NCBI RefSeq assembly: GCF_003096675.1
Contig: NZ_QEKW01000018.1
Coordinates: 1 to 64,000, forward strand
Direction: 5' to 3'
Source: Actinomycetospora cinnamomea
GTDB lineage: Bacteria > Actinomycetota > Actinomycetes > Mycobacteriales > Pseudonocardiaceae
Length of the DNA: 64,000 nucleotides
Made by a program: the position numbers and the translations under genes. Below the pieces are notes generated by a model. The model had not been told where the DNA came from, did no database searches, and saw only the letters and a program-made list of their open reading frames with translations. How positions within the stretch are numbered: the stretch's first letter is position 1; each line of letters opens with the position of its first letter. Shown here piece after piece: positions 1 through 64,000 of this stretch.

Positions 1-92
1 CCAGCTTGTCGTGCCCACCCAGCACAATCCAGCCATCACCGGCCACCGAGCCGCGCAACGATCACCAACGTCAAGATCACGAAAGATCCGGG

Positions 93-872
93 CTAGCCGC
101 CGTAACGCCGGTGGCGGCGCGAGTAATCGCGCAGCGCCCGCAGGAAGTCGATGCGACGGAATTGTGGCCAGAGGGCCTCGGTGAAGTAGAACTCCGAGTG
201 CACCGACTGCCACATCAGGAATCCGGACAGCCGTTGTTCTCCCGACGTGCGGATGACGAGATCCGGGTCCGGCTGGCCCGAGGTGTAGAGGTGCTCGGCG
301 ATGTGGTCGACGTCGAGGACCTCGGCGAGCTCCTCGATCGACGTGCCCGCCTCGGCGTGGCGCAGCAGCAGCTTGCGCACGGCGTCGGCGATCTCCTGGC
401 GCCCGCCGTAGCCGATGGCGACGTTGACCTGCATGCCGTCGCGGCCCGCGGTGCTGCCCGCGGCGGCCTCGACGCGCTCGGCGATCCGCCGCGGCAGCGC
501 GTCCGGGTTGCCGACGACCCGCAACCGCCACCGGCGGTCCGGGGCCGCGAGCTCCTCGACCGCCCCGGCGATGATCTCGAGGAGCTGGTCGAGCTCCGCG
601 GCGGGCCGGTCGAGGTTGTCGGTCGAGAGCAGGAACAGGGTGACGACCTCGACCCCCGCCTCCTGGCTCCAGTCGAGCAGGTCGACGATCTTGGCCGCGC
701 CCGCGCGGTGGCCCTCGCTGGGGTCGGCCAGCCCGACCTCCCGGGCCCAGCGCCGGTTGCCGTCGAGGATCACCCCGATGTGGCGGGGCGGCGCGCTCGT
801 CGCGCCGCGGCGGCGCAGCCGCCGCTCGTAGAGCGAGTAGGCGACCCGGCGCAGATCGTCCCGGATTCTCAC
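93..872 (-). CDS. Short-chain cis-prenyltransferase (Z-isoprenyl diphosphate synthase, Rv1086-like)
   Basis: Condenses isopentenyl diphosphate onto an allylic diphosphate in cis, feeding decaprenyl phosphate synthesis for cell-wall assembly. Seen: the P-loop-like DGNRRWAR motif near residue 38, then a late RTSGEQRLSGFLMWQ block and a C-terminal arginine-rich tail, all hallmarks of the UppS family. The length of 259 residues matches Rv1086. The neighbour is a divergent hemolysin III gene, as in M. tuberculosis Rv1085c-Rv1086, which favours the Z-farnesyl diphosphate synthase rather than the long-chain paralogue. The start is GTG at 872. Substrate chain length is inferred from synteny only. Confidence 0.9.
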   Translation of the reverse strand: MRIRDDLRRVAYSLYERRLRRRGATSAPPRHIGVILDGNRRWAREVGLADPSEGHRAGAAKIVDLLDWSQEAGVEVVTLFLLSTDNLDRPAAELDQLLEIIAGAVEELAAPDRRWRLRVVGNPDALPRRIAERVEAAAGSTAGRDGMQVNVAIGYGGRQEIADAVRKLLLRHAEAGTSIEELAEVLDVDHIAEHLYTSGQPDPDLVIRTSGEQRLSGFLMWQSVHSEFYFTEALWPQFRRIDFLRALRDYSRRHRRYGG

Positions 873-1003
873 GGCGAACCACGCTAGCCGGTGGCCGGTC
901 GGCGGCGGACCCCCGTGACGGGCCGGTGACGGTCCCGGGACGCCGGAGCGAACGCCGTCACGGTCGGCCGACGATCGCCCGAGCCCGACCTAGGGTGGGA
1001 GCC

Positions 1004-1678
1004 GTGACCCTCATCGACCCCCTCGCCGAGCCGGCTCCGGTCAAGCCGCGCCTGCGGGGCTGGCTTCACCTGTGGTCGTTCGTGGTGGCCGTCGCAGCCG
1101 GGATCACGCTGGTGTCACTGGCCGCGGCGACGGTGTCGGCGGAGGCCGCGGCGGCCGTCGCCGTGTACTCGCTGACCGTCTGCGGCGTGTTCGGGATCAG
1201 CGCGCTCTACCACCGCCGGACGTGGGTGACCGCACGCGCCCGGACGCTGATGAAGCGCCTCGACCACGCGATGATCTTCATCTTCATCGCGGGCACCTAC
1301 ACGCCGTTCGCGGTGCTCGCGATGCCGCCGCGGACCGGGGCGATCGTGCTGGCCGTCGTCTGGGCCGGCGCGCTCGGCGGGGTCGCGCTGAAGATGGCGT
1401 GGCCGCACGCCCCGCGGTGGGTCGGGGTGCCGTTCTACCTGGCCCTGGGGTGGGTCGCGGTGTTCGTGCTGCCCGACCTGCTCCACCGCGGGGGTGTGGC
1501 CGCCCTCGTGCTGCTGATCGTCGGCGGCGCCTTCTACAGCCTCGGCGCCGCGTTCTACGCCCTGCGCCGCCCGGTCGGCTGGCCGGCGACGTTCGGCTAT
1601 CACGAGTTCTTCCACGCCGCGACGATCGTCGCCGCCGCGTGCCACCACGTGGCGATCTGGCTGGTGCTCTACGCCTGA
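1004..1678 (+). CDS. Hemolysin III / TrhA family membrane protein
   Basis: Seven-helix membrane protein of the PAQR/hemolysin III superfamily (Rv1085c-like). Seen: about seven hydrophobic segments, the conserved ALYHRR and LDHAMIFIFIAGTYTP blocks, and a C-terminal YHEFFHA...CHH cluster that supplies the metal-binding histidines of the family. I chose GTG 1004 because GGGTGGGA lies just upstream. A longer reading from 926 adds an Arg-rich leader with no family counterpart. The length of 224 residues is normal. It is divergent from the prenyltransferase, with about 130 bp between them holding both promoters. The cellular function of bacterial family members is poorly defined. Confidence 0.85.
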   Translation: MTLIDPLAEPAPVKPRLRGWLHLWSFVVAVAAGITLVSLAAATVSAEAAAAVAVYSLTVCGVFGISALYHRRTWVTARARTLMKRLDHAMIFIFIAGTYTPFAVLAMPPRTGAIVLAVVWAGALGGVALKMAWPHAPRWVGVPFYLALGWVAVFVLPDLLHRGGVAALVLLIVGGAFYSLGAAFYALRRPVGWPATFGYHEFFHAATIVAAACHHVAIWLVLYA

Positions 1679-1705
1679 GGGCGGCGCCCCGGATGATCGG
1701 CGGGA

Positions 1706-2380
1706 TCAGCCCTGGGGCGGGACGCCGTCGCCGCTCCCCTGGTCCGGGGTGTCGGTGTCCGAGGCGCCGGACGTGTCGGTGTCGTCGAGCACCGGCCCGC
1801 GGGCCCGCAGGTCGTCCACGGCGCTCATGGCGCCCCGCAGCTCGTCCAGCCAGGTGCTCGCGTGCTCGCCGACCAGGGCCACGGCCCAGGCCAGGGCGTC
1901 CGAGCGCGACCGGGCGACGCCCGCGTCCACCAGGGTGTCGAGCACGAGCCGCTCGGGCTGGCGCAGCCGCGTCATCACGGGCACCGACAGCGTCGTGAAC
2001 AGCTCCTCGACGTCGCCGATGCGGGCGCCCCAGGCGACCTTGCGCCCGTAGCGGTGCTCGGCCTGGCGCGCGACCTCCATGCGCTCGCCGCGCGTCTCCT
2101 CGCGGAAGCGCTCGATGCGCCCGTGCGCGGCCGCTGCGCGCGCCGCCTCGTCGGTGCCCTCGTCGAGGGTCGGCGCCGGGAGCTCGCCGACCACGAGGAT
2201 CTCCTCCCGGTCGACGGTGACCGTCGGCGCGCCCGTGAACCAGCCGTCGGGCAGGCGCCCGGCGAGCCAGCCGGCGAGGTCGTCGGTGCCGGGCAGGTCG
2301 GTCGGGACGCGCCCGCCGCCACGCCGCCCCGGACCGCCGCGTCCCGGCCGTCCCCGGTGTCCACCACGTCCCACCATCAT
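1706..2380 (-). CDS. Conserved actinobacterial protein with RHH-like C-terminal helix pair
   Basis: 224 residues and soluble. I recognise the overall type (WFTGAPTVTVDREEILVVG, then a RIERFREETR helix, then LRQPERLVLDTLVDAGVARS) as a conserved actinobacterial hypothetical. The segment around residues 145-175 (LDTLVDAGVARSRSDALAWA) looks like the second half of a ribbon-helix-helix DNA-binding domain. The N-terminus is a Gly/Arg tail and the C-terminus is acidic. Two ATGs occur in tandem at 2380 and 2377 behind GAAGGAG. A dyad sits 15 nt upstream, suggesting autoregulation if it binds DNA. Function is otherwise unknown. Confidence 0.75.
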   Translation of the reverse strand: MMVGRGGHRGRPGRGGPGRRGGGRVPTDLPGTDDLAGWLAGRLPDGWFTGAPTVTVDREEILVVGELPAPTLDEGTDEAARAAAAHGRIERFREETRGERMEVARQAEHRYGRKVAWGARIGDVEELFTTLSVPVMTRLRQPERLVLDTLVDAGVARSRSDALAWAVALVGEHASTWLDELRGAMSAVDDLRARGPVLDDTDTSGASDTDTPDQGSGDGVPPQG

Positions 2381-2395
2381 GGCCGTCTCCTTCGC

Positions 2396-2421
2396 GTGTT
2401 GCTGTGCTTACAGCATTACAC
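2396..2421. promoter_or_regulatory. Imperfect dyad in the promoter of the RHH-like gene
   Basis: TGCTGT and ACAGCA face each other across a 4-nt spacer (2400-2415), extended outward by GTGT/ACAC arms. On the minus strand it overlaps a TGTAAT/TGTAAG -10-like stretch and ends about 15 nt before the ATG at 2380. The position suits an operator. Which protein binds it is inference. Confidence 0.4.
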
Positions 2422-2527
2422 GGTTGGTGGGTGCGTGGTGTTCACCCGCGGCGAAAGAGCCGCGTGATCAACGGGGAGTTCGCGCGCGTAGAGGCAGCGA
2501 ACAGCACGTTCGCTGCATCAGGAGGGC

Positions 2528-4564
2528 TCAGCGGGCGAGGGCCGCCGCGAGGTCGTCGGTGGCCGTGCGGGGGCGGTCGCAGACGAAGCCGCGGCAGACG
2601 TAGGCGGCGGGGGCGCCGGCGACGAGCGGGCGCCCGGCGAGCAGCGGCACGCCCTCGGCGTCGGGCTCCCCCGCGACGACGACGGACCCGCCGGGGGCGT
2701 GCCGGCGCGCGGTCTCGGCGAGGCGCTCGCGGCCCGCCCGGCCCTCGGTGCCGTCGTCGGAGACGACGGCGACCTGCAGCGGGCCGTGCGCGGCGGTGTC
2801 GGCGACCGCGAGCCACCAGCCGGCGAACCGCGCGTGGCGGGCGAGCAGGCCGCCGACCGACGCGACCGCCGCCTCGGCGAGCTCGCGGTAGCGGCCCGAC
2901 GCCTCGGGCTCGACGAGCACCGACGCGGTGAGCAGGGCGCCCGCGAGCAGCGAGGACCCGCACGGCGTGGCCCCGTCGGTGACCTCGCGGGGGCGGGTCA
3001 CGAGGGCCTCGGCGTCGTCGGCGGTGTCCCAGAACCGCCCGGTTGGGGCGCCGTCGTCGTCGGTCTCGGCGAAGTGGGCGAGCGTGGTCTCGAGCAGGGT
3101 GCGGGCCTCGGCCAGCCAGCGGGCCTCGCCGGTGGCCTGGTGCAGGGCCAGCAACGCCTCCGCGAGGGCGGCGTGGTCCTCGAGCACCGCGGGCGCGTCG
3201 CCGACCACGCCGTCGCGGGAGGTCCGGCGCAGGCGCCCGTCGACGACGTGCACGCGCAGCAGCAGCGAGGCGGCGCGCCGGGCGGCGGCGAGCCACTCGC
3301 TGCGGCCCAGGGCCGCCGACGCCTCGACCAGCGCGGTGATGCCCAGGGCGTTCCAGGCGACCACGACCTTGTCGTCGCGCTCGGGCTGCGGGCGGCGCGC
3401 CCGCGCCGCGAGCAGGGCCTTGCGCACGGCCTGCCAGCGGCCCGCATCGTCGGGGTCGGCCGGCATCCGGAGCGTGGAGCGGTCGCCGGAGAAGGTGCCG
3501 ACCGGGCCGACGCCCAGCAGCGCCGCCGCCCACGCCGCGTCGTCGGGGCCGAGGACCTCCGCGAGCTCGTCCGGGCTCCACACGTAGGTCGAGCCCTCCT
3601 CCCCGGCCGCGTCGGCGTCGAGCGCGGAGGCGAAGCCGCCGTCGGAGGTGCGCAGGTCGCGCAGGAGGAACGCCGCGGTCATGTCGGTGACGCGGGCGGC
3701 GGACCCGGAGCCGGTGAGCCGCGCGAGGTGGGCGTAGACGCGCAGGAGCTGCACGTTGTCGTAGAGCATCTTCTCGAAGTGCGGCACGGTCCACGTCGCG
3801 TCGACCGAGTAGCGGGCGAAGCCGCCCGCGAGCTGGTCGAACACCCCGCCGCGGGCCATCGCCTCGGCGGTGATCTCGGTCATCGCCAGCGCGTCGGAGT
3901 CGCCGGTGCGCTCGTGGTGGCGCAGCAGGAACTCCAGCACGGCCGACGGCGGGAACTTCGGCGCGCCCCCGAAACCGCCGTGCTCCTCGTCGAAGTCGCG
4001 TGTCAGCGCGACGACCGCGCCGGCCAGGGTGTCGTGGTCGACCCCCGCCGCGGGCAGCGAGCGCGACACCGACGACAGGCGCCGGGTGATCGAGCGGGCG
4101 GCGTCGCGCACGCGCTCGCCGTCGGAGGTCCACGCCCGGACCACGGCCCCGAGCAGCTGCGTGAACGAGGGCATCCCGCCGTACGGCCGGGCGGGGTAGT
4201 AGGTGCCGCAGTGGAACGGGTCGCCGTCGGCGGTGAGGAAGCAGGTCATCGGCCAGCCGCCCTGGCCGGTCATGGCCTGGGTGGCCTCCATGTAGACCGC
4301 GTCGACGTCCGGGCGCTCCTCGCGGTCGACCTTGATCGCCACGAAGTGCTCGTTGACGTACGCGGCGACCTCGGGATCCTCGAACGACTCGTGCGCCATG
4401 ACGTGGCACCAGTGGCAGGCCGCGTAGCCCACCGACAGCAGCACCGGGACTTCCCGGCGCCGCGCCTCGGCGAACGCCGCCTGCGACCAGGGCTGCCAGT
4501 CGATGGGGTTGTCGGCGTGCTGTCGCAGGTAGGGGCTGGTGGAGCCGGCGAGCCGGTTGGCCAT
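2528..4564 (-). CDS. DUF255 thioredoxin-domain protein (YyaL/Rv1084-like)
   Basis: An N-terminal thioredoxin fold (about residues 1-165) carries the active-site pair C50-HW-C53 in the [17 protein letters not shown] block, followed by a long (alpha/alpha)6-barrel region resembling N-acylglucosamine 2-epimerase (about 180-678). The family is often annotated as a spermatogenesis-associated 20 homologue. Its biochemical reaction is not established. I start at ATG 4564 (MANRLAGST), which is where family members begin. Open frames extending to 5125 are not homologous. It is third in an operon after mca and a small membrane protein, with a 26-bp gap, exactly as Rv1082-Rv1083-Rv1084. Confidence 0.9.
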
Positions 4565-4590
4565 GACCGGATCGTCGCAGTCGGGAAAGG

Positions 4591-4932
4591 TCAGGGCGAC
4601 CCGGCGCCCGGCGGTGCGTCCGTCCGGTCCACGCCCCGTTGCGCCGACCGCCCACCCGGCGTCTGATCGCCGTCCGCGGACGCGGCGTCCTCGTCGCTCG
4701 GGGTGCCGTCCGGCGTGTCGCCGGGGGTGTCGAACGACTCCGGCACGTTGCGCAGGCGCTTGGTCATCGACCGGATCAGCAGCGCCGTCGCCAGCCCGAG
4801 CAGCAGGATGACGACGAGCGCGATCGGCGACGTCTTGCCGAACTCCTCGCCGCGTTCGGCTCCGGGCGGCGCGGGGGGCGGCGCCGGCACCGACAGCGGC
4901 AGCAGCGTCCACCAGACGGCGAGCGGGGTCAT
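4591..4932 (-). CDS. Small single-pass membrane protein (Rv1083-like)
   Basis: 113 residues. A first hydrophobic stretch lies at residues 4-16 (possible signal), a clear transmembrane helix at about 36-53 ([19 protein letters not shown]), then a basic MTKRLRNVP patch and a long acidic disordered tail. The ATG at 4932 overlaps the mca stop as ATGA, so translation is probably coupled. Position between mca and the DUF255 gene matches Rv1083. No catalytic motif is visible. It may anchor or assist its operon partners, but that is speculation. Confidence 0.8.
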
Positions 4933-5837
4933 GCGCCCACCCGCTCGCGCACGCCGGCGAACAGGTCGTCACCGGGCGCGGCGTTGGTCTCCTCGGTGTC
5001 GACGATCGAGCGCGCCAGCTCGTAGTCCTCGGTGGGCCACACGCGCTGCTGCAGCTCGAGCGGCACCGCGAACCACCGCGACGTGGGGTCGATCTGCGTG
5101 GCGTGCGCACGCAGGGCGTCGTCACGCACCGAGAACCACTCGCCGCAGGCCACCCGCGTGGTCACCCGCGCGCCGTTGTCCGGGCGCGAGTCGTCCCACT
5201 TCTCGAGCCACTCCGCGTAGGGCGACTCCATCCCGGCCTCGAGCATGGCCTCGTGGAAGGCGAGCACGCGCGCCTTGGAGAACCCGTGCGAGTAGTAGAG
5301 CTTGAGCGGCTGCCACGGCTCGCCGGCCTCGGGGAACCGGTCGGGGTCGCCCGCGGCCTCGAACGCGGCCACCGACACCTCGTGGCAACGGATGTGGTCG
5401 GGGTGCGGGTAGCCGCCGTTCTCGTCGTAGGTGACGAGGACGTGCGGGCGGAACTCGCGGACCACCCGGACCAGGGCCTCGGTGGGCACCTCGAGCGGCT
5501 CGAGCGCGAAGCAACCCGGCGGCAGCGGGGGCTTCGGGTCGCCCTCGGGCAGGCCCGAGTCGACGAAGCCGAGCCACCGGTGCGCGACGCCGAGGATCTC
5601 CGCGGCGCGGGCCATCTCGCGGCGGCGCGTGCCCGGCATGTCCGCGTGGACCTCGGGGATGTCCATCGCGGGGTTGAGGATGCTGCCCGCCTCCCCGCCC
5701 GTGCAGGTGACGACCATGACCTCGACGCCCTCGCTGACGTAGCGCGCGCAGGTGGCGGCACCCTTGCTGGACTCGTCGTCGGGGTGGGCGTGCACCGTCA
5801 TGAGGCGCAGCGGCTGGTCGTGGTGGAGTGCGCTCAT
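4929..5837 (-). CDS. mca: Mycothiol S-conjugate amidase
   Basis: Cleaves mycothiol S-conjugates to a mercapturic acid and GlcN-Ins, detoxifying electrophiles in the cytosol. Seen: the zinc and catalytic motif [10 protein letters not shown] (H18, D20, D21) and a second metal block [11 protein letters not shown], both typical of the LmbE/PIG-L fold and of Mca/MshB. The length of 302 residues is near the 288 of Rv1082. ATG 5837 (MSALHHDQP) is chosen. The longer frame to 5966 adds unrelated sequence. It heads a three-gene operon. The upstream interval toward greA lacks the DUF4307 gene present in mycobacteria. Confidence 0.93.
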
Positions 5838-6134
5838 CGTCTGTCCGGAGCCGTCCTCGTGCGTCGTTCTCGGGTCGTCCTGGGTCCGTGCGCGGGTCGG
5901 TGCGCGGGGTCGTGCCGGGGAACCCTGCAGTGCAACGCCCCCGCCCTCCTCCATCATCCCCGCCACCCCCGACAGCCTGCCGCGGCCCGCCGCCGGCTCC
6001 CGGTCCGAGATCTCCGTCGGGGCGCCCTCCGGCGGAGAAAGCGCAGGTGGGCAAGGCCCTTCACCGCCACCTCATCCTGACCTCCGCACGCTCGGACGGG
6101 TTCCACACGGCCCTGCGCGTGTTACCGTGGGGCG
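5838..6134. other. Intergenic region between mca and the greA leader
   Basis: About 300 bases between divergent mca and greA. Six-frame reading gives only Pro/Arg/Gly-rich shadow peptides, and no DUF4307-like membrane protein (Rv1081c position in M. tuberculosis) could be found. The right end holds a weak promoter candidate for greA (TTCCAC at 6101 and TACCGT at 6123, 16-bp spacer). Confidence 0.4.
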
Positions 6135-6165
6135 ACACGGCCCGCATGCCGCGGGCCGTGTTTTT
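6135..6165 (+). terminator. Intrinsic terminator in the greA leader
   Basis: An 11-bp stem of ACACGGCCCGC against GCGGGCCGTGT with a 5-nt loop is followed directly by TTTTT. No plus-strand gene lies upstream to be terminated, and greA starts 122 bp downstream, so it reads as a leader attenuator of greA. A short abortive RNA would be the product. Confidence 0.7.
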
Positions 6166-6286
6166 CCGTCTGTGGCCCCCGGGCCGCCGACACCGCCCAC
6201 CCCGGCGCGGTGTCACCAGTGCCCGCGAGGAGAGCAGGCCACCGACCCGCGCAGCGCGGGCCCGGACCTCCGAGGAGTTGATCACC

Positions 6287-6781
6287 GTGACCGAGACGCA
6301 GACGCAGGTGACCTGGCTGACCCAGGACGCGCACGACCGTCTGAAGGCCGAGCTCGACGACCTCGTCGCCCAGCGTCCCGTGATCGCGCAGAAGATCAAC
6401 GCCGCGCGCGAGGAGGGCGACCTCAAGGAGAACGGCGGCTACCACGCCGCCCGCGAGGAGCAGGGCGTCATGGAGGCGCGCATCCGGCACCTCCAGGAGC
6501 TGCTGCACACCGCGAAGGTCGGCGAGACGCCAACCGAGAGCGGCACCGCCGTGCCCGGCACCGTGCTCACCGTGCGGTTCGAGGGCGACGACGACACCGA
6601 GACGTTCCTGCTGGGCTCCCGCGAGGAGGGCGCCCACGGCGAGCTCGAGGTCTACTCCCCCAACTCCCCGCTCGGCTCCGCGCTGCTCGGCGCGAAGGCC
6701 GGCGACACCGTGAGCTACGACCTCCCCGACGGCGGGTCCATGCAGGTCACGCTGATCTCGGCGGAGCCGTACCGCCCCTGA
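6287..6781 (+). CDS. greA: Transcription elongation factor GreA
   Basis: Rescues backtracked RNA polymerase by stimulating transcript cleavage through the secondary channel. Seen: an N-terminal antiparallel coiled coil (about residues 10-80) with the acidic tip [13 protein letters not shown], where D45 and E48 correspond to the catalytic pair, and a C-terminal FKBP-like domain (about 88-164). It has 164 residues, the same as M. tuberculosis GreA (Rv1080c). GTG 6287 is preferred to the in-frame TTG at 6278 because GAGGAG at 6272 is 9 nt from the GTG but touches the TTG. It is preceded by a leader terminator. Confidence 0.95.
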
Positions 6782-6798
6782 GGGGGTGACCGGGGGCG

Positions 6799-8010
6799 CT
6801 ACTCCGCCGCCACGTCGTAGCCCGCCACCGCCAGTTCCGCGAGGATCGCCGCCCGGTGGTCGTGGCCCCGCGCCTCGAGCGTGAGGGCCACGTCCACCGT
6901 GCCGGGCACCGGTCCCGGTCCCGAGCCCGACGCGGTGAGCCGGCGGTGCTCGACGTCGACCACGTTCCCGCCCGCGCGTCCCACGAGCCTCAGGACGTCG
7001 GCGAGGTAGCCGGGTCGGTCGGGGAGCCGCACGCGCAGCGCGGCGTAGCGGCCGGCGGCCACGAGGCCCCGGCGTACCAGGTCGACCAGGAGCACCGGGT
7101 CGACGTTGCCGCCGGACACCACGGCCACGAGGGGAGCGGGCCAGCGTCCCGGGTACTCGGCCACCGCGGCCGCGGCCGCCGCTCCGGCCGGCTCGACCAG
7201 CAGCTTGTCGCGCTCGAGGCAACGGAGCACCCCGCGGGCCAGGGCCTCCTCGTCCACGGTGACGATCTCGTCCACCAGCGCCCGGACGTGCGCGAACGTC
7301 ACGTCGCCCGGCCGGGAGACCGCGATGCCGTCGGCGATCGTCGCGCCCGCGACGCCCGTCGGGGCGCCCGCGGCCAGCGACGGCGGCCACGCGGCGAGCC
7401 CCGCGGCCTGCGCCCCGACCACCCGCACCCCGGCGGGGACGCACGCCGCGGCGATGCCCGCGAGCAGCCCGCCGCCGCCCGTGCACACCACCACGGTGGC
7501 GACCTCGGGCACCTGCTCGAGGATCTCCAGCCCCACCGTGCCCTGCCCGGCGACGATGTCCGGGTGGTCGAACGGGTGGATCAGCACCGCCCCGGTGCGC
7601 GCGGCGAAGTCGGTGGCGGCCGTGAACGTCTCGTCCAGCGAGTCGACGAGCTCCACCTGCGCGCCGTACTCGCGCGTGGCCTCCACCTTGGGCAGCGGCG
7701 CCCCGGCCGGCATGAACACCGTCGCCCGCGTGCCCAGCAGCTGCGCCGCCAGGGCCACGCCCTGCGCGTGGTTGCCGGCGCTGGCCGCGACGACGCCCGC
7801 GGCACGCTCGTCGGCGGTGAGCCGCTGGATGCGCCGGTACGCGCCGCGGATCTTGAAGCTGCCCGCGCGCTGGAGGTTCTCGCACTTGAGCAGGACGGGT
7901 CCGTTCACCGCCTCCTCGAGCACCCGCGACGGCGTCACCGGCGTCTCGCGGACCACCCCGGCCAGCGCCGCCCGGGCGGCCTCGATGTCGTCCCGTCCCA
8001 CCAGCTCCAC
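6799..8010 (-). CDS. Threonine ammonia-lyase (threonine dehydratase) with ACT-like domain
   Basis: PLP enzyme converting threonine to 2-oxobutanoate and ammonia. Seen: PLP lysine K53 in GSFKIRGAY, the phosphate/substrate loop SAGNHAQG, the glycine-rich CTGGGGLL near residue 217, and a C-terminal regulatory ACT-like segment (about 325-403, LRVRLPDRPGYLADVLRLV). The length of 403 residues is that of the single-ACT class (TdcB/IlvA short form). It is convergent with greA across a 17-bp gap. Whether it serves isoleucine synthesis or threonine catabolism cannot be told from sequence. Confidence 0.88.
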   Translation of the reverse strand: MELVGRDDIEAARAALAGVVRETPVTPSRVLEEAVNGPVLLKCENLQRAGSFKIRGAYRRIQRLTADERAAGVVAASAGNHAQGVALAAQLLGTRATVFMPAGAPLPKVEATREYGAQVELVDSLDETFTAATDFAARTGAVLIHPFDHPDIVAGQGTVGLEILEQVPEVATVVVCTGGGGLLAGIAAACVPAGVRVVGAQAAGLAAWPPSLAAGAPTGVAGATIADGIAVSRPGDVTFAHVRALVDEIVTVDEEALARGVLRCLERDKLLVEPAGAAAAAAVAEYPGRWPAPLVAVVSGGNVDPVLLVDLVRRGLVAAGRYAALRVRLPDRPGYLADVLRLVGRAGGNVVDVEHRRLTASGSGPGPVPGTVDVALTLEARGHDHRAAILAELAVAGYDVAAE

Positions 8011-8201
8011 GCCCCCGATCCTGCCGTGCCTCCCCGACGAACGGACCGACGAGTGGGCCGATGAGCGGAACGGGGCGGGGTCGGCGGTGCGTGGCGCGAC
8101 CGGTCGTCGCTCCGGCGCGGACGCCGGTCGCCCGATGGTGCGCGTCCCGGGTCGTCGCCGCGGACGCCGGTAGCCTCGTGGGGAGAGCGTGAGGTGAAGG
8201 G

Positions 8202-8465
8202 GTGGGAGTGGTGGTCACGGCCGGCCCGGAGTCGCGAGTGCCGCGCGGTTCGCGCGCTGCCCGCGCTCTCCCGCTCGTCCTCGCCGCGCTGCTGGCGGTC
8301 GCGGCGCTGGGCACCGTCGGCTCGGCGGGTTGCGACGACCCGGGCTACTACGTGAGCACCCCCGAGGGCGACGTCGCCCTCGTCGGCGGCTGCCTCGCAC
8401 CCGGCGAGCTCGACCCGCTCGAGACCGACCCCGTCGCCCACGACCCGATGGCTCGCCGCGGGTAG
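8202..8465 (+). CDS. Small secreted or membrane-anchored protein, unknown
   Basis: 87 residues. A basic N-terminus is followed by a hydrophobic helix (ALPLVLAALLAVAALGTVG, about residues 23-41) and then a short exported domain with two cysteines (SAGCDDPGYY and VGGCLAPGEL) that could form a disulfide. A DDPGYYVS...VALVGGC pattern is visible. GTG codons at 8202, 8208 and 8211 are all in frame. AAGGGG ending at 8202 favours 8208 or 8211. It lies between divergent ilvA-type and PPOX genes. Not recognised. Confidence 0.55.
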   Translation: MGVVVTAGPESRVPRGSRAARALPLVLAALLAVAALGTVGSAGCDDPGYYVSTPEGDVALVGGCLAPGELDPLETDPVAHDPMARRG

Positions 8466-8488
8466 TCCCGCCGCGCCAGGATCGCGGC

Positions 8489-8920
8489 GTGACCGCATCG
8501 ACGTTCGACCCCCGCGCCCTGCTCGCCGAGAGCCGTCTCGGGGTCCTCGCCACGATCAGGACGAACGGGCTCCCCCAGCTCTCGCCCGTCATGCCCTTCT
8601 ACGACCGCGACGCCGACACGCTCTCGGTGTCGATGACCGAGGGCCGCGCCAAGACCGCCAACCTGCGCCGCGACCCGCGTGCGGCGCTCGAGGTCACCAG
8701 CGCCGACGGCTGGTCCTGGGCCACCGCCGAGGGGCCGGTGACGCTGACCGGGCCGGGAGACGACCCGCACGGTCCCGAGGTGGAGGCCCTCGTCGCCTAC
8801 TACCGCCGGGCGGCCGGCGAGCACCCCGACTGGGACGACTACCGGGCGACGATGGTGTCCGACCGCCGCGTGCTCATGGTCATGACCGTCGAGCACGTCT
8901 ATGGCGCGCGGCTGGGCTGA
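8489..8920 (+). CDS. PPOX-class (pyridoxamine 5'-phosphate oxidase-like) oxidoreductase
   Basis: 143-residue split-barrel flavin or F420-binding protein. Seen: the N-terminal LLAESRLGVLATIRTNGLPQ strand pair, SPVMPFYD, the phosphate-contact segment GRAKTANLRRDPRAAL, and the late VEALVAYYRRAAGEHPDWDDY helix typical of Rv1155-type F420-dependent or FMN-binding PPOX proteins. GTG 8489 gives the family N-terminus. It follows the small secreted protein by 23 bp. The cofactor (FMN or F420) is not decidable here. The substrate is unknown. Confidence 0.85.
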   Translation: MTASTFDPRALLAESRLGVLATIRTNGLPQLSPVMPFYDRDADTLSVSMTEGRAKTANLRRDPRAALEVTSADGWSWATAEGPVTLTGPGDDPHGPEVEALVAYYRRAAGEHPDWDDYRATMVSDRRVLMVMTVEHVYGARLG

Positions 8921-8940
8921 GGGCCCTACCGCTGAGACCC

Positions 8941-10095
8941 CTACTTCAGGGCGTCGAGCGCCTGCCGCACGTCGTCGACGAGGTCCTCGACGTCCTCCAG
9001 GCCCACCGAGAGGCGCACGAGGTCGGCGGGCACCTCGAGCAGGGACCCGGCCGCCGAGGCGTGGGTCATGGCGCCCGGGTGCTCGACGAGCGACTCCACG
9101 CCGCCCAGCGACTCGGCGAGGGTGAACACCCGGGTGGCCGCACAGAACGCCCTCGCGGCCTCCTCGCCGCCGGCGACGCGCGCCGAGACCATGCCGCCGA
9201 ATCGGCGCATCTGCTTGGCCGCCACCTCGTGCCCGGGGTGGTCGGCGCGGCCCGGGTAGAGCACGGCGGTGACCGCGGGGTGCGCGGCGAGGGCGTCGGC
9301 GACGCGCTCGGCGTTGTCGCTGTGGCGCTCCATGCGCACCGCGAGGGTCTTGAGCCCCCGTTGGGTGAGGAAGGCGTCGAACGGCGAGGGCACCGCGCCC
9401 ATCCCGTTCTGCATGCGCCCGAGCGTCGCGTCGAGCTCGGCGTCGTCGGTGACCACGGCCCCGCCGACGACGTCGGAGTGACCGCCCAGGTACTTGGTCG
9501 TCGAGTGCACGACGGCGTGCGCGCCGAGCGCGATCGGCGTCTGCAGGTACGGCGAGGCGAAGGTGTTGTCCACGACCAGCAGGAGGTCGTGCTCGCGGGC
9601 CAGCCCGCCGAGCGCCGCGATGTCGGCGATGCCCAGCAGCGGGTTGGTCGGCGTCTCGCACCACAGCACGCGGGTGGTCGGCCGGACCGCCGCGCGCACG
9701 GCGTCCGGGTCGGCGGTGTCGACGGCGGTGTATTCGACACCCCAGTCGGCGTAGACCGTCGAGATCAGCCGGTAGGTGCCGCCGTAGGCGTCGAGCGGGA
9801 TGAGCACGTGGTCGCCGGGGCGCAGGACGCCGCGCAGCAGCGCGTCCTCGGCCGCCATGCCGGACGCGAACGCCCGGGCGTGGCGCGCCCCCTCGAGCGA
9901 GGCGAGGGTGGTCTCCAGCGCGGTGCGCGTGGGGTTGCCGGTGCGCGCGTACTCGTAGCCCGCGCGCAGGCCGCCGACGCCGTCCTGGGCGAACGTCGAG
10001 GTGGCGAAGATGGGCACGACCACCGAGCCCGTCGTCGGGTCGGGCTCCTGGCCGTCGTGCAGGGCGCGGGTGGAGAAACCGCCGGATCCGCTCAC
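8941..10095 (-). CDS. metB: Cystathionine gamma-synthase
   Basis: PLP enzyme joining an activated homoserine and cysteine to give cystathionine. Cys/Met-metabolism PLP family. Seen: substrate loop YEYARTGNPTR, SGMAAEDALL, the WCETPTNP block, DNTFASPYLQ, and PLP lysine K201 in HSTTKYLGGHSD. 384 residues, normal. It follows cbs with a 21-bp gap on the same strand, so the two form a transsulfuration unit (Rv1077-Rv1079 synteny). Gamma-lyase activity cannot be excluded by sequence, but the position favours MetB. Confidence 0.92.
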   Translation of the reverse strand: MSGSGGFSTRALHDGQEPDPTTGSVVVPIFATSTFAQDGVGGLRAGYEYARTGNPTRTALETTLASLEGARHARAFASGMAAEDALLRGVLRPGDHVLIPLDAYGGTYRLISTVYADWGVEYTAVDTADPDAVRAAVRPTTRVLWCETPTNPLLGIADIAALGGLAREHDLLLVVDNTFASPYLQTPIALGAHAVVHSTTKYLGGHSDVVGGAVVTDDAELDATLGRMQNGMGAVPSPFDAFLTQRGLKTLAVRMERHSDNAERVADALAAHPAVTAVLYPGRADHPGHEVAAKQMRRFGGMVSARVAGGEEAARAFCAATRVFTLAESLGGVESLVEHPGAMTHASAAGSLLEVPADLVRLSVGLEDVEDLVDDVRQALDALK

Positions 10096-10116
10096 CTCGC
10101 CCAGGGTACGAGCGGC

Positions 10117-11514
10117 TCACTGGCCCCCGTCGTGCCACCCGCCCGTGGCCAGGAACTCCAGGACGTCGGCCCGCGTGACGATGCCCGCCGGCCGCCCGTC
10201 GACGATGACGAGCGCGCCGTCGCCCCCGCGCAGCGCGTCCATCGCCTTCGACAGCGGCTCGGTGCCGCCGAGGGTGGGCAGCGGGTCGGACAGGTGCGCC
10301 TCGACGGGGTCGGTGAGCGCGGCCCTGCCGTTGAACAGCTTGTCGAGCAGGTCGCGGGTCGTCACCGCGCCCCGCACCTCGGCCGCCATCACCGGCGGCT
10401 CGGCCTTGACGATCGGCATCTGCGAGACCCCGAACTCGCGCATGATCGACACCGCGTCGGAGACCGTCTCGTTCGGGTGACCGTGCACGAGGTCGGGCAT
10501 CGAGCCGTCCTTGCGACGCAGCACGTCACCGACGGTCCACTCGGCGTTGTTCGGGGTCAGGAAGCCGTACGAGGCCATCCAGCCGTCGTTGAACACGGTG
10601 GACAGGTAGCCGCGCCCGCCGTCGGGCAGCAGCACCACGACGACGTCGTCCGGACCCGCCTGCTCGGCGACCTTCGCCGCCGCGCACACCGCCATCCCGC
10701 AGGAACCGCCGACGAGCAGGGCCTCCTCGCGGGCCAGGCGGCGCGTCATGTGGAAGGAGTCGCCGTCGGGCACGGCGATGATCTCGTCGGGGACACCCCG
10801 GTCGTAGGTGGTGGGCCAGAAGTCCTCGCCGACGCCCTCGACGAGGTAGGGACGCCCGTCGCCGCCGGAGTAGACCGAGCCCACCGGGTCGGCACCGACG
10901 ATGCGCACGCGTCCGTCCGAGACGTCCTTGAGGTAGTGCCCGGTACCCGAGATAGTGCCACCGGTGCCGACGCCGGCCACGAAGTGGGTGATGCGCCCCT
11001 CGGTCTGCTCCCAGATCTCCGGGCCGGTGGAGGCGACGTGCGACGCCGGGTTCGCCGGGTTGGCGTACTGGTTGGGCTTCCAGCCGCCGGGCGTCTCCCG
11101 GGCGAGGCGGTCGGAGACCGAGTAGTAGGAGTCGGGGTGCTCGGGGGCCACGGCGGCCGGGCACACCACCACCTCGGCGCCGTAGGCGCGCAGGGTGTCG
11201 CGCTTCGCCGGGCTGACCTTGTCGGGCACGACGAAGATGCAGTGGTAGCCCCGCTGCTGGGCGATGATCGAGAGCCCGATGCCCGTGTTGCCCGACGTCG
11301 GCTCGACGATCGTGCCGCCGGGCCGCAGCTCCCCCGAGGCCTCGGCCGCGTCGATCATCCGCTCGGCGATGCGGTCCTTCACGCTGCCGCCGGGGTTGAG
11401 GTACTCGACCTTGGCGAGCACCAGCGGGGCGTCGGGACCGGTCGGCACGACGTTGTTGAGCCGGACCAGCGGCGTGTTGCCGACGAGGTCGGCGACGTGC
11501 TCGACGTAGCGCAT
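10117..11514 (-). CDS. cbs: Cystathionine beta-synthase with CBS-domain pair
   Basis: Condenses homocysteine with serine to cystathionine. The N-terminal fold-type II PLP domain (about 1-330) shows the PLP lysine K46 in NPGGSVKDR, TSGNTG, the VVPDKVSPAKRDTLRAYGA segment and GVGTGGTISGTG. The C-terminal part (about 340-465) is a Bateman module of two CBS repeats, likely regulatory. The length of 465 residues is that of mycobacterial Cbs (Rv1077). No heme-binding N-terminal extension is present. It heads the cbs-metB unit. No SAM riboswitch is visible upstream. Confidence 0.93.
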   Translation of the reverse strand: MRYVEHVADLVGNTPLVRLNNVVPTGPDAPLVLAKVEYLNPGGSVKDRIAERMIDAAEASGELRPGGTIVEPTSGNTGIGLSIIAQQRGYHCIFVVPDKVSPAKRDTLRAYGAEVVVCPAAVAPEHPDSYYSVSDRLARETPGGWKPNQYANPANPASHVASTGPEIWEQTEGRITHFVAGVGTGGTISGTGHYLKDVSDGRVRIVGADPVGSVYSGGDGRPYLVEGVGEDFWPTTYDRGVPDEIIAVPDGDSFHMTRRLAREEALLVGGSCGMAVCAAAKVAEQAGPDDVVVVLLPDGGRGYLSTVFNDGWMASYGFLTPNNAEWTVGDVLRRKDGSMPDLVHGHPNETVSDAVSIMREFGVSQMPIVKAEPPVMAAEVRGAVTTRDLLDKLFNGRAALTDPVEAHLSDPLPTLGGTEPLSKAMDALRGGDGALVIVDGRPAGIVTRADVLEFLATGGWHDGGQ

Positions 11515-11632
11515 GCCACCATCCTCCGGCTTCGCGGCCCGCCGCGCCGCCCGCCCCCTCGCTCGTGCGGGGGATCACGTCGCCGGACGCACGGAGGGCG
11601 CGCGGTCGTGGCGTCGGTCGTAGTGTCGGTGC

Positions 11633-12877
11633 ATGGTCGACCCTGGCCGCGAGGCCGTCATCGTGTCCGCCGTCCGCTCGCCGATCGGCCGCGCCCGCAA
11701 GGGCTCCCTGGCCACGCTGCGACCCGACGACCTCACCGCCCAGGTGGTGCGCGCCGCCCTCGACGCGGTGCCGGCCCTCGACCCCATGGAGGTCGAGGAC
11801 CTGCTGCTCGGCTGCGGGCTGCCCGGCGGCGAGCAGGGCCACAACCTCGCGCGGATCGTGGCCGTCGAGCTCGGGATGGACACGCTGCCCGGCGCGACGA
11901 TCACGCGCTACTGCTCGTCGTCGCTGCAGACCGCGCGGATGGCGGCGCACGCGATCCGCGCCGGGGAGGGCGACGTCTTCCTCGCCGGCGGCGTCGAGAC
12001 CGTCTCGCGGTTCGACAAGGGCAACTCCGACTCGCTGCCCGACACCCACAACCCCCTCTTCGCCGACGCCGAGCACCGCACCGCCGAGGTGGCCGCGGCC
12101 GGCGCGTCCGAGTGGCACGACCCGCGCGACGACGGCCTGCTGCCCGACCCCTACATCGCCATGGGCCAGACCGCCGAGAACGTCGCGCTGCGCGAGGGCG
12201 TGAGCCGCGAGGAGATGGACCGGTACGCGCTGCGCTGCCAGCAGCTCGCCGCCGAGGGCTGGCAGAACGGGTTCTGGGAGCGCGAGATCACACCGGTCAC
12301 GCTGGCCGACGGCTCGGTCGTGTCCCGCGACGACAGCCCGCGCCCCGACACCACGTTCGAGGGGCTGCAGTCCCTCAAGCCCGTGTTCCGCCCCGACGGC
12401 CGGATCACCGCCGGCAACGCGTGCCCGCTCAACGACGGCGCCGCGGCCCTGGTGATCATGTCCGCCGAGCGCGCCGAGGCGCTCGGCATCACCCCGCTCG
12501 CACGCATCGTCTCCACCGCCGTCAGCGCCCTGTCCCCGGAAATCATGGGGCTCGGGCCGATCGAGGCGTCCGCCCGCGCCCTGGCCCGGGCGGGGCTCAC
12601 CGTGCACGACGTCGACCTGGTGGAGATCAACGAGGCCTTCGCCGCCCAGGTCATCCCCTCGGCCCGCGGGCTGGGCATGGACGAGGACGAGATGGAGGGC
12701 AAGCTGAACCGCCACGGCGGCTCGATCGCCGTCGGCCACCCGTTCGGCATGACGGGCGCGCGCATCGCCACGACGCTGATCAACGGCCTGCGCACCCGCG
12801 ACGCCACCCTGGGCCTCGAGAGCATGTGCGTCGGCGGCGGGCAGGGCATGGCGATGGTGCTCGAGCGCCTGAGCTGA
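11633..12877 (+). CDS. Acetyl-CoA C-acyltransferase (thiolase, FadA type)
   Basis: Thiolase for beta-oxidation or acetoacetyl-CoA metabolism. Seen: the acyl-enzyme cysteine C94 in YCSSSLQTAR, NEAF, catalytic His369 in VGHPFGMTGAR and second cysteine C399 in CVGGGQGMAM. 414 residues, usual length. It is the positional equivalent of Rv1074c (fadA3) next to cbs/metB. The divergent interval to cbs is 118 bp. A GC hairpin lies 3 bp after the stop. Chain-length preference is unknown. Confidence 0.9.
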   Translation: MVDPGREAVIVSAVRSPIGRARKGSLATLRPDDLTAQVVRAALDAVPALDPMEVEDLLLGCGLPGGEQGHNLARIVAVELGMDTLPGATITRYCSSSLQTARMAAHAIRAGEGDVFLAGGVETVSRFDKGNSDSLPDTHNPLFADAEHRTAEVAAAGASEWHDPRDDGLLPDPYIAMGQTAENVALREGVSREEMDRYALRCQQLAAEGWQNGFWEREITPVTLADGSVVSRDDSPRPDTTFEGLQSLKPVFRPDGRITAGNACPLNDGAAALVIMSAERAEALGITPLARIVSTAVSALSPEIMGLGPIEASARALARAGLTVHDVDLVEINEAFAAQVIPSARGLGMDEDEMEGKLNRHGGSIAVGHPFGMTGARIATTLINGLRTRDATLGLESMCVGGGQGMAMVLERLS

Positions 12878-12880
12878 CCC

Positions 12881-12899
12881 ACCCCGCACCCGGCGGGGT
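12881..12899 (+). terminator. GC-rich hairpin after the thiolase gene
   Basis: ACCCCGC pairs perfectly with GCGGGGT around a 5-nt loop immediately after the TGA at 12875-12877. There is no U tract, as is common for actinobacterial terminators. Confidence 0.5.
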
Positions 12900-12923
12900 C
12901 GCGTGGCTCGGCGGGGTGGTGGG

Positions 12924-12972
12924 AGCGAGGGTCACCTCCGCTCCGTGGGACGCACCCAGGGACGCCCTCGCG
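12924..12972 (-). repeat. 49-bp intergenic repeat, copy A1
   Basis: Plus strand begins AGCGAGGGTCACC and ends GGGACGCCCTCGC, with the central CGTGGGACGCA that fixes orientation (minus relative to the copies at 14.1 and 47.8 kb). The ends are inverted (AGCGAGGG versus CCCTCGC), so it can fold as a hairpin. It pairs with A2 85 bp downstream. Confidence 0.75.
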
Positions 12973-13008
12973 GCGCGGCCCGCGCTCGGCGTCGGCGCGA
13001 GCGTGTGG

Positions 13009-13057
13009 AGCGAGGGTCACCTCCGGTGCGTGGGACGCACCCAGGGACGCCCTCGCT
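13009..13057 (-). repeat. 49-bp intergenic repeat, copy A2
   Basis: Same length and layout as A1. Its reverse complement matches copy C2 at 41 of 49 positions without gaps, by my count. The outer arms AGCGAGGG/CCCTCGCT are perfect inverted repeats. It ends 66 bp before the AbiEi-like start codon. Confidence 0.8.
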
Positions 13058-13123
13058 GCACCGTCGGGGCAGGGCGAGGGAGCGCGACGGAACCGTCAGG
13101 ACCGGGGCGCCGTCGAACCCCGT

Positions 13124-14353
13124 GTGAGCCGTCGTCGCAACATCGACTGGGTCGCCGTCCAGCAAGCGGCCCTCCACGACCAGATCCGTCACGCCGATCT
13201 CCTCGAGCTCGGGGTCCTGTCGAGCACCATCGCCCGCAAGGTGCAGGCGAAGGTCTGGGGCCGGAGCGCGTTCGGCGTGATCTCCCTGAGCGGTCCGCCG
13301 CGCACGCGGGACCAGGAGCTGGCCGCCGCCGTGCTGTACGGCGGACCCGGCGCCGTCCTGTCGGGCGCGGCCGCGGCGCGCCTCCACGGACTCGAGCGTC
13401 TGCCCCAGGAGGCCGAGGGCACCGCGCTGGTGCTCGTCGAGCACGGGCGCCACCGCGTGTCGCGCGGTCCGATCACCGTCGAACGCACCCACCGGGTCCC
13501 CGAGGCCCAGCTCGTCAGGGATCTGCCGGTGGCGCCCCTCCCCCGTGCCGTGGTCGACGCCGCACGCCGTCTCGGCGACACCGACGCCATCCGCGCCCTG
13601 CTCGCCGAGGCGGTCCAGCGCCGCCTCACGACCCCGCGGGAACTGCGATCCGAGCTCGAGGAGGGCTGTGGGCGCGGGACGGCGCGGGTACGCCCGGTGC
13701 TCACCGAGATCGAGGACGGGGTGCGCTCGGTCCCCGAGGCGTGGGCGCGGACTCTCGCCGCCTCGATCCCCGACCTGCCGCCGATGATGTGGAACCGACG
13801 GATCGTCACCGCGGACAGGGCGTGGCTCGCCGACCCCGACGGCTGGCTGGACGACGTCGGGCTCGCCTGGGAGATCCACTCCTTCCGCCACCACGCCGAC
13901 CCCGAGGCGTTCGACGCGACGATGCGGCGCCAGGCACGGATGACGGGCCACGACGTGCACGTCGTGGCCCACACCCCGCGCCAGCTCCGCGACGACCGTG
14001 CGCAGGTCGCGCGGATCTCCTCGCCGCTTACGCGGCGGCGTCTGGCCGGCCGCGCCCCGCCGTCCGCGTGCTCCGGACCGCGTGACGCACCGAGTGAGGG
14101 GAGCGAGGGCGTCCCTCGCTGCTTCCCACGCACTCAGGGCGTCCCTCGCTCATCCGGCGCGCCGCCTCGCGCACGCAGCCGAGGCGTCCCTTGCTGCCTC
14201 CCACGCAGCCAGGGCGTCCCTCGCTGCTCGACCGCGCACCCGGCACCGCGCACCCGGCACCGCGCCGCGCACCCCCGAACACACGACGACCCCTCCCGGC
14301 GCTGCCGGGAGGGGTCGTCGGTCGGGTGTCAGCTCACTCGCGGAAGTAACTGA
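13124..14353 (+). CDS. AbiEi-like / DUF559-type protein, probably frameshifted at its C-terminus
   Basis: An N-terminal AbiEi-like winged-helix region (about 1-100, with LSGAAAARLHGLERLP) and a C-terminal Vsr/DUF559-like fold (about 245-295, AWEIHSFRHHADPEAFDATM then HDVHVVAHTPRQLRDD). Such proteins resemble type IV antitoxins, and no toxin gene is adjacent. After about residue 295 the frame becomes Arg/Pro-rich, runs through repeats B1/B2 and a terminator, and overlaps the next gene by 20 bp. The -1 frame instead gives a natural end (ADLLAAYAAASGRPRP... stopping at 14085). I infer a 1-nt deletion near 13990-14010, or a sequencing error. The original gene was likely 13124-14085. Confidence 0.7.
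   Translation: MSRRRNIDWVAVQQAALHDQIRHADLLELGVLSSTIARKVQAKVWGRSAFGVISLSGPPRTRDQELAAAVLYGGPGAVLSGAAAARLHGLERLPQEAEGTALVLVEHGRHRVSRGPITVERTHRVPEAQLVRDLPVAPLPRAVVDAARRLGDTDAIRALLAEAVQRRLTTPRELRSELEEGCGRGTARVRPVLTEIEDGVRSVPEAWARTLAASIPDLPPMMWNRRIVTADRAWLADPDGWLDDVGLAWEIHSFRHHADPEAFDATMRRQARMTGHDVHVVAHTPRQLRDDRAQVARISSPLTRRRLAGRAPPSACSGPRDAPSEGSEGVPRCFPRTQGVPRSSGAPPRARSRGVPCCLPRSQGVPRCSTAHPAPRTRHRAAHPRTHDDPSRRCREGSSVGCQLTRGSN
14102..14150 (+). repeat. 49-bp intergenic repeat, copy B1
   Basis: Begins with the perfect dyad AGCGAGGGCGTCCCTCGCT (8-bp arms, 3-nt loop), then GCTTCCCACGCA and a closing AGGGCGTCCCTCGCT. Plus orientation. It is in frame with the extended AbiEi-like reading and so encodes a spurious Gly-Val-Pro-Arg repeat. 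Confidence 0.85.
14177..14225 (+). repeat. 49-bp intergenic repeat, copy B2
   Basis: Starts exactly 75 bp after B1. The left arm is degenerate (AGCCGAGGCGTCCCTTGCT). The centre CTCCCACGCAGCC and right arm AGGGCGTCCCTCGCT are intact. Confidence 0.8.
14284..14320. terminator. Bidirectional terminator between AbiEi-like and BI-1 genes
   Basis: A perfect 17-bp stem (CGACGACCCCTCCCGGC with its complement) with a 3-nt GCT loop. It sits between convergent genes 14 bp from the BI-1 stop, so it can serve both strands. Confidence 0.8.
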
Positions 14354-15155
14354 GCAGGCGCAGGATCTCGATGTAGAGCCAGACCAGCGTGGTCATGAAG
14401 CCGAAGGCGAGGTACCAGGCGAACCGCGCGGGGACGCCGGCCTTGACCGCCTGGTCGGCCTGGTCGAAGTCGAGCAGCAGCATGAACGCGCCGATCGCGA
14501 TGCAGACCAGGCTGAAGACGATCGCCAGGGCGCCGCCGTCACGCAGGCCCATGCCGCCGGGGATGAAGAAGCCCGCGACGAGGTTGACCAGCATGAGGAT
14601 CACGACGCCGATGGCGGCACCGATGACCATCTTGGTCAGCCGGGGCGTCACGCGGATGGCGCCGGTCTTGTACACGACGAGCATGCCGATGAACACGCCG
14701 AGCGTGGCCAGGACGGCCTGCGCGCCGATGCCGGCGAAGCTGGAGCCGCCCGGCGAGGTGGCCAGGCCCTGGAAGAGCGCGGTGATCGCACCCAGGGCCA
14801 TGCCCTCGGCCGCGGAGTAGCCCAGCACCAGCCACTTGTTGGTGCTCTGCTTGAAGATGATGACCAGGGCGAGGACGAGGCCGACGACGAAGCCGACCAG
14901 GCCGAGCGCGAGGAACCCGCTCCACGCCGTGAGCACACCCGCCACGAGGGCGAGCGCGATGTTGATGGCGGTCTTCTGGACCACGTCGTCGACGGTGAGC
15001 GGCCGGTCGTCCGTCGCCGATGTGGCCGGCGGAGTGCCGCCTCCGCCGAACATGCCTCCGGCACCGGCCATGCCGGCCGGGGCGTCGCCGAACCGCGCGT
15101 ACCCACCCGGTGAGGTGGGCAGGTTGCGGAACGCCGGGTTGCTGCTGGTGCGCAC
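14334..15155 (-). CDS. Bax inhibitor-1 / YccA family membrane protein
   Basis: Predicted seven-helix BI-1-like (TMBIM) membrane protein, 273 residues. A soluble Gly-rich N-terminus (1-55) precedes hydrophobic segments from about 62 to 265, including KWLVLGYSAAEGMALGAITA and a C-terminal acidic segment MLLLDFDQADQAV, the conserved region that holds the di-aspartyl sensor in characterised homologues. GTG 15155 is chosen because GGAGGAGGACGAGAG lies just before it. Frames extending to 15437 are not conserved-looking. The bacterial role, perhaps calcium leak or stress-protease modulation, is inferred from family. Confidence 0.88.
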   Translation of the reverse strand: MRTSSNPAFRNLPTSPGGYARFGDAPAGMAGAGGMFGGGGTPPATSATDDRPLTVDDVVQKTAINIALALVAGVLTAWSGFLALGLVGFVVGLVLALVIIFKQSTNKWLVLGYSAAEGMALGAITALFQGLATSPGGSSFAGIGAQAVLATLGVFIGMLVVYKTGAIRVTPRLTKMVIGAAIGVVILMLVNLVAGFFIPGGMGLRDGGALAIVFSLVCIAIGAFMLLLDFDQADQAVKAGVPARFAWYLAFGFMTTLVWLYIEILRLLSYFRE

Positions 15156-15457
15156 CTCTCGTCCTCCTCCGTAGCGGAGCCTGACCCGATGGCGGATGTC
15201 ATCGGCCGGGTCGACCGCGGACTGCTCGTCCACCCGGTGCAACGACCGGCAGGGCGGATCGGTTCCCGCCTGGGTAAAAGCGACTTTACCGGGTTGTGCC
15301 GGCGACCGAGCGTGTCCGGTCCGCCCCGTGCTGGGGCTCCTCGGCCACCCTATCCCCCCGATCGGCGGCTCCCGCGGCGTCGGACGTGTCGTCGCGCGAG
15401 CAACGGGAACCCGTCCCGGGCAACCCGAACGACCCACCCTCAGGAGGGGCGTCGAGC
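15156..15457. other. Divergent intergenic region
   Basis: 302 bases between the BI-1 gene and the small antitoxin-like gene. The only AT-richer patch is GGGTAAAAGCGACTTTACCGGG near 15273-15295, an imperfect inverted repeat (GGTAAA/TTTACC, 15273-15291) that could be a promoter or operator. No ORF of coding character was seen. Confidence 0.45.
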
Positions 15458-15700
15458 ATGGACTTCGGCAAGATCACGGACAAGGCCAAGGAATGGGCCG
15501 GCAAGAACCCGGACAAGGCCGACTCCTACGTCGAGAAGGGCGAGGACTTCGCCAACTCGCGCTTCGCCGGCCAGGAGGGGCAGGTCGACCAGGCCGGCCA
15601 GAAGGTCAAGGACTTCCTGCACGACGACCAGCAGCAGCCGGCGGGCCAGGAGGCCCCGCCGCCCCCGCCCGGCGAGGAGCCCCCGCCGCCGCGCCCGTGA
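15458..15700 (+). CDS. MT0933-like small antitoxin-family protein
   Basis: 80 residues. The N-terminal half is a charged amphipathic helix region (MDFGKITDKAKEWAGKNPDK, then VEKGEDFANSRFAGQEG) that matches the MT0933/Rv0909 antitoxin family in pattern. The C-terminal quarter is Pro/Glu-rich. ATG 15458 is preceded by AGGAGGGG. No toxin gene lies next to it: the downstream gene is convergent and unrelated. The antitoxin label is therefore a family name rather than a demonstrated role. It could be a small stress protein. Confidence 0.75.
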   Translation: MDFGKITDKAKEWAGKNPDKADSYVEKGEDFANSRFAGQEGQVDQAGQKVKDFLHDDQQQPAGQEAPPPPPGEEPPPPRP

Positions 15701-15721
15701 CCCACGGGGAACATGACCACT

Positions 15722-15754
15722 CGGCCCGGCCCGTCATCCGACGGCGCCGGGCCG
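15722..15754. terminator. Long hairpin between convergent genes
   Basis: CGGCCCGG and CCGGGCCG enclose a second stem CCGTC/GACGG with an ATCC loop. A further perfect 7-bp hairpin (TCCGCCG/CGGCGGA) follows at 15762-15778. It lies between the ends of the antitoxin-like and LOV genes. Confidence 0.6.
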
Positions 15755-15810
15755 TGGTGCGTCCGCCGCCGCGGCGGAGGGTGAGAAAAGAAGGGGCGGA
15801 GAAGGGGCCC

Positions 15811-18051
15811 TCAGGCGCCGGAGAGCTCGCCGTCGAGGCGGATGGCGAGCAGCACCGCGTCGTCGCGCAGCCCCTCGACGCCGAGCACGCCGAGAAGCTG
15901 GTCGCAGAGCTCCTCGACCGGTAGATCGGGCGCCTGACCCGCGAGGGTGTCGGCGATGAGCTGCGTCCGCTCGTCCGGGTCGGTGCCCGGCGCCTCGATG
16001 AGCCCGTCGGTGTGCAGGACCAGCAGGTCGCCGGAACCGCACTCCACCGTCGTCTCGTCCCGGGTGATCGCGCGCGTCGCGCCGATCAGCGGCGAGAGGC
16101 TGCCCGTCAGCAGCTCGACCGTGCCGTCGGCCGCCCGGCGCAGCAGCGGCGGCGGGTGGCCCGCGTTGGAGTAGCGCAGCATCCACCCGCCGTGCTCGCC
16201 GCGCTCGAGGCGCGCGTACACCGCGGTGGCCATCGCCGCCATGCCCAGCCCCTGGACGACGTCGTCGCACCGGTCGACGACGTCGGCCGGCCCGAGGCCC
16301 TCCCACGCGTAGGAGCGCAGCACCCCGCGCAGCTCCCCCATCGCCGCGGCGGCCCGCAGGTCGTGCCCCACGACGTCGCCGACGGCCAGACCCACCGCGC
16401 CGTCGGGCAGCGGGAGCATGTCGTACCAGTCGCCGCCGACCTGCGCGCCGTCGGTGGCCGCGAGGTAGCGGGACGCGATCGACATGCCCGACATGGCGGG
16501 CACCGCGGGCAGCAGGCTGCGCTGCAGCGTCTCGGCCGCCCCGTGCTCGCGGGCGTAGAGCCGCGCATTGTCGACGGCGAGACCGGCGCGGGCGGCGAGG
16601 TCGGCGGCCAGGTAGAGGTCGCGCTGCGAGTAGCGGCGCCCGTACGGGAGCTCGGTGCCCAGCGTGAGCGCGCCGAGCACCTGCCCGCGGGCGCGCAGCG
16701 GGACCACGATCGCCGACCGCGGCCGCAGCGCCTCGTAGCGGTGCAGCAGGTCGGGCTGCTCCGCGATGCCCGCGGGCCGCACGGGCAGCTCGGGCAGCAG
16801 CGACGGGGCGCCGGCGGTGAGCGCCTGGCCGATCGGGTCGCGGCCGTCCTCGGTGGGGCTCACCCACCGGCCCAGCGCGCGGACCTCGTCGAGCTTCGAC
16901 TCGTCGCGGTGGTTGACCGCAGCCCGGCGCACCGAGCTGTTGTCCTCGACCTCGTCGAGCAGGTCGACGCAGCAGAAGTCGGCCATCGCCGGGACGACGA
17001 TGCGCGCGAGCGCCGAGGCCACGCCGTTGGTGTCCAGGCTCGCCGACATCGCCGAGGTCGACTCGGTGAGCAGGCGCAGCTGCTCGCGGGTCTCCTCCGC
17101 GGCGGCGAGCGCGGCACGACGCTCGTTCTCGACCATGACGCGCTCGGTGACGTCGGACTGCACGCCGACGAAGTTGACGACGCGACCGTCCCCGTCGAGC
17201 ACCGGGGTGATCGACACCTGGTTCCAGAACGCGGTGCCGTCGCGGCGGTAGTTGAGCAGCACCTCGGTGATCGGGCGCTCCTCGGCCAGCGCGGTGCGGA
17301 TGCGCGAGATCGACGCCGGGTCGGTGTTCGGGCCCTGCAGGAAGCGGCAGTTGCGCCCGAGGACCTCGTCGAGCTCGTAGCCGGTGAGGCGGGAGAACGC
17401 GGGGTTGACCCACACCAGTGGGTTCTGCTCCCGCGAGGGGTCGGAGATCGTGAACGACAGCTCGGTGGCCACGACGGCGCGGTCACGCACCATCTCGAGG
17501 TGCCGCTGCGCGCCGGCGCCGGAGAGCTGGAGGAACACGACGAGCGCGAGCCGCCGCTGGTCGGCGTTGACGGCCTCCGACAGCGGGAAGCCGGTGACCC
17601 ACAACAGACGGCCCTCGGCCTCCTCGCGCTCCTCCTCGCTGGCCTCCGAGCCGCGGCGCGCGGCATCGGCGACCGCGACCGGCTCACCGGAGACCGGGAT
17701 GCCCTGCGCGACCCGCGACAGCGGCGAGGCGGTGTCGCGCATCGGGCGCCCGGACAGGTCGGTGAGGCCCGCCGCCTCGCTCCAGGCGTCGACGTCGATG
17801 GGCAGCGTGGCGCGACCGCCGGTGAGCGCCTGGGCGGAGTCGTTGGCGTAGGTGACCAGGCCCTCGCCGAGGTCGATGAGCGCGACGGCGGCCGGGGCGG
17901 TGTGCAGGACCTGCGGCAGGTCGGCCTGGGCGGCCGCGTCGGGATCGACGACGGCGTCGCGCACGCGCTGCGCCTGGGCGGCGTAGTCGCTGTCCAGCTC
18001 TGGGGCCTCGGTCGCCACCTCGCCGTGGTCGCCGTTCGTCCTGCCCGTCAC
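15811..18051 (-). CDS. LOV blue-light sensor coupled to GAF and PP2C (SpoIIE-type) phosphatase
   Basis: 746 residues: an N-terminal PAS-like segment (about 45-180), a LOV domain (about 192-304), a coiled linker, a GAF domain (about 335-500) and a PP2C/SpoIIE phosphatase (about 510-742). The LOV core has GRNCRFLQG with the photoactive C235, plus the flavin-contact residues N267 (LLNYRRDG), N277 (FWN) and Q298 (GVQSD), so photochemistry should be intact. The phosphatase has its metal aspartates (GGDWYDM, GDVVGHD, LHTDGLIE, RDDAVLL). The likely substrate is a phosphorylated anti-sigma-factor antagonist, but no anti-sigma gene is adjacent. No transmembrane segment. Confidence 0.9.
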   Translation of the reverse strand: MTGRTNGDHGEVATEAPELDSDYAAQAQRVRDAVVDPDAAAQADLPQVLHTAPAAVALIDLGEGLVTYANDSAQALTGGRATLPIDVDAWSEAAGLTDLSGRPMRDTASPLSRVAQGIPVSGEPVAVADAARRGSEASEEEREEAEGRLLWVTGFPLSEAVNADQRRLALVVFLQLSGAGAQRHLEMVRDRAVVATELSFTISDPSREQNPLVWVNPAFSRLTGYELDEVLGRNCRFLQGPNTDPASISRIRTALAEERPITEVLLNYRRDGTAFWNQVSITPVLDGDGRVVNFVGVQSDVTERVMVENERRAALAAAEETREQLRLLTESTSAMSASLDTNGVASALARIVVPAMADFCCVDLLDEVEDNSSVRRAAVNHRDESKLDEVRALGRWVSPTEDGRDPIGQALTAGAPSLLPELPVRPAGIAEQPDLLHRYEALRPRSAIVVPLRARGQVLGALTLGTELPYGRRYSQRDLYLAADLAARAGLAVDNARLYAREHGAAETLQRSLLPAVPAMSGMSIASRYLAATDGAQVGGDWYDMLPLPDGAVGLAVGDVVGHDLRAAAAMGELRGVLRSYAWEGLGPADVVDRCDDVVQGLGMAAMATAVYARLERGEHGGWMLRYSNAGHPPPLLRRAADGTVELLTGSLSPLIGATRAITRDETTVECGSGDLLVLHTDGLIEAPGTDPDERTQLIADTLAGQAPDLPVEELCDQLLGVLGVEGLRDDAVLLAIRLDGELSGA

Positions 18052-18181
18052 CTGACGGAGCCTATCGGCCCCGGGGCGTCATCGACCCGGGTGTGACCCC
18101 CCGGCGGGGCGACGGAAGCGGAGCGGCAGCTCCGGTCGGACGACGTGGGGGACGCCGAAGCGCCCGTTCGGGGGGACCTGC

Positions 18182-19114
18182 TCACACCAGGAAGACCTCA
18201 CGGGGACCGGGGGCCGAGCCGTCGGGCAGTTCGCGGTCGCGTCCGGGACGGCCACCGAACGCCGCGCTGGCGGCGAGCTTACGGGCCTGGACCGTCTCCG
18301 ACAGCGCGAGCTGCCGCGCACGCCGCCACGGCACCTCGGCCGACTCCGGACCCGCCCAGCTCCAGGCCTGGTCCAGCCAGCGGACGAGGCGGACGCGGTA
18401 GGCCGCGCACACGACCTCCGCGGCACGCCCCGCGGCCTCGTGGTCGTCGTCGCCGTCCCCCGACCAGGGCGCGAGCACGCACAGCCCGTGCGGGTCCTCG
18501 ACGAACCCGACGATCTCGCTCAGCGCCCCGACCACGTCGGCCTCGCGCAGCGCGAGGCCCCCGTCGGGCAGCCCCAGGCGGTGCCGGCGGACCTCGACCA
18601 CGCCCAGCGCGCGGTACGCCGCGGCGAGCGCGGCCTCCTCGGCGTCCGCGGGGCACACCGGCTCGACGGCGCCGCGCGGGTCGTCCTCGGCTCCCTCGGC
18701 ACCGTCGGGGTCGTCGGAGTCGTCGGCGTCGTCGGAGTCGTCGGTGGCGCCGGCACCCTCGAGCCGGGCCAGCACCGAGGCGAGCGTCTCGGGGTCGGTG
18801 AGGTCCTCGGGGCGGACCACGAGGTCGGCGGGCCGCTCGTCGGACGTCGTGTCCGGGAGCGCGAGGCCCTCCGGCGGCGTGCAGGTGCGCCCGGGCCCGT
18901 CGGTGAGCGCGAGGACGTCCACCGAGGCGTGGCGGGCGGCCAGGCGGCGCAGCAGCCCACCCGCGGCGCGGATCTCGTCGCGGGGGTGCGGCGCGACGAC
19001 GACCAGCCGCCGGCACGCGCGCAGCGTCAGCGGGCGCAGCCCCTCCAGCTCGCGCCACGGCGGGCGCGGGCCCGGAGCCGGGATGCGGCCCGACAGGTCG
19101 CCGAGATCAGCCAC
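18182..19114 (-). CDS. PIG-L/LmbE-fold protein with altered catalytic motif
   Basis: 310 residues. The PIG-L deacetylase fold is recognisable from VVVAPHPRDEIRAAGGLLRRL and VLALTDG. The usual HPDDE is HPRDE, so the aspartate that acts as general base in MshB-type enzymes is arginine, while the zinc ligands His and Asp remain. The second metal block reads GDDDHEAAGRAA with the ligand His kept. An Asp/Glu-rich insert (about residues 120-145) is encoded by a short codon repeat. GTG 19114 has GGGGAGG at 8-nt spacing. It may be a non-hydrolytic paralogue or accept unusual substrates. Confidence 0.72.
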   Translation of the reverse strand: MADLGDLSGRIPAPGPRPPWRELEGLRPLTLRACRRLVVVAPHPRDEIRAAGGLLRRLAARHASVDVLALTDGPGRTCTPPEGLALPDTTSDERPADLVVRPEDLTDPETLASVLARLEGAGATDDSDDADDSDDPDGAEGAEDDPRGAVEPVCPADAEEAALAAAYRALGVVEVRRHRLGLPDGGLALREADVVGALSEIVGFVEDPHGLCVLAPWSGDGDDDHEAAGRAAEVVCAAYRVRLVRWLDQAWSWAGPESAEVPWRRARQLALSETVQARKLAASAAFGGRPGRDRELPDGSAPGPREVFLV

Positions 19115-19381
19115 GGCGCTCACCTCCCCTGCCACGAGTGTGGACGATCTCCTCGCCCGTTCGGAGCAGCACCTCGGGGCGCGCGTCGAGCGGTCAGGTC
19201 GGGGCGCCCAAACGATCGCTCCCGCCGTGTCGTGACCGTGGCGCCACCCCGGCGTGACCGCTCTCCGCGGGAACGCTGCGACGGGCGGGTGACGCGGAGG
19301 CGACCGGCAGGGGTGCGGGGGGTGACGACGATACGGCGCGCGGGTCACGTCGCCCGGGACGGGCCGGACGGTGGTCGCGGG

Positions 19382-19455
19382 TGCCCCCGGTGGGGTTCGA
19401 ACCCACACTGCGGCGATTTTAAGTCGCCTGCCTCTGCCGATTGGGCTACAGGGGC
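19382..19455 (-). tRNA. Short (class I) tRNA with UAA anticodon, formally tRNA-Leu(UAA)
   Basis: 74 nt to the discriminator. The acceptor GCCCCTG/CGGGGGC closes with one G-U pair, followed by a 3-bp D stem, the anticodon stem GGCGA/TCGCC with loop CTTAAAA (anticodon TAA), a 5-nt variable loop GCAGT, and the T arm GTGGG-TTCGAAC-CCCAC. The discriminator is A and CCA is not encoded (CCC follows). Bacterial leucine tRNAs, including BldA, normally have a long variable arm, so this body is atypical. Its layout and GACTTAAAATC arm resemble tRNA-Lys. It lies 18 nt after the UDG stop and is probably co-transcribed. Confidence 0.85.
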
Positions 19456-19473
19456 CGAGCGTCGAAGCCGAGC

Positions 19474-20271
19474 CTAGCCGTCGGGCGGTGCCGCGGAGGC
19501 CGGTTCGAGACCGGCGGCCCGCGCCGCGCGGGCCAGGACGTCCTCGAGCATCGCCGGCGTGAGGCGGCCGGTGAAGGTGTTCTGCTGGCTGACGTGATAG
19601 CAGCCGAAGAGCGCCAGCGGCCGGGCTGCGCCCCCTCCGGCGGGCTCCAGCACCACGTGCGCCGCGTGCCCGAACGCCGGGCGGGGCCGCGGCACGACCC
19701 ACCCCGGGTGCCCGCCCGCGGGGTCCGGGGTCTCGAGGACGGGCAGCAACGCCTGCCACCCGAACCCGCCGAGCACGACCACGGCGCGCAGCGTGCCGCG
19801 CAGCAGCGCCAGCTCACGGGCGAGCCACGGCCGGCAGCGGTCGCGCTCGGCCGGGGTGGGCCTGTTCTCCGGCGGCGCGCACCGCACGGGCGCGGTGATC
19901 CGCGTGCCGTAGAGCTCCAGGCCGTCGCCGATCGCCACGGACGTGGGCTGCGAGGCGAGACCGACGGCGTGCAGCGCGGCGTAGAGGACGTCGCCGCTGC
20001 GGTCGCCGGTGAACATGCGCCCGGTCCGGTTGGCGCCGTGGGCCGCGGGCGCCAGGCCGACGATCAGCAGGCGGGCGTCGGTCGCCCCGAACCCCGGTAC
20101 CGGCCGGCCCCAGTAGGTCTCGTCGCGGAACGCGGCCCGCTTCGTGGCCGCGACCTCCTCCCGCCAGGCCACCAGCCGTGGGCAGGCGCGGCACTCCGCG
20201 ACGGCGGCGTCGAGCGACGGGAGGTCCTCGACGCGGGCCGGATCGACGGGCGGATCAACCCCGCCAGGCAC
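19474..20271 (-). CDS. udgB: Family 5 uracil-DNA glycosylase (UdgB-like)
   Basis: Excises uracil, and in characterised actinobacterial members hypoxanthine and ethenocytosine, from DNA. Seen: the [19 protein letters not shown] motif of family 5 near residue 72, the late [10 protein letters not shown] motif carrying the catalytic-site His, and four cysteines (RACPRL, RCAPPE and others) compatible with the 4Fe-4S cluster. 265 residues. The GTG at 20271 overlaps the upstream gene by 17 bp. It is third in a ppx-membrane protein-udgB run. Confidence 0.9.
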
Positions 20272-20896
20272 CGAGCGCCTCCCGCGCGGCGAGGACGGCG
20301 ACGACCGCGGAGACCGCCGGGGCGGCCACCGAGGGCACCGCCCCGGCGCCCGCGACGAGGTCGACGACGGACGCCGCCAGCAGCACCGCGACGAGCGCGA
20401 CGACGAGCACGCGGGGCACGGGACCGCGGGCGTCCGGGTCGCGGTCGGCGCGCTCCGCGCGGCTGTCGGCGGCCACGAGCAGCGGCAGCGCGACCGCCGC
20501 CGCGAGCCCGAGCGCGGCGCCGACGAGGGCGCCGGCCGGACGGCCGGGCGCGAGGGCCAGGGTCACGGCGTCGACGGCGCTGTAGACCGCGAGGACCACG
20601 AACGAGACGGTCATCGCCCGCACCGCGCGCCGCTCGCGGCGAGCGGGGTCGCCGGCGAACTGCCATCGCACCGGCAGCGCCGCCCCGAGCGAGACCGCGA
20701 GGTGCGCGGCGAGGGCGGCGACCCCGGGCAGGGTCGGCCCGCCGCCGGTCCACCACGTCGCGACCGCGAGCACCATCGTGTGGATCACCGTGGCCGCGAC
20801 CAGGGCCCGCACCCGCCGCGCCAGCACGAGCGCGGCCAGTGGCAGGCCGGCCGGCACCGCTCCCGTCGACACGGCCGACGACCCCCGGCTCACCAC
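20255..20896 (-). CDS. Membrane protein, distantly CDF (cation efflux)-like
   Basis: 213 residues with about five or six hydrophobic segments. The order ERRAVRAM...[10 protein letters not shown], then a small-residue helix, then a terminal [20 protein letters not shown] resembles the membrane core of cation-diffusion-facilitator proteins found next to udgB in other actinobacteria. However, the usual metal-site Asp/His pairs and the DS motif are not evident, so it may be degenerate or non-transporting. GTG at 20896 or 20893. Sandwiched between ppx and udgB on the same strand. Confidence 0.6.
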
Positions 20897-20912
20897 GCCC
20901 TCACCTCCGGCC

Positions 20913-21887
20913 TCACCACCGCGCGGCCAGGGCCCGCGCGATCCCGTCGAGGATGTCGTGCTCGCTCACCACGAGCTCGGTGACGTCGGTGCGCTCCGCG
21001 AGCTCCTCGGCCAGCACGCGCATCACCAGCGACCCGCCGCCGATGACGTCGACCCGGCCGGGGTGCATCGGCCCGAGGGCGGCCCTCTCGTCGCGCGGCA
21101 TGCCCTCGAGACGCCGCGCGGTCGCCCGGACGTCGTCGAGGCCCAGGCGGGAGAGGTGGATGCGCTCGGGGTCGTAGGTGCGCAGGTCCATGGCGACGGC
21201 CGCGAGCGTGGTCGCCGTGCCGGCCACGGCCACCCAGGTCTGGACGTCGGTGACGACGACGTCGGCGAACGCGGGCGCCAGCGTCGCGCGCGTGAACTCC
21301 TCGGCCTCGGTGACCTGCTCCGCGGTCGGCGGGTCGTCGTGCAGGAACTTCTCGGTCAGCCGCACGCAGCCCACGTCGACCGACCGCGCACCCACGACCT
21401 CGGCGCGCACCGCGTCCCAGGTCCCGGTCACGAGCTCGGTCGATCCGCCGCCGACGTCGGCGACCACGAACGGGCCCTCGTCGGGGTCGAGGTCGGCCAC
21501 GGCACCGGCGAAGGACAGGCGGGCCTCCTCGTCGCCCGTGATCACCTCGGCGTCCACCCCGACGATCTCGCGGACCGCACCGAAGAAGTCCTCGCGGTTC
21601 TCCGCGTCGCGGGTGGCCGACGTCGCGCACACGCGCACGGTGTCGGGGCCGACGGCGACGCCGTGGCGGCGCAGCATCTCGGCGTAGGCCGCGAGGGCCT
21701 CGCGGGTGCGGGTGACGGACTCCGGCGCCAGGCGCCCCGTGGCGTCCACGCCCTGCCCGAGGCGGTTGATCCGCATCTCGCGGTGCACGTCGCGCAGCCA
21801 GGCCGACCCGTCCTCGCGGACGGTGACGTCGGCCACGAGCAGACGGATCGAGTTGGTCCCGCAGTCGACCGCCGCGACGCGTGGCAT
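20913..21887 (-). CDS. ppx: Exopolyphosphatase / pppGpp phosphohydrolase family (Rv1026-like)
   Basis: ASKHA-fold phosphatase hydrolysing polyphosphate or (p)ppGpp. Seen: phosphate-1 loop AAVDCGTNSIRLL, the EEARLSFAGAV segment with the catalytic Glu, phosphate-2 loop VADVGGGSTEL and a late IGGGSLVMR loop. 324 residues, near Rv1026 (319). It is the short two-domain actinobacterial form lacking the C-terminal HD domain. ATG 21887 follows AGGGGGG. Upstream extension to 22115 is only Arg/Pro-rich shadow. Confidence 0.92.
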   Translation of the reverse strand: MPRVAAVDCGTNSIRLLVADVTVREDGSAWLRDVHREMRINRLGQGVDATGRLAPESVTRTREALAAYAEMLRRHGVAVGPDTVRVCATSATRDAENREDFFGAVREIVGVDAEVITGDEEARLSFAGAVADLDPDEGPFVVADVGGGSTELVTGTWDAVRAEVVGARSVDVGCVRLTEKFLHDDPPTAEQVTEAEEFTRATLAPAFADVVVTDVQTWVAVAGTATTLAAVAMDLRTYDPERIHLSRLGLDDVRATARRLEGMPRDERAALGPMHPGRVDVIGGGSLVMRVLAEELAERTDVTELVVSEHDILDGIARALAARW

Positions 21888-22287
21888 GCCGCCCCCCTGC
21901 CCTGCCGGCTCCCGGGATCCCCGGGCTGACACCCGCGACGCTAGCGAGGCGGGACACGACGTGCCGGGCGCGGGGCCCTCCGGCTCGGTCGCCGGGCCGT
22001 CCCCGGCGGGTGGGGACGCCCGGCGACCGGACCACGGACGGGGCCCGCGCCGCGGACCGCTCGGCCGCGGCGGGCGCTCCGCCCGGCGTGCGGCGGGCCG
22101 TCCGCTCCACCGCACCGCCGGTCGGGGGAACCGGCGCGACCATCCTGGGCTCCGCGCGGCGACGACACCAAGCCCCGGCGGGGGTCGTGCCCGGGCCGGG
22201 TCGCGGGTTCACCGGACCCGGGACCGGCGCGCGACGGTGCGTGCCGGACGGCGGCTCGCCTCCCGTCGCCCGGTGGGGCACCGGGGG
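21888..22287. other. Gene-free GC-rich interval between ppx and DUF501 gene
   Basis: About 400 bases with no convincing ORF, repeat or RNA structure. All frames give Arg/Pro/Gly-rich peptides. It probably holds the ppx promoter. Confidence 0.4.
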
Positions 22288-22833
22288 TCAGCCCGTCGGG
22301 TCGTGGGCGGGGGTGTCGTCGGCCGGCGCGACGCACGGCCCCGCGTGCCACCAGTGGTCGAGCCGGGCGAGGGTCTCGTCGCCGATCGGGTTGACGCCCG
22401 CACCCCGCGCGAGGGTGTGGGCGACGTGCACGTGCAGGCACTTCACGCGCCCGGGCATGCCGCCGGCGCTGACCTCGGTGCCCAGCGGGTCGATCGCGTC
22501 GCGGTCGGCCAGGTATGCGGCGTGCGCCGCCGCGTAGCGCGCGGCGAGGTCCGGGTCGGTGCCGAGGCGCTCGGTCTGCTCGCGCATGAGGCCCTCGGCC
22601 TCGAGCCGCCCGATCCGTGAGGTCAGGCGCGGGCACGTCGCGTAGTACAGCGTCGGGAACGGCGTGCCGTCCTCGAGCCGTGGCGAGGTCTCGACGACGT
22701 CGGGCAGCCCGCAGGGACAGCGGTGCGCCACGCGCCGCAGCCCGCGGGGACGCCGGCCGAGCTGGGCGGCGACGGCCGCGGCGTCGGCGTCGTGCACGTC
22801 GGTGGTGCTCGGGCCGGGCGGGGTGGCGCTCAC
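22288..22833 (-). CDS. DUF501 family protein (Rv1025-like)
   Basis: 181 residues, soluble. Seen: N-terminal AQLGRRPRGLRRVAHRCPCGLPDVVE with a Cys-Pro-Cys, then PFPTLYYATCPRLTSRIGRLE, and HVHVAHTLARG-GVNPIGD, the invariant blocks of DUF501. GTG 22833 overlaps the ftsB stop (GTGA), implying translational coupling. It is in the conserved eno-ftsB-DUF501-ppx order. Biochemical function is unknown. The cysteines and histidines suggest metal binding. Confidence 0.9.
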   Translation of the reverse strand: MSATPPGPSTTDVHDADAAAVAAQLGRRPRGLRRVAHRCPCGLPDVVETSPRLEDGTPFPTLYYATCPRLTSRIGRLEAEGLMREQTERLGTDPDLAARYAAAHAAYLADRDAIDPLGTEVSAGGMPGRVKCLHVHVAHTLARGAGVNPIGDETLARLDHWWHAGPCVAPADDTPAHDPTG

Positions 22834-23504
22834 GGAGCGGTGCCCAGCGTCGACCGGGCGACGCGCTCGTACCAGGGCAGCTCGGCCTCCGCGGGCGGCA
22901 GGCCCGCGCGCGGCCCGGTCTCGCGCGGGTCGCGCGCGGCGTCGGCGTCGCCGGGCAGCTGCACGCGATAGGGGACCTCGCCGGGCCGGGCGTAGCCGAG
23001 GCGCTCGCGGGCCAGCGCCTCGATGTGGGCGGGGTCGCGCAGGGCGGCCCGCTCCTCGGTGAGGACCGCGACCTCGCGCGCCAGGCGGTCCTGCTCCGCG
23101 GCGACGGCGGCGAGCTCGTGGCGCTGGGTGACGTAGTTGCGCAGCGGCACGGCGACGGTCAGCGCGAGCGCGCACACCACGACGGCGAGCACGGCCGCCC
23201 GGCGGGCGGTCGAGAGGCCCAGCGCGCCCCCGGTGGCCTGGGCGGCCCGGCGGGCGCGGGCCGCGGCGGCCGCGGGACCCGACGGCACGCGCAGGGGGTG
23301 GCGGCGGCGCACGACGCGCTGCGGGTCGCGGCGGGGTCCCTGGCGCGCCCGGGTGCGGCCGCGCGGCGCCGCCGGGGCGCCCGCGCCGCCCCGGCCGCGC
23401 CCGGTCCCGCGGCGGCGGCCGCGGGACGAGGCGGCCGAGCCCCCCGCCGCCGACCCCGCGGTGTCGCGGTCGGGGAGGTCGCGGGTGGGCTCGGCGGCGG
23501 CCAC
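22830..23504 (-). CDS. FtsB/DivIC-type septum formation initiator
   Basis: Divisome scaffold that joins FtsL and FtsQ. Seen: a long basic, disordered cytoplasmic N-terminus (1-100, typical of actinobacterial FtsB), one transmembrane helix (about 103-121, AVLAVVVCALALTVAVP), then a periplasmic coiled coil (about 125-155, HELAAVAAEQDRLAREV) and the conserved DPAHIEALARERLGYARPGE motif. 224 residues compared with 228 in Rv1024. The start is 5 bp after the eno stop. Confidence 0.9.
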   Translation of the reverse strand: MAAAEPTRDLPDRDTAGSAAGGSAASSRGRRRGTGRGRGGAGAPAAPRGRTRARQGPRRDPQRVVRRRHPLRVPSGPAAAAARARRAAQATGGALGLSTARRAAVLAVVVCALALTVAVPLRNYVTQRHELAAVAAEQDRLAREVAVLTEERAALRDPAHIEALARERLGYARPGEVPYRVQLPGDADAARDPRETGPRAGLPPAEAELPWYERVARSTLGTAP

Positions 23505-23509
23505 GCGGC

Positions 23510-24976
<1,467 letters not shown>

Positions 24977-24990
24977 CTACGGTGACGGGG

Positions 24991-25434
24991 ATGTCCGCCG
25001 CACAGCCCGACCCCGCCGACCAGGACGGCCCCCGGGCGGTGTCGGCGGGCTCGTCGGTCGAGGCCTTCCGCCGCGCCGAGGACCTCCTCGAGAACCGGCG
25101 CCCCCTCGACGCCCTCAAGGCCCTCGCCCCGCTGCTCGAGGCCGAGCAGGAGGCGGCGTCGGTGCACCTGCTGGCCGCGCGCGCCTACCTGGCGTCCGCG
25201 CAGTTCCGGCGCGCCGAGGAGGGCTTCCTGCGCGTGCTGGAGCTCGACCCGGCCGACCACTACGCCCGCTTCGCCCTCGGCCGCACGCTGCAGCGCCAGA
25301 GCCGCCTCGCCGAGGCGCGGGCGCAGCTGCGCATGGCCGCGGCGATGGACCCGCGCCCGGAGTACCAGGAGGCGCTCGGCGAGGTCAGCGCCAACATCGC
25401 GGTGCGCTCGGACCGCGCCGGCGGTGCGTCCTAG
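24991..25434 (+). CDS. Tetratricopeptide-repeat protein
   Basis: 147 residues made of about three TPR units (around residues 25-58, 59-92 and 93-126). Helices such as AEDLLENRRPLDALKALAPL and FRRAEEGFLRVLELDPADHYARFAL show the W/L-G-Y-A-F-A-P spacing of TPR. No signal peptide, so probably a cytosolic scaffold. The ATG at 24991 is divergent from eno, 194 bp away, and the gene is convergent with the transglycosylase. Partner unknown. Confidence 0.85.
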   Translation: MSAAQPDPADQDGPRAVSAGSSVEAFRRAEDLLENRRPLDALKALAPLLEAEQEAASVHLLAARAYLASAQFRRAEEGFLRVLELDPADHYARFALGRTLQRQSRLAEARAQLRMAAAMDPRPEYQEALGEVSANIAVRSDRAGGAS

Positions 25435-25481
25435 AGCTCCACGGACCCAGCCGCCGGCCCAGCCGCCGACCCAGCCGCCTC

Positions 25482-26399
25482 CTACGCCTGCGACGCGCCC
25501 GCGTACGAGTCCGCCGCCGCGTAGACACGGCGGCCGTACTCGTCGGAGTTGTTGTACGACAGCACCGCCGCGCGCCAGCCCGGACCGGTGGCGAGGTCGC
25601 GGCCGCCGGCGCACAGGTACCGCCCGGCGGCGAGCGCGGCGTCGTCGATGTTGTTCGGGTCGGCGACCCCGTCGCCGTTGCCGTCCGAGCGCCACCGCGC
25701 CCACGTCGACGGGATGAACTGCAGGGGGCCCACCGCACGGTCGAGGGCCGTGTCGCCGTCGAGGACGCCGCCGTCGGTGTCGCCGATGGTGCGGTTGCCG
25801 CCGGTGCCGTCGAGGGGCACGCCGATGATCGGCGGCGTCACCTTGCCGGTGTCCGCGATCGTCGCGCCGCGGTAGCGGCCGTGGTTGGACTCGATGCGGG
25901 CCAGCCCCGCGATCGTGACCCACGAGAGGTTGCACTCGGGCTGCTCGCTCTTCACGGCGAGGTCGGCCATCCCGTAGGCCTGCAGGGCGCGGGCGGGGAC
26001 GTCGACCCGCTCGGAGATCCCGCTCGCCCAGCTCGCGAGCGTCGCCCGCGGCCCGCCCCCGGCCGGGGCGGGCGCCCCGGGCAGCTGCGCGAGCGCGGGC
26101 GGGGCGAGCGCGCTGGGCTGCGCGACCGTGCCGAGCTGCACGGGGGCCGGCTCCACCTCGAGGGCGGGGATCTCCTCGGCGCCCGCGTCCTGGCGCCCGA
26201 ACTGGTGGCGCTGGCTCACGACCACGACCGTGGCGACGGCCGCGAGCAGCAGCAGGAGGACCAGGCCGAGGCGCCCGACGAGCGCGAGCCGGCGCGGAGG
26301 GGGCGCCACCTCCGCGTCGCGTCCGCTGCGGACCGTCGATCGACGGGGGCCCGGGACACGATCGCGGGAACCCGGCGTCGGGTCGGTCGGCGCGCTCAT
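25482..26399 (-). CDS. Membrane-anchored lytic murein transglycosylase (Rv1022-like position)
   Basis: 305 residues. A basic cytoplasmic tail, a transmembrane helix (about 41-62), a Pro/Ala-rich linker (75-118) and an SLT-like domain (about 120-290) with catalytic E170 in GLARIESNHGRY, plus VGPLQFIPSTWARW and NNIDDAALAAGRYLC. Cleaves glycan strands of peptidoglycan outside the membrane. M. tuberculosis LpqU at this place is a lipoprotein, but here no lipobox cysteine is present. In mycobacteria the next gene is mazG. Here a 19-kb insertion follows. Confidence 0.88.
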   Translation of the reverse strand: MSAPTDPTPGSRDRVPGPRRSTVRSGRDAEVAPPPRRLALVGRLGLVLLLLLAAVATVVVVSQRHQFGRQDAGAEEIPALEVEPAPVQLGTVAQPSALAPPALAQLPGAPAPAGGGPRATLASWASGISERVDVPARALQAYGMADLAVKSEQPECNLSWVTIAGLARIESNHGRYRGATIADTGKVTPPIIGVPLDGTGGNRTIGDTDGGVLDGDTALDRAVGPLQFIPSTWARWRSDGNGDGVADPNNIDDAALAAGRYLCAGGRDLATGPGWRAAVLSYNNSDEYGRRVYAAADSYAGASQA

Positions 26400-26470
26400 C
26401 GGGGGGCAGGTTACGCGGCGGTACACGACGGGCCGCGGCCAGTGGGAGACCGGCGCGCCACCGGTCGGGA

Positions 26471-27721
26471 TCAGGTGCGCAGCAGGTCCTGCCCCAGGAA
26501 GTCCCCTGGTCCGCGGACCCCGGGCAGGGCGAAGAAGAACCCGCCCCCCTCGGCCATGACGTACTCCTCGAGGGGCTCGCCGTCGAGGCGTCCCTGGACC
26601 GCGAGGAATCCGGCCTCCAGGCTGCGCTGGTAGCAGACGAACGCGAGTCCCTGGTCGAGGGCCCCGGCCCCGTCGAAGCCGCGGGTGTAGGAGAAGCCGC
26701 GGCGCAGCAGGAGGCTGCCCGCGGTCTCGGGTGTCCTCGGGTTGGCCAGGCGGATGTGGGCGTCGAGGGGCGTGATCCGACCGTCGGGGTCGGCGCGGTA
26801 GTCCGGCTCGTCGATCTCCGAGGCCCGCCCGAGCGGCGCGCCGCTGAGCTTGTGCCGCCCGATCAGGGCCTCCTGCTCGGCGAGCGGGGTCCGGTCCCAG
26901 AACTCCACGAACATCCGGATGACGCGGACGACGAGGTACGACCCGCCCGCGGTCCAGGCCGGCTCGGGGTCGCCCGCCGCGACCCACACGTAGCGGTCCA
27001 TCAGCGCGGCGTTCGAGGACGTCAGGTTCGCGGTCCCGTCGATGAAGCCGAGGAGGTTGCGCGGCGAGCCGGTCGTCGACTCCCCCGGCGCCGAGCCGCG
27101 CCCGAACCCGTCGAGCACCCACCGCAGGGTCAGCGTGCGCCGCGTCCGGCGCATCAGCTGGCGCAGGGCGAACACGACCGTGTCCGGGTGCCGGGCCTGC
27201 ACGCTGACGAGGACGTCACCGTGGCTGCGGGCCGGGTCGAGGCGGTCATTGGCCAGGAACGGCATCGTCACCAGTTCCCGGGGGCGCAGGGCGGCCAGGC
27301 CGTACCGGTGGTCGAACAGCGAGGCCCCCACCCCGACCACGATCGAGAGATCGTCGGGCGGGGGCTCGGCACCCAGGAGACCCGAGTCCTCGGGGGGCAG
27401 CGCCGGATCCCGGACCCGGGGCGGTCGCCCGGACATGAGCCCGTCGATCTCGTCGGTCAGTTCCCGCAGCATCTCCTCGAGGGCGCCGCGGTCGGGCGCG
27501 AGGCTGGTGAACGAGGCCAGCAGGCCCGAGGCCGGGACCGGCAGGGACGTGATGCCGGTCTGGGTGTGCCCGTGGAAGGGGACGCGATCGGCCGGGCCCC
27601 CGCCCGGTGCCGACCCCGACGAGGACGAGGCGCACCCGGCGAGCAGCGCGCCGCCGCCGAGCGCGGCGCCGGTGGTGAACAGCCGGCGGCGCGACAGCCC
27701 GCCACGGTCGCCGGAGGTCAC
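26471..27721 (-). CDS. efeB: Dyp-type peroxidase EfeB, Tat-exported
   Basis: Heme peroxidase/deferrochelatase of the Efe ferrous-iron system. Seen: twin-arginine signal SRRRLFTTG followed by a hydrophobic core and LLAGC30 (possible lipoprotein cleavage), the distal heme motif GFIDGTANL (GxxDG) and the proximal region DAHIRLANP with the axial His, then RRGFSYTRGF. 416 residues, normal. GTG 27721 overlaps the efeO stop as GTGA. The permease EfeU is not encoded nearby. Confidence 0.93.
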   Translation of the reverse strand: MTSGDRGGLSRRRLFTTGAALGGGALLAGCASSSSGSAPGGGPADRVPFHGHTQTGITSLPVPASGLLASFTSLAPDRGALEEMLRELTDEIDGLMSGRPPRVRDPALPPEDSGLLGAEPPPDDLSIVVGVGASLFDHRYGLAALRPRELVTMPFLANDRLDPARSHGDVLVSVQARHPDTVVFALRQLMRRTRRTLTLRWVLDGFGRGSAPGESTTGSPRNLLGFIDGTANLTSSNAALMDRYVWVAAGDPEPAWTAGGSYLVVRVIRMFVEFWDRTPLAEQEALIGRHKLSGAPLGRASEIDEPDYRADPDGRITPLDAHIRLANPRTPETAGSLLLRRGFSYTRGFDGAGALDQGLAFVCYQRSLEAGFLAVQGRLDGEPLEEYVMAEGGGFFFALPGVRGPGDFLGQDLLRT

Positions 27722-28647
27722 TGGAGGCCCAACACCCCCGGGACCATGGCGACGTCCTCCGACAGTCCGGCGAGCTGGACCTTGAAGGTGTCGACCTGCT
27801 GGGTCGTCACCGTCGGCGCCGGGCACAGCGGCGACGGGTACTCGTCGTTCTCCTGGCAGTACGGCACGAACGACCCGTCGGGCCGTCGCAGCGACGCGAG
27901 GCCCGCGTCGACGTCGGCGAAGCCCTGGTCGATCGCGGGGAGCACGGCGGGCCGGGAGGCCTGCAACGCCGGCCGCAGGAACCCGATGACCGCGACCGAA
28001 CCGTCGATGTTGGCCTGGAAATCGGAGAGGTCGGTCTTGGAGTACCGGTCCTCCTCGCCGGTGATCTTGCCCTGGGACACCTCCTCGATCAGCTCCGCGG
28101 AGCCCCGGGCCATGTCGAGCGCCGGGATGCGCAAGGTCCGGATCTGCTGGTCGAGGGTCTGCAGGTCGGCGTCGAGCTGGTCGGCGAACGGGACGGCGGC
28201 GGCGGTCTGCCCCTGCTCCCAGAGGATGTACTCGATGCGGTGCCACCCGGTGAACTCCGGGTCCTCCACCCCGGCGAAGTCGTCGACCCGGGCGTCGACG
28301 GCGCCGTCGATCTCCTCCACGAGGCCGGCGATCGGCTCGATGCGCTCCCAGCCGACGCGCGAGGGCGCGAACGCCGCCTTGGCGGCCTCCAGGTCGCCCG
28401 CCCGGACCGCGTCGGTGAGGACACGGGTGCCCGCGACCGTGTCGGCGACCTGCTGCCGGACGTAGTCCTCGTACTGCGCGACCGCCTGGTCGATCATCTG
28501 CGTCCGGTCCGGCGCCGCCGGTGCCGCGGCGGGCGCCGCGGGAGCGGGCGGGGCCGGCGGCGCACCCCCGCACGCCGCGAGGACGACGACCGCCGCTCCG
28601 AGGACGCCGACGAGCGGCAGGACCTGGCGGGAACCGGTGCTGGGCAC
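27718..28647 (-). CDS. efeO: EfeO iron-binding lipoprotein (M75 domain)
   Basis: Periplasmic iron-capture component. Signal peptide with lipobox LAAC26, a Pro/Ala linker, and an imelysin/M75 helical domain from about residue 48. The metal motif HxxE is present in GWHRIEYILWE, and a PYCQENDEYPS segment is near the C-terminus. No N-terminal cupredoxin domain is visible, so it is the single-domain form. 309 residues. GAAGGGG precedes GTG 28647. A strong iron box overlaps its promoter (28666-28684), with TAACTT as -10. Confidence 0.92.
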   Translation of the reverse strand: MPSTGSRQVLPLVGVLGAAVVVLAACGGAPPAPPAPAAPAAAPAAPDRTQMIDQAVAQYEDYVRQQVADTVAGTRVLTDAVRAGDLEAAKAAFAPSRVGWERIEPIAGLVEEIDGAVDARVDDFAGVEDPEFTGWHRIEYILWEQGQTAAAVPFADQLDADLQTLDQQIRTLRIPALDMARGSAELIEEVSQGKITGEEDRYSKTDLSDFQANIDGSVAVIGFLRPALQASRPAVLPAIDQGFADVDAGLASLRRPDGSFVPYCQENDEYPSPLCPAPTVTTQQVDTFKVQLAGLSEDVAMVPGVLGLQ

Positions 28648-28665
28648 GTCGCGCCCCTTCCTGTG

Positions 28666-28684
28666 TGAAGTTAGGCTCACCTTA
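28666..28684. promoter_or_regulatory. IdeR/DmdR-type iron box between efeO and the Emb-type gene
   Basis: The 19-mer TGAAGTTAGGCTCACCTTA matches the actinobacterial iron-box consensus (TTAGGTTAGGCTCACCTAA form) at 16 positions. It overlaps -10-like elements on both strands (TAACTT toward efeO, TAGGCT toward the Emb-type gene), so both could be iron-repressed. Confidence 0.75.
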
Positions 28685-28735
28685 CATCTGGCCCGCCTGA
28701 TGACAAGCCGTCCGCGATCGCGAGGATGAGGACCC

Positions 28736-31700
28736 GTGACACCGGCACGCGGCACCGGCCGCGCCGCGCCCGCGGCCGCGGTCGCCGGGCTCGTCGCCGT
28801 GCTGTGCGCGCTGCTGCTGCCCTTCGCCCCGGTGTCGGTGAACGAGCCCACCGTGCGCTGGCCGGTCGACCCGTCGAGACCGGAGTCGACGTTGCTCACC
28901 CTGACCGCCTACCGGCCGCTCGCGCTCGACCTGCGGTTCAGCTGCGACGTCGCCCGCCAGGCCGGGGCCGAGGGGTCCGGCGTCGTCGTCTCGACCGCGC
29001 TGCCGGGCTCGCCGGAGGCGGGCGTCACCGGGCTGCTCGTCACCGCCGCCGACGGTCGGGTCGCCGTGCGTGCCCTCGACCGCGTGCTGGTCGACGAGCC
29101 GCTGCCCACCGGGCCCTGCGCGTACCGGGTCACCGGCCGCAGCGCCGGTCGCCCCACCGACGTGCGCCCGTCCGGCCCCGGCGGTGGGGCGCGTGCCCCG
29201 GGCGCGTTCGCCGGACCCGGCGACGCGGAGCTCGTGGTCACCCGCGACGGGCGCGAGCTCGCCCGCGCCGCCGACGACCAGCTCCCCGACGTCGACGTCC
29301 TGGTCACCTCGGTCACCACGCTGCCTCCCGACGCCGCCGGGGACCTCGCGGTCCGGCTCCGGGTCGACGACGAGTTCACCAGCAGCCCGACCCCGCTCAA
29401 GAACGTGCTGACCGCGGTGCTCGTGCTCGCCCTGCTGGCCGCGGCCGGCCTCCTCGTGGCCGCCGACCGCACCTCGCCCGAGGCCACCCCGCGGCGCTCC
29501 CGGCGTCCCCGGTGGCCGGGGCGGCCCCGGGTCGTCGACCTCGCCGTGCCGGCCGTGCTGGCGGTGTGGACGTTCGTGGCGCCGGCCACCGACGACGACG
29601 GGTACTTCGCCACGCAGGCCCGCAACGCGGTGCTCTCCGGCGAGGTCGGCAACTACTACCAGTTCTACGACCAGAGCTTCGTCCCGTTCACCTGGGTCTC
29701 CCAGGGCCTGGGCGCCTGGCAGCAGCTCGCCGGGTTCGGTCCGGTCCCGCAGCGGGTCCCGGCGCTGGTCCTCGGTGTGCTCACCTGGCTGGTGCTGCGC
29801 CGCGTCGCCGCGCCGGCCTTCGAGCAGCCGGCGGGGCCGGCGGCTCCGGGTGAGCCGGACGGGCCGGTGGGACGGTGGCGGGCCCGCGCCGGGCCCGTCG
29901 TGCTCGGGGTGGTCTTCCTGGCGTGGTGGGTCCCCTACGACATGGGTGTGCGCCCGGAGGCCGTGGTCGCCCTGTGCGGCGTCGCCGCGATGCACGCCGT
30001 GCTGGTCACCGGGCGCGACCACCGGCTGGCACCGGCCTGGGTGGCGTGCGCGCTCGCCGGGGTGGGGTTCACCGCCCACACGACCGGGGTCACCATGGTC
30101 GCGCCGCTGCTCGCCGGCCTGCCCGCCCTGTGGCCGGTGCTGCGCGTGCCCGGCGCGCGCGTGGCCACGGCCGGCCGGGTCGTCGCCGTGGCCTCGGGGG
30201 CGATGATCGCTCCGCTGCTCGGGTTCGCCGACGGGGCGCTGCGCGACTTCCGGCGCGGGCAGGCGCTCTTCCTGTCGGTGCTGGAGCAGGACGGGTGGAC
30301 CGCGGAGTTCGAGCGGTACGCGTACCTGCTCGACGAGGGTGCGATGGGCAACTTCGCCAAGCGGGCCGCGGTGCTGGCGTGCCTGGTCGCGCTCGCGTGG
30401 TACGCCGTGCTCGCGGTCGCCGCCCGGGCGAGGCACCGTCCGCTGCCGGCCCCGCTGACGCTCGCCGCGACCACCACGGCGCTGTCCTTCGTGGCGCTGG
30501 CCGCGACCCCGTCGAAGTGGACCCACCACTTCGGCGCCCTCGCCGGGGTCGGTCCGGCGTTCCTCGGCGTCCTGCTGGTGACGGCCGTGCCGCTGACCCG
30601 GCGCGTGCTGGACGGGGCGAGACCACCGGGTGGTGTCGTCGCCGCGGCCGCCGGCTCCGTCGTGGCGGCGATCGCGCTGGCCTGGCACGGCCCGAACTCC
30701 TGGCCGTACGCCTGGCTCGACGGCGTGCGCACCCCCCACCAGCCCCCCTCGATCCGCAACGTCGGGCTGGACAGCCCGCTGCTGTGGGCCCTCGCCGTCG
30801 GGCTGGTGGCGCTCGTGCTGGCGTGGCGGTCCCGCGGGAGCGGTGTCGACGCCGCCCGGCGGCACGCACTGTGGGCCCTGCCGATCGTGGTCGTGGTCTC
30901 CCTCGCCGCGACCACCGCCTACACCGTCGGGAGCTTCGGTGTCGCCGCCGTCCGCGGTGTCCCCCCCGGCTCGATGTGGGCCCGGACGACGGCCGACCCG
31001 CTCGGGTCGGGCTGTGGCGCGACCTCGACCATCCGCGTCCTCGATCCCTTCACCGCCCGACCCCTGGCGCCCGCGGGCCTGCCCGCCCCGTCACCACCGG
31101 CGGGTTTCGTGCCCGACGCCGGGTACTACGCGAACAACCGCCCGCAGGGCAGCGTCACCGCGGGCTGGGGCAGCCTCGCCGGCGACGACGCCGGCCCCGC
31201 CGGGCAGGACACCGCCGAGCAGAGCACCGGGGAGATGTCCACCGGGTGGTACGCCCTCCCGGACGCACCCGGGGACGGGTCCACCGTCATCGTGACCGCG
31301 GCCGGGACGCTCGCCGCCGGCAACGAGCTGGTCGCGGAGTACGGGCGACGGACGGGTGCGTCCCCGGCCCCCACCGGCGAGCAGGCGCTCGCCGACACCC
31401 TGCGCAGCCCGTCGTGGCGGACTTTGACGCTGGCGCCGCCCCCCGGGAGCGACGTCGTCCGACTGCACGCCGTGGACCGCACGGGCGATCTCCACGGCTG
31501 GCTGGCGTTCACCGCGCCGGCGCTGGCCCGGCCGGTCGACCTCCGGACCCACCTGCGGGACGGGTTCGGCGCCGACGCCCCCGTCGCCCTCGGCTGGCAC
31601 CTGGCCTTCGCCCATCCGTGCCTGCGGCCGCCCGCTGTCGTCGACGGCATCACCGAGCCACCGGTCGCGGCGATCCTGCGGGTCGACGGGCCTCGCGCCG

Positions 31701-31924
31701 CCCTCGACGACATCGCGTGGCAGCCCGCCCGGGGCGGGGTGTTCGGGCAGGTCGCGCGCAGCCGTTCCGTGCTCGCCCTCGCGACCGTCGGCCCGGTCGA
31801 CCCGGACGTGCGGGTGTACGTGTTCGGCACCCCCCTCGCCCGGGACGCCTACACCCTGACGACCGAGCAGCGGACCGTGCCCGGGGCCCGCGTCGCGATC
31901 AGCGCGCCCCCGGCGCCGAGGTGA
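28736..31924 (+). CDS. Arabinosyltransferase of the EmbA/B/C family (GT53)
   Basis: 1062-residue GT-C membrane enzyme transferring arabinofuranose from decaprenyl-phosphoryl-arabinose. Seen: N-terminal helix then the extracytoplasmic jelly-roll (about 40-215, LQPFAPV-like LLPFAPVSVNEPTVRWP), the catalytic DDDGYF (286-291) with NYYQFYDQSFVPFTW, about 12 further helices, and a C-terminal carbohydrate-binding domain (about 745-1060). GTG 28736 has GAGGATGAGG upstream. It is divergent from efeO across an iron box and followed by a flippase and GT2 gene. The polymer may be arabinogalactan/arabinan or a distinct iron-linked glycan. Confidence 0.9.
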   Translation: MTPARGTGRAAPAAAVAGLVAVLCALLLPFAPVSVNEPTVRWPVDPSRPESTLLTLTAYRPLALDLRFSCDVARQAGAEGSGVVVSTALPGSPEAGVTGLLVTAADGRVAVRALDRVLVDEPLPTGPCAYRVTGRSAGRPTDVRPSGPGGGARAPGAFAGPGDAELVVTRDGRELARAADDQLPDVDVLVTSVTTLPPDAAGDLAVRLRVDDEFTSSPTPLKNVLTAVLVLALLAAAGLLVAADRTSPEATPRRSRRPRWPGRPRVVDLAVPAVLAVWTFVAPATDDDGYFATQARNAVLSGEVGNYYQFYDQSFVPFTWVSQGLGAWQQLAGFGPVPQRVPALVLGVLTWLVLRRVAAPAFEQPAGPAAPGEPDGPVGRWRARAGPVVLGVVFLAWWVPYDMGVRPEAVVALCGVAAMHAVLVTGRDHRLAPAWVACALAGVGFTAHTTGVTMVAPLLAGLPALWPVLRVPGARVATAGRVVAVASGAMIAPLLGFADGALRDFRRGQALFLSVLEQDGWTAEFERYAYLLDEGAMGNFAKRAAVLACLVALAWYAVLAVAARARHRPLPAPLTLAATTTALSFVALAATPSKWTHHFGALAGVGPAFLGVLLVTAVPLTRRVLDGARPPGGVVAAAAGSVVAAIALAWHGPNSWPYAWLDGVRTPHQPPSIRNVGLDSPLLWALAVGLVALVLAWRSRGSGVDAARRHALWALPIVVVVSLAATTAYTVGSFGVAAVRGVPPGSMWARTTADPLGSGCGATSTIRVLDPFTARPLAPAGLPAPSPPAGFVPDAGYYANNRPQGSVTAGWGSLAGDDAGPAGQDTAEQSTGEMSTGWYALPDAPGDGSTVIVTAAGTLAAGNELVAEYGRRTGASPAPTGEQALADTLRSPSWRTLTLAPPPGSDVVRLHAVDRTGDLHGWLAFTAPALARPVDLRTHLRDGFGADAPVALGWHLAFAHPCLRPPAVVDGITEPPVAAILRVDGPRAALDDIAWQPARGGVFGQVARSRSVLALATVGPVDPDVRVYVFGTPLARDAYTLTTEQRTVPGARVAISAPPAPR

Positions 31925-31992
31925 GGGTGTCCTCACATGCCCGCTACCCTTCCGGTCGTGCCACGCCCCCCGCTCCGTGCCGCACCCCCGGG

Positions 31993-33348
31993 ATGAGCGT
32001 CTCCCCCGCGGCGACGAACGACGGGCGCCTGCGGGCGCCCGTGCGCGCCGGGCTGCTGGGCAAGGCGGCCGAGGCGGTCACCCTCCTGCTGCTGGCCGTC
32101 GTCGTGCCGCGCACCCTCGGTCCGGCCGACTACGGCCGGTTCTCGGTGGCCCTGACGGTGGTCGCGGTCGGCTCGGTCGCGATGACGTTGGGGGGCGCCA
32201 CCCTGCTCGCCCGCTACGTCCCGGCCGCGGCGGCGCCGGAACGCCCGGCGCTGGCCCGGGCGCTGACCCTGCGGCTGGCCCGTCACCGGGCGTGGGCGTG
32301 GGCGGCGCTGGCGGTGGTCGCCGCGGCGCTCGCGGTCGCGGACCCGGCGACGTTCCCGCCGCTGGTGACGGCGTTCGTCCTCCTCGCCCTCGCCCTCAAC
32401 GTCGCGGCCACGCTCGCGCTGCAGGCCGATCTCGGGCTCGGCCGCACCGGACCGTGGTGCGCGCGCTATCCGGTGCAGAACGCCGCGCTCGTGGTGGCGG
32501 TGATCGTGCTCCACGACGCCGCGGGCTCGACCGGGGCGGCCGGGGCGATCCTCGTGGCGGCCGTGGTGGGCGCCGGCCTCGCGGCCGTCGCGTCCCGTCC
32601 CCTCCTCACGGCGCGGCGGCACCCCGTGGTGGCGTGGCCCGAGGGCGCACCACGCTTCGGGCTCCTCCAGGCCGGGAGCGGGGTGCTGGTCCAGCTCACA
32701 CAGCGGGGCGGGATCGTCGTGGTGGCGGTCGTCGGCGGGGCCGGGGCGCAGACCGGGTTCGCGGCCCTGGCGCTGGGCGTCGCGCTCGCCGCCACCTATG
32801 CGGTGGTGCAGGTCTTCACCGTCTCGTTGCCGACGCTCGCCCGCCGCGACGACGACACGCTCGACGCGGCCGAGGAGGCCGAGGGCGCCGAGGGGGCCGA
32901 GGGGGCCGAGGCCGCCCTGCGCCGCCTCGCCGGACGGCTGCTGGTCGTCGTGCTGGCCGGCGCCGCCGTCGCGGCGCCCCTGCTCGACGTCGTGACCCCG
33001 GCGGTGTTCGGCGCCGGGTTCGCGGCGGCGTCCGCGGCCTTCGTCCCGGCCCTGGCTCTGGTCGTCCTCGCCCCGGTGAACGCCCTCGCCGTGCAGGCCG
33101 CGGCGCTGCGGCTGCGACCCCGGGCGACCCTGCAGACGGCCCTGGGCGGGTTCGTGGTCTTCGGGGCGGCGGCCGCCCTGGCCGTGCCCGCCTGGGGGGC
33201 GGCGGGCGCGACGTCCGCGGCCCTGTTGGGGGCCGCCGGGTCGGTCGCGGTCGCGCTCCGGGTCCTGCCCGGCGCCGTGGGGACCCGGCTCGCCGTGGCC
33301 TCGCCGGCCGGCGCCGCGGCCGTCGTCGCGCTCGGGGTGCTGACGTGA
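31993..33348 (+). CDS. Polysaccharide flippase-like membrane protein (MOP superfamily)
   Basis: 451 residues, about 12-14 transmembrane helices. The N-terminal VPRTLGPADYGRFSVALTVV motif is characteristic of Wzx/MVF-type oligosaccharide exporters. An acidic cytoplasmic loop (about 293-308) is encoded by a 9-bp tandem repeat. ATG 31993 lies 68 bp after the arabinosyltransferase stop. The stop overlaps the next GT2 start as GTGA. It probably flips a lipid-linked glycan made by the neighbouring transferases. Substrate unknown. Confidence 0.8.
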   Translation: MSVSPAATNDGRLRAPVRAGLLGKAAEAVTLLLLAVVVPRTLGPADYGRFSVALTVVAVGSVAMTLGGATLLARYVPAAAAPERPALARALTLRLARHRAWAWAALAVVAAALAVADPATFPPLVTAFVLLALALNVAATLALQADLGLGRTGPWCARYPVQNAALVVAVIVLHDAAGSTGAAGAILVAAVVGAGLAAVASRPLLTARRHPVVAWPEGAPRFGLLQAGSGVLVQLTQRGGIVVVAVVGGAGAQTGFAALALGVALAATYAVVQVFTVSLPTLARRDDDTLDAAEEAEGAEGAEGAEAALRRLAGRLLVVVLAGAAVAAPLLDVVTPAVFGAGFAAASAAFVPALALVVLAPVNALAVQAAALRLRPRATLQTALGGFVVFGAAAALAVPAWGAAGATSAALLGAAGSVAVALRVLPGAVGTRLAVASPAGAAAVVALGVLT

Positions 33349-34238
33349 CCGGCCCGCGCATCTCGGTCGTGGTCCCGACCCGTGACCGGCCCGACCGCCT
33401 CGCGGTCTGCCTCGCCGCGCTGGAGGACCAGGACGCGACCGACCTCGAGATCGTGGTCGTCGACGACGCCTCGCGCGACGCCCGCGCCGTCGCGGACGTC
33501 GTGGCACGCGCCCCCCGCGCGCGGCTCGTGGCCGGCGCGGGCCGGGGTCCGGCGGCCGCCCGCAACGCCGGGGTCCGTGCCGCCCGGGCGCCGGTGGTCT
33601 GCTTCACCGACGACGACTGCGAACCCGTGCCCGGGTGGGCGCGGGCCCTCGCGGCACGGATCGCCGACGGCGCCGAGGCGGCGGCGGGACCGACCCGCAA
33701 CGGCCGCCCCGACAGCGTGCTGGCCGCCGCCTCCCAGACGATCGCGAGCCACCTCGCCGAGGCGGGCGTCGACCCCGTCACGCAGCGGATGCGGTTCGCC
33801 CCCACCAGCAACCTCGCGTGCCGCGCCGACGTCTGTCGCGCCGTGCCGTTCGACGAGCGCTACCCGCTGGCCGCGGGCGAGGACCGGGACTGGTGCGAGC
33901 GCCTCACCGGGGCGGGCCACGCGCTGGTCTTCGTGCCCTCCGCCCTCGTCCGCCACCACCAGGTGCTCTCGCCCACCGGGTTCTGGCGCCAGCAGGTGCG
34001 CTACGGCCGCGGCGGCTACCGCTTCCACACCGACGCCCGCCGCCACGACCGGCCCGGACGCGGCGGCCCCCGCCTCGAGTCCCCCGGGTTCTACACCGGG
34101 CTGCTGCGCCGCGGCTTCGCCGCGGGGCCCCGGGCCGGGCTGCTGGTCGGCGTGGCCCAGGTGGCGACGGCCTGGGGCATGGGGCTGGAGGCCGCCGGAT
34201 CGATCATCCCGGGCCGGCGCACGGGCCCGGCGGCCTGA
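33345..34238 (+). CDS. GT2 family glycosyltransferase
   Basis: 297 residues, GT-A fold. Seen: SVVVPTRDRPDRLAVCLAAL at the N-terminus, VVVDDASRD, the metal-binding TDDDCEP (residues about 87-93), then GEDRDWCERLTGAGH with the ED(W) catalytic-base motif and a C-terminal helical region. No N-terminal transmembrane segment. Translationally coupled to the flippase gene. It probably adds a sugar to the lipid-linked substrate. Confidence 0.88.
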   Translation: MTGPRISVVVPTRDRPDRLAVCLAALEDQDATDLEIVVVDDASRDARAVADVVARAPRARLVAGAGRGPAAARNAGVRAARAPVVCFTDDDCEPVPGWARALAARIADGAEAAAGPTRNGRPDSVLAAASQTIASHLAEAGVDPVTQRMRFAPTSNLACRADVCRAVPFDERYPLAAGEDRDWCERLTGAGHALVFVPSALVRHHQVLSPTGFWRQQVRYGRGGYRFHTDARRHDRPGRGGPRLESPGFYTGLLRRGFAAGPRAGLLVGVAQVATAWGMGLEAAGSIIPGRRTGPAA

Positions 34239-34242
34239 CCGG

Positions 34243-35772
34243 TCAGGTCCGGCGCTCCAGCAGCGGCTCCCCGGGCAGGTTCGTCGGGTCGACGCCTGCC
34301 AGGGCGGCCGCGGTCGCGGCGATGTCGGCCAGCCGCGGCGGCCGGGACGTCGTGCGCGCCTGCGAGGCGCCCGGGACCACCAGCGCCCAGGCGTCGCCGG
34401 CGGTGTGGTTGCCGGAGCGGCCGCTGCCCCCGCCGCGCCGGTGCACCGTGCCGAACCGCTCGGAGACGACGGCGTCGAGCCGGGTGGCGGGCCGGTCGCT
34501 CCACCGCACGATCAGGTCGGGCAACCGGTCGGAGTGCGCGCCCGTCTCGAAGGTGTCCGCGACGCGCTCCACGGCGGCGACCGACGGGGTGCCGTCGGGG
34601 TCGCGGAAGGTGGCCAGCCCCTCGGCGATCAGGTCCATCAGCGCCTCGGCGTCCCGCGGGGCGACGATGCCGTCGCGTTCACGTCCGGCCAGGTTGAGGC
34701 GGATGTAGCCCTGGTTGTCGGCGGGCTGGGCGAAGGCCTGGGTGGTGCTCCAGTCCCGCCCGCGCAGCTCGAGGCGCTCGGTGAGCATCAGCGCGACCCG
34801 GTCGGGCAGGGCGGCCGCGACCCGCGCGCGCAATCCCGTGGGCACGGCCGCGCGCAGCTTCCACACCGCGCCGGACCCGGGAGCGGGCCGGTCGCCGCCG
34901 GCTGAGCCGGCTGAACCGCCCGCACCGCCGTCGAGGACCGCGTCGAGCATCTCCGGCATCAGGTCGGCCCGGCTGGTGTTGACGTCCATGCCGACCGGCG
35001 AGGTGACGATGACGTCGGTGCCTTCTCCGAGGGCGGCCAGCACGCGACCGAGCGCGGCGTCGACGCTCTGGTACACCTCCTCCAGGGCGCCGGAGAGCAC
35101 GTGGCGGGTGGCGTCGTCGGCGCGGTCGTCGAGCTGGGAGAGGTCCCAGAACTGGTGACCGGCGACGTGACCGGCGCTGAAGGTCAGCCAGGTCAGGTCG
35201 AAGCGGTCCTGGGCCAGCAGCAGCGTGGCCGCGTCCGCCGCCCGCCCGGAGGCGGCGAGCAGGTCGCGCCGCAGGCGCAGCAGGTCGCGGGGGGAGCTGC
35301 GCCCGAAGACCTCCTCGACCGCGGCCGCCGGCCCGAACAGCTGCTCGAGCCGACCGCGGGCGTCCGGCGGGGACGACCACGGCTGCAGCACGACCCGGTC
35401 GGTGAACTGCCAGCCGCTGACCACCGTGCCCGCGGGCGGGACCAGCGGCGGCCGGCTCTCGTAGGGGTCGAGCGCGAGGGTCCGCGCCCCCGGCCGCTCC
35501 CAGACCGGGGGTGGCGCCTCGAACGCGGTGGTGTAGCGCACGCGCTGCTCCGAGGCCGACCACTGGAACGGGTAGAACAGCCCGTGGTCGGCGAGCTCGG
35601 TGCCGCTGTAGAGGGTGTGGAACGCGCCGGCGGCGAAGTGGGTGGCCGGGGTCCGGAGCTCGTGCCACACCCCGCGCTCGCGCAGCCCCGCCAGGGCGGG
35701 GAGGCGGCCCTGGGCCAGCATCCGGTCGAGCACCGCGAGGCTCGGGGAGTCGAACTGCAGTACGGCGAGCAT
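34243..35772 (-). CDS. Alkaline-phosphatase-superfamily protein (type I phosphodiesterase-like)
   Basis: 509 residues, no signal peptide visible. Seen: N-terminal metal Asp in AVLQFDSPSLAVLDRML, a putative nucleophile region TPATHFAAGAFHTLYSG, SAGHVAGHQFWD, and the late VTSPVGMDVNTSRAD and GNHTAGDAWALV blocks carrying metal ligands. This is the layout of nucleotide pyrophosphatase/phosphodiesterase relatives found in glycan clusters. ATG 35772 with GGAAGGG, 2 bp after the stop of the Gfo/Idh gene. Could transfer or remove a phospho-substituent on the glycan, which is inference. Confidence 0.8.
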   Translation of the reverse strand: MLAVLQFDSPSLAVLDRMLAQGRLPALAGLRERGVWHELRTPATHFAAGAFHTLYSGTELADHGLFYPFQWSASEQRVRYTTAFEAPPPVWERPGARTLALDPYESRPPLVPPAGTVVSGWQFTDRVVLQPWSSPPDARGRLEQLFGPAAAVEEVFGRSSPRDLLRLRRDLLAASGRAADAATLLLAQDRFDLTWLTFSAGHVAGHQFWDLSQLDDRADDATRHVLSGALEEVYQSVDAALGRVLAALGEGTDVIVTSPVGMDVNTSRADLMPEMLDAVLDGGAGGSAGSAGGDRPAPGSGAVWKLRAAVPTGLRARVAAALPDRVALMLTERLELRGRDWSTTQAFAQPADNQGYIRLNLAGRERDGIVAPRDAEALMDLIAEGLATFRDPDGTPSVAAVERVADTFETGAHSDRLPDLIVRWSDRPATRLDAVVSERFGTVHRRGGGSGRSGNHTAGDAWALVVPGASQARTTSRPPRLADIAATAAALAGVDPTNLPGEPLLERRT

Positions 35773-35774
35773 GC

Positions 35775-36722
35775 CTACCCTTCCGTCGCCACGCCGTCCG
35801 CGCACGCCCGCACGGCGTCGATCGTGGTCATCACCGCGAGCCCGTCGGCGGCCCGGCCCAGCGTGGGTTCGGGGTCGCCCCGCACGATCCGGGCGAACGC
35901 CTCCACCTGGGCGGTCAGCGAGGCGACCAGCGGGTGCGGCCCGGACGACGGGGCGAGGCGGCCGCCCACCGCGGCGACCAGCCCGCCCCGGCGGCGGCGC
36001 GCGAGACGGCGGCCGTCCGGTCCGCGGACCTCGACGCGCTCGCGGTAGGGCCGGTCGGTGGCGCAGCGGATGTGCGCGCGGGCGGCCCCGAGGGCGAGCT
36101 CGAACTCGGCCCGCTCCGGCGTGACCGTGGCCGCGACGACGTCGGTGACCTCGGCCCGGGTGATCCAACGGGCCAGGTCGACCAGGTGCGGGCCGAGGTC
36201 GAGCAGCGCGTCGTCGGCGACGGCGTGCGCTCCCCACCCGGCCCGGCGGTAGCCGATCTCGAGGGACAACCGCACCGGTTCCCCGGGGGGTGTCGCCGAC
36301 CGCAGCTCCTCGGTGCCGGTCTCGAAGCGCCGGTTGAACGCGATGCGGGGCGCGGGTGCGAGCGCGGCCAGCTCCGCCGCCCCGGCGCGGTCGGGGGCCG
36401 GCGGCTTCTCGACCAGCGCGGGCAGGCCGGCGGCCGCCGCGACGCGGGCGTCGGCCAGGTGGGCCGCCGCCGGGGTCGCGAGCACGAGCCCGTCCGGCCC
36501 GGCCCCGGCGGCGTCGAGCGCGGCGAGCAGCTCGGCGGCGCCCGCCGCGGTGGGCACGGTGGGCTCGCCGCCGGCGAGCGCGGCCACCGCACGGCGGCGG
36601 GCCGGGTCCGGGTCGGCCAGGCCGACGAGGGTGGCCCCGGCGGCCGCCTCCAGGGCGGGGACGTAGCCGACCTCGGCGAGGCGGCCGGCCCCGATCAGCG
36701 CGAGGCGCACCGGCGCGGTCAC
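35775..36722 (-). CDS. Gfo/Idh/MocA family oxidoreductase
   Basis: 315 residues. N-terminal Rossmann nucleotide-binding domain with LALIGAGRLAEVGYVPAL, then the EKPP dinucleotide motif (VEKPPAPDRAGA, about residues 105-116) and a C-terminal sheet domain with DLGPHLVDLARW, which places the catalytic His. Likely oxidises or reduces an NDP-sugar for the local glycan. GTG 36722 overlaps the GT2 stop (GTGA). Substrate unknown. Confidence 0.88.
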   Translation of the reverse strand: MTAPVRLALIGAGRLAEVGYVPALEAAAGATLVGLADPDPARRRAVAALAGGEPTVPTAAGAAELLAALDAAGAGPDGLVLATPAAAHLADARVAAAAGLPALVEKPPAPDRAGAAELAALAPAPRIAFNRRFETGTEELRSATPPGEPVRLSLEIGYRRAGWGAHAVADDALLDLGPHLVDLARWITRAEVTDVVAATVTPERAEFELALGAARAHIRCATDRPYRERVEVRGPDGRRLARRRRGGLVAAVGGRLAPSSGPHPLVASLTAQVEAFARIVRGDPEPTLGRAADGLAVMTTIDAVRACADGVATEG

Positions 36723-37687
36723 CGCGCCCCCTCTGCTGCCCGCTCCCGCTGCGATCGGCGCCGGTCCCGGAGGTGGACCACCACCCCGGCCGGCACCGAC
36801 GCGACCGCGGTGAGGTGGTGCACCGCGTGCAGCCCGACGCCGACGACGGCCTCCCGGGCCCCGCGGCGGCGGGCGAGGAGGGCGTAGAAGTCGCGGTTGA
36901 GGCCGACCAGGACTCCGACCGCGCCCGCCGCGACCCGCGGGCGCCGCGCCGCCAGGGCGGACACGGCGAGCGTGCAGGCCAGCGCGCTGAGCCGGTGCCG
37001 CCAGCCGAGGTTCAGTGCCGTCGAGGCGCGCCCGGCCCGCAGCTGCCCGGACCTCAGCAACAGGGCCACCCACGGCACCCCGCGGCGGGCGAAGTCGGTG
37101 GCGACCATCGTCCGCAGGGTCCACGCCTTGAGGTGCGTGCCCTGGATCGCGGGGTCGAGCTCGATCCGGGCGCCGGCCGCCACCAACCGGGCACCGAGGT
37201 CGACGTCCTCGACCGAGGGGTGCGGGAACCGGTCGCCGTCGAAGCCGCCGACGGCCAGGAAGGCGTCCCGCCGCACCGCGCCCAGGCCCGACCAGAACGT
37301 CTCCGCCGGGCCCCCGGCCTGGTGGTGGACGTGGTGGTGCAGCAGGTTGCGGAAGGCGGCGACGGTGCCGCCGGCCGACGGGCTGTCGTCGTAGGACCCG
37401 AACACGGCGGTCAGCTCGGGTCGCGCGCGGAAGCGCTCCCCGATGCGCCGGAGGGCGTCGGCGTGGATCTCCACGTCGGCGTCGACGAACACCACGACAT
37501 CGCCGGCCGCGCGCCGGGCCCCGAGGTTGCGGGCCGCGCAGACCGGCAGCCTGTGGGCGTGCTCCCCGTCGTCCCGGCCGTCCACCACGACGACCTCGTC
37601 GGCGCCGGCACGCTCGATCGCCGCGACCGCGCGGGGCAGCGTCGCCGGCCGGTCGGTCGCCGGCACGACCACGGACAGGGTGGGCAT
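36719..37687 (-). CDS. GT2 family glycosyltransferase with C-terminal membrane region
   Basis: 322 residues. Seen: LSVVVPATDRPATL, VVVDGRDDGEH, DXD-type VFVDADVEI, VGGFDGDRFPHPSVEDVDLG (acceptor/ED motif), then two or three hydrophobic segments after about residue 220. ATG 37687 has no clear ribosome-binding site, but TAGGGT (a -10 hexamer, 37696-37701) lies 8 nt upstream, suggesting a leaderless mRNA. An iron box is about 43 bp above that -10. It begins the GT2-Gfo-AP coupled unit. Confidence 0.87.
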   Translation of the reverse strand: MPTLSVVVPATDRPATLPRAVAAIERAGADEVVVVDGRDDGEHAHRLPVCAARNLGARRAAGDVVVFVDADVEIHADALRRIGERFRARPELTAVFGSYDDSPSAGGTVAAFRNLLHHHVHHQAGGPAETFWSGLGAVRRDAFLAVGGFDGDRFPHPSVEDVDLGARLVAAGARIELDPAIQGTHLKAWTLRTMVATDFARRGVPWVALLLRSGQLRAGRASTALNLGWRHRLSALACTLAVSALAARRPRVAAGAVGVLVGLNRDFYALLARRRGAREAVVGVGLHAVHHLTAVASVPAGVVVHLRDRRRSQRERAAEGAR

Positions 37688-37729
37688 CGGCACGGACCCT
37701 AGTGCCACGCCCGTGGCGCCCCGGAACGG

Positions 37730-37748
37730 GTAGGTGAGGCACACCTTG
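37730..37748. promoter_or_regulatory. Candidate iron box upstream of the GT2-Gfo-AP unit
   Basis: GTAGGTGAGGCACACCTTG matches the iron-box consensus at about 14 of 19 positions and holds a perfect AGGTG/CACCT dyad with a 5-nt centre. It lies between the GT-C stop and the GT2 start on the minus strand. Confidence 0.6.
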
Positions 37749-37772
37749 GTCGCCGGCGGCACGCCCCCGGGA

Positions 37773-39236
37773 TCAGGGGGCCGGGCAGCCGACCGCGAGC
37801 ACGGTCCAGCGCTCGGTCGTCGCCAGGACCCGCGCGTCGAGACCACCGGCGGCCGGATCCCCGGTGCGCAGGATCACGACGCCCGGCCGACCGCCCGACG
37901 AGTAGCCCACGGAGGCCAGCGGGACGTCGAGGGTCCACGACAGTCCCGGCCGGGCCTGCAGGTCGATCGGTCTCGTGGCGTCGATGGCCAGGGTCCCGCA
38001 TCGGAGCAGGGCGTCGCGGCCGCCGGCGAGTGCGACGGCACGGTCCAGGTCCTCCTCGAGGCGCGCGCGTTCCCCGGCCTCGGCGACCTGCCGCGGCAAC
38101 CAGCCGACCCGCGGCAGCGCGAACGGCACCATCGCGGCGATCAGGAGCACCGCCACCGCCAGCCGGAGGCCCCGGTGGCCGATCGCGGCCAGCGAGCAGG
38201 CGATCCCGGTGCCCGCCAGGACGCACAGCACCGCGCCGGGTGGGGCGAGGAAACGGCTCAGCGCGGCGTAGCCGAGCAGGCTCGCCATCGCGGCCACCAT
38301 CGCGATCCAGACCAGCGCCGCGACCGCCAGCACCACGGGCGTCCACGCCCGGCGGCGGACCGACCAGGACACCCCCACCGCCGCCGCCACCCAGACCGGC
38401 ACCAGCACCACGCCGCCCAGCTGGGTGCTGGTGGCCACCAGCCGTTCCGCCGCATCACCCTCGAGGACCTGCGCCCGGGTCGCCCCGCTCCAGGGGTCGC
38501 CGGAGATCAACCAGTCCCCGCCGAGCCACAGCACGGGCGCCGTGGCGACGACGGCCACCAGCAGCGGGAGGAGCACCGGCCAACGGTCGCGGTGCGCGAC
38601 CAGCAGCCACACCGAGTAGAGCACCAGGAAGGGCCAGGCCTCCGGCCGCAGCAGGCACGCCGCCGCGCCGAGCGCCACGGCGACGCCGGGCCGGCGGTCG
38701 AGATGGCAGAGCACCGCCCCCAGGCACAGCGCGACCAGCAGCGGCTCGACGTTGCCCTGCAGGACGAGCCGGATCCAGCGGGACTCGGCGTCCGGGCCGA
38801 GCAGCAGCGCCAGCACGGCGACCAGGCCCGCGACGGGCCCGACGAACCGCGCGGACCCGTCCGGCCCGAGCCCGGCGGCCGTCCGGGCGGCGAGCCGGTA
38901 GGTCAGGCCCATCGCGACGAGACCACCCGCGCGGGCCAGTACCAGCCACAGCTCCGGTGCGGCATCACCCGCGTAGGACAGCGGGGTGGTGACCAGGACC
39001 GGCAGCGGCTTCCAGGTCGGTCCCCCCGCCGTGCTCACCGTCCCGCGCGTGGCCTCGCGCCCCCACACGAGCCAGGCCCACGGGTCGTATCCGAGCGCCG
39101 CCGGCACCCCGAGGGAGGCGGCGGCGAGCGCCACGCTCCCGGCGAGCAGCAGCAGCGTGGCCACCCGGGGCCGGCGGAACGCCACCCGGTGGGCGACCGG
39201 GGCGGGGGTCGCGCCGGTCCGCGAGAGGGACGTCAC
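37773..39236 (-). CDS. GT-C fold membrane glycosyltransferase-like protein
   Basis: 487 residues, about 10-11 transmembrane helices. The first extracytoplasmic loop carries GYDPWAWLVWGREATRG, the acidic/aromatic loop typical of polyprenyl-phosphate-sugar-dependent GT-C enzymes, and AACLLRPEAWPFL is a second conserved block. A C-terminal soluble segment follows about residue 390. GTG 39236 is 37 bp after fbpC on the same strand, so it may share the iron-regulated fbpC transcript. Donor and acceptor unknown. Confidence 0.8.
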   Translation of the reverse strand: MTSLSRTGATPAPVAHRVAFRRPRVATLLLLAGSVALAAASLGVPAALGYDPWAWLVWGREATRGTVSTAGGPTWKPLPVLVTTPLSYAGDAAPELWLVLARAGGLVAMGLTYRLAARTAAGLGPDGSARFVGPVAGLVAVLALLLGPDAESRWIRLVLQGNVEPLLVALCLGAVLCHLDRRPGVAVALGAAACLLRPEAWPFLVLYSVWLLVAHRDRWPVLLPLLVAVVATAPVLWLGGDWLISGDPWSGATRAQVLEGDAAERLVATSTQLGGVVLVPVWVAAAVGVSWSVRRRAWTPVVLAVAALVWIAMVAAMASLLGYAALSRFLAPPGAVLCVLAGTGIACSLAAIGHRGLRLAVAVLLIAAMVPFALPRVGWLPRQVAEAGERARLEEDLDRAVALAGGRDALLRCGTLAIDATRPIDLQARPGLSWTLDVPLASVGYSSGGRPGVVILRTGDPAAGGLDARVLATTERWTVLAVGCPAP

Positions 39237-39273
39237 AGGTCGTCCGGGGTCACAGGTCGTCCGAGTCGGGCGT

Positions 39274-40308
39274 CTAGGACGGCCCGAGCACGGTCACCGG
39301 GCCCCGCACCGCCACGCGCACACGGTCTCCCGTCCGCCAGGCCGCCGAGCCGGGGTTGCGGCTCCGCAGGCGCAGGCCGCCCGCCAGCTCGAGACGCACG
39401 AGCTGGTCGTGGCCGAAGTAGGAGCGACCGAGGACGACCGCCTCCGCCGCGTTCCCCGGCGGGGCACCGGCCTCGTCCGGGCCGATGACCAGACCCTCGG
39501 GGCGCAGCACGATCTCGACCGGGCCGCGCAGCGCCGTGTCGGCCGGGAACCGGCCCAGCGGGCACTCGGCGACCCCGTCGGCGGCCGTCCCGGACACGAC
39601 GTCGGCATCGCCGAGGAACTCCGCCACCCACCGGGTCGCGGGGTCGCCGTACACCGTCTGCGGGGGACCGACCTGCTCGATCCGCCCGTCGCGCATCACG
39701 GCCACCACGTCGGCGAGCGACAGCGCCTCCTGCTGGTTGTGCGTCACGAGCAGGGCGCTCGCGCCCGCGGCGCGCAGGACGCCCGCGACCTCCTCGCGCA
39801 GCTCCGCGCGGAGGCCCTCGTCCAGCGCGGCGAACGGCTCGTCGAGCAGCACCACGTGGGGCTCCGTGGCCAGCGCGCGGGCGAGGGCGATCCGCTGGCG
39901 CTCGCCCCCGGACAGCTCGTGGGGGAAGGCCCCGGCGCGGTCCGCGAGCCCGACGAGCTCGAGGCACTCCTCGACGCGGCCGGCGCGCGGCCCACCGAAC
40001 TCGAGGTTCGCCCGCACCGACAGGTGGGGGAAGAGAGCCCCGTCCTGGAACACCATGCCGATGCGACGCTTGTCGGGCTCCACCCAGACGCCCTCGCCGG
40101 CGACCGCGAGCCCCCCGATGGCGACGGAGCCGGCGTCGGGCACCTCGAAACCGGCGATCAGGCGCAGGAGCGTGGTCTTGCCCGATCCGCTCGGCCCGAC
40201 CAGCGCGACCAGCTCGCCCGACCCGACCCGCAGCGACGCCCCGGCCACCGCCGGGTGACCGCCGAACGCCTTCTCGAGGTCCACGGCGTCGATCGTGGAG
40301 GCCCTCAT
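39274..40308 (-). CDS. fbpC: ABC transporter ATPase, ferric-iron type (FbpC-like)
   Basis: Energises the ferric importer encoded divergently by fbpA-fbpB. 344 residues: Walker A GPSGSGKTT (38-46), Q-loop VFQDGALFPHL, signature LSGGERQRIALARAL, Walker B VVLLDEPFAALD, switch His in LLVTHNQQEA, and a C-terminal TOBE-like regulatory domain (about 235-344). The ATG at 40308 directly abuts an iron box. TAGGGT 9 nt upstream suggests a leaderless transcript. Molybdate or thiamine specificity is possible by family, but the iron box argues for iron. Confidence 0.9.
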   Translation of the reverse strand: MRASTIDAVDLEKAFGGHPAVAGASLRVGSGELVALVGPSGSGKTTLLRLIAGFEVPDAGSVAIGGLAVAGEGVWVEPDKRRIGMVFQDGALFPHLSVRANLEFGGPRAGRVEECLELVGLADRAGAFPHELSGGERQRIALARALATEPHVVLLDEPFAALDEGLRAELREEVAGVLRAAGASALLVTHNQQEALSLADVVAVMRDGRIEQVGPPQTVYGDPATRWVAEFLGDADVVSGTAADGVAECPLGRFPADTALRGPVEIVLRPEGLVIGPDEAGAPPGNAAEAVVLGRSYFGHDQLVRLELAGGLRLRSRNPGSAAWRTGDRVRVAVRGPVTVLGPS

Positions 40309-40310
40309 GG

Positions 40311-40329
40311 TTTGGCTACCCTAGCCTAT
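40311..40329. promoter_or_regulatory. Iron box overlapping divergent fbpC and fbpA promoters
   Basis: TTTGGCTACCCTAGCCTAT contains the perfect dyad GGCTA/TAGCC. Its reverse complement matches the iron-box consensus at 13-14 of 19 positions. It covers -10-like TAGGGT for fbpC and TAGCCT for fbpA, so one repressor could silence both. Confidence 0.65.
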
Positions 40330-40400
40330 GCTGACGGCAGGTCGCGGCGTCCCGCTCGGGACCGCCGCCCGACGAGCGCCGTCCCCCGGGAGATCCACCG

Positions 40401-41513
40401 ATGCGAGACACCCTCCTCCGCCCCCGGGTGCTGGTGCCTGCGGTCGCCCTCGCGGCCGTGGCCGTGGTCGTGGTGGTCGTGGCCGTGGTCGGCGTCGGCG
40501 GGGAGGACCCGGCGCCCGCGACGGCGTCGCCGACACCGGCCGGCGGGGAGACGCCCGAGGTGGTCACCGCGGGGGTCCCGTTCGCCGACCGCCTGGTCGT
40601 CTACAACGGACGCTCGCACTACGGCGACGAGCAGGTGTTCCGCGAGTTCGAGGCGCGGACCGGGGTCCGCATCGAGCTGCGCGGAGGCACCGCCGGAGAG
40701 CTCGGCGAGCGGCTGGCCCAGGAGGGCGCGGACACCCCGGCGGACCTGCTGATCACCACCGATCTGGCCAACCTGTGGCGGGCCGAGCAGCAGGGCCTGC
40801 TCCAGCCGGTGACCAGCGAGACGCTGCGCACCCAGGTGCCCGAGAGGCTGCACGCCGACGACGGCGCCTGGTGGGCGGTCTCCACCCGGCTCCGGGTGCC
40901 CCTGGTGGCCACCGAGCGCGTCCGGCCCGAGGCCGTGACCGGCTACGAGAGCCTGGGCGACCCGGCCTTCGCCGGGCGCACCTGCCTGCGCACGTCCAAC
41001 AGCGAGTACAACCAGTCGCTGGTCGCCGACATGATCGCCAAGCGGGGGCCCCAGGCCACCGAGGCCCTCCTGCGCTCCTGGATGGCCAACGACCCCGACA
41101 TCCTGGGCTCCGACGGCGAGATGCTCGCGGCGATGGCGGCCGGCGACTGCGACGTCGGCCTCGCCAACCACTACTACCTGGGGCGGGCCCTGAAGGACGA
41201 CCCGTCCTTCCCCGTCGCCCCCGCCTGGCCGGACCAGGGAGGGGCGGGCGCCCACGCCAACGTCTCCGGGGTGGGCGTGGTGCGCGGCTCGGACGCGGTG
41301 CCGACCGCCGTGGCGCTGATGGAGTGGCTCACCTCGCCGCCCGCCCAGGAGCAGATCGTGTCGCGCAGCGAGTTCGCCGCGAACCCGCAGGTGCCCCCGC
41401 CGGCCCACATCGCGTCGTGGGCCGACGTGCGGATCGACCCGATCGCGGTCGAGGAGGCCGGGCCGCTGCTGGACGAGGCGGTCGCGATGATGCTGGCCGT
41501 CGGATGGCGGTGA
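40401..41513 (+). CDS. fbpA: Ferric-iron ABC transporter substrate-binding protein (FbpA-like)
   Basis: 370 residues. An N-terminal hydrophobic helix (about 10-33) without a lipobox cysteine, so it may stay anchored by an uncleaved signal. Then a Thr/Pro linker and a periplasmic-binding fold from about 60 (DRLVVYNGRSHYGDEQVF). The iron-ligand tyrosine pair appears in GLANHYYLGRAL, and NSEYNQSLVADM is a further family block. ATG 40401 with GGGAG upstream. Coupled to fbpB. Confidence 0.88.
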   Translation: MRDTLLRPRVLVPAVALAAVAVVVVVVAVVGVGGEDPAPATASPTPAGGETPEVVTAGVPFADRLVVYNGRSHYGDEQVFREFEARTGVRIELRGGTAGELGERLAQEGADTPADLLITTDLANLWRAEQQGLLQPVTSETLRTQVPERLHADDGAWWAVSTRLRVPLVATERVRPEAVTGYESLGDPAFAGRTCLRTSNSEYNQSLVADMIAKRGPQATEALLRSWMANDPDILGSDGEMLAAMAAGDCDVGLANHYYLGRALKDDPSFPVAPAWPDQGGAGAHANVSGVGVVRGSDAVPTAVALMEWLTSPPAQEQIVSRSEFAANPQVPPPAHIASWADVRIDPIAVEEAGPLLDEAVAMMLAVGWR

Positions 41514-43195
41514 CGACGCCGCCCCCCATCGCGTCGACGGCGCCACCGCCCCGGCCGCGCCGGCGCACGCCGAGATGGGCGGTGCTGGGCGTGCTCACGG
41601 CGCTGGCGGTGGCCGGGCCGCTGGTCGCGCTGCCGCTGAGCTTCCTCGCCGGGGACGACGGTGTGGACCGGATCGCCCTCGCGCTGCTGCCCGGGGCCCT
41701 GGGACGCAGCGTGCTGCTCGGGGTCGGGGTCGCGATCGGCACGCTCGTCGTCGGTGGCGGGCTCGCGGTGCTCGTCTCGTTCTGGGACTTCCCCGGCCGG
41801 CGGTGGCTCGACTGGGCCCTCGTCCTGCCGCTGGCCATGCCCGGGTACGTCCTGGTGTTCGTGCTGGTCGGGCAGCTCGGGTACGCGAACCCGCTGCAGA
41901 GCAGCCTGTTCGGGGCCGGGCTGGACGTGCCGGGCCTGCGCGGGCCGGCCGGGGCGATCGCGGTCCTCACCGCGGTGCTCTACCCCTACGTCTACGTCCT
42001 CGGACGCAGCGCGTTCCTCGGCCAGTCGCGGCAGTCGATGGAGGCGGCCCGCAGCCTCGGTCGCAGCCACGGGCAGGCCGTCCGCTCGGTGGCCCTGCCC
42101 CTGGCCCGCCCGGCCCTGGCCGCCGGTGCCGCGCTCGCGGTGATGGAGGCCCTGGCCGACTTCGGGGCGGTGAGCCTCCTGGGCTACCAGGCGCTGACCG
42201 ACGCGATCTACCGGCTCTGGTTCGGGGCGTTCGACCGGGCCGCCGCGTTGCAGCTGGCGACGGTGCTCGTCGGGCTGGCCCTGCTCATGGTGGTCGTCGA
42301 GCGCCTGCTGCGCGGCCGGGCCCGCTACCACCAGGCGCTCGCCCGCGGCGACACCGTCACGCCCCGCCGACTGCGCGGCGCCCGCGCCGCCGTGGCGACC
42401 GCGGTGCCCTGTCTCCTGCTCGCCGTCGTGTTCGCCGTCCCGGTCGCCCAGCTGCTGGCCTGGTCGGTCGAGACGGTGCTGGCGGACCGGGTCGGCGCGG
42501 GCCTCGCCGAGGCCGCGCTCAACACGTTGCTGCTCGGGCTGGCGGCCGCGTTCCTCGCCGTGATCACGTCGACCGTCATCGTGTACGGCCAGCGGGTCGC
42601 GCCCTCCCGGCTCGGGACGGCCGCCGCCCGCCTGGCCTCGGTGGGCTACGCCGTCCCGGGCACGGTCATCGCGGTGGCCATCTACGTGCCGCTGGTGTGG
42701 GTCGATCGCCGGCTCATCGACCTCGCCCAGGGCACGTTCGGCACCACCCTCGGGCTCGTGTTCACCGGCACCGCTCTCGGGCTGCTGCTGGCCTACCTCG
42801 TCCGGTTCCACGCGCAGGCGTTCTTCGCCGTCGATGCGCGGATGGGGCGCGTCCACCCCGATCTCGACGACGCCGCCCGGTCGCTGGGCGCGGACCGGGG
42901 GCGGGTGCTCGCCGAAGTGCACCTCCCCCTGCTGCTGCCCGGGCTGCTCACCGCGGCGCTGCTCGTCATGGTGGAGGTCATGAAGGAGCTCCCGGCGACG
43001 GCCCTGCTCCGCCCGCTCGGAGGCGACACGCTGGCGATCATGGCGTGGGAGGCGACGAAGGACTCCCGGTTCGACACCGCGGCGCTGCCGTCGCTGCTGA
43101 TCGTCGCCGTGGGCCTCGTCCCGGTCCTGCTGCTCATCCGGCTCTGGGGTCGCTCCGGCCCGGCCGCGGCCACCGGTCGGGTACCGCCCGGGTAG
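41504..43195 (+). CDS. fbpB: Ferric-iron ABC transporter permease (FbpB-like, fused two-domain)
   Basis: 563 residues with two binding-protein-dependent permease domains in one chain (about 60-275 and 300-555), roughly 12 helices in total. Each half has an EAA loop: MEAARSLGRSHGQAVRSVALP and LDDAARSLGADRGRVLAEVHLP. This fused arrangement is usual for FbpB. ATG 41504 and GTG 41510 both overlap the fbpA stop. The latter gives the common GTGA overlap. The 3' end overlaps the convergent flavoprotein gene by 62 bp. Confidence 0.9.
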   Translation: MAVTTPPPIASTAPPPRPRRRTPRWAVLGVLTALAVAGPLVALPLSFLAGDDGVDRIALALLPGALGRSVLLGVGVAIGTLVVGGGLAVLVSFWDFPGRRWLDWALVLPLAMPGYVLVFVLVGQLGYANPLQSSLFGAGLDVPGLRGPAGAIAVLTAVLYPYVYVLGRSAFLGQSRQSMEAARSLGRSHGQAVRSVALPLARPALAAGAALAVMEALADFGAVSLLGYQALTDAIYRLWFGAFDRAAALQLATVLVGLALLMVVVERLLRGRARYHQALARGDTVTPRRLRGARAAVATAVPCLLLAVVFAVPVAQLLAWSVETVLADRVGAGLAEAALNTLLLGLAAAFLAVITSTVIVYGQRVAPSRLGTAAARLASVGYAVPGTVIAVAIYVPLVWVDRRLIDLAQGTFGTTLGLVFTGTALGLLLAYLVRFHAQAFFAVDARMGRVHPDLDDAARSLGADRGRVLAEVHLPLLLPGLLTAALLVMVEVMKELPATALLRPLGGDTLAIMAWEATKDSRFDTAALPSLLIVAVGLVPVLLLIRLWGRSGPAAATGRVPPG

Positions 43196-44687
43196 GCCGG
43201 CGCGGCAGGATCGGGGCGTCCCGTCCGGTGCGCGCGTGCTGCTCGGCCGCGCCCTCCTCGTGGTAGTCGGCCTCCACGTTCACCGCCCAGATGTCGTGGC
43301 CGGCCCCGAACAGGACGTTCTCCACCGCCAGCGCGGCGGTGAGCATCGAGTGGTCCTGGTTGTTGTAGCGGTGCTGACCGTTGCGCCCGATCGGGTGCAC
43401 GTTGGTGGCGTGCTCGTCCAGCCAGGCACGCAGGACCGCGACGTTGGCCCGGTACTCGTGGTCGTAGACGGGGTAGGCCTTCGGCATCCGCACCACGTAG
43501 CCGGCCTCGACCCCCTCGGGGTCGACGAGCCCCAGCTCGGCCAGCTCGCGGGTTCCGAGGGCCACCAGATCGGCGTCCGGAAGCTCCCAGAGGTCGTCGC
43601 CCTCGAACACGAAGTACTCGAGGCCCAGGCAGGTCCGGCCGGGCTTGACCATCGACTCCGACCAGGCGCCGAAGTTCTGGATGCGGCCGACCCGCACCTG
43701 CGGGGCGTGCACGTAGATCCAGTTGTCCGGGAAGGCGGACCGCTCGGGCACCACCAGGGCCACGGTCAGGAAGTCCCGGAAACCGAGGGCGTCGGCGGCC
43801 GCGCGCACCCGGGGTGGCGGCGGGGGGTCCATCGCGCGCACCAGATCGGGCAGCGGCATCGACGAGAACACCTCGCCGCACCGGTAGGTGGTCACGGCGC
43901 CGTCGTCCGTGGAGGCCTCGACGCCGTGGACCCGGCCGTCGCGGTGCCGGATCCTCGTCACGGTCTGCTCCAGCGCGACCTTGCTGCCGGCGGCCTCGAC
44001 CAGTTCGCGGCACCGCTCCCACATCATCCCCGGTCCATGACGGGGATAGTGGAACTCCTCGATCAGCGAGGTGATCGCGGTGTCACGCCGCCCGGGTCGC
44101 AGCCCGCTCCACACCGCGGTCGCCAGCGACACGTCCTTGATCCGCTGGGAGGCCCAGTCCGCCGCGATGTCGGTGGCCGGTACCCCCCACACCTTCTCGT
44201 TGTACGTCTTGAAGAAGTGCCGGTAGAGCCGTCGCCCGAACCGCGCCGCCACCCAGCCCTCCAGGTGGGACTGGTCGGCCGGCGGCCGGATCCGGGCCCG
44301 CACGTAGGACAGCGTGCAGAGCAGTGCCTCGACCGGCCCCAGCGTGCGGAGCGCCCCGACCGGACGCAGGGGGTAGTCGTAGAAGCGGTCCCGGTAGAGG
44401 ATGCGGCTCTGCCGCGGGCGGAGCAGGAAGTCGCGCTCGCCCAGGATCTCGTGCCACAGCGCCCGGACGCGCGGCACCTTGGTGAAGAAGCGGTGGCCCC
44501 CGATGTCGAAGCGCCAGCCGTCGCGCTCGACGGTGCGGCTGATCCCGCCGACGACGTCGTCGGCCTCGAGCACCGTGGCGGGGCGCTCGTGGCGGCCGAG
44601 CTCGTAGGCGGCCGTGAGCCCCGCGGGACCGGCACCGATGATCAGGATCCCGGTACCGGGCTGCGTGCCCTCGGGCTCAGATCGCAC
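43134..44687 (-). CDS. FAD-dependent UDP-galactopyranose mutase-like flavoprotein
   Basis: 517 residues. N-terminal FAD motif [17 protein letters not shown]-doublet and [19 protein letters not shown], then [44 protein letters not shown] and a C-terminal [15 protein letters not shown] flavin-contact block. This family (UGM/protoporphyrinogen-oxidase-like) is common in polysaccharide clusters. GTG 44687 overlaps the upstream epimerase stop by 11 bp. Catalysis (ring contraction or sugar oxidation) is not established. Confidence 0.85.
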
Positions 44688-45642
44688 GGGGTGCCACCGA
44701 CCGCTCGGGACCCGCCCGGAGCCACTCGATCGTCCGGCGCAGCCCCTCACCCAGGCCGACCGCCGGCTCCCAGCCGAGCTCCCGCCGGGCGAGCGTGATG
44801 TCGGGGCGGCGTACCGTCGGGTCGTCCTCCGGGCGCGGGACGAACCGGAGGGTGCCCGGCACGCCGACGAGGTCGAGGATCCCGCGGGCCAGGTCCTCGA
44901 TGGAGACCTCGTGCGGGTTGCCGATGTTGACCGGACCGGCCAGGGGCGAGTGCAGCAGCCGCACGCAGCCCTCGACGAGGTCGTCGACGTACTGGATGGA
45001 CCGGGTCTGGCGGCCGTCGCCGGCCACGGTCAACGGCTCGCCCGCCAGCGCCTGGCGGATGAAGGTGGGCACGGCGCGCCCGTCGTCGGGCCGCATCCGC
45101 GGGCCGTGCGTGTTGAAGATGCGCACGATCGCGGTGTCCACCGCCTGGGACCGCCGGTAGGCCATGGTCATCGCCTCGGCGAACCGCTTCGCCTCGTCGT
45201 AGACCCCGCGCGGGCCGACCGGGTTGACGTGTCCCCAGTAGCTCTCCGGCTGCGGGTGGACCTGGGGGTCCCCGTAGGCCTCCGAGGTGGAGGCGAGCAG
45301 GTACCGCGCCTTCTTCTCCTTGGCCAGCCCCAGGGTGTGCAGCGTCCCGATCGACCCCACCTTGAGGGTCTCGATCGGCATCCGCAGGTAGTCGATCGGC
45401 GAGGCCGGGGACGCGAAGTGGAGCACGACGTCGACGTCGCCGACGACGTGCACGAAGTCGGTGACGTCGGCGCGGACGAACCGGAACGGCCCGATCTCGG
45501 CGAGGTGCTCGACGTTGCGGGGCGAGCCGGTGCTCAGGTCGTCCAGGCACAGCACGCTGTAGCCCTCGCGGATCAGCCGCTCACACAGGTGCGAGCCGAG
45601 GAACCCCGCCCCTCCGGTGACGACCGCTCGTGGCCGTGGCAC
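44677..45642 (-). CDS. UDP-glucuronate decarboxylase (UDP-xylose synthase)-like epimerase
   Basis: 321-residue extended SDR. NAD motif [10 protein letters not shown] (9-18), [21 protein letters not shown] (118-125) and catalytic Y148-DEA-K152 in [11 protein letters not shown]. The SPASPxxY and [11 protein letters not shown] signatures are those of UXS, which makes UDP-xylose from UDP-glucuronate. Rossmann NDP-sugar epimerases are the alternative. It starts the UXS-flavoprotein unit, downstream of an iron box. Its presence implies a pentose or related sugar in the local glycan. Confidence 0.87.
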
Positions 45643-45758
45643 GCCCCCCTCACCCGACCGTGGAGGACGGGCGCGGACCGCGGCACGACCGCGTCCGCGG
45701 CGTCCCGGAGCGACGTGACATCAAGGGACCCACTTCCGCGAGGCGCCGGTTTGTCCAG

Positions 45759-45777
45759 TAAAGGTAGCCTATCCTCG
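45759..45777. promoter_or_regulatory. Candidate iron box upstream of the UXS-flavoprotein unit
   Basis: TAAAGGTAGCCTATCCTCG on the plus strand. Its reverse complement has the AGGATAGGCTACC core and matches the consensus at about 13 of 19. It lies 117 bp above the UXS start on the minus strand, over a TAGGCT -10-like hexamer. The leader between contains a hairpin (45673-45698). Confidence 0.55.
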
Positions 45778-45802
45778 CCTCGAGGTGCCCTCCCGGCTCC
45801 GA

Positions 45803-46726
45803 TCACCGGGTGCGGATCGCGGGCCAGTGCCGGCGCCAGGCGTCCGCGTCCATGTTCGCCGGATCCTCCCCCACCGCGCGCGCCGCGTCCTCGGCGGCGC
45901 GGACCCCCGCGGCGAGCGCGTCGGCGGCGGCCCGCAGGGCACCTTCGGGGTCACCGTCGTGAGCGCGCACGCCGTCGTACAGCGCCGCTCCGGGCGCCCC
46001 GGCCGGGACCGCCGCGCCCAGGAGCTCCTCGGGGACCCCGGCCTTCCGCGCCCGGGACAGGTACTTCGCGACGAGCGCCGCGGCCGGCTGCGACCGCGCG
46101 ACGCCCTCGAGCGCCGAGGCCCGGCGCTTCTCCACGGCCTTGAGCTCCTCCCAGCGCACCTGCTGCTCCCCGGGGGTCATCGCGGCCCCGTGGATCACCT
46201 CGCCGTCGGAGAAGACGTGGGGGTGGCGCCCGACGAGCTTGGCGACGAGCGCCTCGGCCACCTCGTCGATCCCGAACGGGTCCGCGGCGTCCTCGGTCGC
46301 GATCCGGGCGTGGAAGAGCACCTGGAGCAGGACGTCGCCGAGCTCCTCGCGCACGGCGACGCGGTCGCCGTCGGCCACCGCGTCGTAGAGCTCGTAGGTC
46401 TCCTCGACGAGGTAGCGCAGCAGCGACGCCGACGTCTGCGCGGCGTCCCACGGGCACCCGCCCGGCGAGCGCAGCCGGTCCATCACCCGCACGGCGTCGA
46501 GGAGCGCGGCGCCGGGGGTCGTCGGGGCCGGGACCAGCTCGACGACCGTGCCGGCCGCGACCGGGGCGTCGGGCCCCACGGCGCCGAGGTCCCGGGTGAA
46601 CGCGGCCGCGACGTCGGCGGGGAGGTCGGGGTGCAGGCGCACCTGGTCGGCGGCCGCGACCGCCCGCACCGCCGCGGCGGGCAGCACCGCGCCGAGCCGG
46701 GGGTCGACGGGGACGGTCTCGCTCAC
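45803..46726 (-). CDS. mazG: Nucleoside triphosphate pyrophosphohydrolase MazG
   Basis: Hydrolyses (d)NTPs to monophosphates and cleans the nucleotide pool. 307 residues. The N-terminal third is variable. The MazG domain (about 90-200) has CPWDAAQTSASLLRYLVEETYEL and EELGDVLLQVLFHA with the Mg-binding ExxE...ExxD set. A second weaker MazG-like stretch lies at 215-295. GTG 46726 overlaps the SurA-like stop (GTGA). This is the Rv1021 position, with mfd two genes away as in mycobacteria. Confidence 0.93.
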   Translation of the reverse strand: MSETVPVDPRLGAVLPAAAVRAVAAADQVRLHPDLPADVAAAFTRDLGAVGPDAPVAAGTVVELVPAPTTPGAALLDAVRVMDRLRSPGGCPWDAAQTSASLLRYLVEETYELYDAVADGDRVAVREELGDVLLQVLFHARIATEDAADPFGIDEVAEALVAKLVGRHPHVFSDGEVIHGAAMTPGEQQVRWEELKAVEKRRASALEGVARSQPAAALVAKYLSRARKAGVPEELLGAAVPAGAPGAALYDGVRAHDGDPEGALRAAADALAAGVRAAEDAARAVGEDPANMDADAWRRHWPAIRTR

Positions 46727-47730
46727 GGCGCGGTGGTGCGCACCGGCAGGACGACGCCGGCGGCCGCTTCGTCCTCGACCACGTCGAGCTGTGTCGGGTC
46801 CCAGGCGCCGTAGCGGGGGCTCACCGTCACGCCGAGCTCGAGCGCCAGCGGCTGGAGCTGGCGCAGCCCGAACCCGAACATCGTGTTCTCGTCGACGGCC
46901 GCGGCCGGGACGACGCCGGGCCCGGGCGGCGGGGCGTCGAGACGCCGCTCGCGCACATGGATCACCGTCCACGGGCCCTGGGCCGGGTCCTGGCCGCCGG
47001 CCTGCGACCCCGATCCGGCCGGTGCGAGCGCCACCGTGCCCGCCGGCAGCCCGAACAGCACGGACGACGCCGTCTGGCCCACTCCCCCGCCCTGGTCGGT
47101 GCCCGGGCGCAGCGACAGCCCCGTGGCGCCGGCACCCGCGCCCTGGGCCCCGAAGAGGGCCGCGGCGCGCGCCGGGTCGGCGGCGACCTGTGCGGCCAGG
47201 GCCTCCGCCGACGCGCGGTCGGGTGTCGCGGCGTAGTCGACGGTGACCGACAGCCGGTCGAACACCCGCCGCCCGATCTCGGTCGCGGCGATCTGGTCGG
47301 CCACCAGCTCGCGGATGGTCGCCGCGTCGAACCCGCTGCCGCGCGCGGCCGCCTCGGCCCCGCCGGCCCGTGCCAGCGCCGCGTCCACCTGCTGGGGCGC
47401 CACGACGACACCGTCGCGGCGCGACTGCTCGGCGATCAGCTCGTGCAGCACCCGCACCGTCACCAGCCGCCGCGACTCCTGCGCGAGCAGCTCGGGCGGG
47501 ATCGGCGCCCCGGGCGGGACGCCCTGCGCCGCTCCCTGCTGGTCGACCGCGACCCGCAGGTCCGGCACCGCGGTCCGCAGCCCGGCCTGGATCTCGTCGA
47601 CCGTGATCACCTGGTCGCCGACGATCGCCGCCGCGCCCGTGCGGTCCGGGCCCGACCCGCACCCGGCGAGGACGAGCAGGGCGACGAGGGTCGACGCGAG
47701 GAGCAGGGGCAGACGTCGCACGTCGGTCAC
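46723..47730 (-). CDS. SurA N-terminal-domain lipoprotein
   Basis: 335 residues. Signal peptide with lipobox LVLAGC24, then a SurA_N-like chaperone region (about 35-165, AAIVGDQVITVDEIQAGL and RLVTVRVLHELIAEQSRR). The middle is Gly/Ala-rich without a clear parvulin isomerase core, though WTVIHVRERR resembles its last strand. Extracytoplasmic folding helper tethered to the membrane is the inferred role. GTG 47730. Coupled to mazG and separated from mfd by the C1/C2 repeats. Confidence 0.83.
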   Translation of the reverse strand: MTDVRRLPLLLASTLVALLVLAGCGSGPDRTGAAAIVGDQVITVDEIQAGLRTAVPDLRVAVDQQGAAQGVPPGAPIPPELLAQESRRLVTVRVLHELIAEQSRRDGVVVAPQQVDAALARAGGAEAAARGSGFDAATIRELVADQIAATEIGRRVFDRLSVTVDYAATPDRASAEALAAQVAADPARAAALFGAQGAGAGATGLSLRPGTDQGGGVGQTASSVLFGLPAGTVALAPAGSGSQAGGQDPAQGPWTVIHVRERRLDAPPPGPGVVPAAAVDENTMFGFGLRQLQPLALELGVTVSPRYGAWDPTQLDVVEDEAAAGVVLPVRTTAP

Positions 47731-47799
47731 CTTCTCACCCGGCGGTGCGGGGGCCTCGGGCGCCCGGGTGGGTCGAGGCGGTCCCGCCGCCGCCCTGGC

Positions 47800-47848
47800 A
47801 GCGAGGGCGTCCCTCGCTGCCTCCCACGCAGCCAGGGCGCCCCTCGCA
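47800..47848 (+). repeat. 49-bp intergenic repeat, copy C1
   Basis: Perfect left dyad AGCGAGGGCGTCCCTCGCT (47800-47818), centre GCCTCCCACGCAGCC, right arm AGGGCGCCCCTCGCA. It lies between the mfd stop and the SurA-like start. Confidence 0.88.
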
Positions 47849-47874
47849 GCGCCGCCTCCCCTCCCTCACCTCGG

Positions 47875-47923
47875 AGCGAGGGCGTCCCTCGCTGCCTCCC
47901 ACGCAGCCAAGGCGCCCCTCGCT
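47875..47923 (+). repeat. 49-bp intergenic repeat, copy C2
   Basis: Same 49-bp unit exactly 75 bp after C1, the spacing seen for B1-B2. Left dyad at 47875-47893 is identical to C1. The right arm is AAGGCGCCCCTCGCT. Confidence 0.88.
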
Positions 47924-47952
47924 CCCTAACGCCGACCCGACGCCGCTGATGG

Positions 47953-50900
47953 TCAGGTGGTGGCCGCCGCGACCGGGCGCTCGCCGAAGAGCTGGGTGAA
48001 CAGCTGCTCGCACCACGCCAGGAGCTCCAGGTCGCGCAGGGGCGCGGCCCCCATGCGCACGGGGCCCTTCCCGTCGGAGCCGGCCGTGGGCCGGGGCAGC
48101 GAGAGCGTCCGGGACGCCGCCTTGTACTGCGCGCGCGGGTGCAGGCGCTTGAGCCGCATCTGGGCCGAGTCGGGCAGGTCGACCGGCGCGAGGCGGATCT
48201 GGTTGCCCTGGCCGGCGACCTCGGTGATGCCGTGGCGCCGGCACGCCTGCCGGAACGCGGCGACCGCGAGCAGGTTGGTCACCGGCACCGGGGGTTCGCC
48301 GTAGCGGTCGACCAGCTCCTCGCGCACCGCGTCCAGCGCCGGGCCGTCGGACGCCTCCGCGATCTTGCGGTAGACGTCGAGGCGCAGGCGTTCGGTGTCG
48401 ACGTAGTCGTGCGGCACGTGGGCGTCGATCGGCAGGTCGACGCGCACCTCCGCCAGGGCCTGGTCCTCGTCCGCCCCGCCCGCGCCCGCGTGCGCCTTGA
48501 ACGCCTCGACGGCCTCGCCGACCAGGCGCACGTAGAGGTCGAAGCCCACGCCCGCGATGTGGCCGGACTGCTCGGCGCCCAGGATGTTGCCCGCGCCCCG
48601 GATCTCCAGGTCCTTCATGGCCACCGCGGTGCCCGCGCCCAGCTCGGAGTGCTGCGCGACCGTGGCGAGGCGGTCGTGCGCGGTCTCGGTGAGCGGCTGG
48701 TCGGCCGGGTAGAGGAAGTACGCGTAGCCCCGTTCACGTCCCCGGCCGACGCGCCCGCGCAGCTGGTGGAGCTGGGAGAGCCCGAGGGTGTCGGCGCGCT
48801 CGACGATCAGGGTGTTGGCGTTGGAGATGTCCAGGCCGTTCTCGACGATCGTCGTGCAGACGAGCACGTCGTGCTCGCGCTGCCAGAACTCGTTGACCGT
48901 GCGCTCGAGGCGCTCCTCGGCCATCTGCCCGTGCGCGGTGACGACGCGGGCCTCCGGCACGAGGCGGCGCAGGCGGGCGGCCGCGTCGTCGATCGACTGC
49001 ACCCGGTTGTGGATGTAGAAGACCTGGCCGTCGCGCAGCAGCTCGCGGCGCACCGCGGCCGCGACCTGCTTCTCGTCGTGGGCGCCGACGTAGGTCAGCG
49101 TCGGGTGGCGCTCCTCGGGCGGGGTGAGGATGGTCGACATCTCACGGATGCCCGCGAGGCTCATCTCCAGCGTGCGCGGGATGGGCGTCGCCGACATCGA
49201 CAGGACGTCGACGTGGGCGCGCAGCCCGGTGATGTGCTCCTTGTGCTCGACGCCGAAGCGCTGCTCCTCGTCGATCACCACCAGGCCGAGGTCCTTCCAC
49301 GACACCCCGGTCTGCAGCAGCCGGTGGGTGCCGACGGCGACGTCGACGCTCCCGTCGGCGAGCCCCCGCAGGATCCCGTCGACCTCCTTGGCCGGCGTGA
49401 ACCGCGACAGCCCCTTCACCGTGATCGGGAAGTTGCGCATCCGATCGGTGAACGTCTGCAGGTGCTGCTGGGCGAGCAGCGTCGTCGGCACGAGCACCGC
49501 GACCTGCTTGCCGTCCTGCACCGCCTTGAACGCCGCCCGCACCGCGATCTCGGTCTTGCCGTAGCCGACGTCGCCGGAGATCACGCGGTCCATCGGGACC
49601 GCCTTCTCCATGTCGGCCTTGACCTCGTCGATCGCCGACGCCTGGTCCGGCGTCTCGGTGTACGGGAACGCGTCCTCCATCTCCCGCTGCCACGGGGTGT
49701 CGGCGCCGAACGCGTGCCCGGGCGCCGACTGGCGCGCGGCGTAGAGCTGCACCAGCGAGGCGGCGATGTCGCGGACCGCCTTGCGCGCCTTCGACTTGGT
49801 CTTCGACCAGTCCGACCCGCCCAGCTTGTTCAGCGTCGGCAGCTCGCCACCCACGTAGCGGCTGACCTGGTCGAGCTGGTCGGTGGGCACGAACAGCCGG
49901 TCTCCGTTGTTGCTGCTCTGGCCCCGCTTGGACGACGCGTACTCCAGCACCAGGTACTCGCGCGTGGTGCGCGCCGGGCCCGTCCCGGTGGTGCGCTGGG
50001 TCATCTCGACGAACTTGCCGATGCCGTGCTGGGCGTGGACGACGAAGTCGCCGGGCTGCAGGGTCAGCGGGTCGACCGCGTTGCGCCGCTTGACGGGGGC
50101 GCGCTTGGTGGCGCCCTCGGTGCCCGGGCGGGCGCCGGTGAGGTCGGACTCGGTGACGATCACCAGGGAGGTGCCGCCCGCGGTGACGCCGTCGACGAGG
50201 CACCCGCGCGTGATGGTCACGACGCCCGCCTCGGGCGCGGCGAGCAGCCCCTCGGCGGCGAGCCGGACGGGGACCTCGTGCTCGCGCAGCTGCTCGGCGG
50301 CGCGCTGAGCCGTGCCCGCCGCGGGCACGACGAGCACGCCGGCCCCGCCCGACGCCGCGAGCGCGCGCAGGTCGGCCGCGGCGCGCGGGATGTCGCCGCG
50401 GTAGGCCTCGACCGCGGTGAACCCGGGCCGCAGCACACGCGCGCCCCTATCGGCGTGCTCCCCTAGATGGGTGTGGGAGTCGTCCTCGACGTCGGGGTCG
50501 GTCGCCAGGGAGGAGAGCGTCCACCACGGCCGGCCGGCCTTGGCCGCGACGGCGCGCACATCGCCGAGGTCGCGGTACGCCGACGCGCCGAGGTCGATCG
50601 GCGCGCGGCCGTCGGTGCCGTCGGCGGCCGCGAGCCATGACGCCTCGAGGAACTCCTGGCCGGTGCGCACGAGGTCGGCCGCGCGGGTGAGGACGCGCTC
50701 GGGGTGGCAGATCAGGACGTGGCCGCCGGCGGGCAGCAGCTCGGGCAGCAGCTCCAGCTCGGGCGTGCCGTCCGTGTCGTCGGGACCGCCGAGCAGCGCG
50801 GGGATCAGCGACTCCATGCCCTCGGACGGGATGCCCTCGGCCACGCGGCCGAGCAGCTCGGCCAGCGCCTTGTCCCTCGGGTGCTCCACCGCGAGCTCCG

Positions 50901-51720
50901 CGGCCCGCGCCCGCACCGCCTCGGTGAGCAGCAGCTCGCGGCAGGGCGGCGCGACGACCTCGGCCGGGCGGGCATCAGCTCCCTCGCCGGGCAGCGAGCG
51001 CTGGTCGGCGACGGAGAAGCAGCGCAGCTCGGCGACCTCGTCGCCCCAGAACTCCACGCGCACCGGCGCCGCCGCGGTCGGCGGGAAGACGTCGACGATG
51101 CCGCCGCGCACCGCGAACTCGCCGCGCTTCTCGACCATCTCCACCCGCGCGTACGCGAGGTCGACCAGGCGGGCGGTGAGCGACTCGAGCTCGTACTCGA
51201 CGCCCTCCGCGAGGCGCACCGGCTCGAGGTCGCCCAGGCCGGGCACCACGGGCTGGATGAGGCTGCGCGTCGCCGCGGTGACCACGCGCAGCGGGACGTC
51301 GGGGGTGTCCTCGGCCTCGGGGTGCGCCAGCCGGCGGAACACCGCCACCCGGCGTCCGACGGTGTCCGCCCGCGGGGACAGCCGCTCGTGGGGCAGGGTC
51401 TCCCAGCTCGGCAGGTACGCCACGGCGTCGGGGCCGACGAGCTCGCCGATCGCGACGGCCAGCTCCTCCGCCTCGCGCTCGGTGGCCGTGACCACCAGCA
51501 GCGGGACCCCGGCGCCCCCGGTCTCCCCGTCCGGGTCCGCGGCCAGCGTCGCGGCGAGGAAGGGCCGCAACCCCGTCGGACCCTCGACCGCGGCGTCGCG
51601 ACCGGCGGCCGCGACGACCTCGCGCAGGCCGGGGTCGGCCAGCACCGACGGCAGCAGGGCGGCGAGGGGCGCGGCGGACACCGCGGACACGGACAGGGGG
51701 GCGGACACGGGCGCGGACAC
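47953..51720 (-). CDS. mfd: Transcription-repair coupling factor Mfd
   Basis: Removes RNA polymerase stalled at DNA lesions and recruits UvrA. About 1255 residues: UvrB-like N-terminal module ([19 protein letters not shown]), the RNA-polymerase-interacting domain ([12 protein letters not shown]), helicase motor with Walker [10 protein letters not shown] and box [11 protein letters not shown], the TRG region and a C-terminal D7 domain ([12 protein letters not shown]). The N-terminus is uncertain: GTGs at 51720 and 51708 and a TTG at 51741 (with GAAGGG upstream) are in frame within a Val-Ser-Ala repeat. Rv1020 position. Confidence 0.93.
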
Positions 51721-52104
51721 GGCGGACGCAGCGGGCGACAACGCGGGGAGACCCTTCGACGGGCGTCGGACGGCGACCGAGAGCGGCCCCGCCGGGAATG
51801 GCTCCAGGATACGTGCAGGGACCGACAGCGGGCCGGGGACCGGTACGGCGACGGACACGTCACGTCGGCCGGGGGAAGAGGCGCCGGCGCCCCGCAGCCG
51901 GCGACCTCCCGGGTGCCGTCGTCCGTGCGTGCCCCCCGGAAGCGCACGGGCGACCGACGCCCGGCAAAAAAGTACCGTGCGGTCCGTTCGACGGACAACC
52001 GCGGTCCCCGCCGGGCGGCGTGTCCCCCGGACGGGTGGCGCCGCCTCCCCCGTCCGGACCGGGGGCCCACGAAGATCGGACACGACGGACGGCATCATCT
52101 CCCC
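51721..52104. other. Divergent control region of mfd and the sugar dehydrogenase
   Basis: About 380 bases with no convincing gene. An A-tract (GGCAAAAAAGTACCGTGCGG, near 51962-51981) is the only AT-rich stretch and may belong to a promoter. The remainder reads as Arg/Pro-rich shadow in every frame. Confidence 0.4.
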
Positions 52105-53367
52105 GTGACCTCGCGTCGATCACGCCCGGCCCGTGCCCTGCTCGCCCTGGCCGCGCTGGCGGCGCTGGCCCTCACCGCGTGCAGCGAACGACCCGACCAG
52201 GGAAGCGTCGCCGCCCCGTCCGAGGGCGGCGGGGCACGCGCCGCGACCCCCGCCCCCACCACCACGCCGGCCGGCTCGTCGCTGCGGGTGGAGACGGTGG
52301 CCGAGGGGTTCTCGAATCCCTGGGACGTGGCCTTCGTCGGCGGCGACCGGATGCTCGTGACCGAGCGCGACGGCTCCCTCTCTCTGGTGCAGGGGCTCGG
52401 ACCCGGCGCCCGGGTGACGCCCGTGGGCGCCGACCTGGACGACGTGTACGCCCGCGGCGAGGGCGGCCTGATGGGCATCGCCGCGGCCCCGGACGTCGCC
52501 ACGTCGGGCACGTTCGTCACCTGCCAGACCCACCAGCAGGACGGCCGGCCCGTGGACGTGCGCGTCGTGGCGTGGCGACTCTCCCCCGACGGCACGCAGG
52601 CCGAGCGCGTGCGCGACCCGCTGGTGGGCGGGTTGCCGCTGAACCCCTCGGGTCGGCACTCGGGCTGCCGGCCCACCTACGCGCCCGACGGCATGCTGCT
52701 GATCGGCACCGGCGACACCGCTCGCGCCACGATCCCGCAGGACCGCGGCTCGCTGGGCGGCAAGGTCCTGCGCGTCGACCCCGCCACCGGCGGTCCGGCG
52801 CCCGGCAACCCGTTCGCCGCCTCCGCGAGCGCCGCGGAGCGGCTGGTCCTGAGCTACGGCCACCGCAACGTCCAGGGCGTCACGATCCAGCCCGGCACCG
52901 GACGGCCGTGGAGCTCCGAGCACGGCCCCGACGTGGACGACGAGGTCAACGTCGTCGTGCCGGGCGGCAACTACGGGTGGGACCCGGCCCGGGGCGGCGA
53001 GTCACCCGGCGGGTACGACGAGGACGTGCCCATGACCGACCTCGACCGCTACCCGGACGCCGTGACCGCCGCGTGGAGCTCCGGCGACGAGACCGAGGCG
53101 ATCAGCGGGGCGACCTTCCTCGACGGCCCGGCCTGGGGTGACATGGCCGGCCTGCTCGCCGTGTCGGTCCAGAAGAACGAGAAGCTCTTCCTCATGCGGC
53201 CCGGCACGGGCCCCGACGACGACCGCATCGTCGGCGTCACCGTGCCGCCCGAGCTCGACGGCGAGTTCGGACGCCTGCGCGGGGCGCGCCTCGGACCGGA
53301 CGGCGCCCTGTACCTGACCAGCGACAACGGCTCCGACGACGTCATCCTGCGCGTGACCCGGGCGTGA
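52105..53367 (+). CDS. PQQ-dependent sugar (glucose/sorbosone) dehydrogenase-like lipoprotein
   Basis: 420 residues. Signal peptide with lipobox ALTAC, Pro/Thr linker, then a six-bladed beta-propeller (about 65-420). Seen: [12 protein letters not shown], the repeated G-R-Y/W blade motifs, the conserved SYGHRNVQG segment and [13 protein letters not shown], which carry the catalytic His and PQQ/calcium ligands in soluble glucose dehydrogenases. GTG 52105. Coupled by GTGA to the next gene. Oxidises a sugar at the cell surface if PQQ is available. Confidence 0.88.
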
Positions 53368-54644
53368 GCGACCGGCACGGCCCGGCCGGGCACCCGCCGG
53401 GGGGCCACCGTCCCCCGCCGGGCGGGCCGGGGCCGCTCGGGTGGGGGCCGGGCGGGCCGGGCGGGTGGGGGCCGCCGGCGGCTCCGGGTCCCCCGGGCCG
53501 GCCGCGCCACCCACCGGCCGCGTGGCCCCCGCCGGGCCCGCCCGCCCCGCCCGTGCGCCGTCCTCCACCCACGCAGCAGCTCGACGCACCCGGTCGCGGG
53601 CCCGCCCGCGCGCCGGCCGAGCCGCGGCGGGCGCCACGCCCCGCCGCCCGGCGCCGCGGGGAGCGCCCGAGCACGGCGGCCCTCGGGGCCGCCGTCGTGC
53701 TGGCGGTGCCCGCGGCCGTCGTCACGTTCTCCGACCTGCTGGGCATCGATCACCGCACCCCGTTCGTGCAGTCGATCGCCTTCCGGCCACAGCTCGCCGC
53801 CGGCCTGGTGGCGCTGGCCGTGCTCGCGGCCCTCGCCGGTGGGCGGGCGCTGCGCCCGGCGGCGGTGGCGCTCGGCCTCGTCGGTGCGCTCGGGCTGGCG
53901 ATGGTGCTGCCGCGGGCGGTCGGATCGTCCGAGACCGGGGCCACGGGCGGCCCCGAGCTGACCGTCTTCACCGCCAGCGCCTACCTCAGCCGCGCCGACC
54001 CGGAGGCGCTCGCCGAGATCGTCCTTTCGCGCACCCCTGACGTCGTCGTGCTGCCCGAGGCGCGCGGCACCCTGCGCGACCGCCTCCAGCAGGCCCTCGT
54101 CGACGAGTCCGGCGGGGAGGGCGGCACGAGCGGCTACCGCGTGTACGCCGCCGACGCGCGCAGCGACGACAGCCCCATGACGGTGTTCGTGCGCCGCGAG
54201 CTGGGCCGGCCCACCGTGACACCGGACCGGGAGACCGAGTTCCCCTCGCTCGTCGTCGACCTCCGCGACGTCGACGGCCGCGACGTGCGGGTCGTGGCGA
54301 CGCACCCGCAGTCCCCGAAGCCCGGCGACACCAACGCCTGGGCCCGCGACATCGCCGCGCTCGCGCGCTGGTGCACCGGCGACCGGCCGACCGTGGTGGC
54401 CGGCGACCTCAACGCGACGCTGGACCACGCCGAGTTCCGCACGGCGACCGCGGGCTGCACCGACGCCGCCGAGGACGTCGGCGAGGGGCTCACCGGGACC
54501 TGGCCGGCGGCGGTGCCGCGCCTGCTCGGGGTGCAGATCGACCACGTGCTCACCTCGGGTGGTCCCCGCGCCCGCGAGGTCGAGGTGGTCGACGTCGAGG
54601 GCAGCGACCACCGCGGCGTGCTGGCGCGGGTGGGGCTCGGCTGA
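53364..54644 (+). CDS. Endonuclease/exonuclease/phosphatase-family membrane protein
   Basis: 426 residues. A Pro/Gly-rich cytoplasmic N-terminus (1-100), three transmembrane helices (about 103-190) and an extracytoplasmic EEP domain (about 195-426) with LPEARGT (metal Glu), THPQSPKPGD, AGDLNATLDH (catalytic Asp-Asn) and a final DVEGSDHRGVLA (catalytic Asp-His). The active site looks complete. Substrates of such anchored enzymes include phospholipids and phosphoesters, and the one here is unknown. GTG 53364 overlaps the dehydrogenase stop. Confidence 0.88.
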   Translation: MSDRHGPAGHPPGGHRPPPGGPGPLGWGPGGPGGWGPPAAPGPPGRPRHPPAAWPPPGPPAPPVRRPPPTQQLDAPGRGPARAPAEPRRAPRPAARRRGERPSTAALGAAVVLAVPAAVVTFSDLLGIDHRTPFVQSIAFRPQLAAGLVALAVLAALAGGRALRPAAVALGLVGALGLAMVLPRAVGSSETGATGGPELTVFTASAYLSRADPEALAEIVLSRTPDVVVLPEARGTLRDRLQQALVDESGGEGGTSGYRVYAADARSDDSPMTVFVRRELGRPTVTPDRETEFPSLVVDLRDVDGRDVRVVATHPQSPKPGDTNAWARDIAALARWCTGDRPTVVAGDLNATLDHAEFRTATAGCTDAAEDVGEGLTGTWPAAVPRLLGVQIDHVLTSGGPRAREVEVVDVEGSDHRGVLARVGLG

Positions 54645-54669
54645 GGTCACCGACGGGGCCGCGGCGACC

Positions 54670-54700
54670 GCGGGTGCGGGCGGCGGACGCCCGCACCCGC
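54670..54700. terminator. Strong hairpin between convergent genes
   Basis: Perfect 13-bp stem GCGGGTGCGGGCG with its complement and a 5-nt GCGGA loop, between the EEP gene end and the end of the gene at 54712. No U tract. Confidence 0.7.
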
Positions 54701-54711
54701 CCCGCCTCGGC

Positions 54712-55230
54712 TCAGGGGCGGCGTACGCGGGGCGCCGGCACGATCCCGCGGCCGGGACGGACCCCGCCGGGCGCCGTCCGGGGCGCGTCCACGCGACGCT
54801 GCGCCGGGAAGCCCGGGGCGTGGTCGTCCTCGAGCCCGCGGTGCCAGGCCTCGTCGAGCGCGGTGCGGGCGCCCTCGCGGACGGTGCGCAGCACCTCGTG
54901 CATCGACAGGGCGACCGGGCGCGGGATCAGCGGTGAGTCGGCGAGGCGGGTGAGCGGCTCGAGGCGCGTCACCGCCTCGTGCAGCATCGCCGCCGCGGCC
55001 ACGGGACCGCCCGGAGGCTGGGCGACGATCCGGTCGCCCAGCAGGGTCTGCCACTGGCGCACGCGCTCGGCGAAGGCCGTCGACAGCCGCTCGAGCAGCC
55101 GCGCCTCCACGTAGGACCCGAAGCCTCCCCGCACCGGCCCGAGCCCGTCGGTCGGCGGGTCCTCGCCCCGGCGGAACGCCTCCAGCCAGCTGACCCAGGC
55201 AGCATAGCCACCGCGCGGCGGGGCGCTCAC
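54712..55230 (-). CDS. Conserved hypothetical protein, helical
   Basis: 172 residues, no signal or transmembrane segment. The central part is helical (YVEARLLERLSTAFAERVRQW, then AAAAMLHEAVTRLEPLTRL), and the tail is Pro/Arg-rich. WVSWLEAFRRGEDPPTDGLGPV at the N-terminus looks like a conserved core. Not recognised as a named family. It is separated from the RDD gene by about 220 bp and convergent with the EEP gene. Confidence 0.65.
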   Translation of the reverse strand: MSAPPRGGYAAWVSWLEAFRRGEDPPTDGLGPVRGGFGSYVEARLLERLSTAFAERVRQWQTLLGDRIVAQPPGGPVAAAAMLHEAVTRLEPLTRLADSPLIPRPVALSMHEVLRTVREGARTALDEAWHRGLEDDHAPGFPAQRRVDAPRTAPGGVRPGRGIVPAPRVRRP

Positions 55231-55448
55231 CGGTGCTGCCCGCTGCGGGATCGGGTCTGTGTCCTGCTCACGTCGGCCGCCTCCGTCACCAGCCGGTCCC
55301 CCCGGTCGTGGTGGTCGTGTCGTCGGGCGCGACGCTGCGCCCGCGTACGGCCCGCTAGTCGTTCACCGGACAGCTACCGTTTCGCTCCGGGACACCTGCC
55401 GCGCAGGTTCGCCCGTTCGGAGCAGCGGCCGGGTGCGCGACCGGGCGC

Positions 55449-56291
55449 TCAGGCGCGGACGACGAGCGTCTTCGCGGCCATGTCACCGAGGCGCTGGTGC
55501 CGCTCCGAGGTCGACATGATGATCAGTCCGACGATGCCGGCGAAGAGACCGTCCACGACGAGGAGCAGCCAGCGCACCGTGCACTGCCCGAGCGTGGGCG
55601 CCCCGCCGTCCTCCTCGCGCACGATCCGCAGGCTCAGCCACCCCATCGCCGGCGTCTGGCCCTGGTGGGTCGACGGCCAGTACGCGTAGACGAGGAACGA
55701 GGAGCCGAACCCGACGAGGAACATCAGCACGTAGCCGATGCCGATGATCGTCAACATGGTGTCCGGGTCGCCCGTCGCGGAGCCGATGCCGATGACGAGG
55801 AACATCAGCACGAGCGTCGGGACGGCCGCGAGCAGCCCGTCGAGGAGGTACTGGCCGACGCGCGAGCCGACGACCTCGGTCGGGTCGCCGCCCGGCACGC
55901 CGTACCCGGGCCCGTAGCCCGGTCCGTACCCCGGCTGCCCGTAGGGCTGGCCGTATCCCGGCTGCCCGTACGCGGGCTGGCCGTACGCGGGCTGGCCGTA
56001 CCCGGGCTGGCCGTACACGGGCTGGCCGTACGCCGGCTGGCCGGATCCCGGCTGTCCGTACCCGGGCTGTCCGTACCCGGCCTGGCCGTACGCCGGCTGT
56101 CCGTGGCCCTGGCCGTACGCCGGCTGTCCGTGGCCGGGCTGTCCGTACCCGGGCTGGCCGGGACCGGCCTGTCCCGGCCCGGCGTCCGGCGTGGCGGCGG
56201 CCGACGGGTCGCCGAAGCCGGACTGCTGCTGATAGCCGCCCGGCGACGCGCCGAAACCGGACTGCTGCTCGTATCCGCCGGGGTTGCTCAC
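55449..56291 (-). CDS. RDD-family membrane protein with YGQP-repeat N-terminus
   Basis: 280 residues. The first about 135 residues are a low-complexity repeat (Tyr-Gly-Gln-Pro-Gly/Ala units), followed by an RDD domain with about three helices: [18 protein letters not shown] (the R-D...D signature start), [37 protein letters not shown], and a final helix before [18 protein letters not shown] 56291 is preceded by GGGAGAA. RDD proteins are of uncertain function (some sodium/proton exchange). The disordered tail may mediate condensate-like or cell-pole contacts, which is speculation. Confidence 0.85.
55908..56163 (-). repeat. Tandem 15-bp coding repeat (YGQPG/A units) in the RDD gene
   Basis: Imperfect copies of a 15-bp unit read on the plus strand as CTGGCCGTACGCGGG and variants, around 15 in number. 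It encodes the Tyr-Gly-Gln-Pro-x stretch. Such tracts change length easily by slippage. Confidence 0.75.
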
Positions 56292-56663
56292 GCTCTGTTC
56301 TCCCGAGGTCGACGACGAGAGCGTTGCGCTCCCCGATGGCTGCTCACCGTGATGACGGGACGGCTCCGAAACGCGGAGGCCGGTGGTCACCCGCACCCGG
56401 CCACGCCTCGGGGGCCGGGTCCCCACCACCCACGAGGCGGCAGCATGCCAGCGAGCGGTCACCGCGGGGAGTACCGACCGGGCAGTCGGGGGCGTTCCGT
56501 CACCCACCTGGCCTGACGGACGTGCTCACGCAGCGGTGCCGGGACCGCATCACCCCGTTGCTCGTCACACCTCGCCCGCACGGAGCATGACACCCGAGGG
56601 CTCTCGCGCGTTGGGTGGAGGTCAGGTCACGACATCGCAACGTTCCCGGGAGGAGGTCACCGG
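56292..56663. other. Intergenic interval between RDD gene and the 178-aa gene
   Basis: About 370 bases between divergent genes. No ORF with coding character, no clear hairpin and no tRNA seen. It presumably carries both promoters. Confidence 0.4.
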
Positions 56664-57200
56664 ATGGCCGTCCCGCCCCGACCCGCCGGCGCCGGGTTCC
56701 CGGCGACGCTCGCGGCCGTGCCGAGCCCGCGGCCCGCGCTGGCGGACCCCGCCGCGCCCGCCCACGCCGCCGCCGCGGACGCCCCCTCCGAACGTGACGA
56801 GCTCGCCGGCGTCGCCTGGATCGTCCGCGAGGTGACGCACGTCCCCGGCGTGCTGCGCTGGCGCGAGGGGCGCCTCAGCTTCGAGTCCACCCGCGGCGTG
56901 CTCTTCGACGGCACCCCCGACGAGCTGGTCCTCGAGGTCGGCCGGTCCTCCCGGGTCGGCCTGCGGGTCACCGTCGGCCCCGAACGGCTGTGTGTGCGCG
57001 TCGTCCGGCCGGCCGGCGGTGTCGCCCCGTGCCGCGAGCTCGTGCGACGGGCCGTCGACGCCGGGACGGTGACCGAGGGGGACGCCGCCTCCTGGGACCT
57101 CTGGCGCCCCAGCCTCGCCGCGGGGTCCACCGCCCCCGCGCGGCCCCGGACGCGGGTACGCCGGGCCTTCGGCGGGTTCGGCGTCGTCGCCCCCTCCTGA
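56664..57200 (+). CDS. Hypothetical protein with PH-like beta core
   Basis: 178 residues. An Ala/Pro-rich N-terminus (1-45), then a beta-rich core (about 50-110: VPGVLRWREGRLSFESTRGVLFD and LVLEVGRSSRVGLRVTVG) that resembles a small PH-like or GRAM-like barrel, and a basic C-terminus. ATG 56664 has CGGGAGGAGG upstream. Convergent with the phosphatase gene, 6 bp between stops. Not recognised. Confidence 0.65.
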   Translation: MAVPPRPAGAGFPATLAAVPSPRPALADPAAPAHAAAADAPSERDELAGVAWIVREVTHVPGVLRWREGRLSFESTRGVLFDGTPDELVLEVGRSSRVGLRVTVGPERLCVRVVRPAGGVAPCRELVRRAVDAGTVTEGDAASWDLWRPSLAAGSTAPARPRTRVRRAFGGFGVVAPS

Positions 57201-57206
57201 CGGGGC

Positions 57207-58436
57207 TCAGCGACCGGCCCGGGGCGTGGAGTGCGCGCGCGGGCTCTGCTCCGGCCGCTCGTCCTCGCCGGCCCGGGCCCGGCGCGCCCGCGGCTCCCGG
57301 TCGGCGAGCACGGCCGGCACGTCCTCGTCGTCGCGCCCGTCCTCCGGTGCCGGGCCGGTCTCACCGGGAGCCGGCCCGGCGAGCGCGTCGAGCGGTGTCG
57401 CCGGGGAGAGCGGGTCCGCCGGTTCGGTCGGCCGCGGCACCCGCGGCGCTCCGGGCGGCATCACCGGCGCGCGGGGCGGCCCCGCGGCGGGAGCAGCCGC
57501 CGGACCCACGGCTCCAGGTGGCACCGGTCCGGGTGGCACGGGTCCGGGTGGGACGACACCGGGCGGGCGAGCAGGACCAGGACCGGGACCAGGGCCGCCG
57601 GGCCGGGCGCCGGGCGGGACGGGACCGGGCGGCACGGCACCGGGCGGCACGGCACCGGGCGGCACGGCACCGGGCGGAACCGGTCCGTGCGGGATGGGGC
57701 CCCGCGGGGGCCCGGGCGGCACGGCGCCGTGCGGCGGGCGGGGCCCCGGCCCGTGCGGGGCACCCGGCGGGCCGGGGACGGGCCGGCGCGGCGGGCCGGG
57801 ACGGACCGGCCACGGCACCGCGGCCCCGATCGCGTCGACCAGCGGGCGGACGGCGGCGTGGATGCGGCGCGCCGCCTCGGCGTGGTCCTCGACCGTGCCC
57901 TGCACCGGGTCCGGGATGGCGTCGTCCTCGGGGTCGACCGGAGCGCCCTGGCCCCTCTCGGCCAGTGCCGCGGCGACCAGGGCGTGCGCGCGCTCGCGGG
58001 GATCGGCGGGTAGCGCGGCGTGGTCCGCGGGGTCCATGCCCTCGAGCAGCCGGGCGAACTCGGGCAGGGTGAAGGTGCTGCGCAGCGCGCGGGGCTCGAG
58101 CTCGAGCACCGCGGAGCGGTGCGACCGGCTCACGGTGAGCACGAGGTCGGCCATCTCGACGTCGCGGGCGGGGAGCTGGCGCGCGCGGAACGCGGCGACG
58201 TCGGGGTGCGTGGCGAGCGGTCCGAGCTGGGCCCGCGAGAGCGGGTGCATCTCCGCACCCACGACCGCACCGGTGCCGCCGCTGGCGACGTCGAACCAGG
58301 AGGCCCACCGCGGGCCGAGGCGCATCTCGAGCAGCAGGCGGGTGTGGAACCGGGCGAACGGCGAACGGCAGATGTTCCCGGTGCACACGAACAGGAGACG
58401 GAAGCGCCGTGGCGTCCCGTCTCCCCGACCGTCCAT
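57207..58436 (-). CDS. Low-molecular-weight protein tyrosine phosphatase with collagen-like C-terminal tail
   Basis: 409 residues. Residues 10-210 form an LMW-PTP domain: nucleophile C18 and R24 in VCTGNICRSP, and the general-acid loop IPDPVQG at about 172-177. The rest (about 212-345) is Gly-Pro-Pro-rich with repeated PPGAV/PPGPV units like a collagen helix, then an acidic/basic tail. Typical LMW-PTPs are 150-200 residues, so the tail doubles the protein. An insert between the P-loop and Asp loop (GAEMHPLSRAQ region) is longer than usual. No secretion signal is seen. Substrate unknown. Confidence 0.8.
   Translation of the reverse strand: MDGRGDGTPRRFRLLFVCTGNICRSPFARFHTRLLLEMRLGPRWASWFDVASGGTGAVVGAEMHPLSRAQLGPLATHPDVAAFRARQLPARDVEMADLVLTVSRSHRSAVLELEPRALRSTFTLPEFARLLEGMDPADHAALPADPRERAHALVAAALAERGQGAPVDPEDDAIPDPVQGTVEDHAEAARRIHAAVRPLVDAIGAAVPWPVRPGPPRRPVPGPPGAPHGPGPRPPHGAVPPGPPRGPIPHGPVPPGAVPPGAVPPGAVPPGPVPPGARPGGPGPGPGPARPPGVVPPGPVPPGPVPPGAVGPAAAPAAGPPRAPVMPPGAPRVPRPTEPADPLSPATPLDALAGPAPGETGPAPEDGRDDEDVPAVLADREPRARRARAGEDERPEQSPRAHSTPRAGR
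57600..57690 (-). repeat. 15-bp coding minisatellite (PPGAV units) in the phosphatase gene
   Basis: Near-perfect tandem copies of GGCGGCACGGCACCG on the plus strand between about 57627 and 57678, with degenerate flanks. They encode Pro-Pro-Gly-Ala-Val units. Confidence 0.75.
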
Positions 58437-58542
58437 ACCGCCGATCGTCGCAGTCCGTGGCCGTACGCGCGAGCCGTTCCGGTCGCCGGGCGCCGGCGCG
58501 CCTCGCCGCTCCCCCGGTCGGGTGGGACCGAGAGGACCCGGC

Positions 58543-59112
58543 TCAGCGCACCTGGCGGGCGAAGGACTCGAGGTCGAGCACCATCCGTGCGACACGCAGG
58601 GCCGCGACCACCGCGTCGACCTCGACCGCGGAGGCCGGACGCTCCTCGGCGTCCAGACGCTCCAGCAACGCCGCCGCGTCGTCGTGGAGCGGGCCGGCGA
58701 GCTCGGCGGCCCCCCTCAGCGCCTCGCCCTCGAGCCGCTCGTCGGCCGACCACCCGGCGTCGGGGACCCCGGTGGCGACGAGCTCGAGCGCGCGGACGAG
58801 GGCCCGGCTGTCCGGGTCCTGCGCGTCGTCCTCCAGGTCGACGAGTCGCGCGAGGAGGTCGTCCACGGCGCGCACGAGGTCCGCGGCCGGCGCGCCGGCG
58901 CCCCGGCCGAACACCGGCGGCGGCACGACGCCCTCCGGGCTGCGCGGGGCGGGGATCGACGGGCGCTCCGGCTCGAGACGCGCACGGGCCTCCCGCAGGC
59001 GGGCGGCCAGGGCACCCCCCGAGGTGTCGTCGGGGACGGCGACGGGGCCGGAGGAGGTGCCGGGCACCTCGGGCTCGGCGTCCGGCGCCGGGTCGTCGTT
59101 GGTGGTGGGCAT
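58543..59112 (-). CDS. Hypothetical helical protein
   Basis: 189 residues, soluble, acidic N-terminal half. Seen: ALAARLREARARLEPERP and several amphipathic helices (DLVRAVDDLLARLVDLEDDA, DAVVAALRVARMVLDLESFA). No catalytic motif. ATG 59112 is chosen. A TTG at 59130 with GAGGAG upstream would add six residues. It lies immediately upstream of the phosphatase gene on the same strand with a 106-bp gap and may be co-transcribed. Not recognised. Confidence 0.65.
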   Translation of the reverse strand: MPTTNDDPAPDAEPEVPGTSSGPVAVPDDTSGGALAARLREARARLEPERPSIPAPRSPEGVVPPPVFGRGAGAPAADLVRAVDDLLARLVDLEDDAQDPDSRALVRALELVATGVPDAGWSADERLEGEALRGAAELAGPLHDDAAALLERLDAEERPASAVEVDAVVAALRVARMVLDLESFARQVR

Positions 59113-59353
59113 CGCGGCCTCGGTCGACAACGGCGCTCCTCGGAGGGGGACGAACCGCCGCCGGGTGCGGCGACGGCGCCCGCGCGGGGACACGGGGTCA
59201 CCCGGTGGATCGTCGGAGCCAGCCTGACGCGTTGCGGTCGGTCCACGGAACAGCCCGTTCGGGGGATCTCCTTCACCCGGTGGGGTGCTCGCCAGCGCGG
59301 AGAGAGACCGTCCGGACCTCCGCTGCTGGTCCGTCCGGCCCTGGGGCGCCGTG

Positions 59354-59743
59354 TCACCGGTTGCCCGTCCCCCGCCGCCGCAGGCCGGACGGCACGCCGC
59401 GCGCCGTACGTGCCATGAGCGCCCGGCGGATCGCCGACGCGGTGCTGCCCCGGAACCGGCTGGCGATGACGACCCCCGCGAAGGCGATCCCGTTGACCGA
59501 GCCGAGTGCCAGCATCGCCACCTCGAGCGCGTGCTCGCCGTCGAACACGCCCTCGGCGTCGGGAACGTCGAGCTGGCCGCCGTAGGGCGCCGGACCCGGC
59601 ACGGGGTCGGCTGCGAGGGCGGGCGGCGCGCCGAGGACCACCACGCCGAGGGTCAGGAGCAGTGCGGCGAGCCCACGACCCACCTGCCCACGACCCACCT
59701 GCCCACGACCGCGAGTCCAATTCCGTCCGCCCCTGCCGCCCAT
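59354..59743 (-). CDS. Small exported or membrane protein, unknown
   Basis: 129 residues. A Gly/Arg-rich start with a GRGQV repeat, a signal-like helix (about 24-43, LAALLLTLGVVVLGAPPALA), a short acidic extracytoplasmic region (PDAEGVFDGEHALE) and a second helix (about 78-96), then a basic tail. The start could also be internal, since the repeat region is variable. No family recognised. Confidence 0.55.
   Translation of the reverse strand: MGGRGGRNWTRGRGQVGRGQVGRGLAALLLTLGVVVLGAPPALAADPVPGPAPYGGQLDVPDAEGVFDGEHALEVAMLALGSVNGIAFAGVVIASRFRGSTASAIRRALMARTARGVPSGLRRRGTGNR
59672..59710 (-). repeat. 15-bp tandem repeat near the start of the 129-aa gene
   Basis: Two full copies and one partial copy of CCCACGACCCACCTG. 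They encode the GRGQV repeat at the N-terminus and sit just before the signal-like helix. Confidence 0.8.
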
Positions 59744-59904
59744 GCCGCCGCCCCTCGCGGACCCCCGTGGGCCCTCGAGCGGGCATCGGGGCGGACCGGC
59801 GGGCTCGTTACCGGCACGAGGCCCGAGGCAGACGACACGCGGACGATCGTGACCGGGCCGTGATCAAAGGCGACCGTTTTGTCCGGAGCGCCCGTTCCCG
59901 CAGG

Positions 59905-60411
59905 TCAGACGGGCTGAGCCAGGTAGTCGTCGACGGTCTGGCGGTACTCGTCGTCGCCGACCTCGCGTCCCAGCAGGCGTCCGGCGAGCCGCCGCGACAG
60001 GCGGGCGACGTCGGGCTGCAGGTCGGAGCTGACCGCCGAACGCTGGGCGGCCAGCTCCTCGCGGCCCTCCGCGACGAGGCGCGCGGCCTCCTCGCGGGCG
60101 TTCGCCAGCACCTCGTCGCTGCGACGCTGGCCCTCCTCGCGCGCGGCGTCGCGGATGCGGGTGGCCTCCTCCCGGGCCTCGCCGATGCGGGCGCGGTACT
60201 CGGCCTGGACGCGGTGCGCCTCGGCGCGGGCCTGCTCGGCACGCTCGAAACCACCCTCGATGCGGTCGTGCCGCTCGGCGTAGACCTTCTCGAGCCGCGG
60301 GATCAGCACGCGGCTCATGACGAGGTAGAGCGCGCCGAACGCGATCATCCCGATCACGATCTCGTGCCAGATCGGGCTGAGCACGAAGTAGCCGCCACTC
60401 GCCAGGGTCAT
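59905..60411 (-). CDS. Isolated F-type ATP synthase b-subunit-like protein
   Basis: 168 residues: an N-terminal membrane helix (about 14-37, WHEIVIGMIAFGALYLVMSR), then IPRLEKVYAERHDRIEGGFERAE and a long right-handed coiled coil to about 140, and a C-terminal helix. This is the complete layout of actinobacterial AtpF, including the RxxxIEGG hinge. However, no atp genes are nearby; the neighbours are a membrane protein and a universal stress protein. Either a second stator paralogue or a coiled-coil protein with another role. ATG 60411. Confidence 0.8.
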   Translation of the reverse strand: MTLASGGYFVLSPIWHEIVIGMIAFGALYLVMSRVLIPRLEKVYAERHDRIEGGFERAEQARAEAHRVQAEYRARIGEAREEATRIRDAAREEGQRRSDEVLANAREEAARLVAEGREELAAQRSAVSSDLQPDVARLSRRLAGRLLGREVGDDEYRQTVDDYLAQPV

Positions 60412-60578
60412 CGCCGGCTGCACCGCCCGTCGGTCGTCGTCGCAGGTCGCACGGCGCGCGGACGGGGGTCCCGGCCGGGCGCTCGTGCACAGTCTGTCCG
60501 ATCTCGTCGCGCGGGGCGACCCCGGGTCGTCCCGCACCCTCACGTCGCCCCTGATCGCCGGGGTCCTAGGGTGCCGCC

Positions 60579-61037
60579 GTGGGTGACTACAGGCTGGTGG
60601 CGGTGGGCACGGACGGCTCCTCGTCGGCCACCGCGGCCGTCACGCGGGCGGGCCAGATCGCGGCGGACGCGGGCGCGAAGCTGCTGATCGTGTGCGCGTA
60701 CGAGCGCTCGCGGTCGGGCGCGGGGCGCGACCAGGCCGAGGCCGAGCGCGTGCTGGGCGACGAGGCCTACAAGGTGATCGGCGCGAACCCCGCCGAGGAG
60801 ACCCTGCGCGACGCCCGCGACGTGGCCCGGCGGGCGGGCGCGGACGAGGTCAACACGGTGGCGGTCGAGGGCGACCCGGTGCAGGCCATCTGCGACAAGG
60901 TCGAGCTCCACCACGCCGACCTCGTCGTCGTCGGCAACAAGGGCCTGGCGAGCTTCGCCGGACGCCTGCTCGGCTCCGTGCCCGCCGAGGTGTCCCGCCG
61001 CTCCCCCACCGACGTCCTCATCGTCCACACGACCTGA
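60579..61037 (+). CDS. Universal stress protein (UspA family)
   Basis: 152 residues, one Usp domain. Seen: LVAVGTDGSSSATAAV at the N-terminus and the ATP-binding motif GNKGLASFAGRLLGSVPAEVSRRSPTDVLIV split as G-2x-G-9x-GS, so it is an ATP-binding type. GTG 60579. Divergent from the b-subunit-like gene with a 167-bp interval, and convergent with the next gene. Likely induced under energy or hypoxic stress, by family. Confidence 0.9.
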   Translation: MGDYRLVAVGTDGSSSATAAVTRAGQIAADAGAKLLIVCAYERSRSGAGRDQAEAERVLGDEAYKVIGANPAEETLRDARDVARRAGADEVNTVAVEGDPVQAICDKVELHHADLVVVGNKGLASFAGRLLGSVPAEVSRRSPTDVLIVHTT

Positions 61038-61038
61038 C

Positions 61039-61899
61039 TCAGCGCGTGGGCGCCGCCTCCTCGAGCGGGGCGTCGCCGGGCACCTGCTCGGCGAGGGCGG
61101 CCGTACGGGGCGACGGCGTGGACGCGGCCGGTGCGGTGGCCCACGTGCCCGGCACCGCGCAGGACGGTGCATCGCGGTGGCGCCCGAGCAGCGCGCCGAG
61201 CGGCGCGTCGGCGACGACGTCGGCGAGCGCCTGCTCGAAGCACCGCCGCGTGGCACGGTCCCGCGGCCGCGCCAAGGCCTCGGCCAGGCGGCGGGTGAGG
61301 CGCTCGGACTCGGCCAGGAACCCGGTCAGCGACAGTCGCCCCAGCCCGAGCTCGCGGCGGCAGCGCCCGGCGACCGTGTCGCCGTCGCCGCTGATGCAGA
61401 CCTCGCAGTCGACGTCGCCGTCCTCGAGCACGGCGCCGGGCGGGCCGCCCGTGCTCGGGGCCGGGTTGCCCACGGCCGCGCGGAACACCGCGTTGGTGAC
61501 ACGGTCCGACGGGTCGCGGACGAGGGCCGCCAGCAGGTTCCACCCGCCGCGGCTCTCGAGGACGTCACGCAGGCCCCGCACGTCGACGGTGAGGCGCCGG
61601 ACGCGGACGGCGTCCGCACGGGCGAGCAGCTGCTCGACGCTGTCGGGACGCTCCTCCCCGTCGAAGCCGACGTGGAGCCGGGGCACGGCGGGGCTGCCGG
61701 GGACCTGCGGGTCGATGCCGCAGACCGCGATCTCGGGTGCGGGCGGGCGGGCGGGCTCGCGGCGCGGGGTGTCGAGGTACTCCATCCCGGCCATGACCTC
61801 GGGTCCCGGCACCCCGGGGCGGGGGCGCCCCGGGGCCGTCGCGGTGCGGGTGGCCGTGCCGGTGGTGGCGGCGCGGCGGCGGGCGAACGGGTTGCGCAC
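61039..61899 (-). CDS. Hypothetical protein
   Basis: 286 residues, soluble. A disordered basic N-terminus, then a mixed domain from about 55: APEIAVCGIDPQVPGSP, RADAVRVRRLTVDVRGLRDVL and a cysteine pair in DVDCEVCISGDGD, followed by helices and a Pro/Thr tail. GTG 61899 with GGAGAG upstream is preferred to the longer reading from 61962. The cysteines (CGID, CEVC, GRCRR) might bind metal. Not recognised. Confidence 0.6.
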   Translation of the reverse strand: MRNPFARRRAATTGTATRTATAPGRPRPGVPGPEVMAGMEYLDTPRREPARPPAPEIAVCGIDPQVPGSPAVPRLHVGFDGEERPDSVEQLLARADAVRVRRLTVDVRGLRDVLESRGGWNLLAALVRDPSDRVTNAVFRAAVGNPAPSTGGPPGAVLEDGDVDCEVCISGDGDTVAGRCRRELGLGRLSLTGFLAESERLTRRLAEALARPRDRATRRCFEQALADVVADAPLGALLGRHRDAPSCAVPGTWATAPAASTPSPRTAALAEQVPGDAPLEEAAPTR

Positions 61900-61985
61900 G
61901 AACTCTCCGCTCCCTCTCGTCGGGAGACTCCCACCTTGCCAGAGCGACGTGATCGTCGCCACATCGAACGATCAAGCCGTCGAGG

Positions 61986-62393
61986 TCACCCGGTGCGCTC
62001 GGTGCCGGATCCGTCGAGGATCCGCTTGAGGTCGGCGAGGGTCTGCTCGAGCCCCGCGCGGATGCCCGGACCGTCGGCGCGCTCGGTGTGCAGCGTGACG
62101 GTCACCCGGGACGCGGTGTCGCCGATGCCCGTCACGAAGAGCTCGCCGTGGTAACCGCTGGCGCGCTCGGCGCCCCAGCGCAGGCTGCGTGCGTCGCCGT
62201 CGGCGTGCATCCACGCCGTGCCCTCGTAGCGCTCGCCCTCGACGTTCGCCACCACGGCGACCTCCTCGCCGCCCGTGCTCGACGCCTTCTCCAGCCCGCT
62301 GAAGTACTCGGGGAGGTGGGACACGTCGGCGAGGTAGGCGAAGACCTCGTCGGGGCCGCGCTGGACGTCGGCGGTGTGCTCGTAGTCACCCAT
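61986..62393 (-). CDS. SRPBCC-fold (polyketide cyclase/START-like) protein
   Basis: 135 residues. N-terminal strand-helix-helix VQRGPDEVFAYLADVSHLPEYFSGLEKA, then alternating beta strands (EVAVVANVEGERYEGTAWM, RVTVTLHTERA) and a long C-terminal helix (GIRAGLEQTLADLKRILD), the complete helix-grip fold. Binds a hydrophobic ligand. Which one is unknown. It starts 39 bp before the end of the propeller gene on the same strand. Confidence 0.82.
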   Translation of the reverse strand: MGDYEHTADVQRGPDEVFAYLADVSHLPEYFSGLEKASSTGGEEVAVVANVEGERYEGTAWMHADGDARSLRWGAERASGYHGELFVTGIGDTASRVTVTLHTERADGPGIRAGLEQTLADLKRILDGSGTERTG

Positions 62394-62432
62394 GTTCGGG
62401 GCTACCCCGGTGCCGCTGTGCCGACCCGCGCC

Positions 62433-63707
62433 TCAGCGGACGGCCGGGATGATGACCGCCCCGCCGCCGAACCCGGCGACGCCGGTGGCCTCCGCGCCGA
62501 CGCCGAGATGGGCGTTGACCAGCACCGGCGCGGCGCCGGGGCGGGTGTCGCGGTCGGCACCCGTGCGGGCGTCGAGCACCACCGGACCGTTGACCGTCGT
62601 GCCGTACACCGCGCCGTGCCAGGCCGTCGTCAGCTGCGGGGCGACGCGGTTGGCCGCCGGGTCGGGCAGCTCCCAGAGCGGGGCGGCGGTGGTCGCGTCG
62701 ACGGCGAACACGCGGGCGTCGCCGCCGCACACGGTGGTGGCCGCCTCGTCCCAGACGCAGCGCGGGGGCGTGTAGGAGCGGCCGACGTCCACGGTGCGCA
62801 CGGTCGCGCCGCGGGCGTCGACGAACCGCAGCGATGCCGACGGGGCCGTCAGGGTCGTGGCCGCCGTGCGCCCGGAGACGACGGCGAGCCCGGGCCCGGC
62901 CGGCGTGATCTCCGGGCCCCGCAGCACCTCGCCGTCGAAGCGGCGCAGGCCCGTGACGACGTCGAGGCCCACCACCGTCGACGAGGCGTAGGCGCGGCTC
63001 TGCCCGGGCGTCGTCGCCACACCCAGCGCCGTGCCACCCGCCGGGCCGTCGGCGAGCACCGCGTCCACCGCGACGCCGTCGGCGGTCCAGAGCACGGCGT
63101 GCGAGGTGAGGTCGACGCCGAGGGCGGTGCGCCGGGTGTCGGTGCCCGCGGTGAGCACGGCGACGCCCGCCACGACGCCGGCCACGCGCAGCGCCACCGC
63201 CGGTGGGCGATCCGCCCACGGCAGCACGGTCGGTGCGCTCCAGCGCAGCGCGCCGGTGGCGGCGTCGAAGGCGAGCAGCTCGACCGACAGGCCGGGCGGG
63301 GTCGTCCCGGAGCCGGGGACCACGCTCGCCGCCCCGACCAGCACCGCCCCGTCCCCGGTGGCGACGGGCCGGCCCGCGGCGTGGCGCCCGGGCGGGGCGG
63401 CGGGACCGGGGATCTCCGCGCCGGTGGAGTCGACGCGCAGGACGCGGCCGCCGTCGGTGGCCCAGACGGCGGTGCCGACGAGGGCGGCGGGCAGGTCGTC
63501 GGCGTCGCGGCCGAACACCCGCGTGCCCGACCCGACGAACAGGCTTCCCGTCGGGGCCGCGAACCCCGTGGGCGGGTCGTACGCCGGTGGCGGTGCGTCC
63601 TCGACGTCCGCACCACCACACCCGGTGAGCACGCCGAGCACGGTGAGCACGGTGAGCACGACCACCACGATCACCCGCCCGGCGACCGGGCGACCTCCGA
63701 CGAGCAC
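62433..63707 (-). CDS. Lipoprotein with PQQ/BamB-like beta-propeller
   Basis: 424 residues. Signal helix and lipobox VLTGC, then a repeated beta-propeller (about 45-424) with blades ending in patterns such as AFDAATGALRWSAP, VLDARTGADRD and AVDATTAAPLWELP (the W-docking-like A-x-D-x-x-T-G-x-x-x-W motif of PQQ-repeat proteins). Two cysteines (PPRCVWDEAATTVCGG) may form a disulfide. No dehydrogenase residues are evident, so it is more likely a binding or scaffold protein. GTG 63707. Confidence 0.8.
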   Translation of the reverse strand: MLVGGRPVAGRVIVVVVLTVLTVLGVLTGCGGADVEDAPPPAYDPPTGFAAPTGSLFVGSGTRVFGRDADDLPAALVGTAVWATDGGRVLRVDSTGAEIPGPAAPPGRHAAGRPVATGDGAVLVGAASVVPGSGTTPPGLSVELLAFDAATGALRWSAPTVLPWADRPPAVALRVAGVVAGVAVLTAGTDTRRTALGVDLTSHAVLWTADGVAVDAVLADGPAGGTALGVATTPGQSRAYASSTVVGLDVVTGLRRFDGEVLRGPEITPAGPGLAVVSGRTAATTLTAPSASLRFVDARGATVRTVDVGRSYTPPRCVWDEAATTVCGGDARVFAVDATTAAPLWELPDPAANRVAPQLTTAWHGAVYGTTVNGPVVLDARTGADRDTRPGAAPVLVNAHLGVGAEATGVAGFGGGAVIIPAVR

Positions 63708-63762
63708 GCCGGGCAGCGTTCCATGCCGCTCCCCGCTCCTCCGCGGGCCCGCCCGCGGGCGC

Positions 63763-64000
63763 TCACTCCGACGCGACGGCGTCCTCCGCCGCGCGGCGCG
63801 GGGTCACGACCGGCAACGGGCCCGTGGCCTGGGCCAGGCGCCGCTGGGCGCGGGCGATGCGGGCGGCGTGCTCCGCGGCGGCGGCCTGCTCGGCCTTCCG
63901 CGCCTTGCGCTCGGCGCGGTTCGGGCGCCTCACGGGCTCGTCAGGGGTGGGCGCGGCGGTGTCGTCGACAGGGCCGGCGGGCGGGGCGACGGGCTGGGCC
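63763..64000 (-). CDS. C-terminal part of an unidentified protein (runs off the window)
   Basis: An open minus-strand frame ends at TGA 63763-63765 and continues past base 64000, giving 78 residues: a Pro/Asp-rich linker, then a highly charged helix (RAERKARKAEQAAAAEHAAR) and a basic tail ending EDAVASE. Only the disordered C-terminus is visible, so the protein cannot be named. Composition and third-position GC fit coding sequence. Confidence 0.55.
   Translation of the reverse strand, partial: AQPVAPPAGPVDDTAAPTPDEPVRRPNRAERKARKAEQAAAAEHAARIARAQRRLAQATGPLPVVTPRRAAEDAVASE

Follow-up and report, generated by a model that had tools for sequence, protein, structure and literature searches.

Ferric-import and predicted surface-glycan genes occupy the site of the efe operon in Actinomycetospora cinnamomea

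Results

Gene content of the island

The window analysed here is a 64-kb stretch of the Actinomycetospora cinnamomea genome. In the interval between mazG and lpqU, where the efe iron operon sits in the genus, this window holds an island of ~19 kb. All the genes named in the initial annotation of the island lie at the place and on the strand given there, in agreement with family and profile matches and with the GT-C structure model.

On the minus strand, efeB (26471..27721) encodes a DyP-type peroxidase (PF04261, PF20628) and efeO (27718..28647) an M75 (imelysin) iron-uptake protein (PF09375), which matches the EfeO structure 7wgu in the PDB at 1e-53. These domains score above the Pfam cut-offs, and the NCBIfam equivalogs slightly below theirs (TIGR01412, 414 bits vs 428; NF041757, 265 vs 270). 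A ferric importer is encoded further along: fbpC (39274..40308, minus strand), an ABC ATPase with a TOBE domain (PF00005, PF08402; no NCBIfam equivalog over its cut-off), and, on the plus strand, fbpA (40401..41513) and fbpB (41582..43195). The FutA/FbpA-type ferric-binding protein FbpA matches FutA (2pt1) at 7.5e-68 and retains the adjacent tyrosines; the corresponding NHYY motif is present in 20/20 full-length FbpA homologs (the partial FbpA of locus L110 was excluded from this count and from the FbpA tree). FbpB, a putative two-domain permease without a Pfam match, was assigned by position and homology: a rough count gives its homologs ~11-13 hydrophobic stretches, and fbpB adjoins fbpA in every examined locus where it turned up.

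Among the sugar genes, emb (28736..31924, plus strand) encodes an Emb-type arabinosyltransferase with the N-terminal, transferase and C-terminal Emb domains all present (PF04602, PF14896 and PF17689). It lies on contig C18, whereas contig C6 carries the genome's other five emb genes, and its nearest paralog is 38% identical; on these grounds an ordinary arabinan locus was rejected. The plus strand continues with a Wzx-like flippase gene (31993..33348; PF13440 at 22.6 bits, just under the cut-off of 23, with homologs in other copies of the cluster) and gt2a (33345..34238), a family-2 glycosyltransferase (PF00535). On the minus strand follow the cluster-specific gene pde (34243..35772), for an enzyme of the NPP/alkaline-phosphatase superfamily (PF01663), gfo (35775..36722), for a Gfo/Idh/MocA oxidoreductase (PF01408, PF22725), and gt2b (36719..37762), for a second family-2 glycosyltransferase (PF00535), whose sequence places the real start probably near 37687. 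PDE had no sequence match in the PDB, and its fold matches support the superfamily level only, because its structure model is middling (pLDDT 61).

The product of gtc (37773..39236, minus strand) had no family match; its model (pLDDT 90) and the resulting fold matches identify a GT-C fold, so that a membrane glycosyltransferase is predicted. The top Foldseek match was ArnT, a likeness common to the whole GT-C superfamily. The gap from fbpC to gtc is 37 bp on one strand, exactly as first described. The last two genes, also on the minus strand, encode a UGM-like flavoprotein of the PRK07208 family (43134..44750; NF005548 at 755.8 bits, cut-off 389; N-terminal part of UGM at 3e-18) and a UDP-xylose-synthase-like SDR (44677..45642), whose activity is predicted from sequence (UXS1 at 7e-103, no NCBIfam equivalog over cut-off).

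Replacement of the efe operon

The initial annotation considered the island an insertion between neighbouring genes, which does not hold in the genus. We compared 17 relatives and counted the mazG-lpqU interval in 15 (the G013 locus was left out and G004 had no mazG match): efeO and efeB already lie within it in 15/15 loci, the interval measuring ~3.5-4.4 kb, and FTR1/EfeU adjoins mazG. Plain insertion between adjacent genes was thus ruled out, and the island is a replacement, because the interval already carries the efe operon in the genus. The island EfeO and EfeB share no more than 37-47% identity with their counterparts in the genus. The permease EfeU/FTR1, found in 17/17 relatives, gave 0 matches to PF03239 in the A. 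cinnamomea draft genome (97% complete, 50 contigs), and the GT-C protein had no match at E<=1e-10 in the 17 other genus genomes.

Contamination or misassembly was rejected on two grounds: the window itself has lpqU and mazG of the genus type on either side of the island, and a second genome, a Pseudonocardia MAG, carries gtc-gt2b-gfo at 57/76/68% identity. Overall, the comparison suggests a foreign block that unites ferric importer and surface-sugar genes.

Iron boxes at the island promoters

The 19-bp IdeR/DmdR1 iron-box consensus is TTAGGTTAGSCTAACCTAA in PMC10317159, and sites of this type are given in PMC7174319. The strict 19-base box gave no match with up to 3 mismatches, and a degenerate version matched one place, on both strands. 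On scoring in bits, the four top boxes of the window all fell at island promoter regions. The highest (26.8 bits, 28666..28684) lies between efeO and emb, the next (16.0 bits, 40311..40329) in the divergent fbpC/fbpA promoter, and the third (14.8 bits, 37730..37748) between the stop of gtc and the probable start of gt2b, the same place as in loci L114 and L178. These three exceed the best of 60 chance simulations (13.07 bits); the fourth, a possible box upstream of the SDR and flavoprotein genes (45759..45777), has 11.5 bits, a score reachable by chance alone. The boxes and the missing FTR1 are features beyond the island contents listed initially.

Across 20 cluster loci we found 13 boxes of at least 12 bits vs 0.2 expected, 12/13 of them intergenic, and 11/20 loci had no box at this threshold. 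Boxes of at least 8 bits occurred near gt2b in 10/15 clusters, near fbpA in 11/12 and near gtc in 5/12 (the L113 gtc entry, 10.7 at 1428, was excluded as an artefact of a match ended by the contig edge). Near the operon-internal pde, gfo and gt2a genes the count was 0/44, and within 200 nt at the wzx promoter 0/9; in random windows, a control that includes real sites, it was 3.4%. Several distant copies of the cluster thus have iron boxes ahead of glycan genes. In the genus relatives, the efeU promoter carries such a box in 15/15.

Distribution of the cluster

A core of ten genes (wzx, gt2a, pde, gfo, gt2b, gtc, fbpC, fbpA, fbpB and the flavoprotein gene) is conserved and recurs across class boundaries; locus L178 has all ten in the order and orientation of the window. 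The gene fbpA adjoins pde in 10/14 other pde-bearing genomes, and in 5/5 for the close matches of the phylum draw. In the remaining 4/14 it is missing from the examined stretch, which in two cases is a contig of 4 or 11 kb and in two has ample flanks (G959, G894). The 14-genome tally excludes G500 (28%, with several such copies in the locus), and L134 and L152 were treated as the same genomes as G919 and G723, respectively, on the basis of matching hits. All these counts cover related genomes, many of them MAGs, and are not independent events. In the FbpA tree, the same glycan genes are linked to two FbpA clades.

The GT-C and flavoprotein genes also occur together without fbpA, at 23 loci, and boxes of at least 12 bits were found in 0/23 of these. 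Scan loci with fbpA had such boxes in 4/8 and none in the other 4, and loci with GT-C only had a weak box in 2/24 (13.2 and 13.4 bits). The co-inheritance of iron and glycan genes proposed initially thus finds support around pde, but the GT-C and flavoprotein pair often goes without iron genes.

By tblastn, Emb, EfeO and EfeB had no clear matches in 56 GT-C loci and 14 pde loci, and UXS was not found in other cluster copies. Locus L179 holds a different M75 gene. By these comparisons, Emb, UXS and EfeOB are local additions rather than core genes, and since they were not found in other copies, the pentose suggested for the polymer is unsupported for the core.

Discussion

We consider it probable that the island is a horizontally mobile module, repressed by iron through an IdeR/DtxR-type regulator, which couples elemental ferric import to the synthesis of a dedicated surface glycan. 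The comparative basis of this explanation is the conserved core, the efe replacement, the failure to find EfeU, and the boxes before iron and glycan units, from which we infer the expression pattern and the role of the glycan in iron handling. Under low iron, the repressor would leave the boxes; the GT2 enzymes would then assemble a lipid-linked glycan, with Gfo/Idh and the flavoprotein preparing its sugars, Wzx would flip it, and GT-C, here together with Emb, would extend or attach it outside. EfeO/EfeB and FbpA would capture Fe(III), which FbpBC would import in place of EfeU. The most likely role of the glycan would be to help retain iron at the surface or direct its path there. The iron-limitation-responsive envelope polymer proposed initially thus agrees with the island boxes and with the recurrence of fbpABC in distant classes; against it stand the 23 GT-C/flavoprotein loci without fbpA or boxes and the four pde genomes without fbpA in the examined stretch.

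It is possible, if rather doubtful, that the glycan never touches iron, and that iron scarcity merely triggers a change of surface (adhesion, biofilm, shielding or receptor exposure), fbpABC being linked through a shared signal only. Boxes at both glycan and iron promoters would be expected in that case, and the pde genomes without fbpA fit it as well, but a linkage to a ferric importer that persists from class to class, and with FbpA of two clades, exceeds what shared regulation alone needs. That GT-C glycosylates EfeO, FbpA or other exported proteins seems unlikely to us: ArnT ranks first by Foldseek, the fold likeness extends over the superfamily, and the island has a Wzx-like flippase, a family for which oligosaccharides or polymers are the more usual cargo.

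A small diffusible glycan chelator, secreted and taken up through FbpABC, would explain an iron-box control resembling that of siderophore clusters (PMC7174319); we hold it very unlikely, given that the family matches of the island include no enzymes for chelating groups and that FbpA is of the elemental-iron type. Least credible is that iron and glycan genes came to share one island by chance, with no joint role. Some accretion did occur, because Emb, UXS and EfeOB turned up in none of the other copies, but chance gathering would hardly yield the identical ten-gene order of L178, the 10/14 linkage and the boxes at glycan promoters.

The proposed module combines traits of several known systems. 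It resembles EfeUOB in that efeO and efeB stand where the genus has its efe operon, with an iron box in front as at the genus efeU promoter, and differs in the undetected EfeU/FTR1, the divergence of EfeO/EfeB from the genus copies and the added FbpABC. The latter has the FutA-type tyrosines and TOBE-domain ATPase of FbpABC/FutABC importers, but its genes lie inside a glycan cluster, with fbpC divergent from fbpAB and reading on into gtc. Flippase-like protein, GT2s, GT-C and nucleotide-sugar-type enzymes recall Wzx-type clusters for lipid-linked glycans, from which the island is set apart by iron boxes at its promoters, by the NPP-like phosphodiesterase as a marker and by the lack of a full match to any named pathway. 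Emb shares all three of its Pfam domains with the enzymes of mycobacterial arabinan synthesis, but it is 38% identical to its nearest paralog in the genome and lies apart from the other five emb genes.

As for IdeR/DmdR1 regulons, the island has their 19-bp box (as predicted sites), but here the boxes precede genes dedicated to a glycan and linked to those of a ferric importer. According to PMC12161575, efe homologs belong to the DmdR1 regulon of Streptomyces coelicolor, as does a site next to murA2, a peptidoglycan gene, so an iron-regulated envelope gene is not new as such. No published description of the cluster was found in the literature searched, whose reach left out most subscription journals.

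More tentatively, the surface glycan might serve as a siderophore fixed to the wall: an iron-repressed polymer that, in bacteria lacking a classical outer membrane, binds Fe(III) and passes it on to receptors of the FbpA/FutA type. It would be encoded by a class-crossing cassette able to replace EfeUOB. To our knowledge, little is known about the way these bacteria collect ferric iron at the wall before it meets a siderophore-free receptor. In A. cinnamomea, a different system has taken over the chromosomal position of one iron-uptake locus. With its iron boxes, its glycan enzymes and, usually, a ferric importer, the conserved mobile cluster opens a role of wall glycan in iron gathering to direct testing.

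Island content and genomic site

Gene calling and family scans confirmed all the genes that the initial annotation had named between lpqU and mazG. From the left, efeB and efeO lie on the reverse strand (-); emb, wzx (flippase-like) and gt2a (family-2 glycosyltransferase) on the forward strand (+); pde (NPP-like phosphodiesterase), gfo (Gfo/Idh oxidoreductase), gt2b (family-2 glycosyltransferase), gtc (GT-C) and fbpC on (-); fbpA and fbpB on (+); flavo (UGM-like flavoprotein) and sdr (UDP-xylose-synthase-like) on (-). The pairs efeO/emb and fbpC/fbpA are divergent, with gaps of 88 and 92 bp, and the gaps from fbpC to gtc and from sdr to mazG are 37 and 160 bp. The genome carries six Emb-type genes in all, the five further ones together on contig C6.

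The island had been described as an insertion between neighbours. This does not apply within the genus: in 15/15 loci, fetched for 15 of 17 genus relatives, efeO and efeB lie between mazG and lpqU. FTR1 (EfeU) is present in 17/17 genus relatives and directly adjoins mazG in all 16 with a mazG match; the search for it in the window genome found none. The island efeO is the sole M75 gene of this genome. Since the genus holds efeOB at this site, FTR1 was not found, and the island EfeO and EfeB are 37–47% identical to the genus copies versus 57–99% for lpqU, tpr, eno and mazG, the sequence comparison indicates that a foreign island of ~19 kb took the place of the genus efe operon. Eight of 17 genus mazG matches (L010–L017), own included, were reported with one in-frame TGA.

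The window-type EfeB is closest (63–67%) to that of seven same-order genomes of another family, with FTR1 in 0/7, and of G106, which has FTR1. In G430, of the same order and another family, window-type efeOB likewise lies between lpqU and mazG (L085, 8608–10664); iron genes thus seem to have a regular place at this site.

Identity of the encoded proteins

FbpA matches 28 PDB sequences, most of them named for iron binding or iron transport (for 6g7n, YfuA and sfuA the name gives the family or gene only), the best being FutA 2pt1 (7.5e-68). Its NHYY pair is conserved in 20/20 full-length homologs, and by sequence it is a clear ferric-binding protein. The gtc gene (37773–39236, -) has no family match. 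Foldseek matched the model of its product (pLDDT 90, from a 27-sequence alignment) to ArnT, AftA and AftB, and a second structure comparison gave Pmt4 and ArnT among others; the modelled fold identifies a GT-C membrane glycosyltransferase. The sdr product resembles UDP-xylose synthase (7e-103), and the pde product belongs to the NPP/alkaline-phosphatase superfamily on the basis of family scan and fold match, its model being middling.

Distribution of the glycan genes

The GT-C was found in 1/100 relatives (own genome only) and in 4/394 genomes of the class draw, own included. A contig scan with the 4-sequence GT-C alignment gave 56 loci, mostly labelled Solirubrobacterales/Thermoleophilia. Of these, 27 have flavo, 8 fbpA, 6 fbpB, 5 gt2b and gfo, and 3 pde. 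Glucose/sorbosone dehydrogenase-family genes (PF07995) lie inside the GT-C/fbpA loci L136, L138 and L141.

The specific marker of the cluster is pde, found in 1/394 genomes of the class draw (own only), 7/296 of the phylum draw (counting own and one distant paralog) and 11/269 of the class of G723 (three already found earlier). Among the 14 distinct other pde genomes (13 from draws plus L145), 10 have fbpA within the fetched stretch; it was not found in the stretches of G904 (4-kb contig), G882 (11-kb contig), G959 and G894. Locus L178 (G613) carries the ten core genes of the window, wzx, gt2a, pde, gfo, gt2b, gtc, fbpC, fbpA, fbpB and flavo, in identical order and orientation; its fbpC matched as two pieces (about 7992–9054), for which an assembly error or a frameshift may be responsible. 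MAG 40_S54, a second Pseudonocardia, has gtc-gt2b-gfo on a 3.2-kb contig, and another M75 (EfeO-type) gene lies close to the cluster copy in L179 (18696–19853). Among the 100 relative genomes, 6 have relatives of fbpB, counting the own genome, but the other 17 of the genus have none; gtc is absent from five fetched loci.

Identity of FbpA to the window protein is 58–67% in L114, L177, L178, L179 and L193, and only 21–28% in L134, L145, L152, L180, L190 and L194. The midpoint-rooted tree separates two clades (supports 0.999 and 1.0), both also containing fbpA from loci without glycan genes. For pde the split is less sharp (59–72% identity to the window in L177–L179 and L193, 47–63% in the second FbpA group). 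Therefore, these comparisons indicate that a ferric transporter was joined to the glycan genes at least twice, or was swapped with the linkage kept. Of the arguments that the two sets of genes are functionally connected, we give most weight to this one, two FbpA clades tied to one glycan gene set.

Loci L108 (G056) and L110 (G054), of the same family, hold fbpABC from the wider FbpA clade of the window, with weakly flavoprotein-like (30–31%) and epimerase-like (29–30%) genes nearby and further strong iron boxes.

Iron boxes

The degenerate box TWAGGTTAGSCTMACCTWA, with up to 3 mismatches, occurs at a single place in 64 kb, 28666–28684, between efeO and emb; 0/100 shuffles gave as many as two matches. 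A matrix built from 16 published DmdR1 sites (PMC7174319, Table 1) ranked four distinct sites of the window at the top: 28666 (26.8 bits, the best), 40311 (16.0 bits, fbpC/fbpA), 37730 (14.8 bits, past the stop of gtc and ahead of the probable start of gt2b) and a possible box at 45759 (11.5 bits, upstream of sdr-flavo), which taken alone could arise by chance. In 60 Markov simulations the top score was 13.07, and sites of at least 10 bits averaged 0.05.

Across 20 cluster loci there were 13 boxes of at least 12 bits versus 0.2 expected, distributed over 9 loci. Twelve are intergenic and precede gt2b (5 loci), gtc, flavo, fbp genes or wzx, the last with a small open frame intervening; one is within coding sequence (L141). 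L178 has four, preceding flavo, fbpA/fbpC, gt2b and wzx. At 8 bits or more, within 200 nt and with divergent promoters scored for both genes, 17 clusters (window included) had boxes near fbpA (11/12), gt2b (10/15), fbpC (7/13), flavo (4/9) and gtc (5/12, one artefact removed), and none near pde (0/15), gfo (0/17), gt2a (0/12) or wzx (0/9, the L178 wzx box falling outside the limit). As controls, boxes were present at efeU promoters in the genus (15/15), window-type efeOB loci (7/8) and fbp loci without glycan genes (4/5). Among the 56 GT-C loci, boxes of at least 12 bits occurred in 4/8 with fbpA, 0/23 with the flavoprotein and without fbpA, 2/24 with neither (both weak) and 0/1 with gt2b-gfo only. 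A DtxR-type repressor gene with a FeoA domain adjoins fbpC in one GT-C/fbp locus (L161, 19263–19949).

Possible role of the glycan

Given the cross-class linkage, the two clades of transporter and the boxes at promoters of glycan genes, genome comparison makes it certain enough that the iron and glycan genes are inherited together, and likely that they are co-regulated. The suggestion of a pentose-containing polymer draws on UXS and Emb, neither of which was found in the other cluster copies. Surface remodelling and lipoprotein glycosylation are both live explanations of what the glycan does; the leading one is that FbpA, EfeO and EfeB would receive iron that the glycan holds or routes at the wall. 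Control of an envelope gene by an iron repressor has a precedent: the S. coelicolor DmdR1 regulon has a site by murA2 (PMC12161575). Our literature search found no description of a glycan cluster of this kind, and the linkage between a ferric importer and a glycan cluster of its own is, as far as that literature shows, new.
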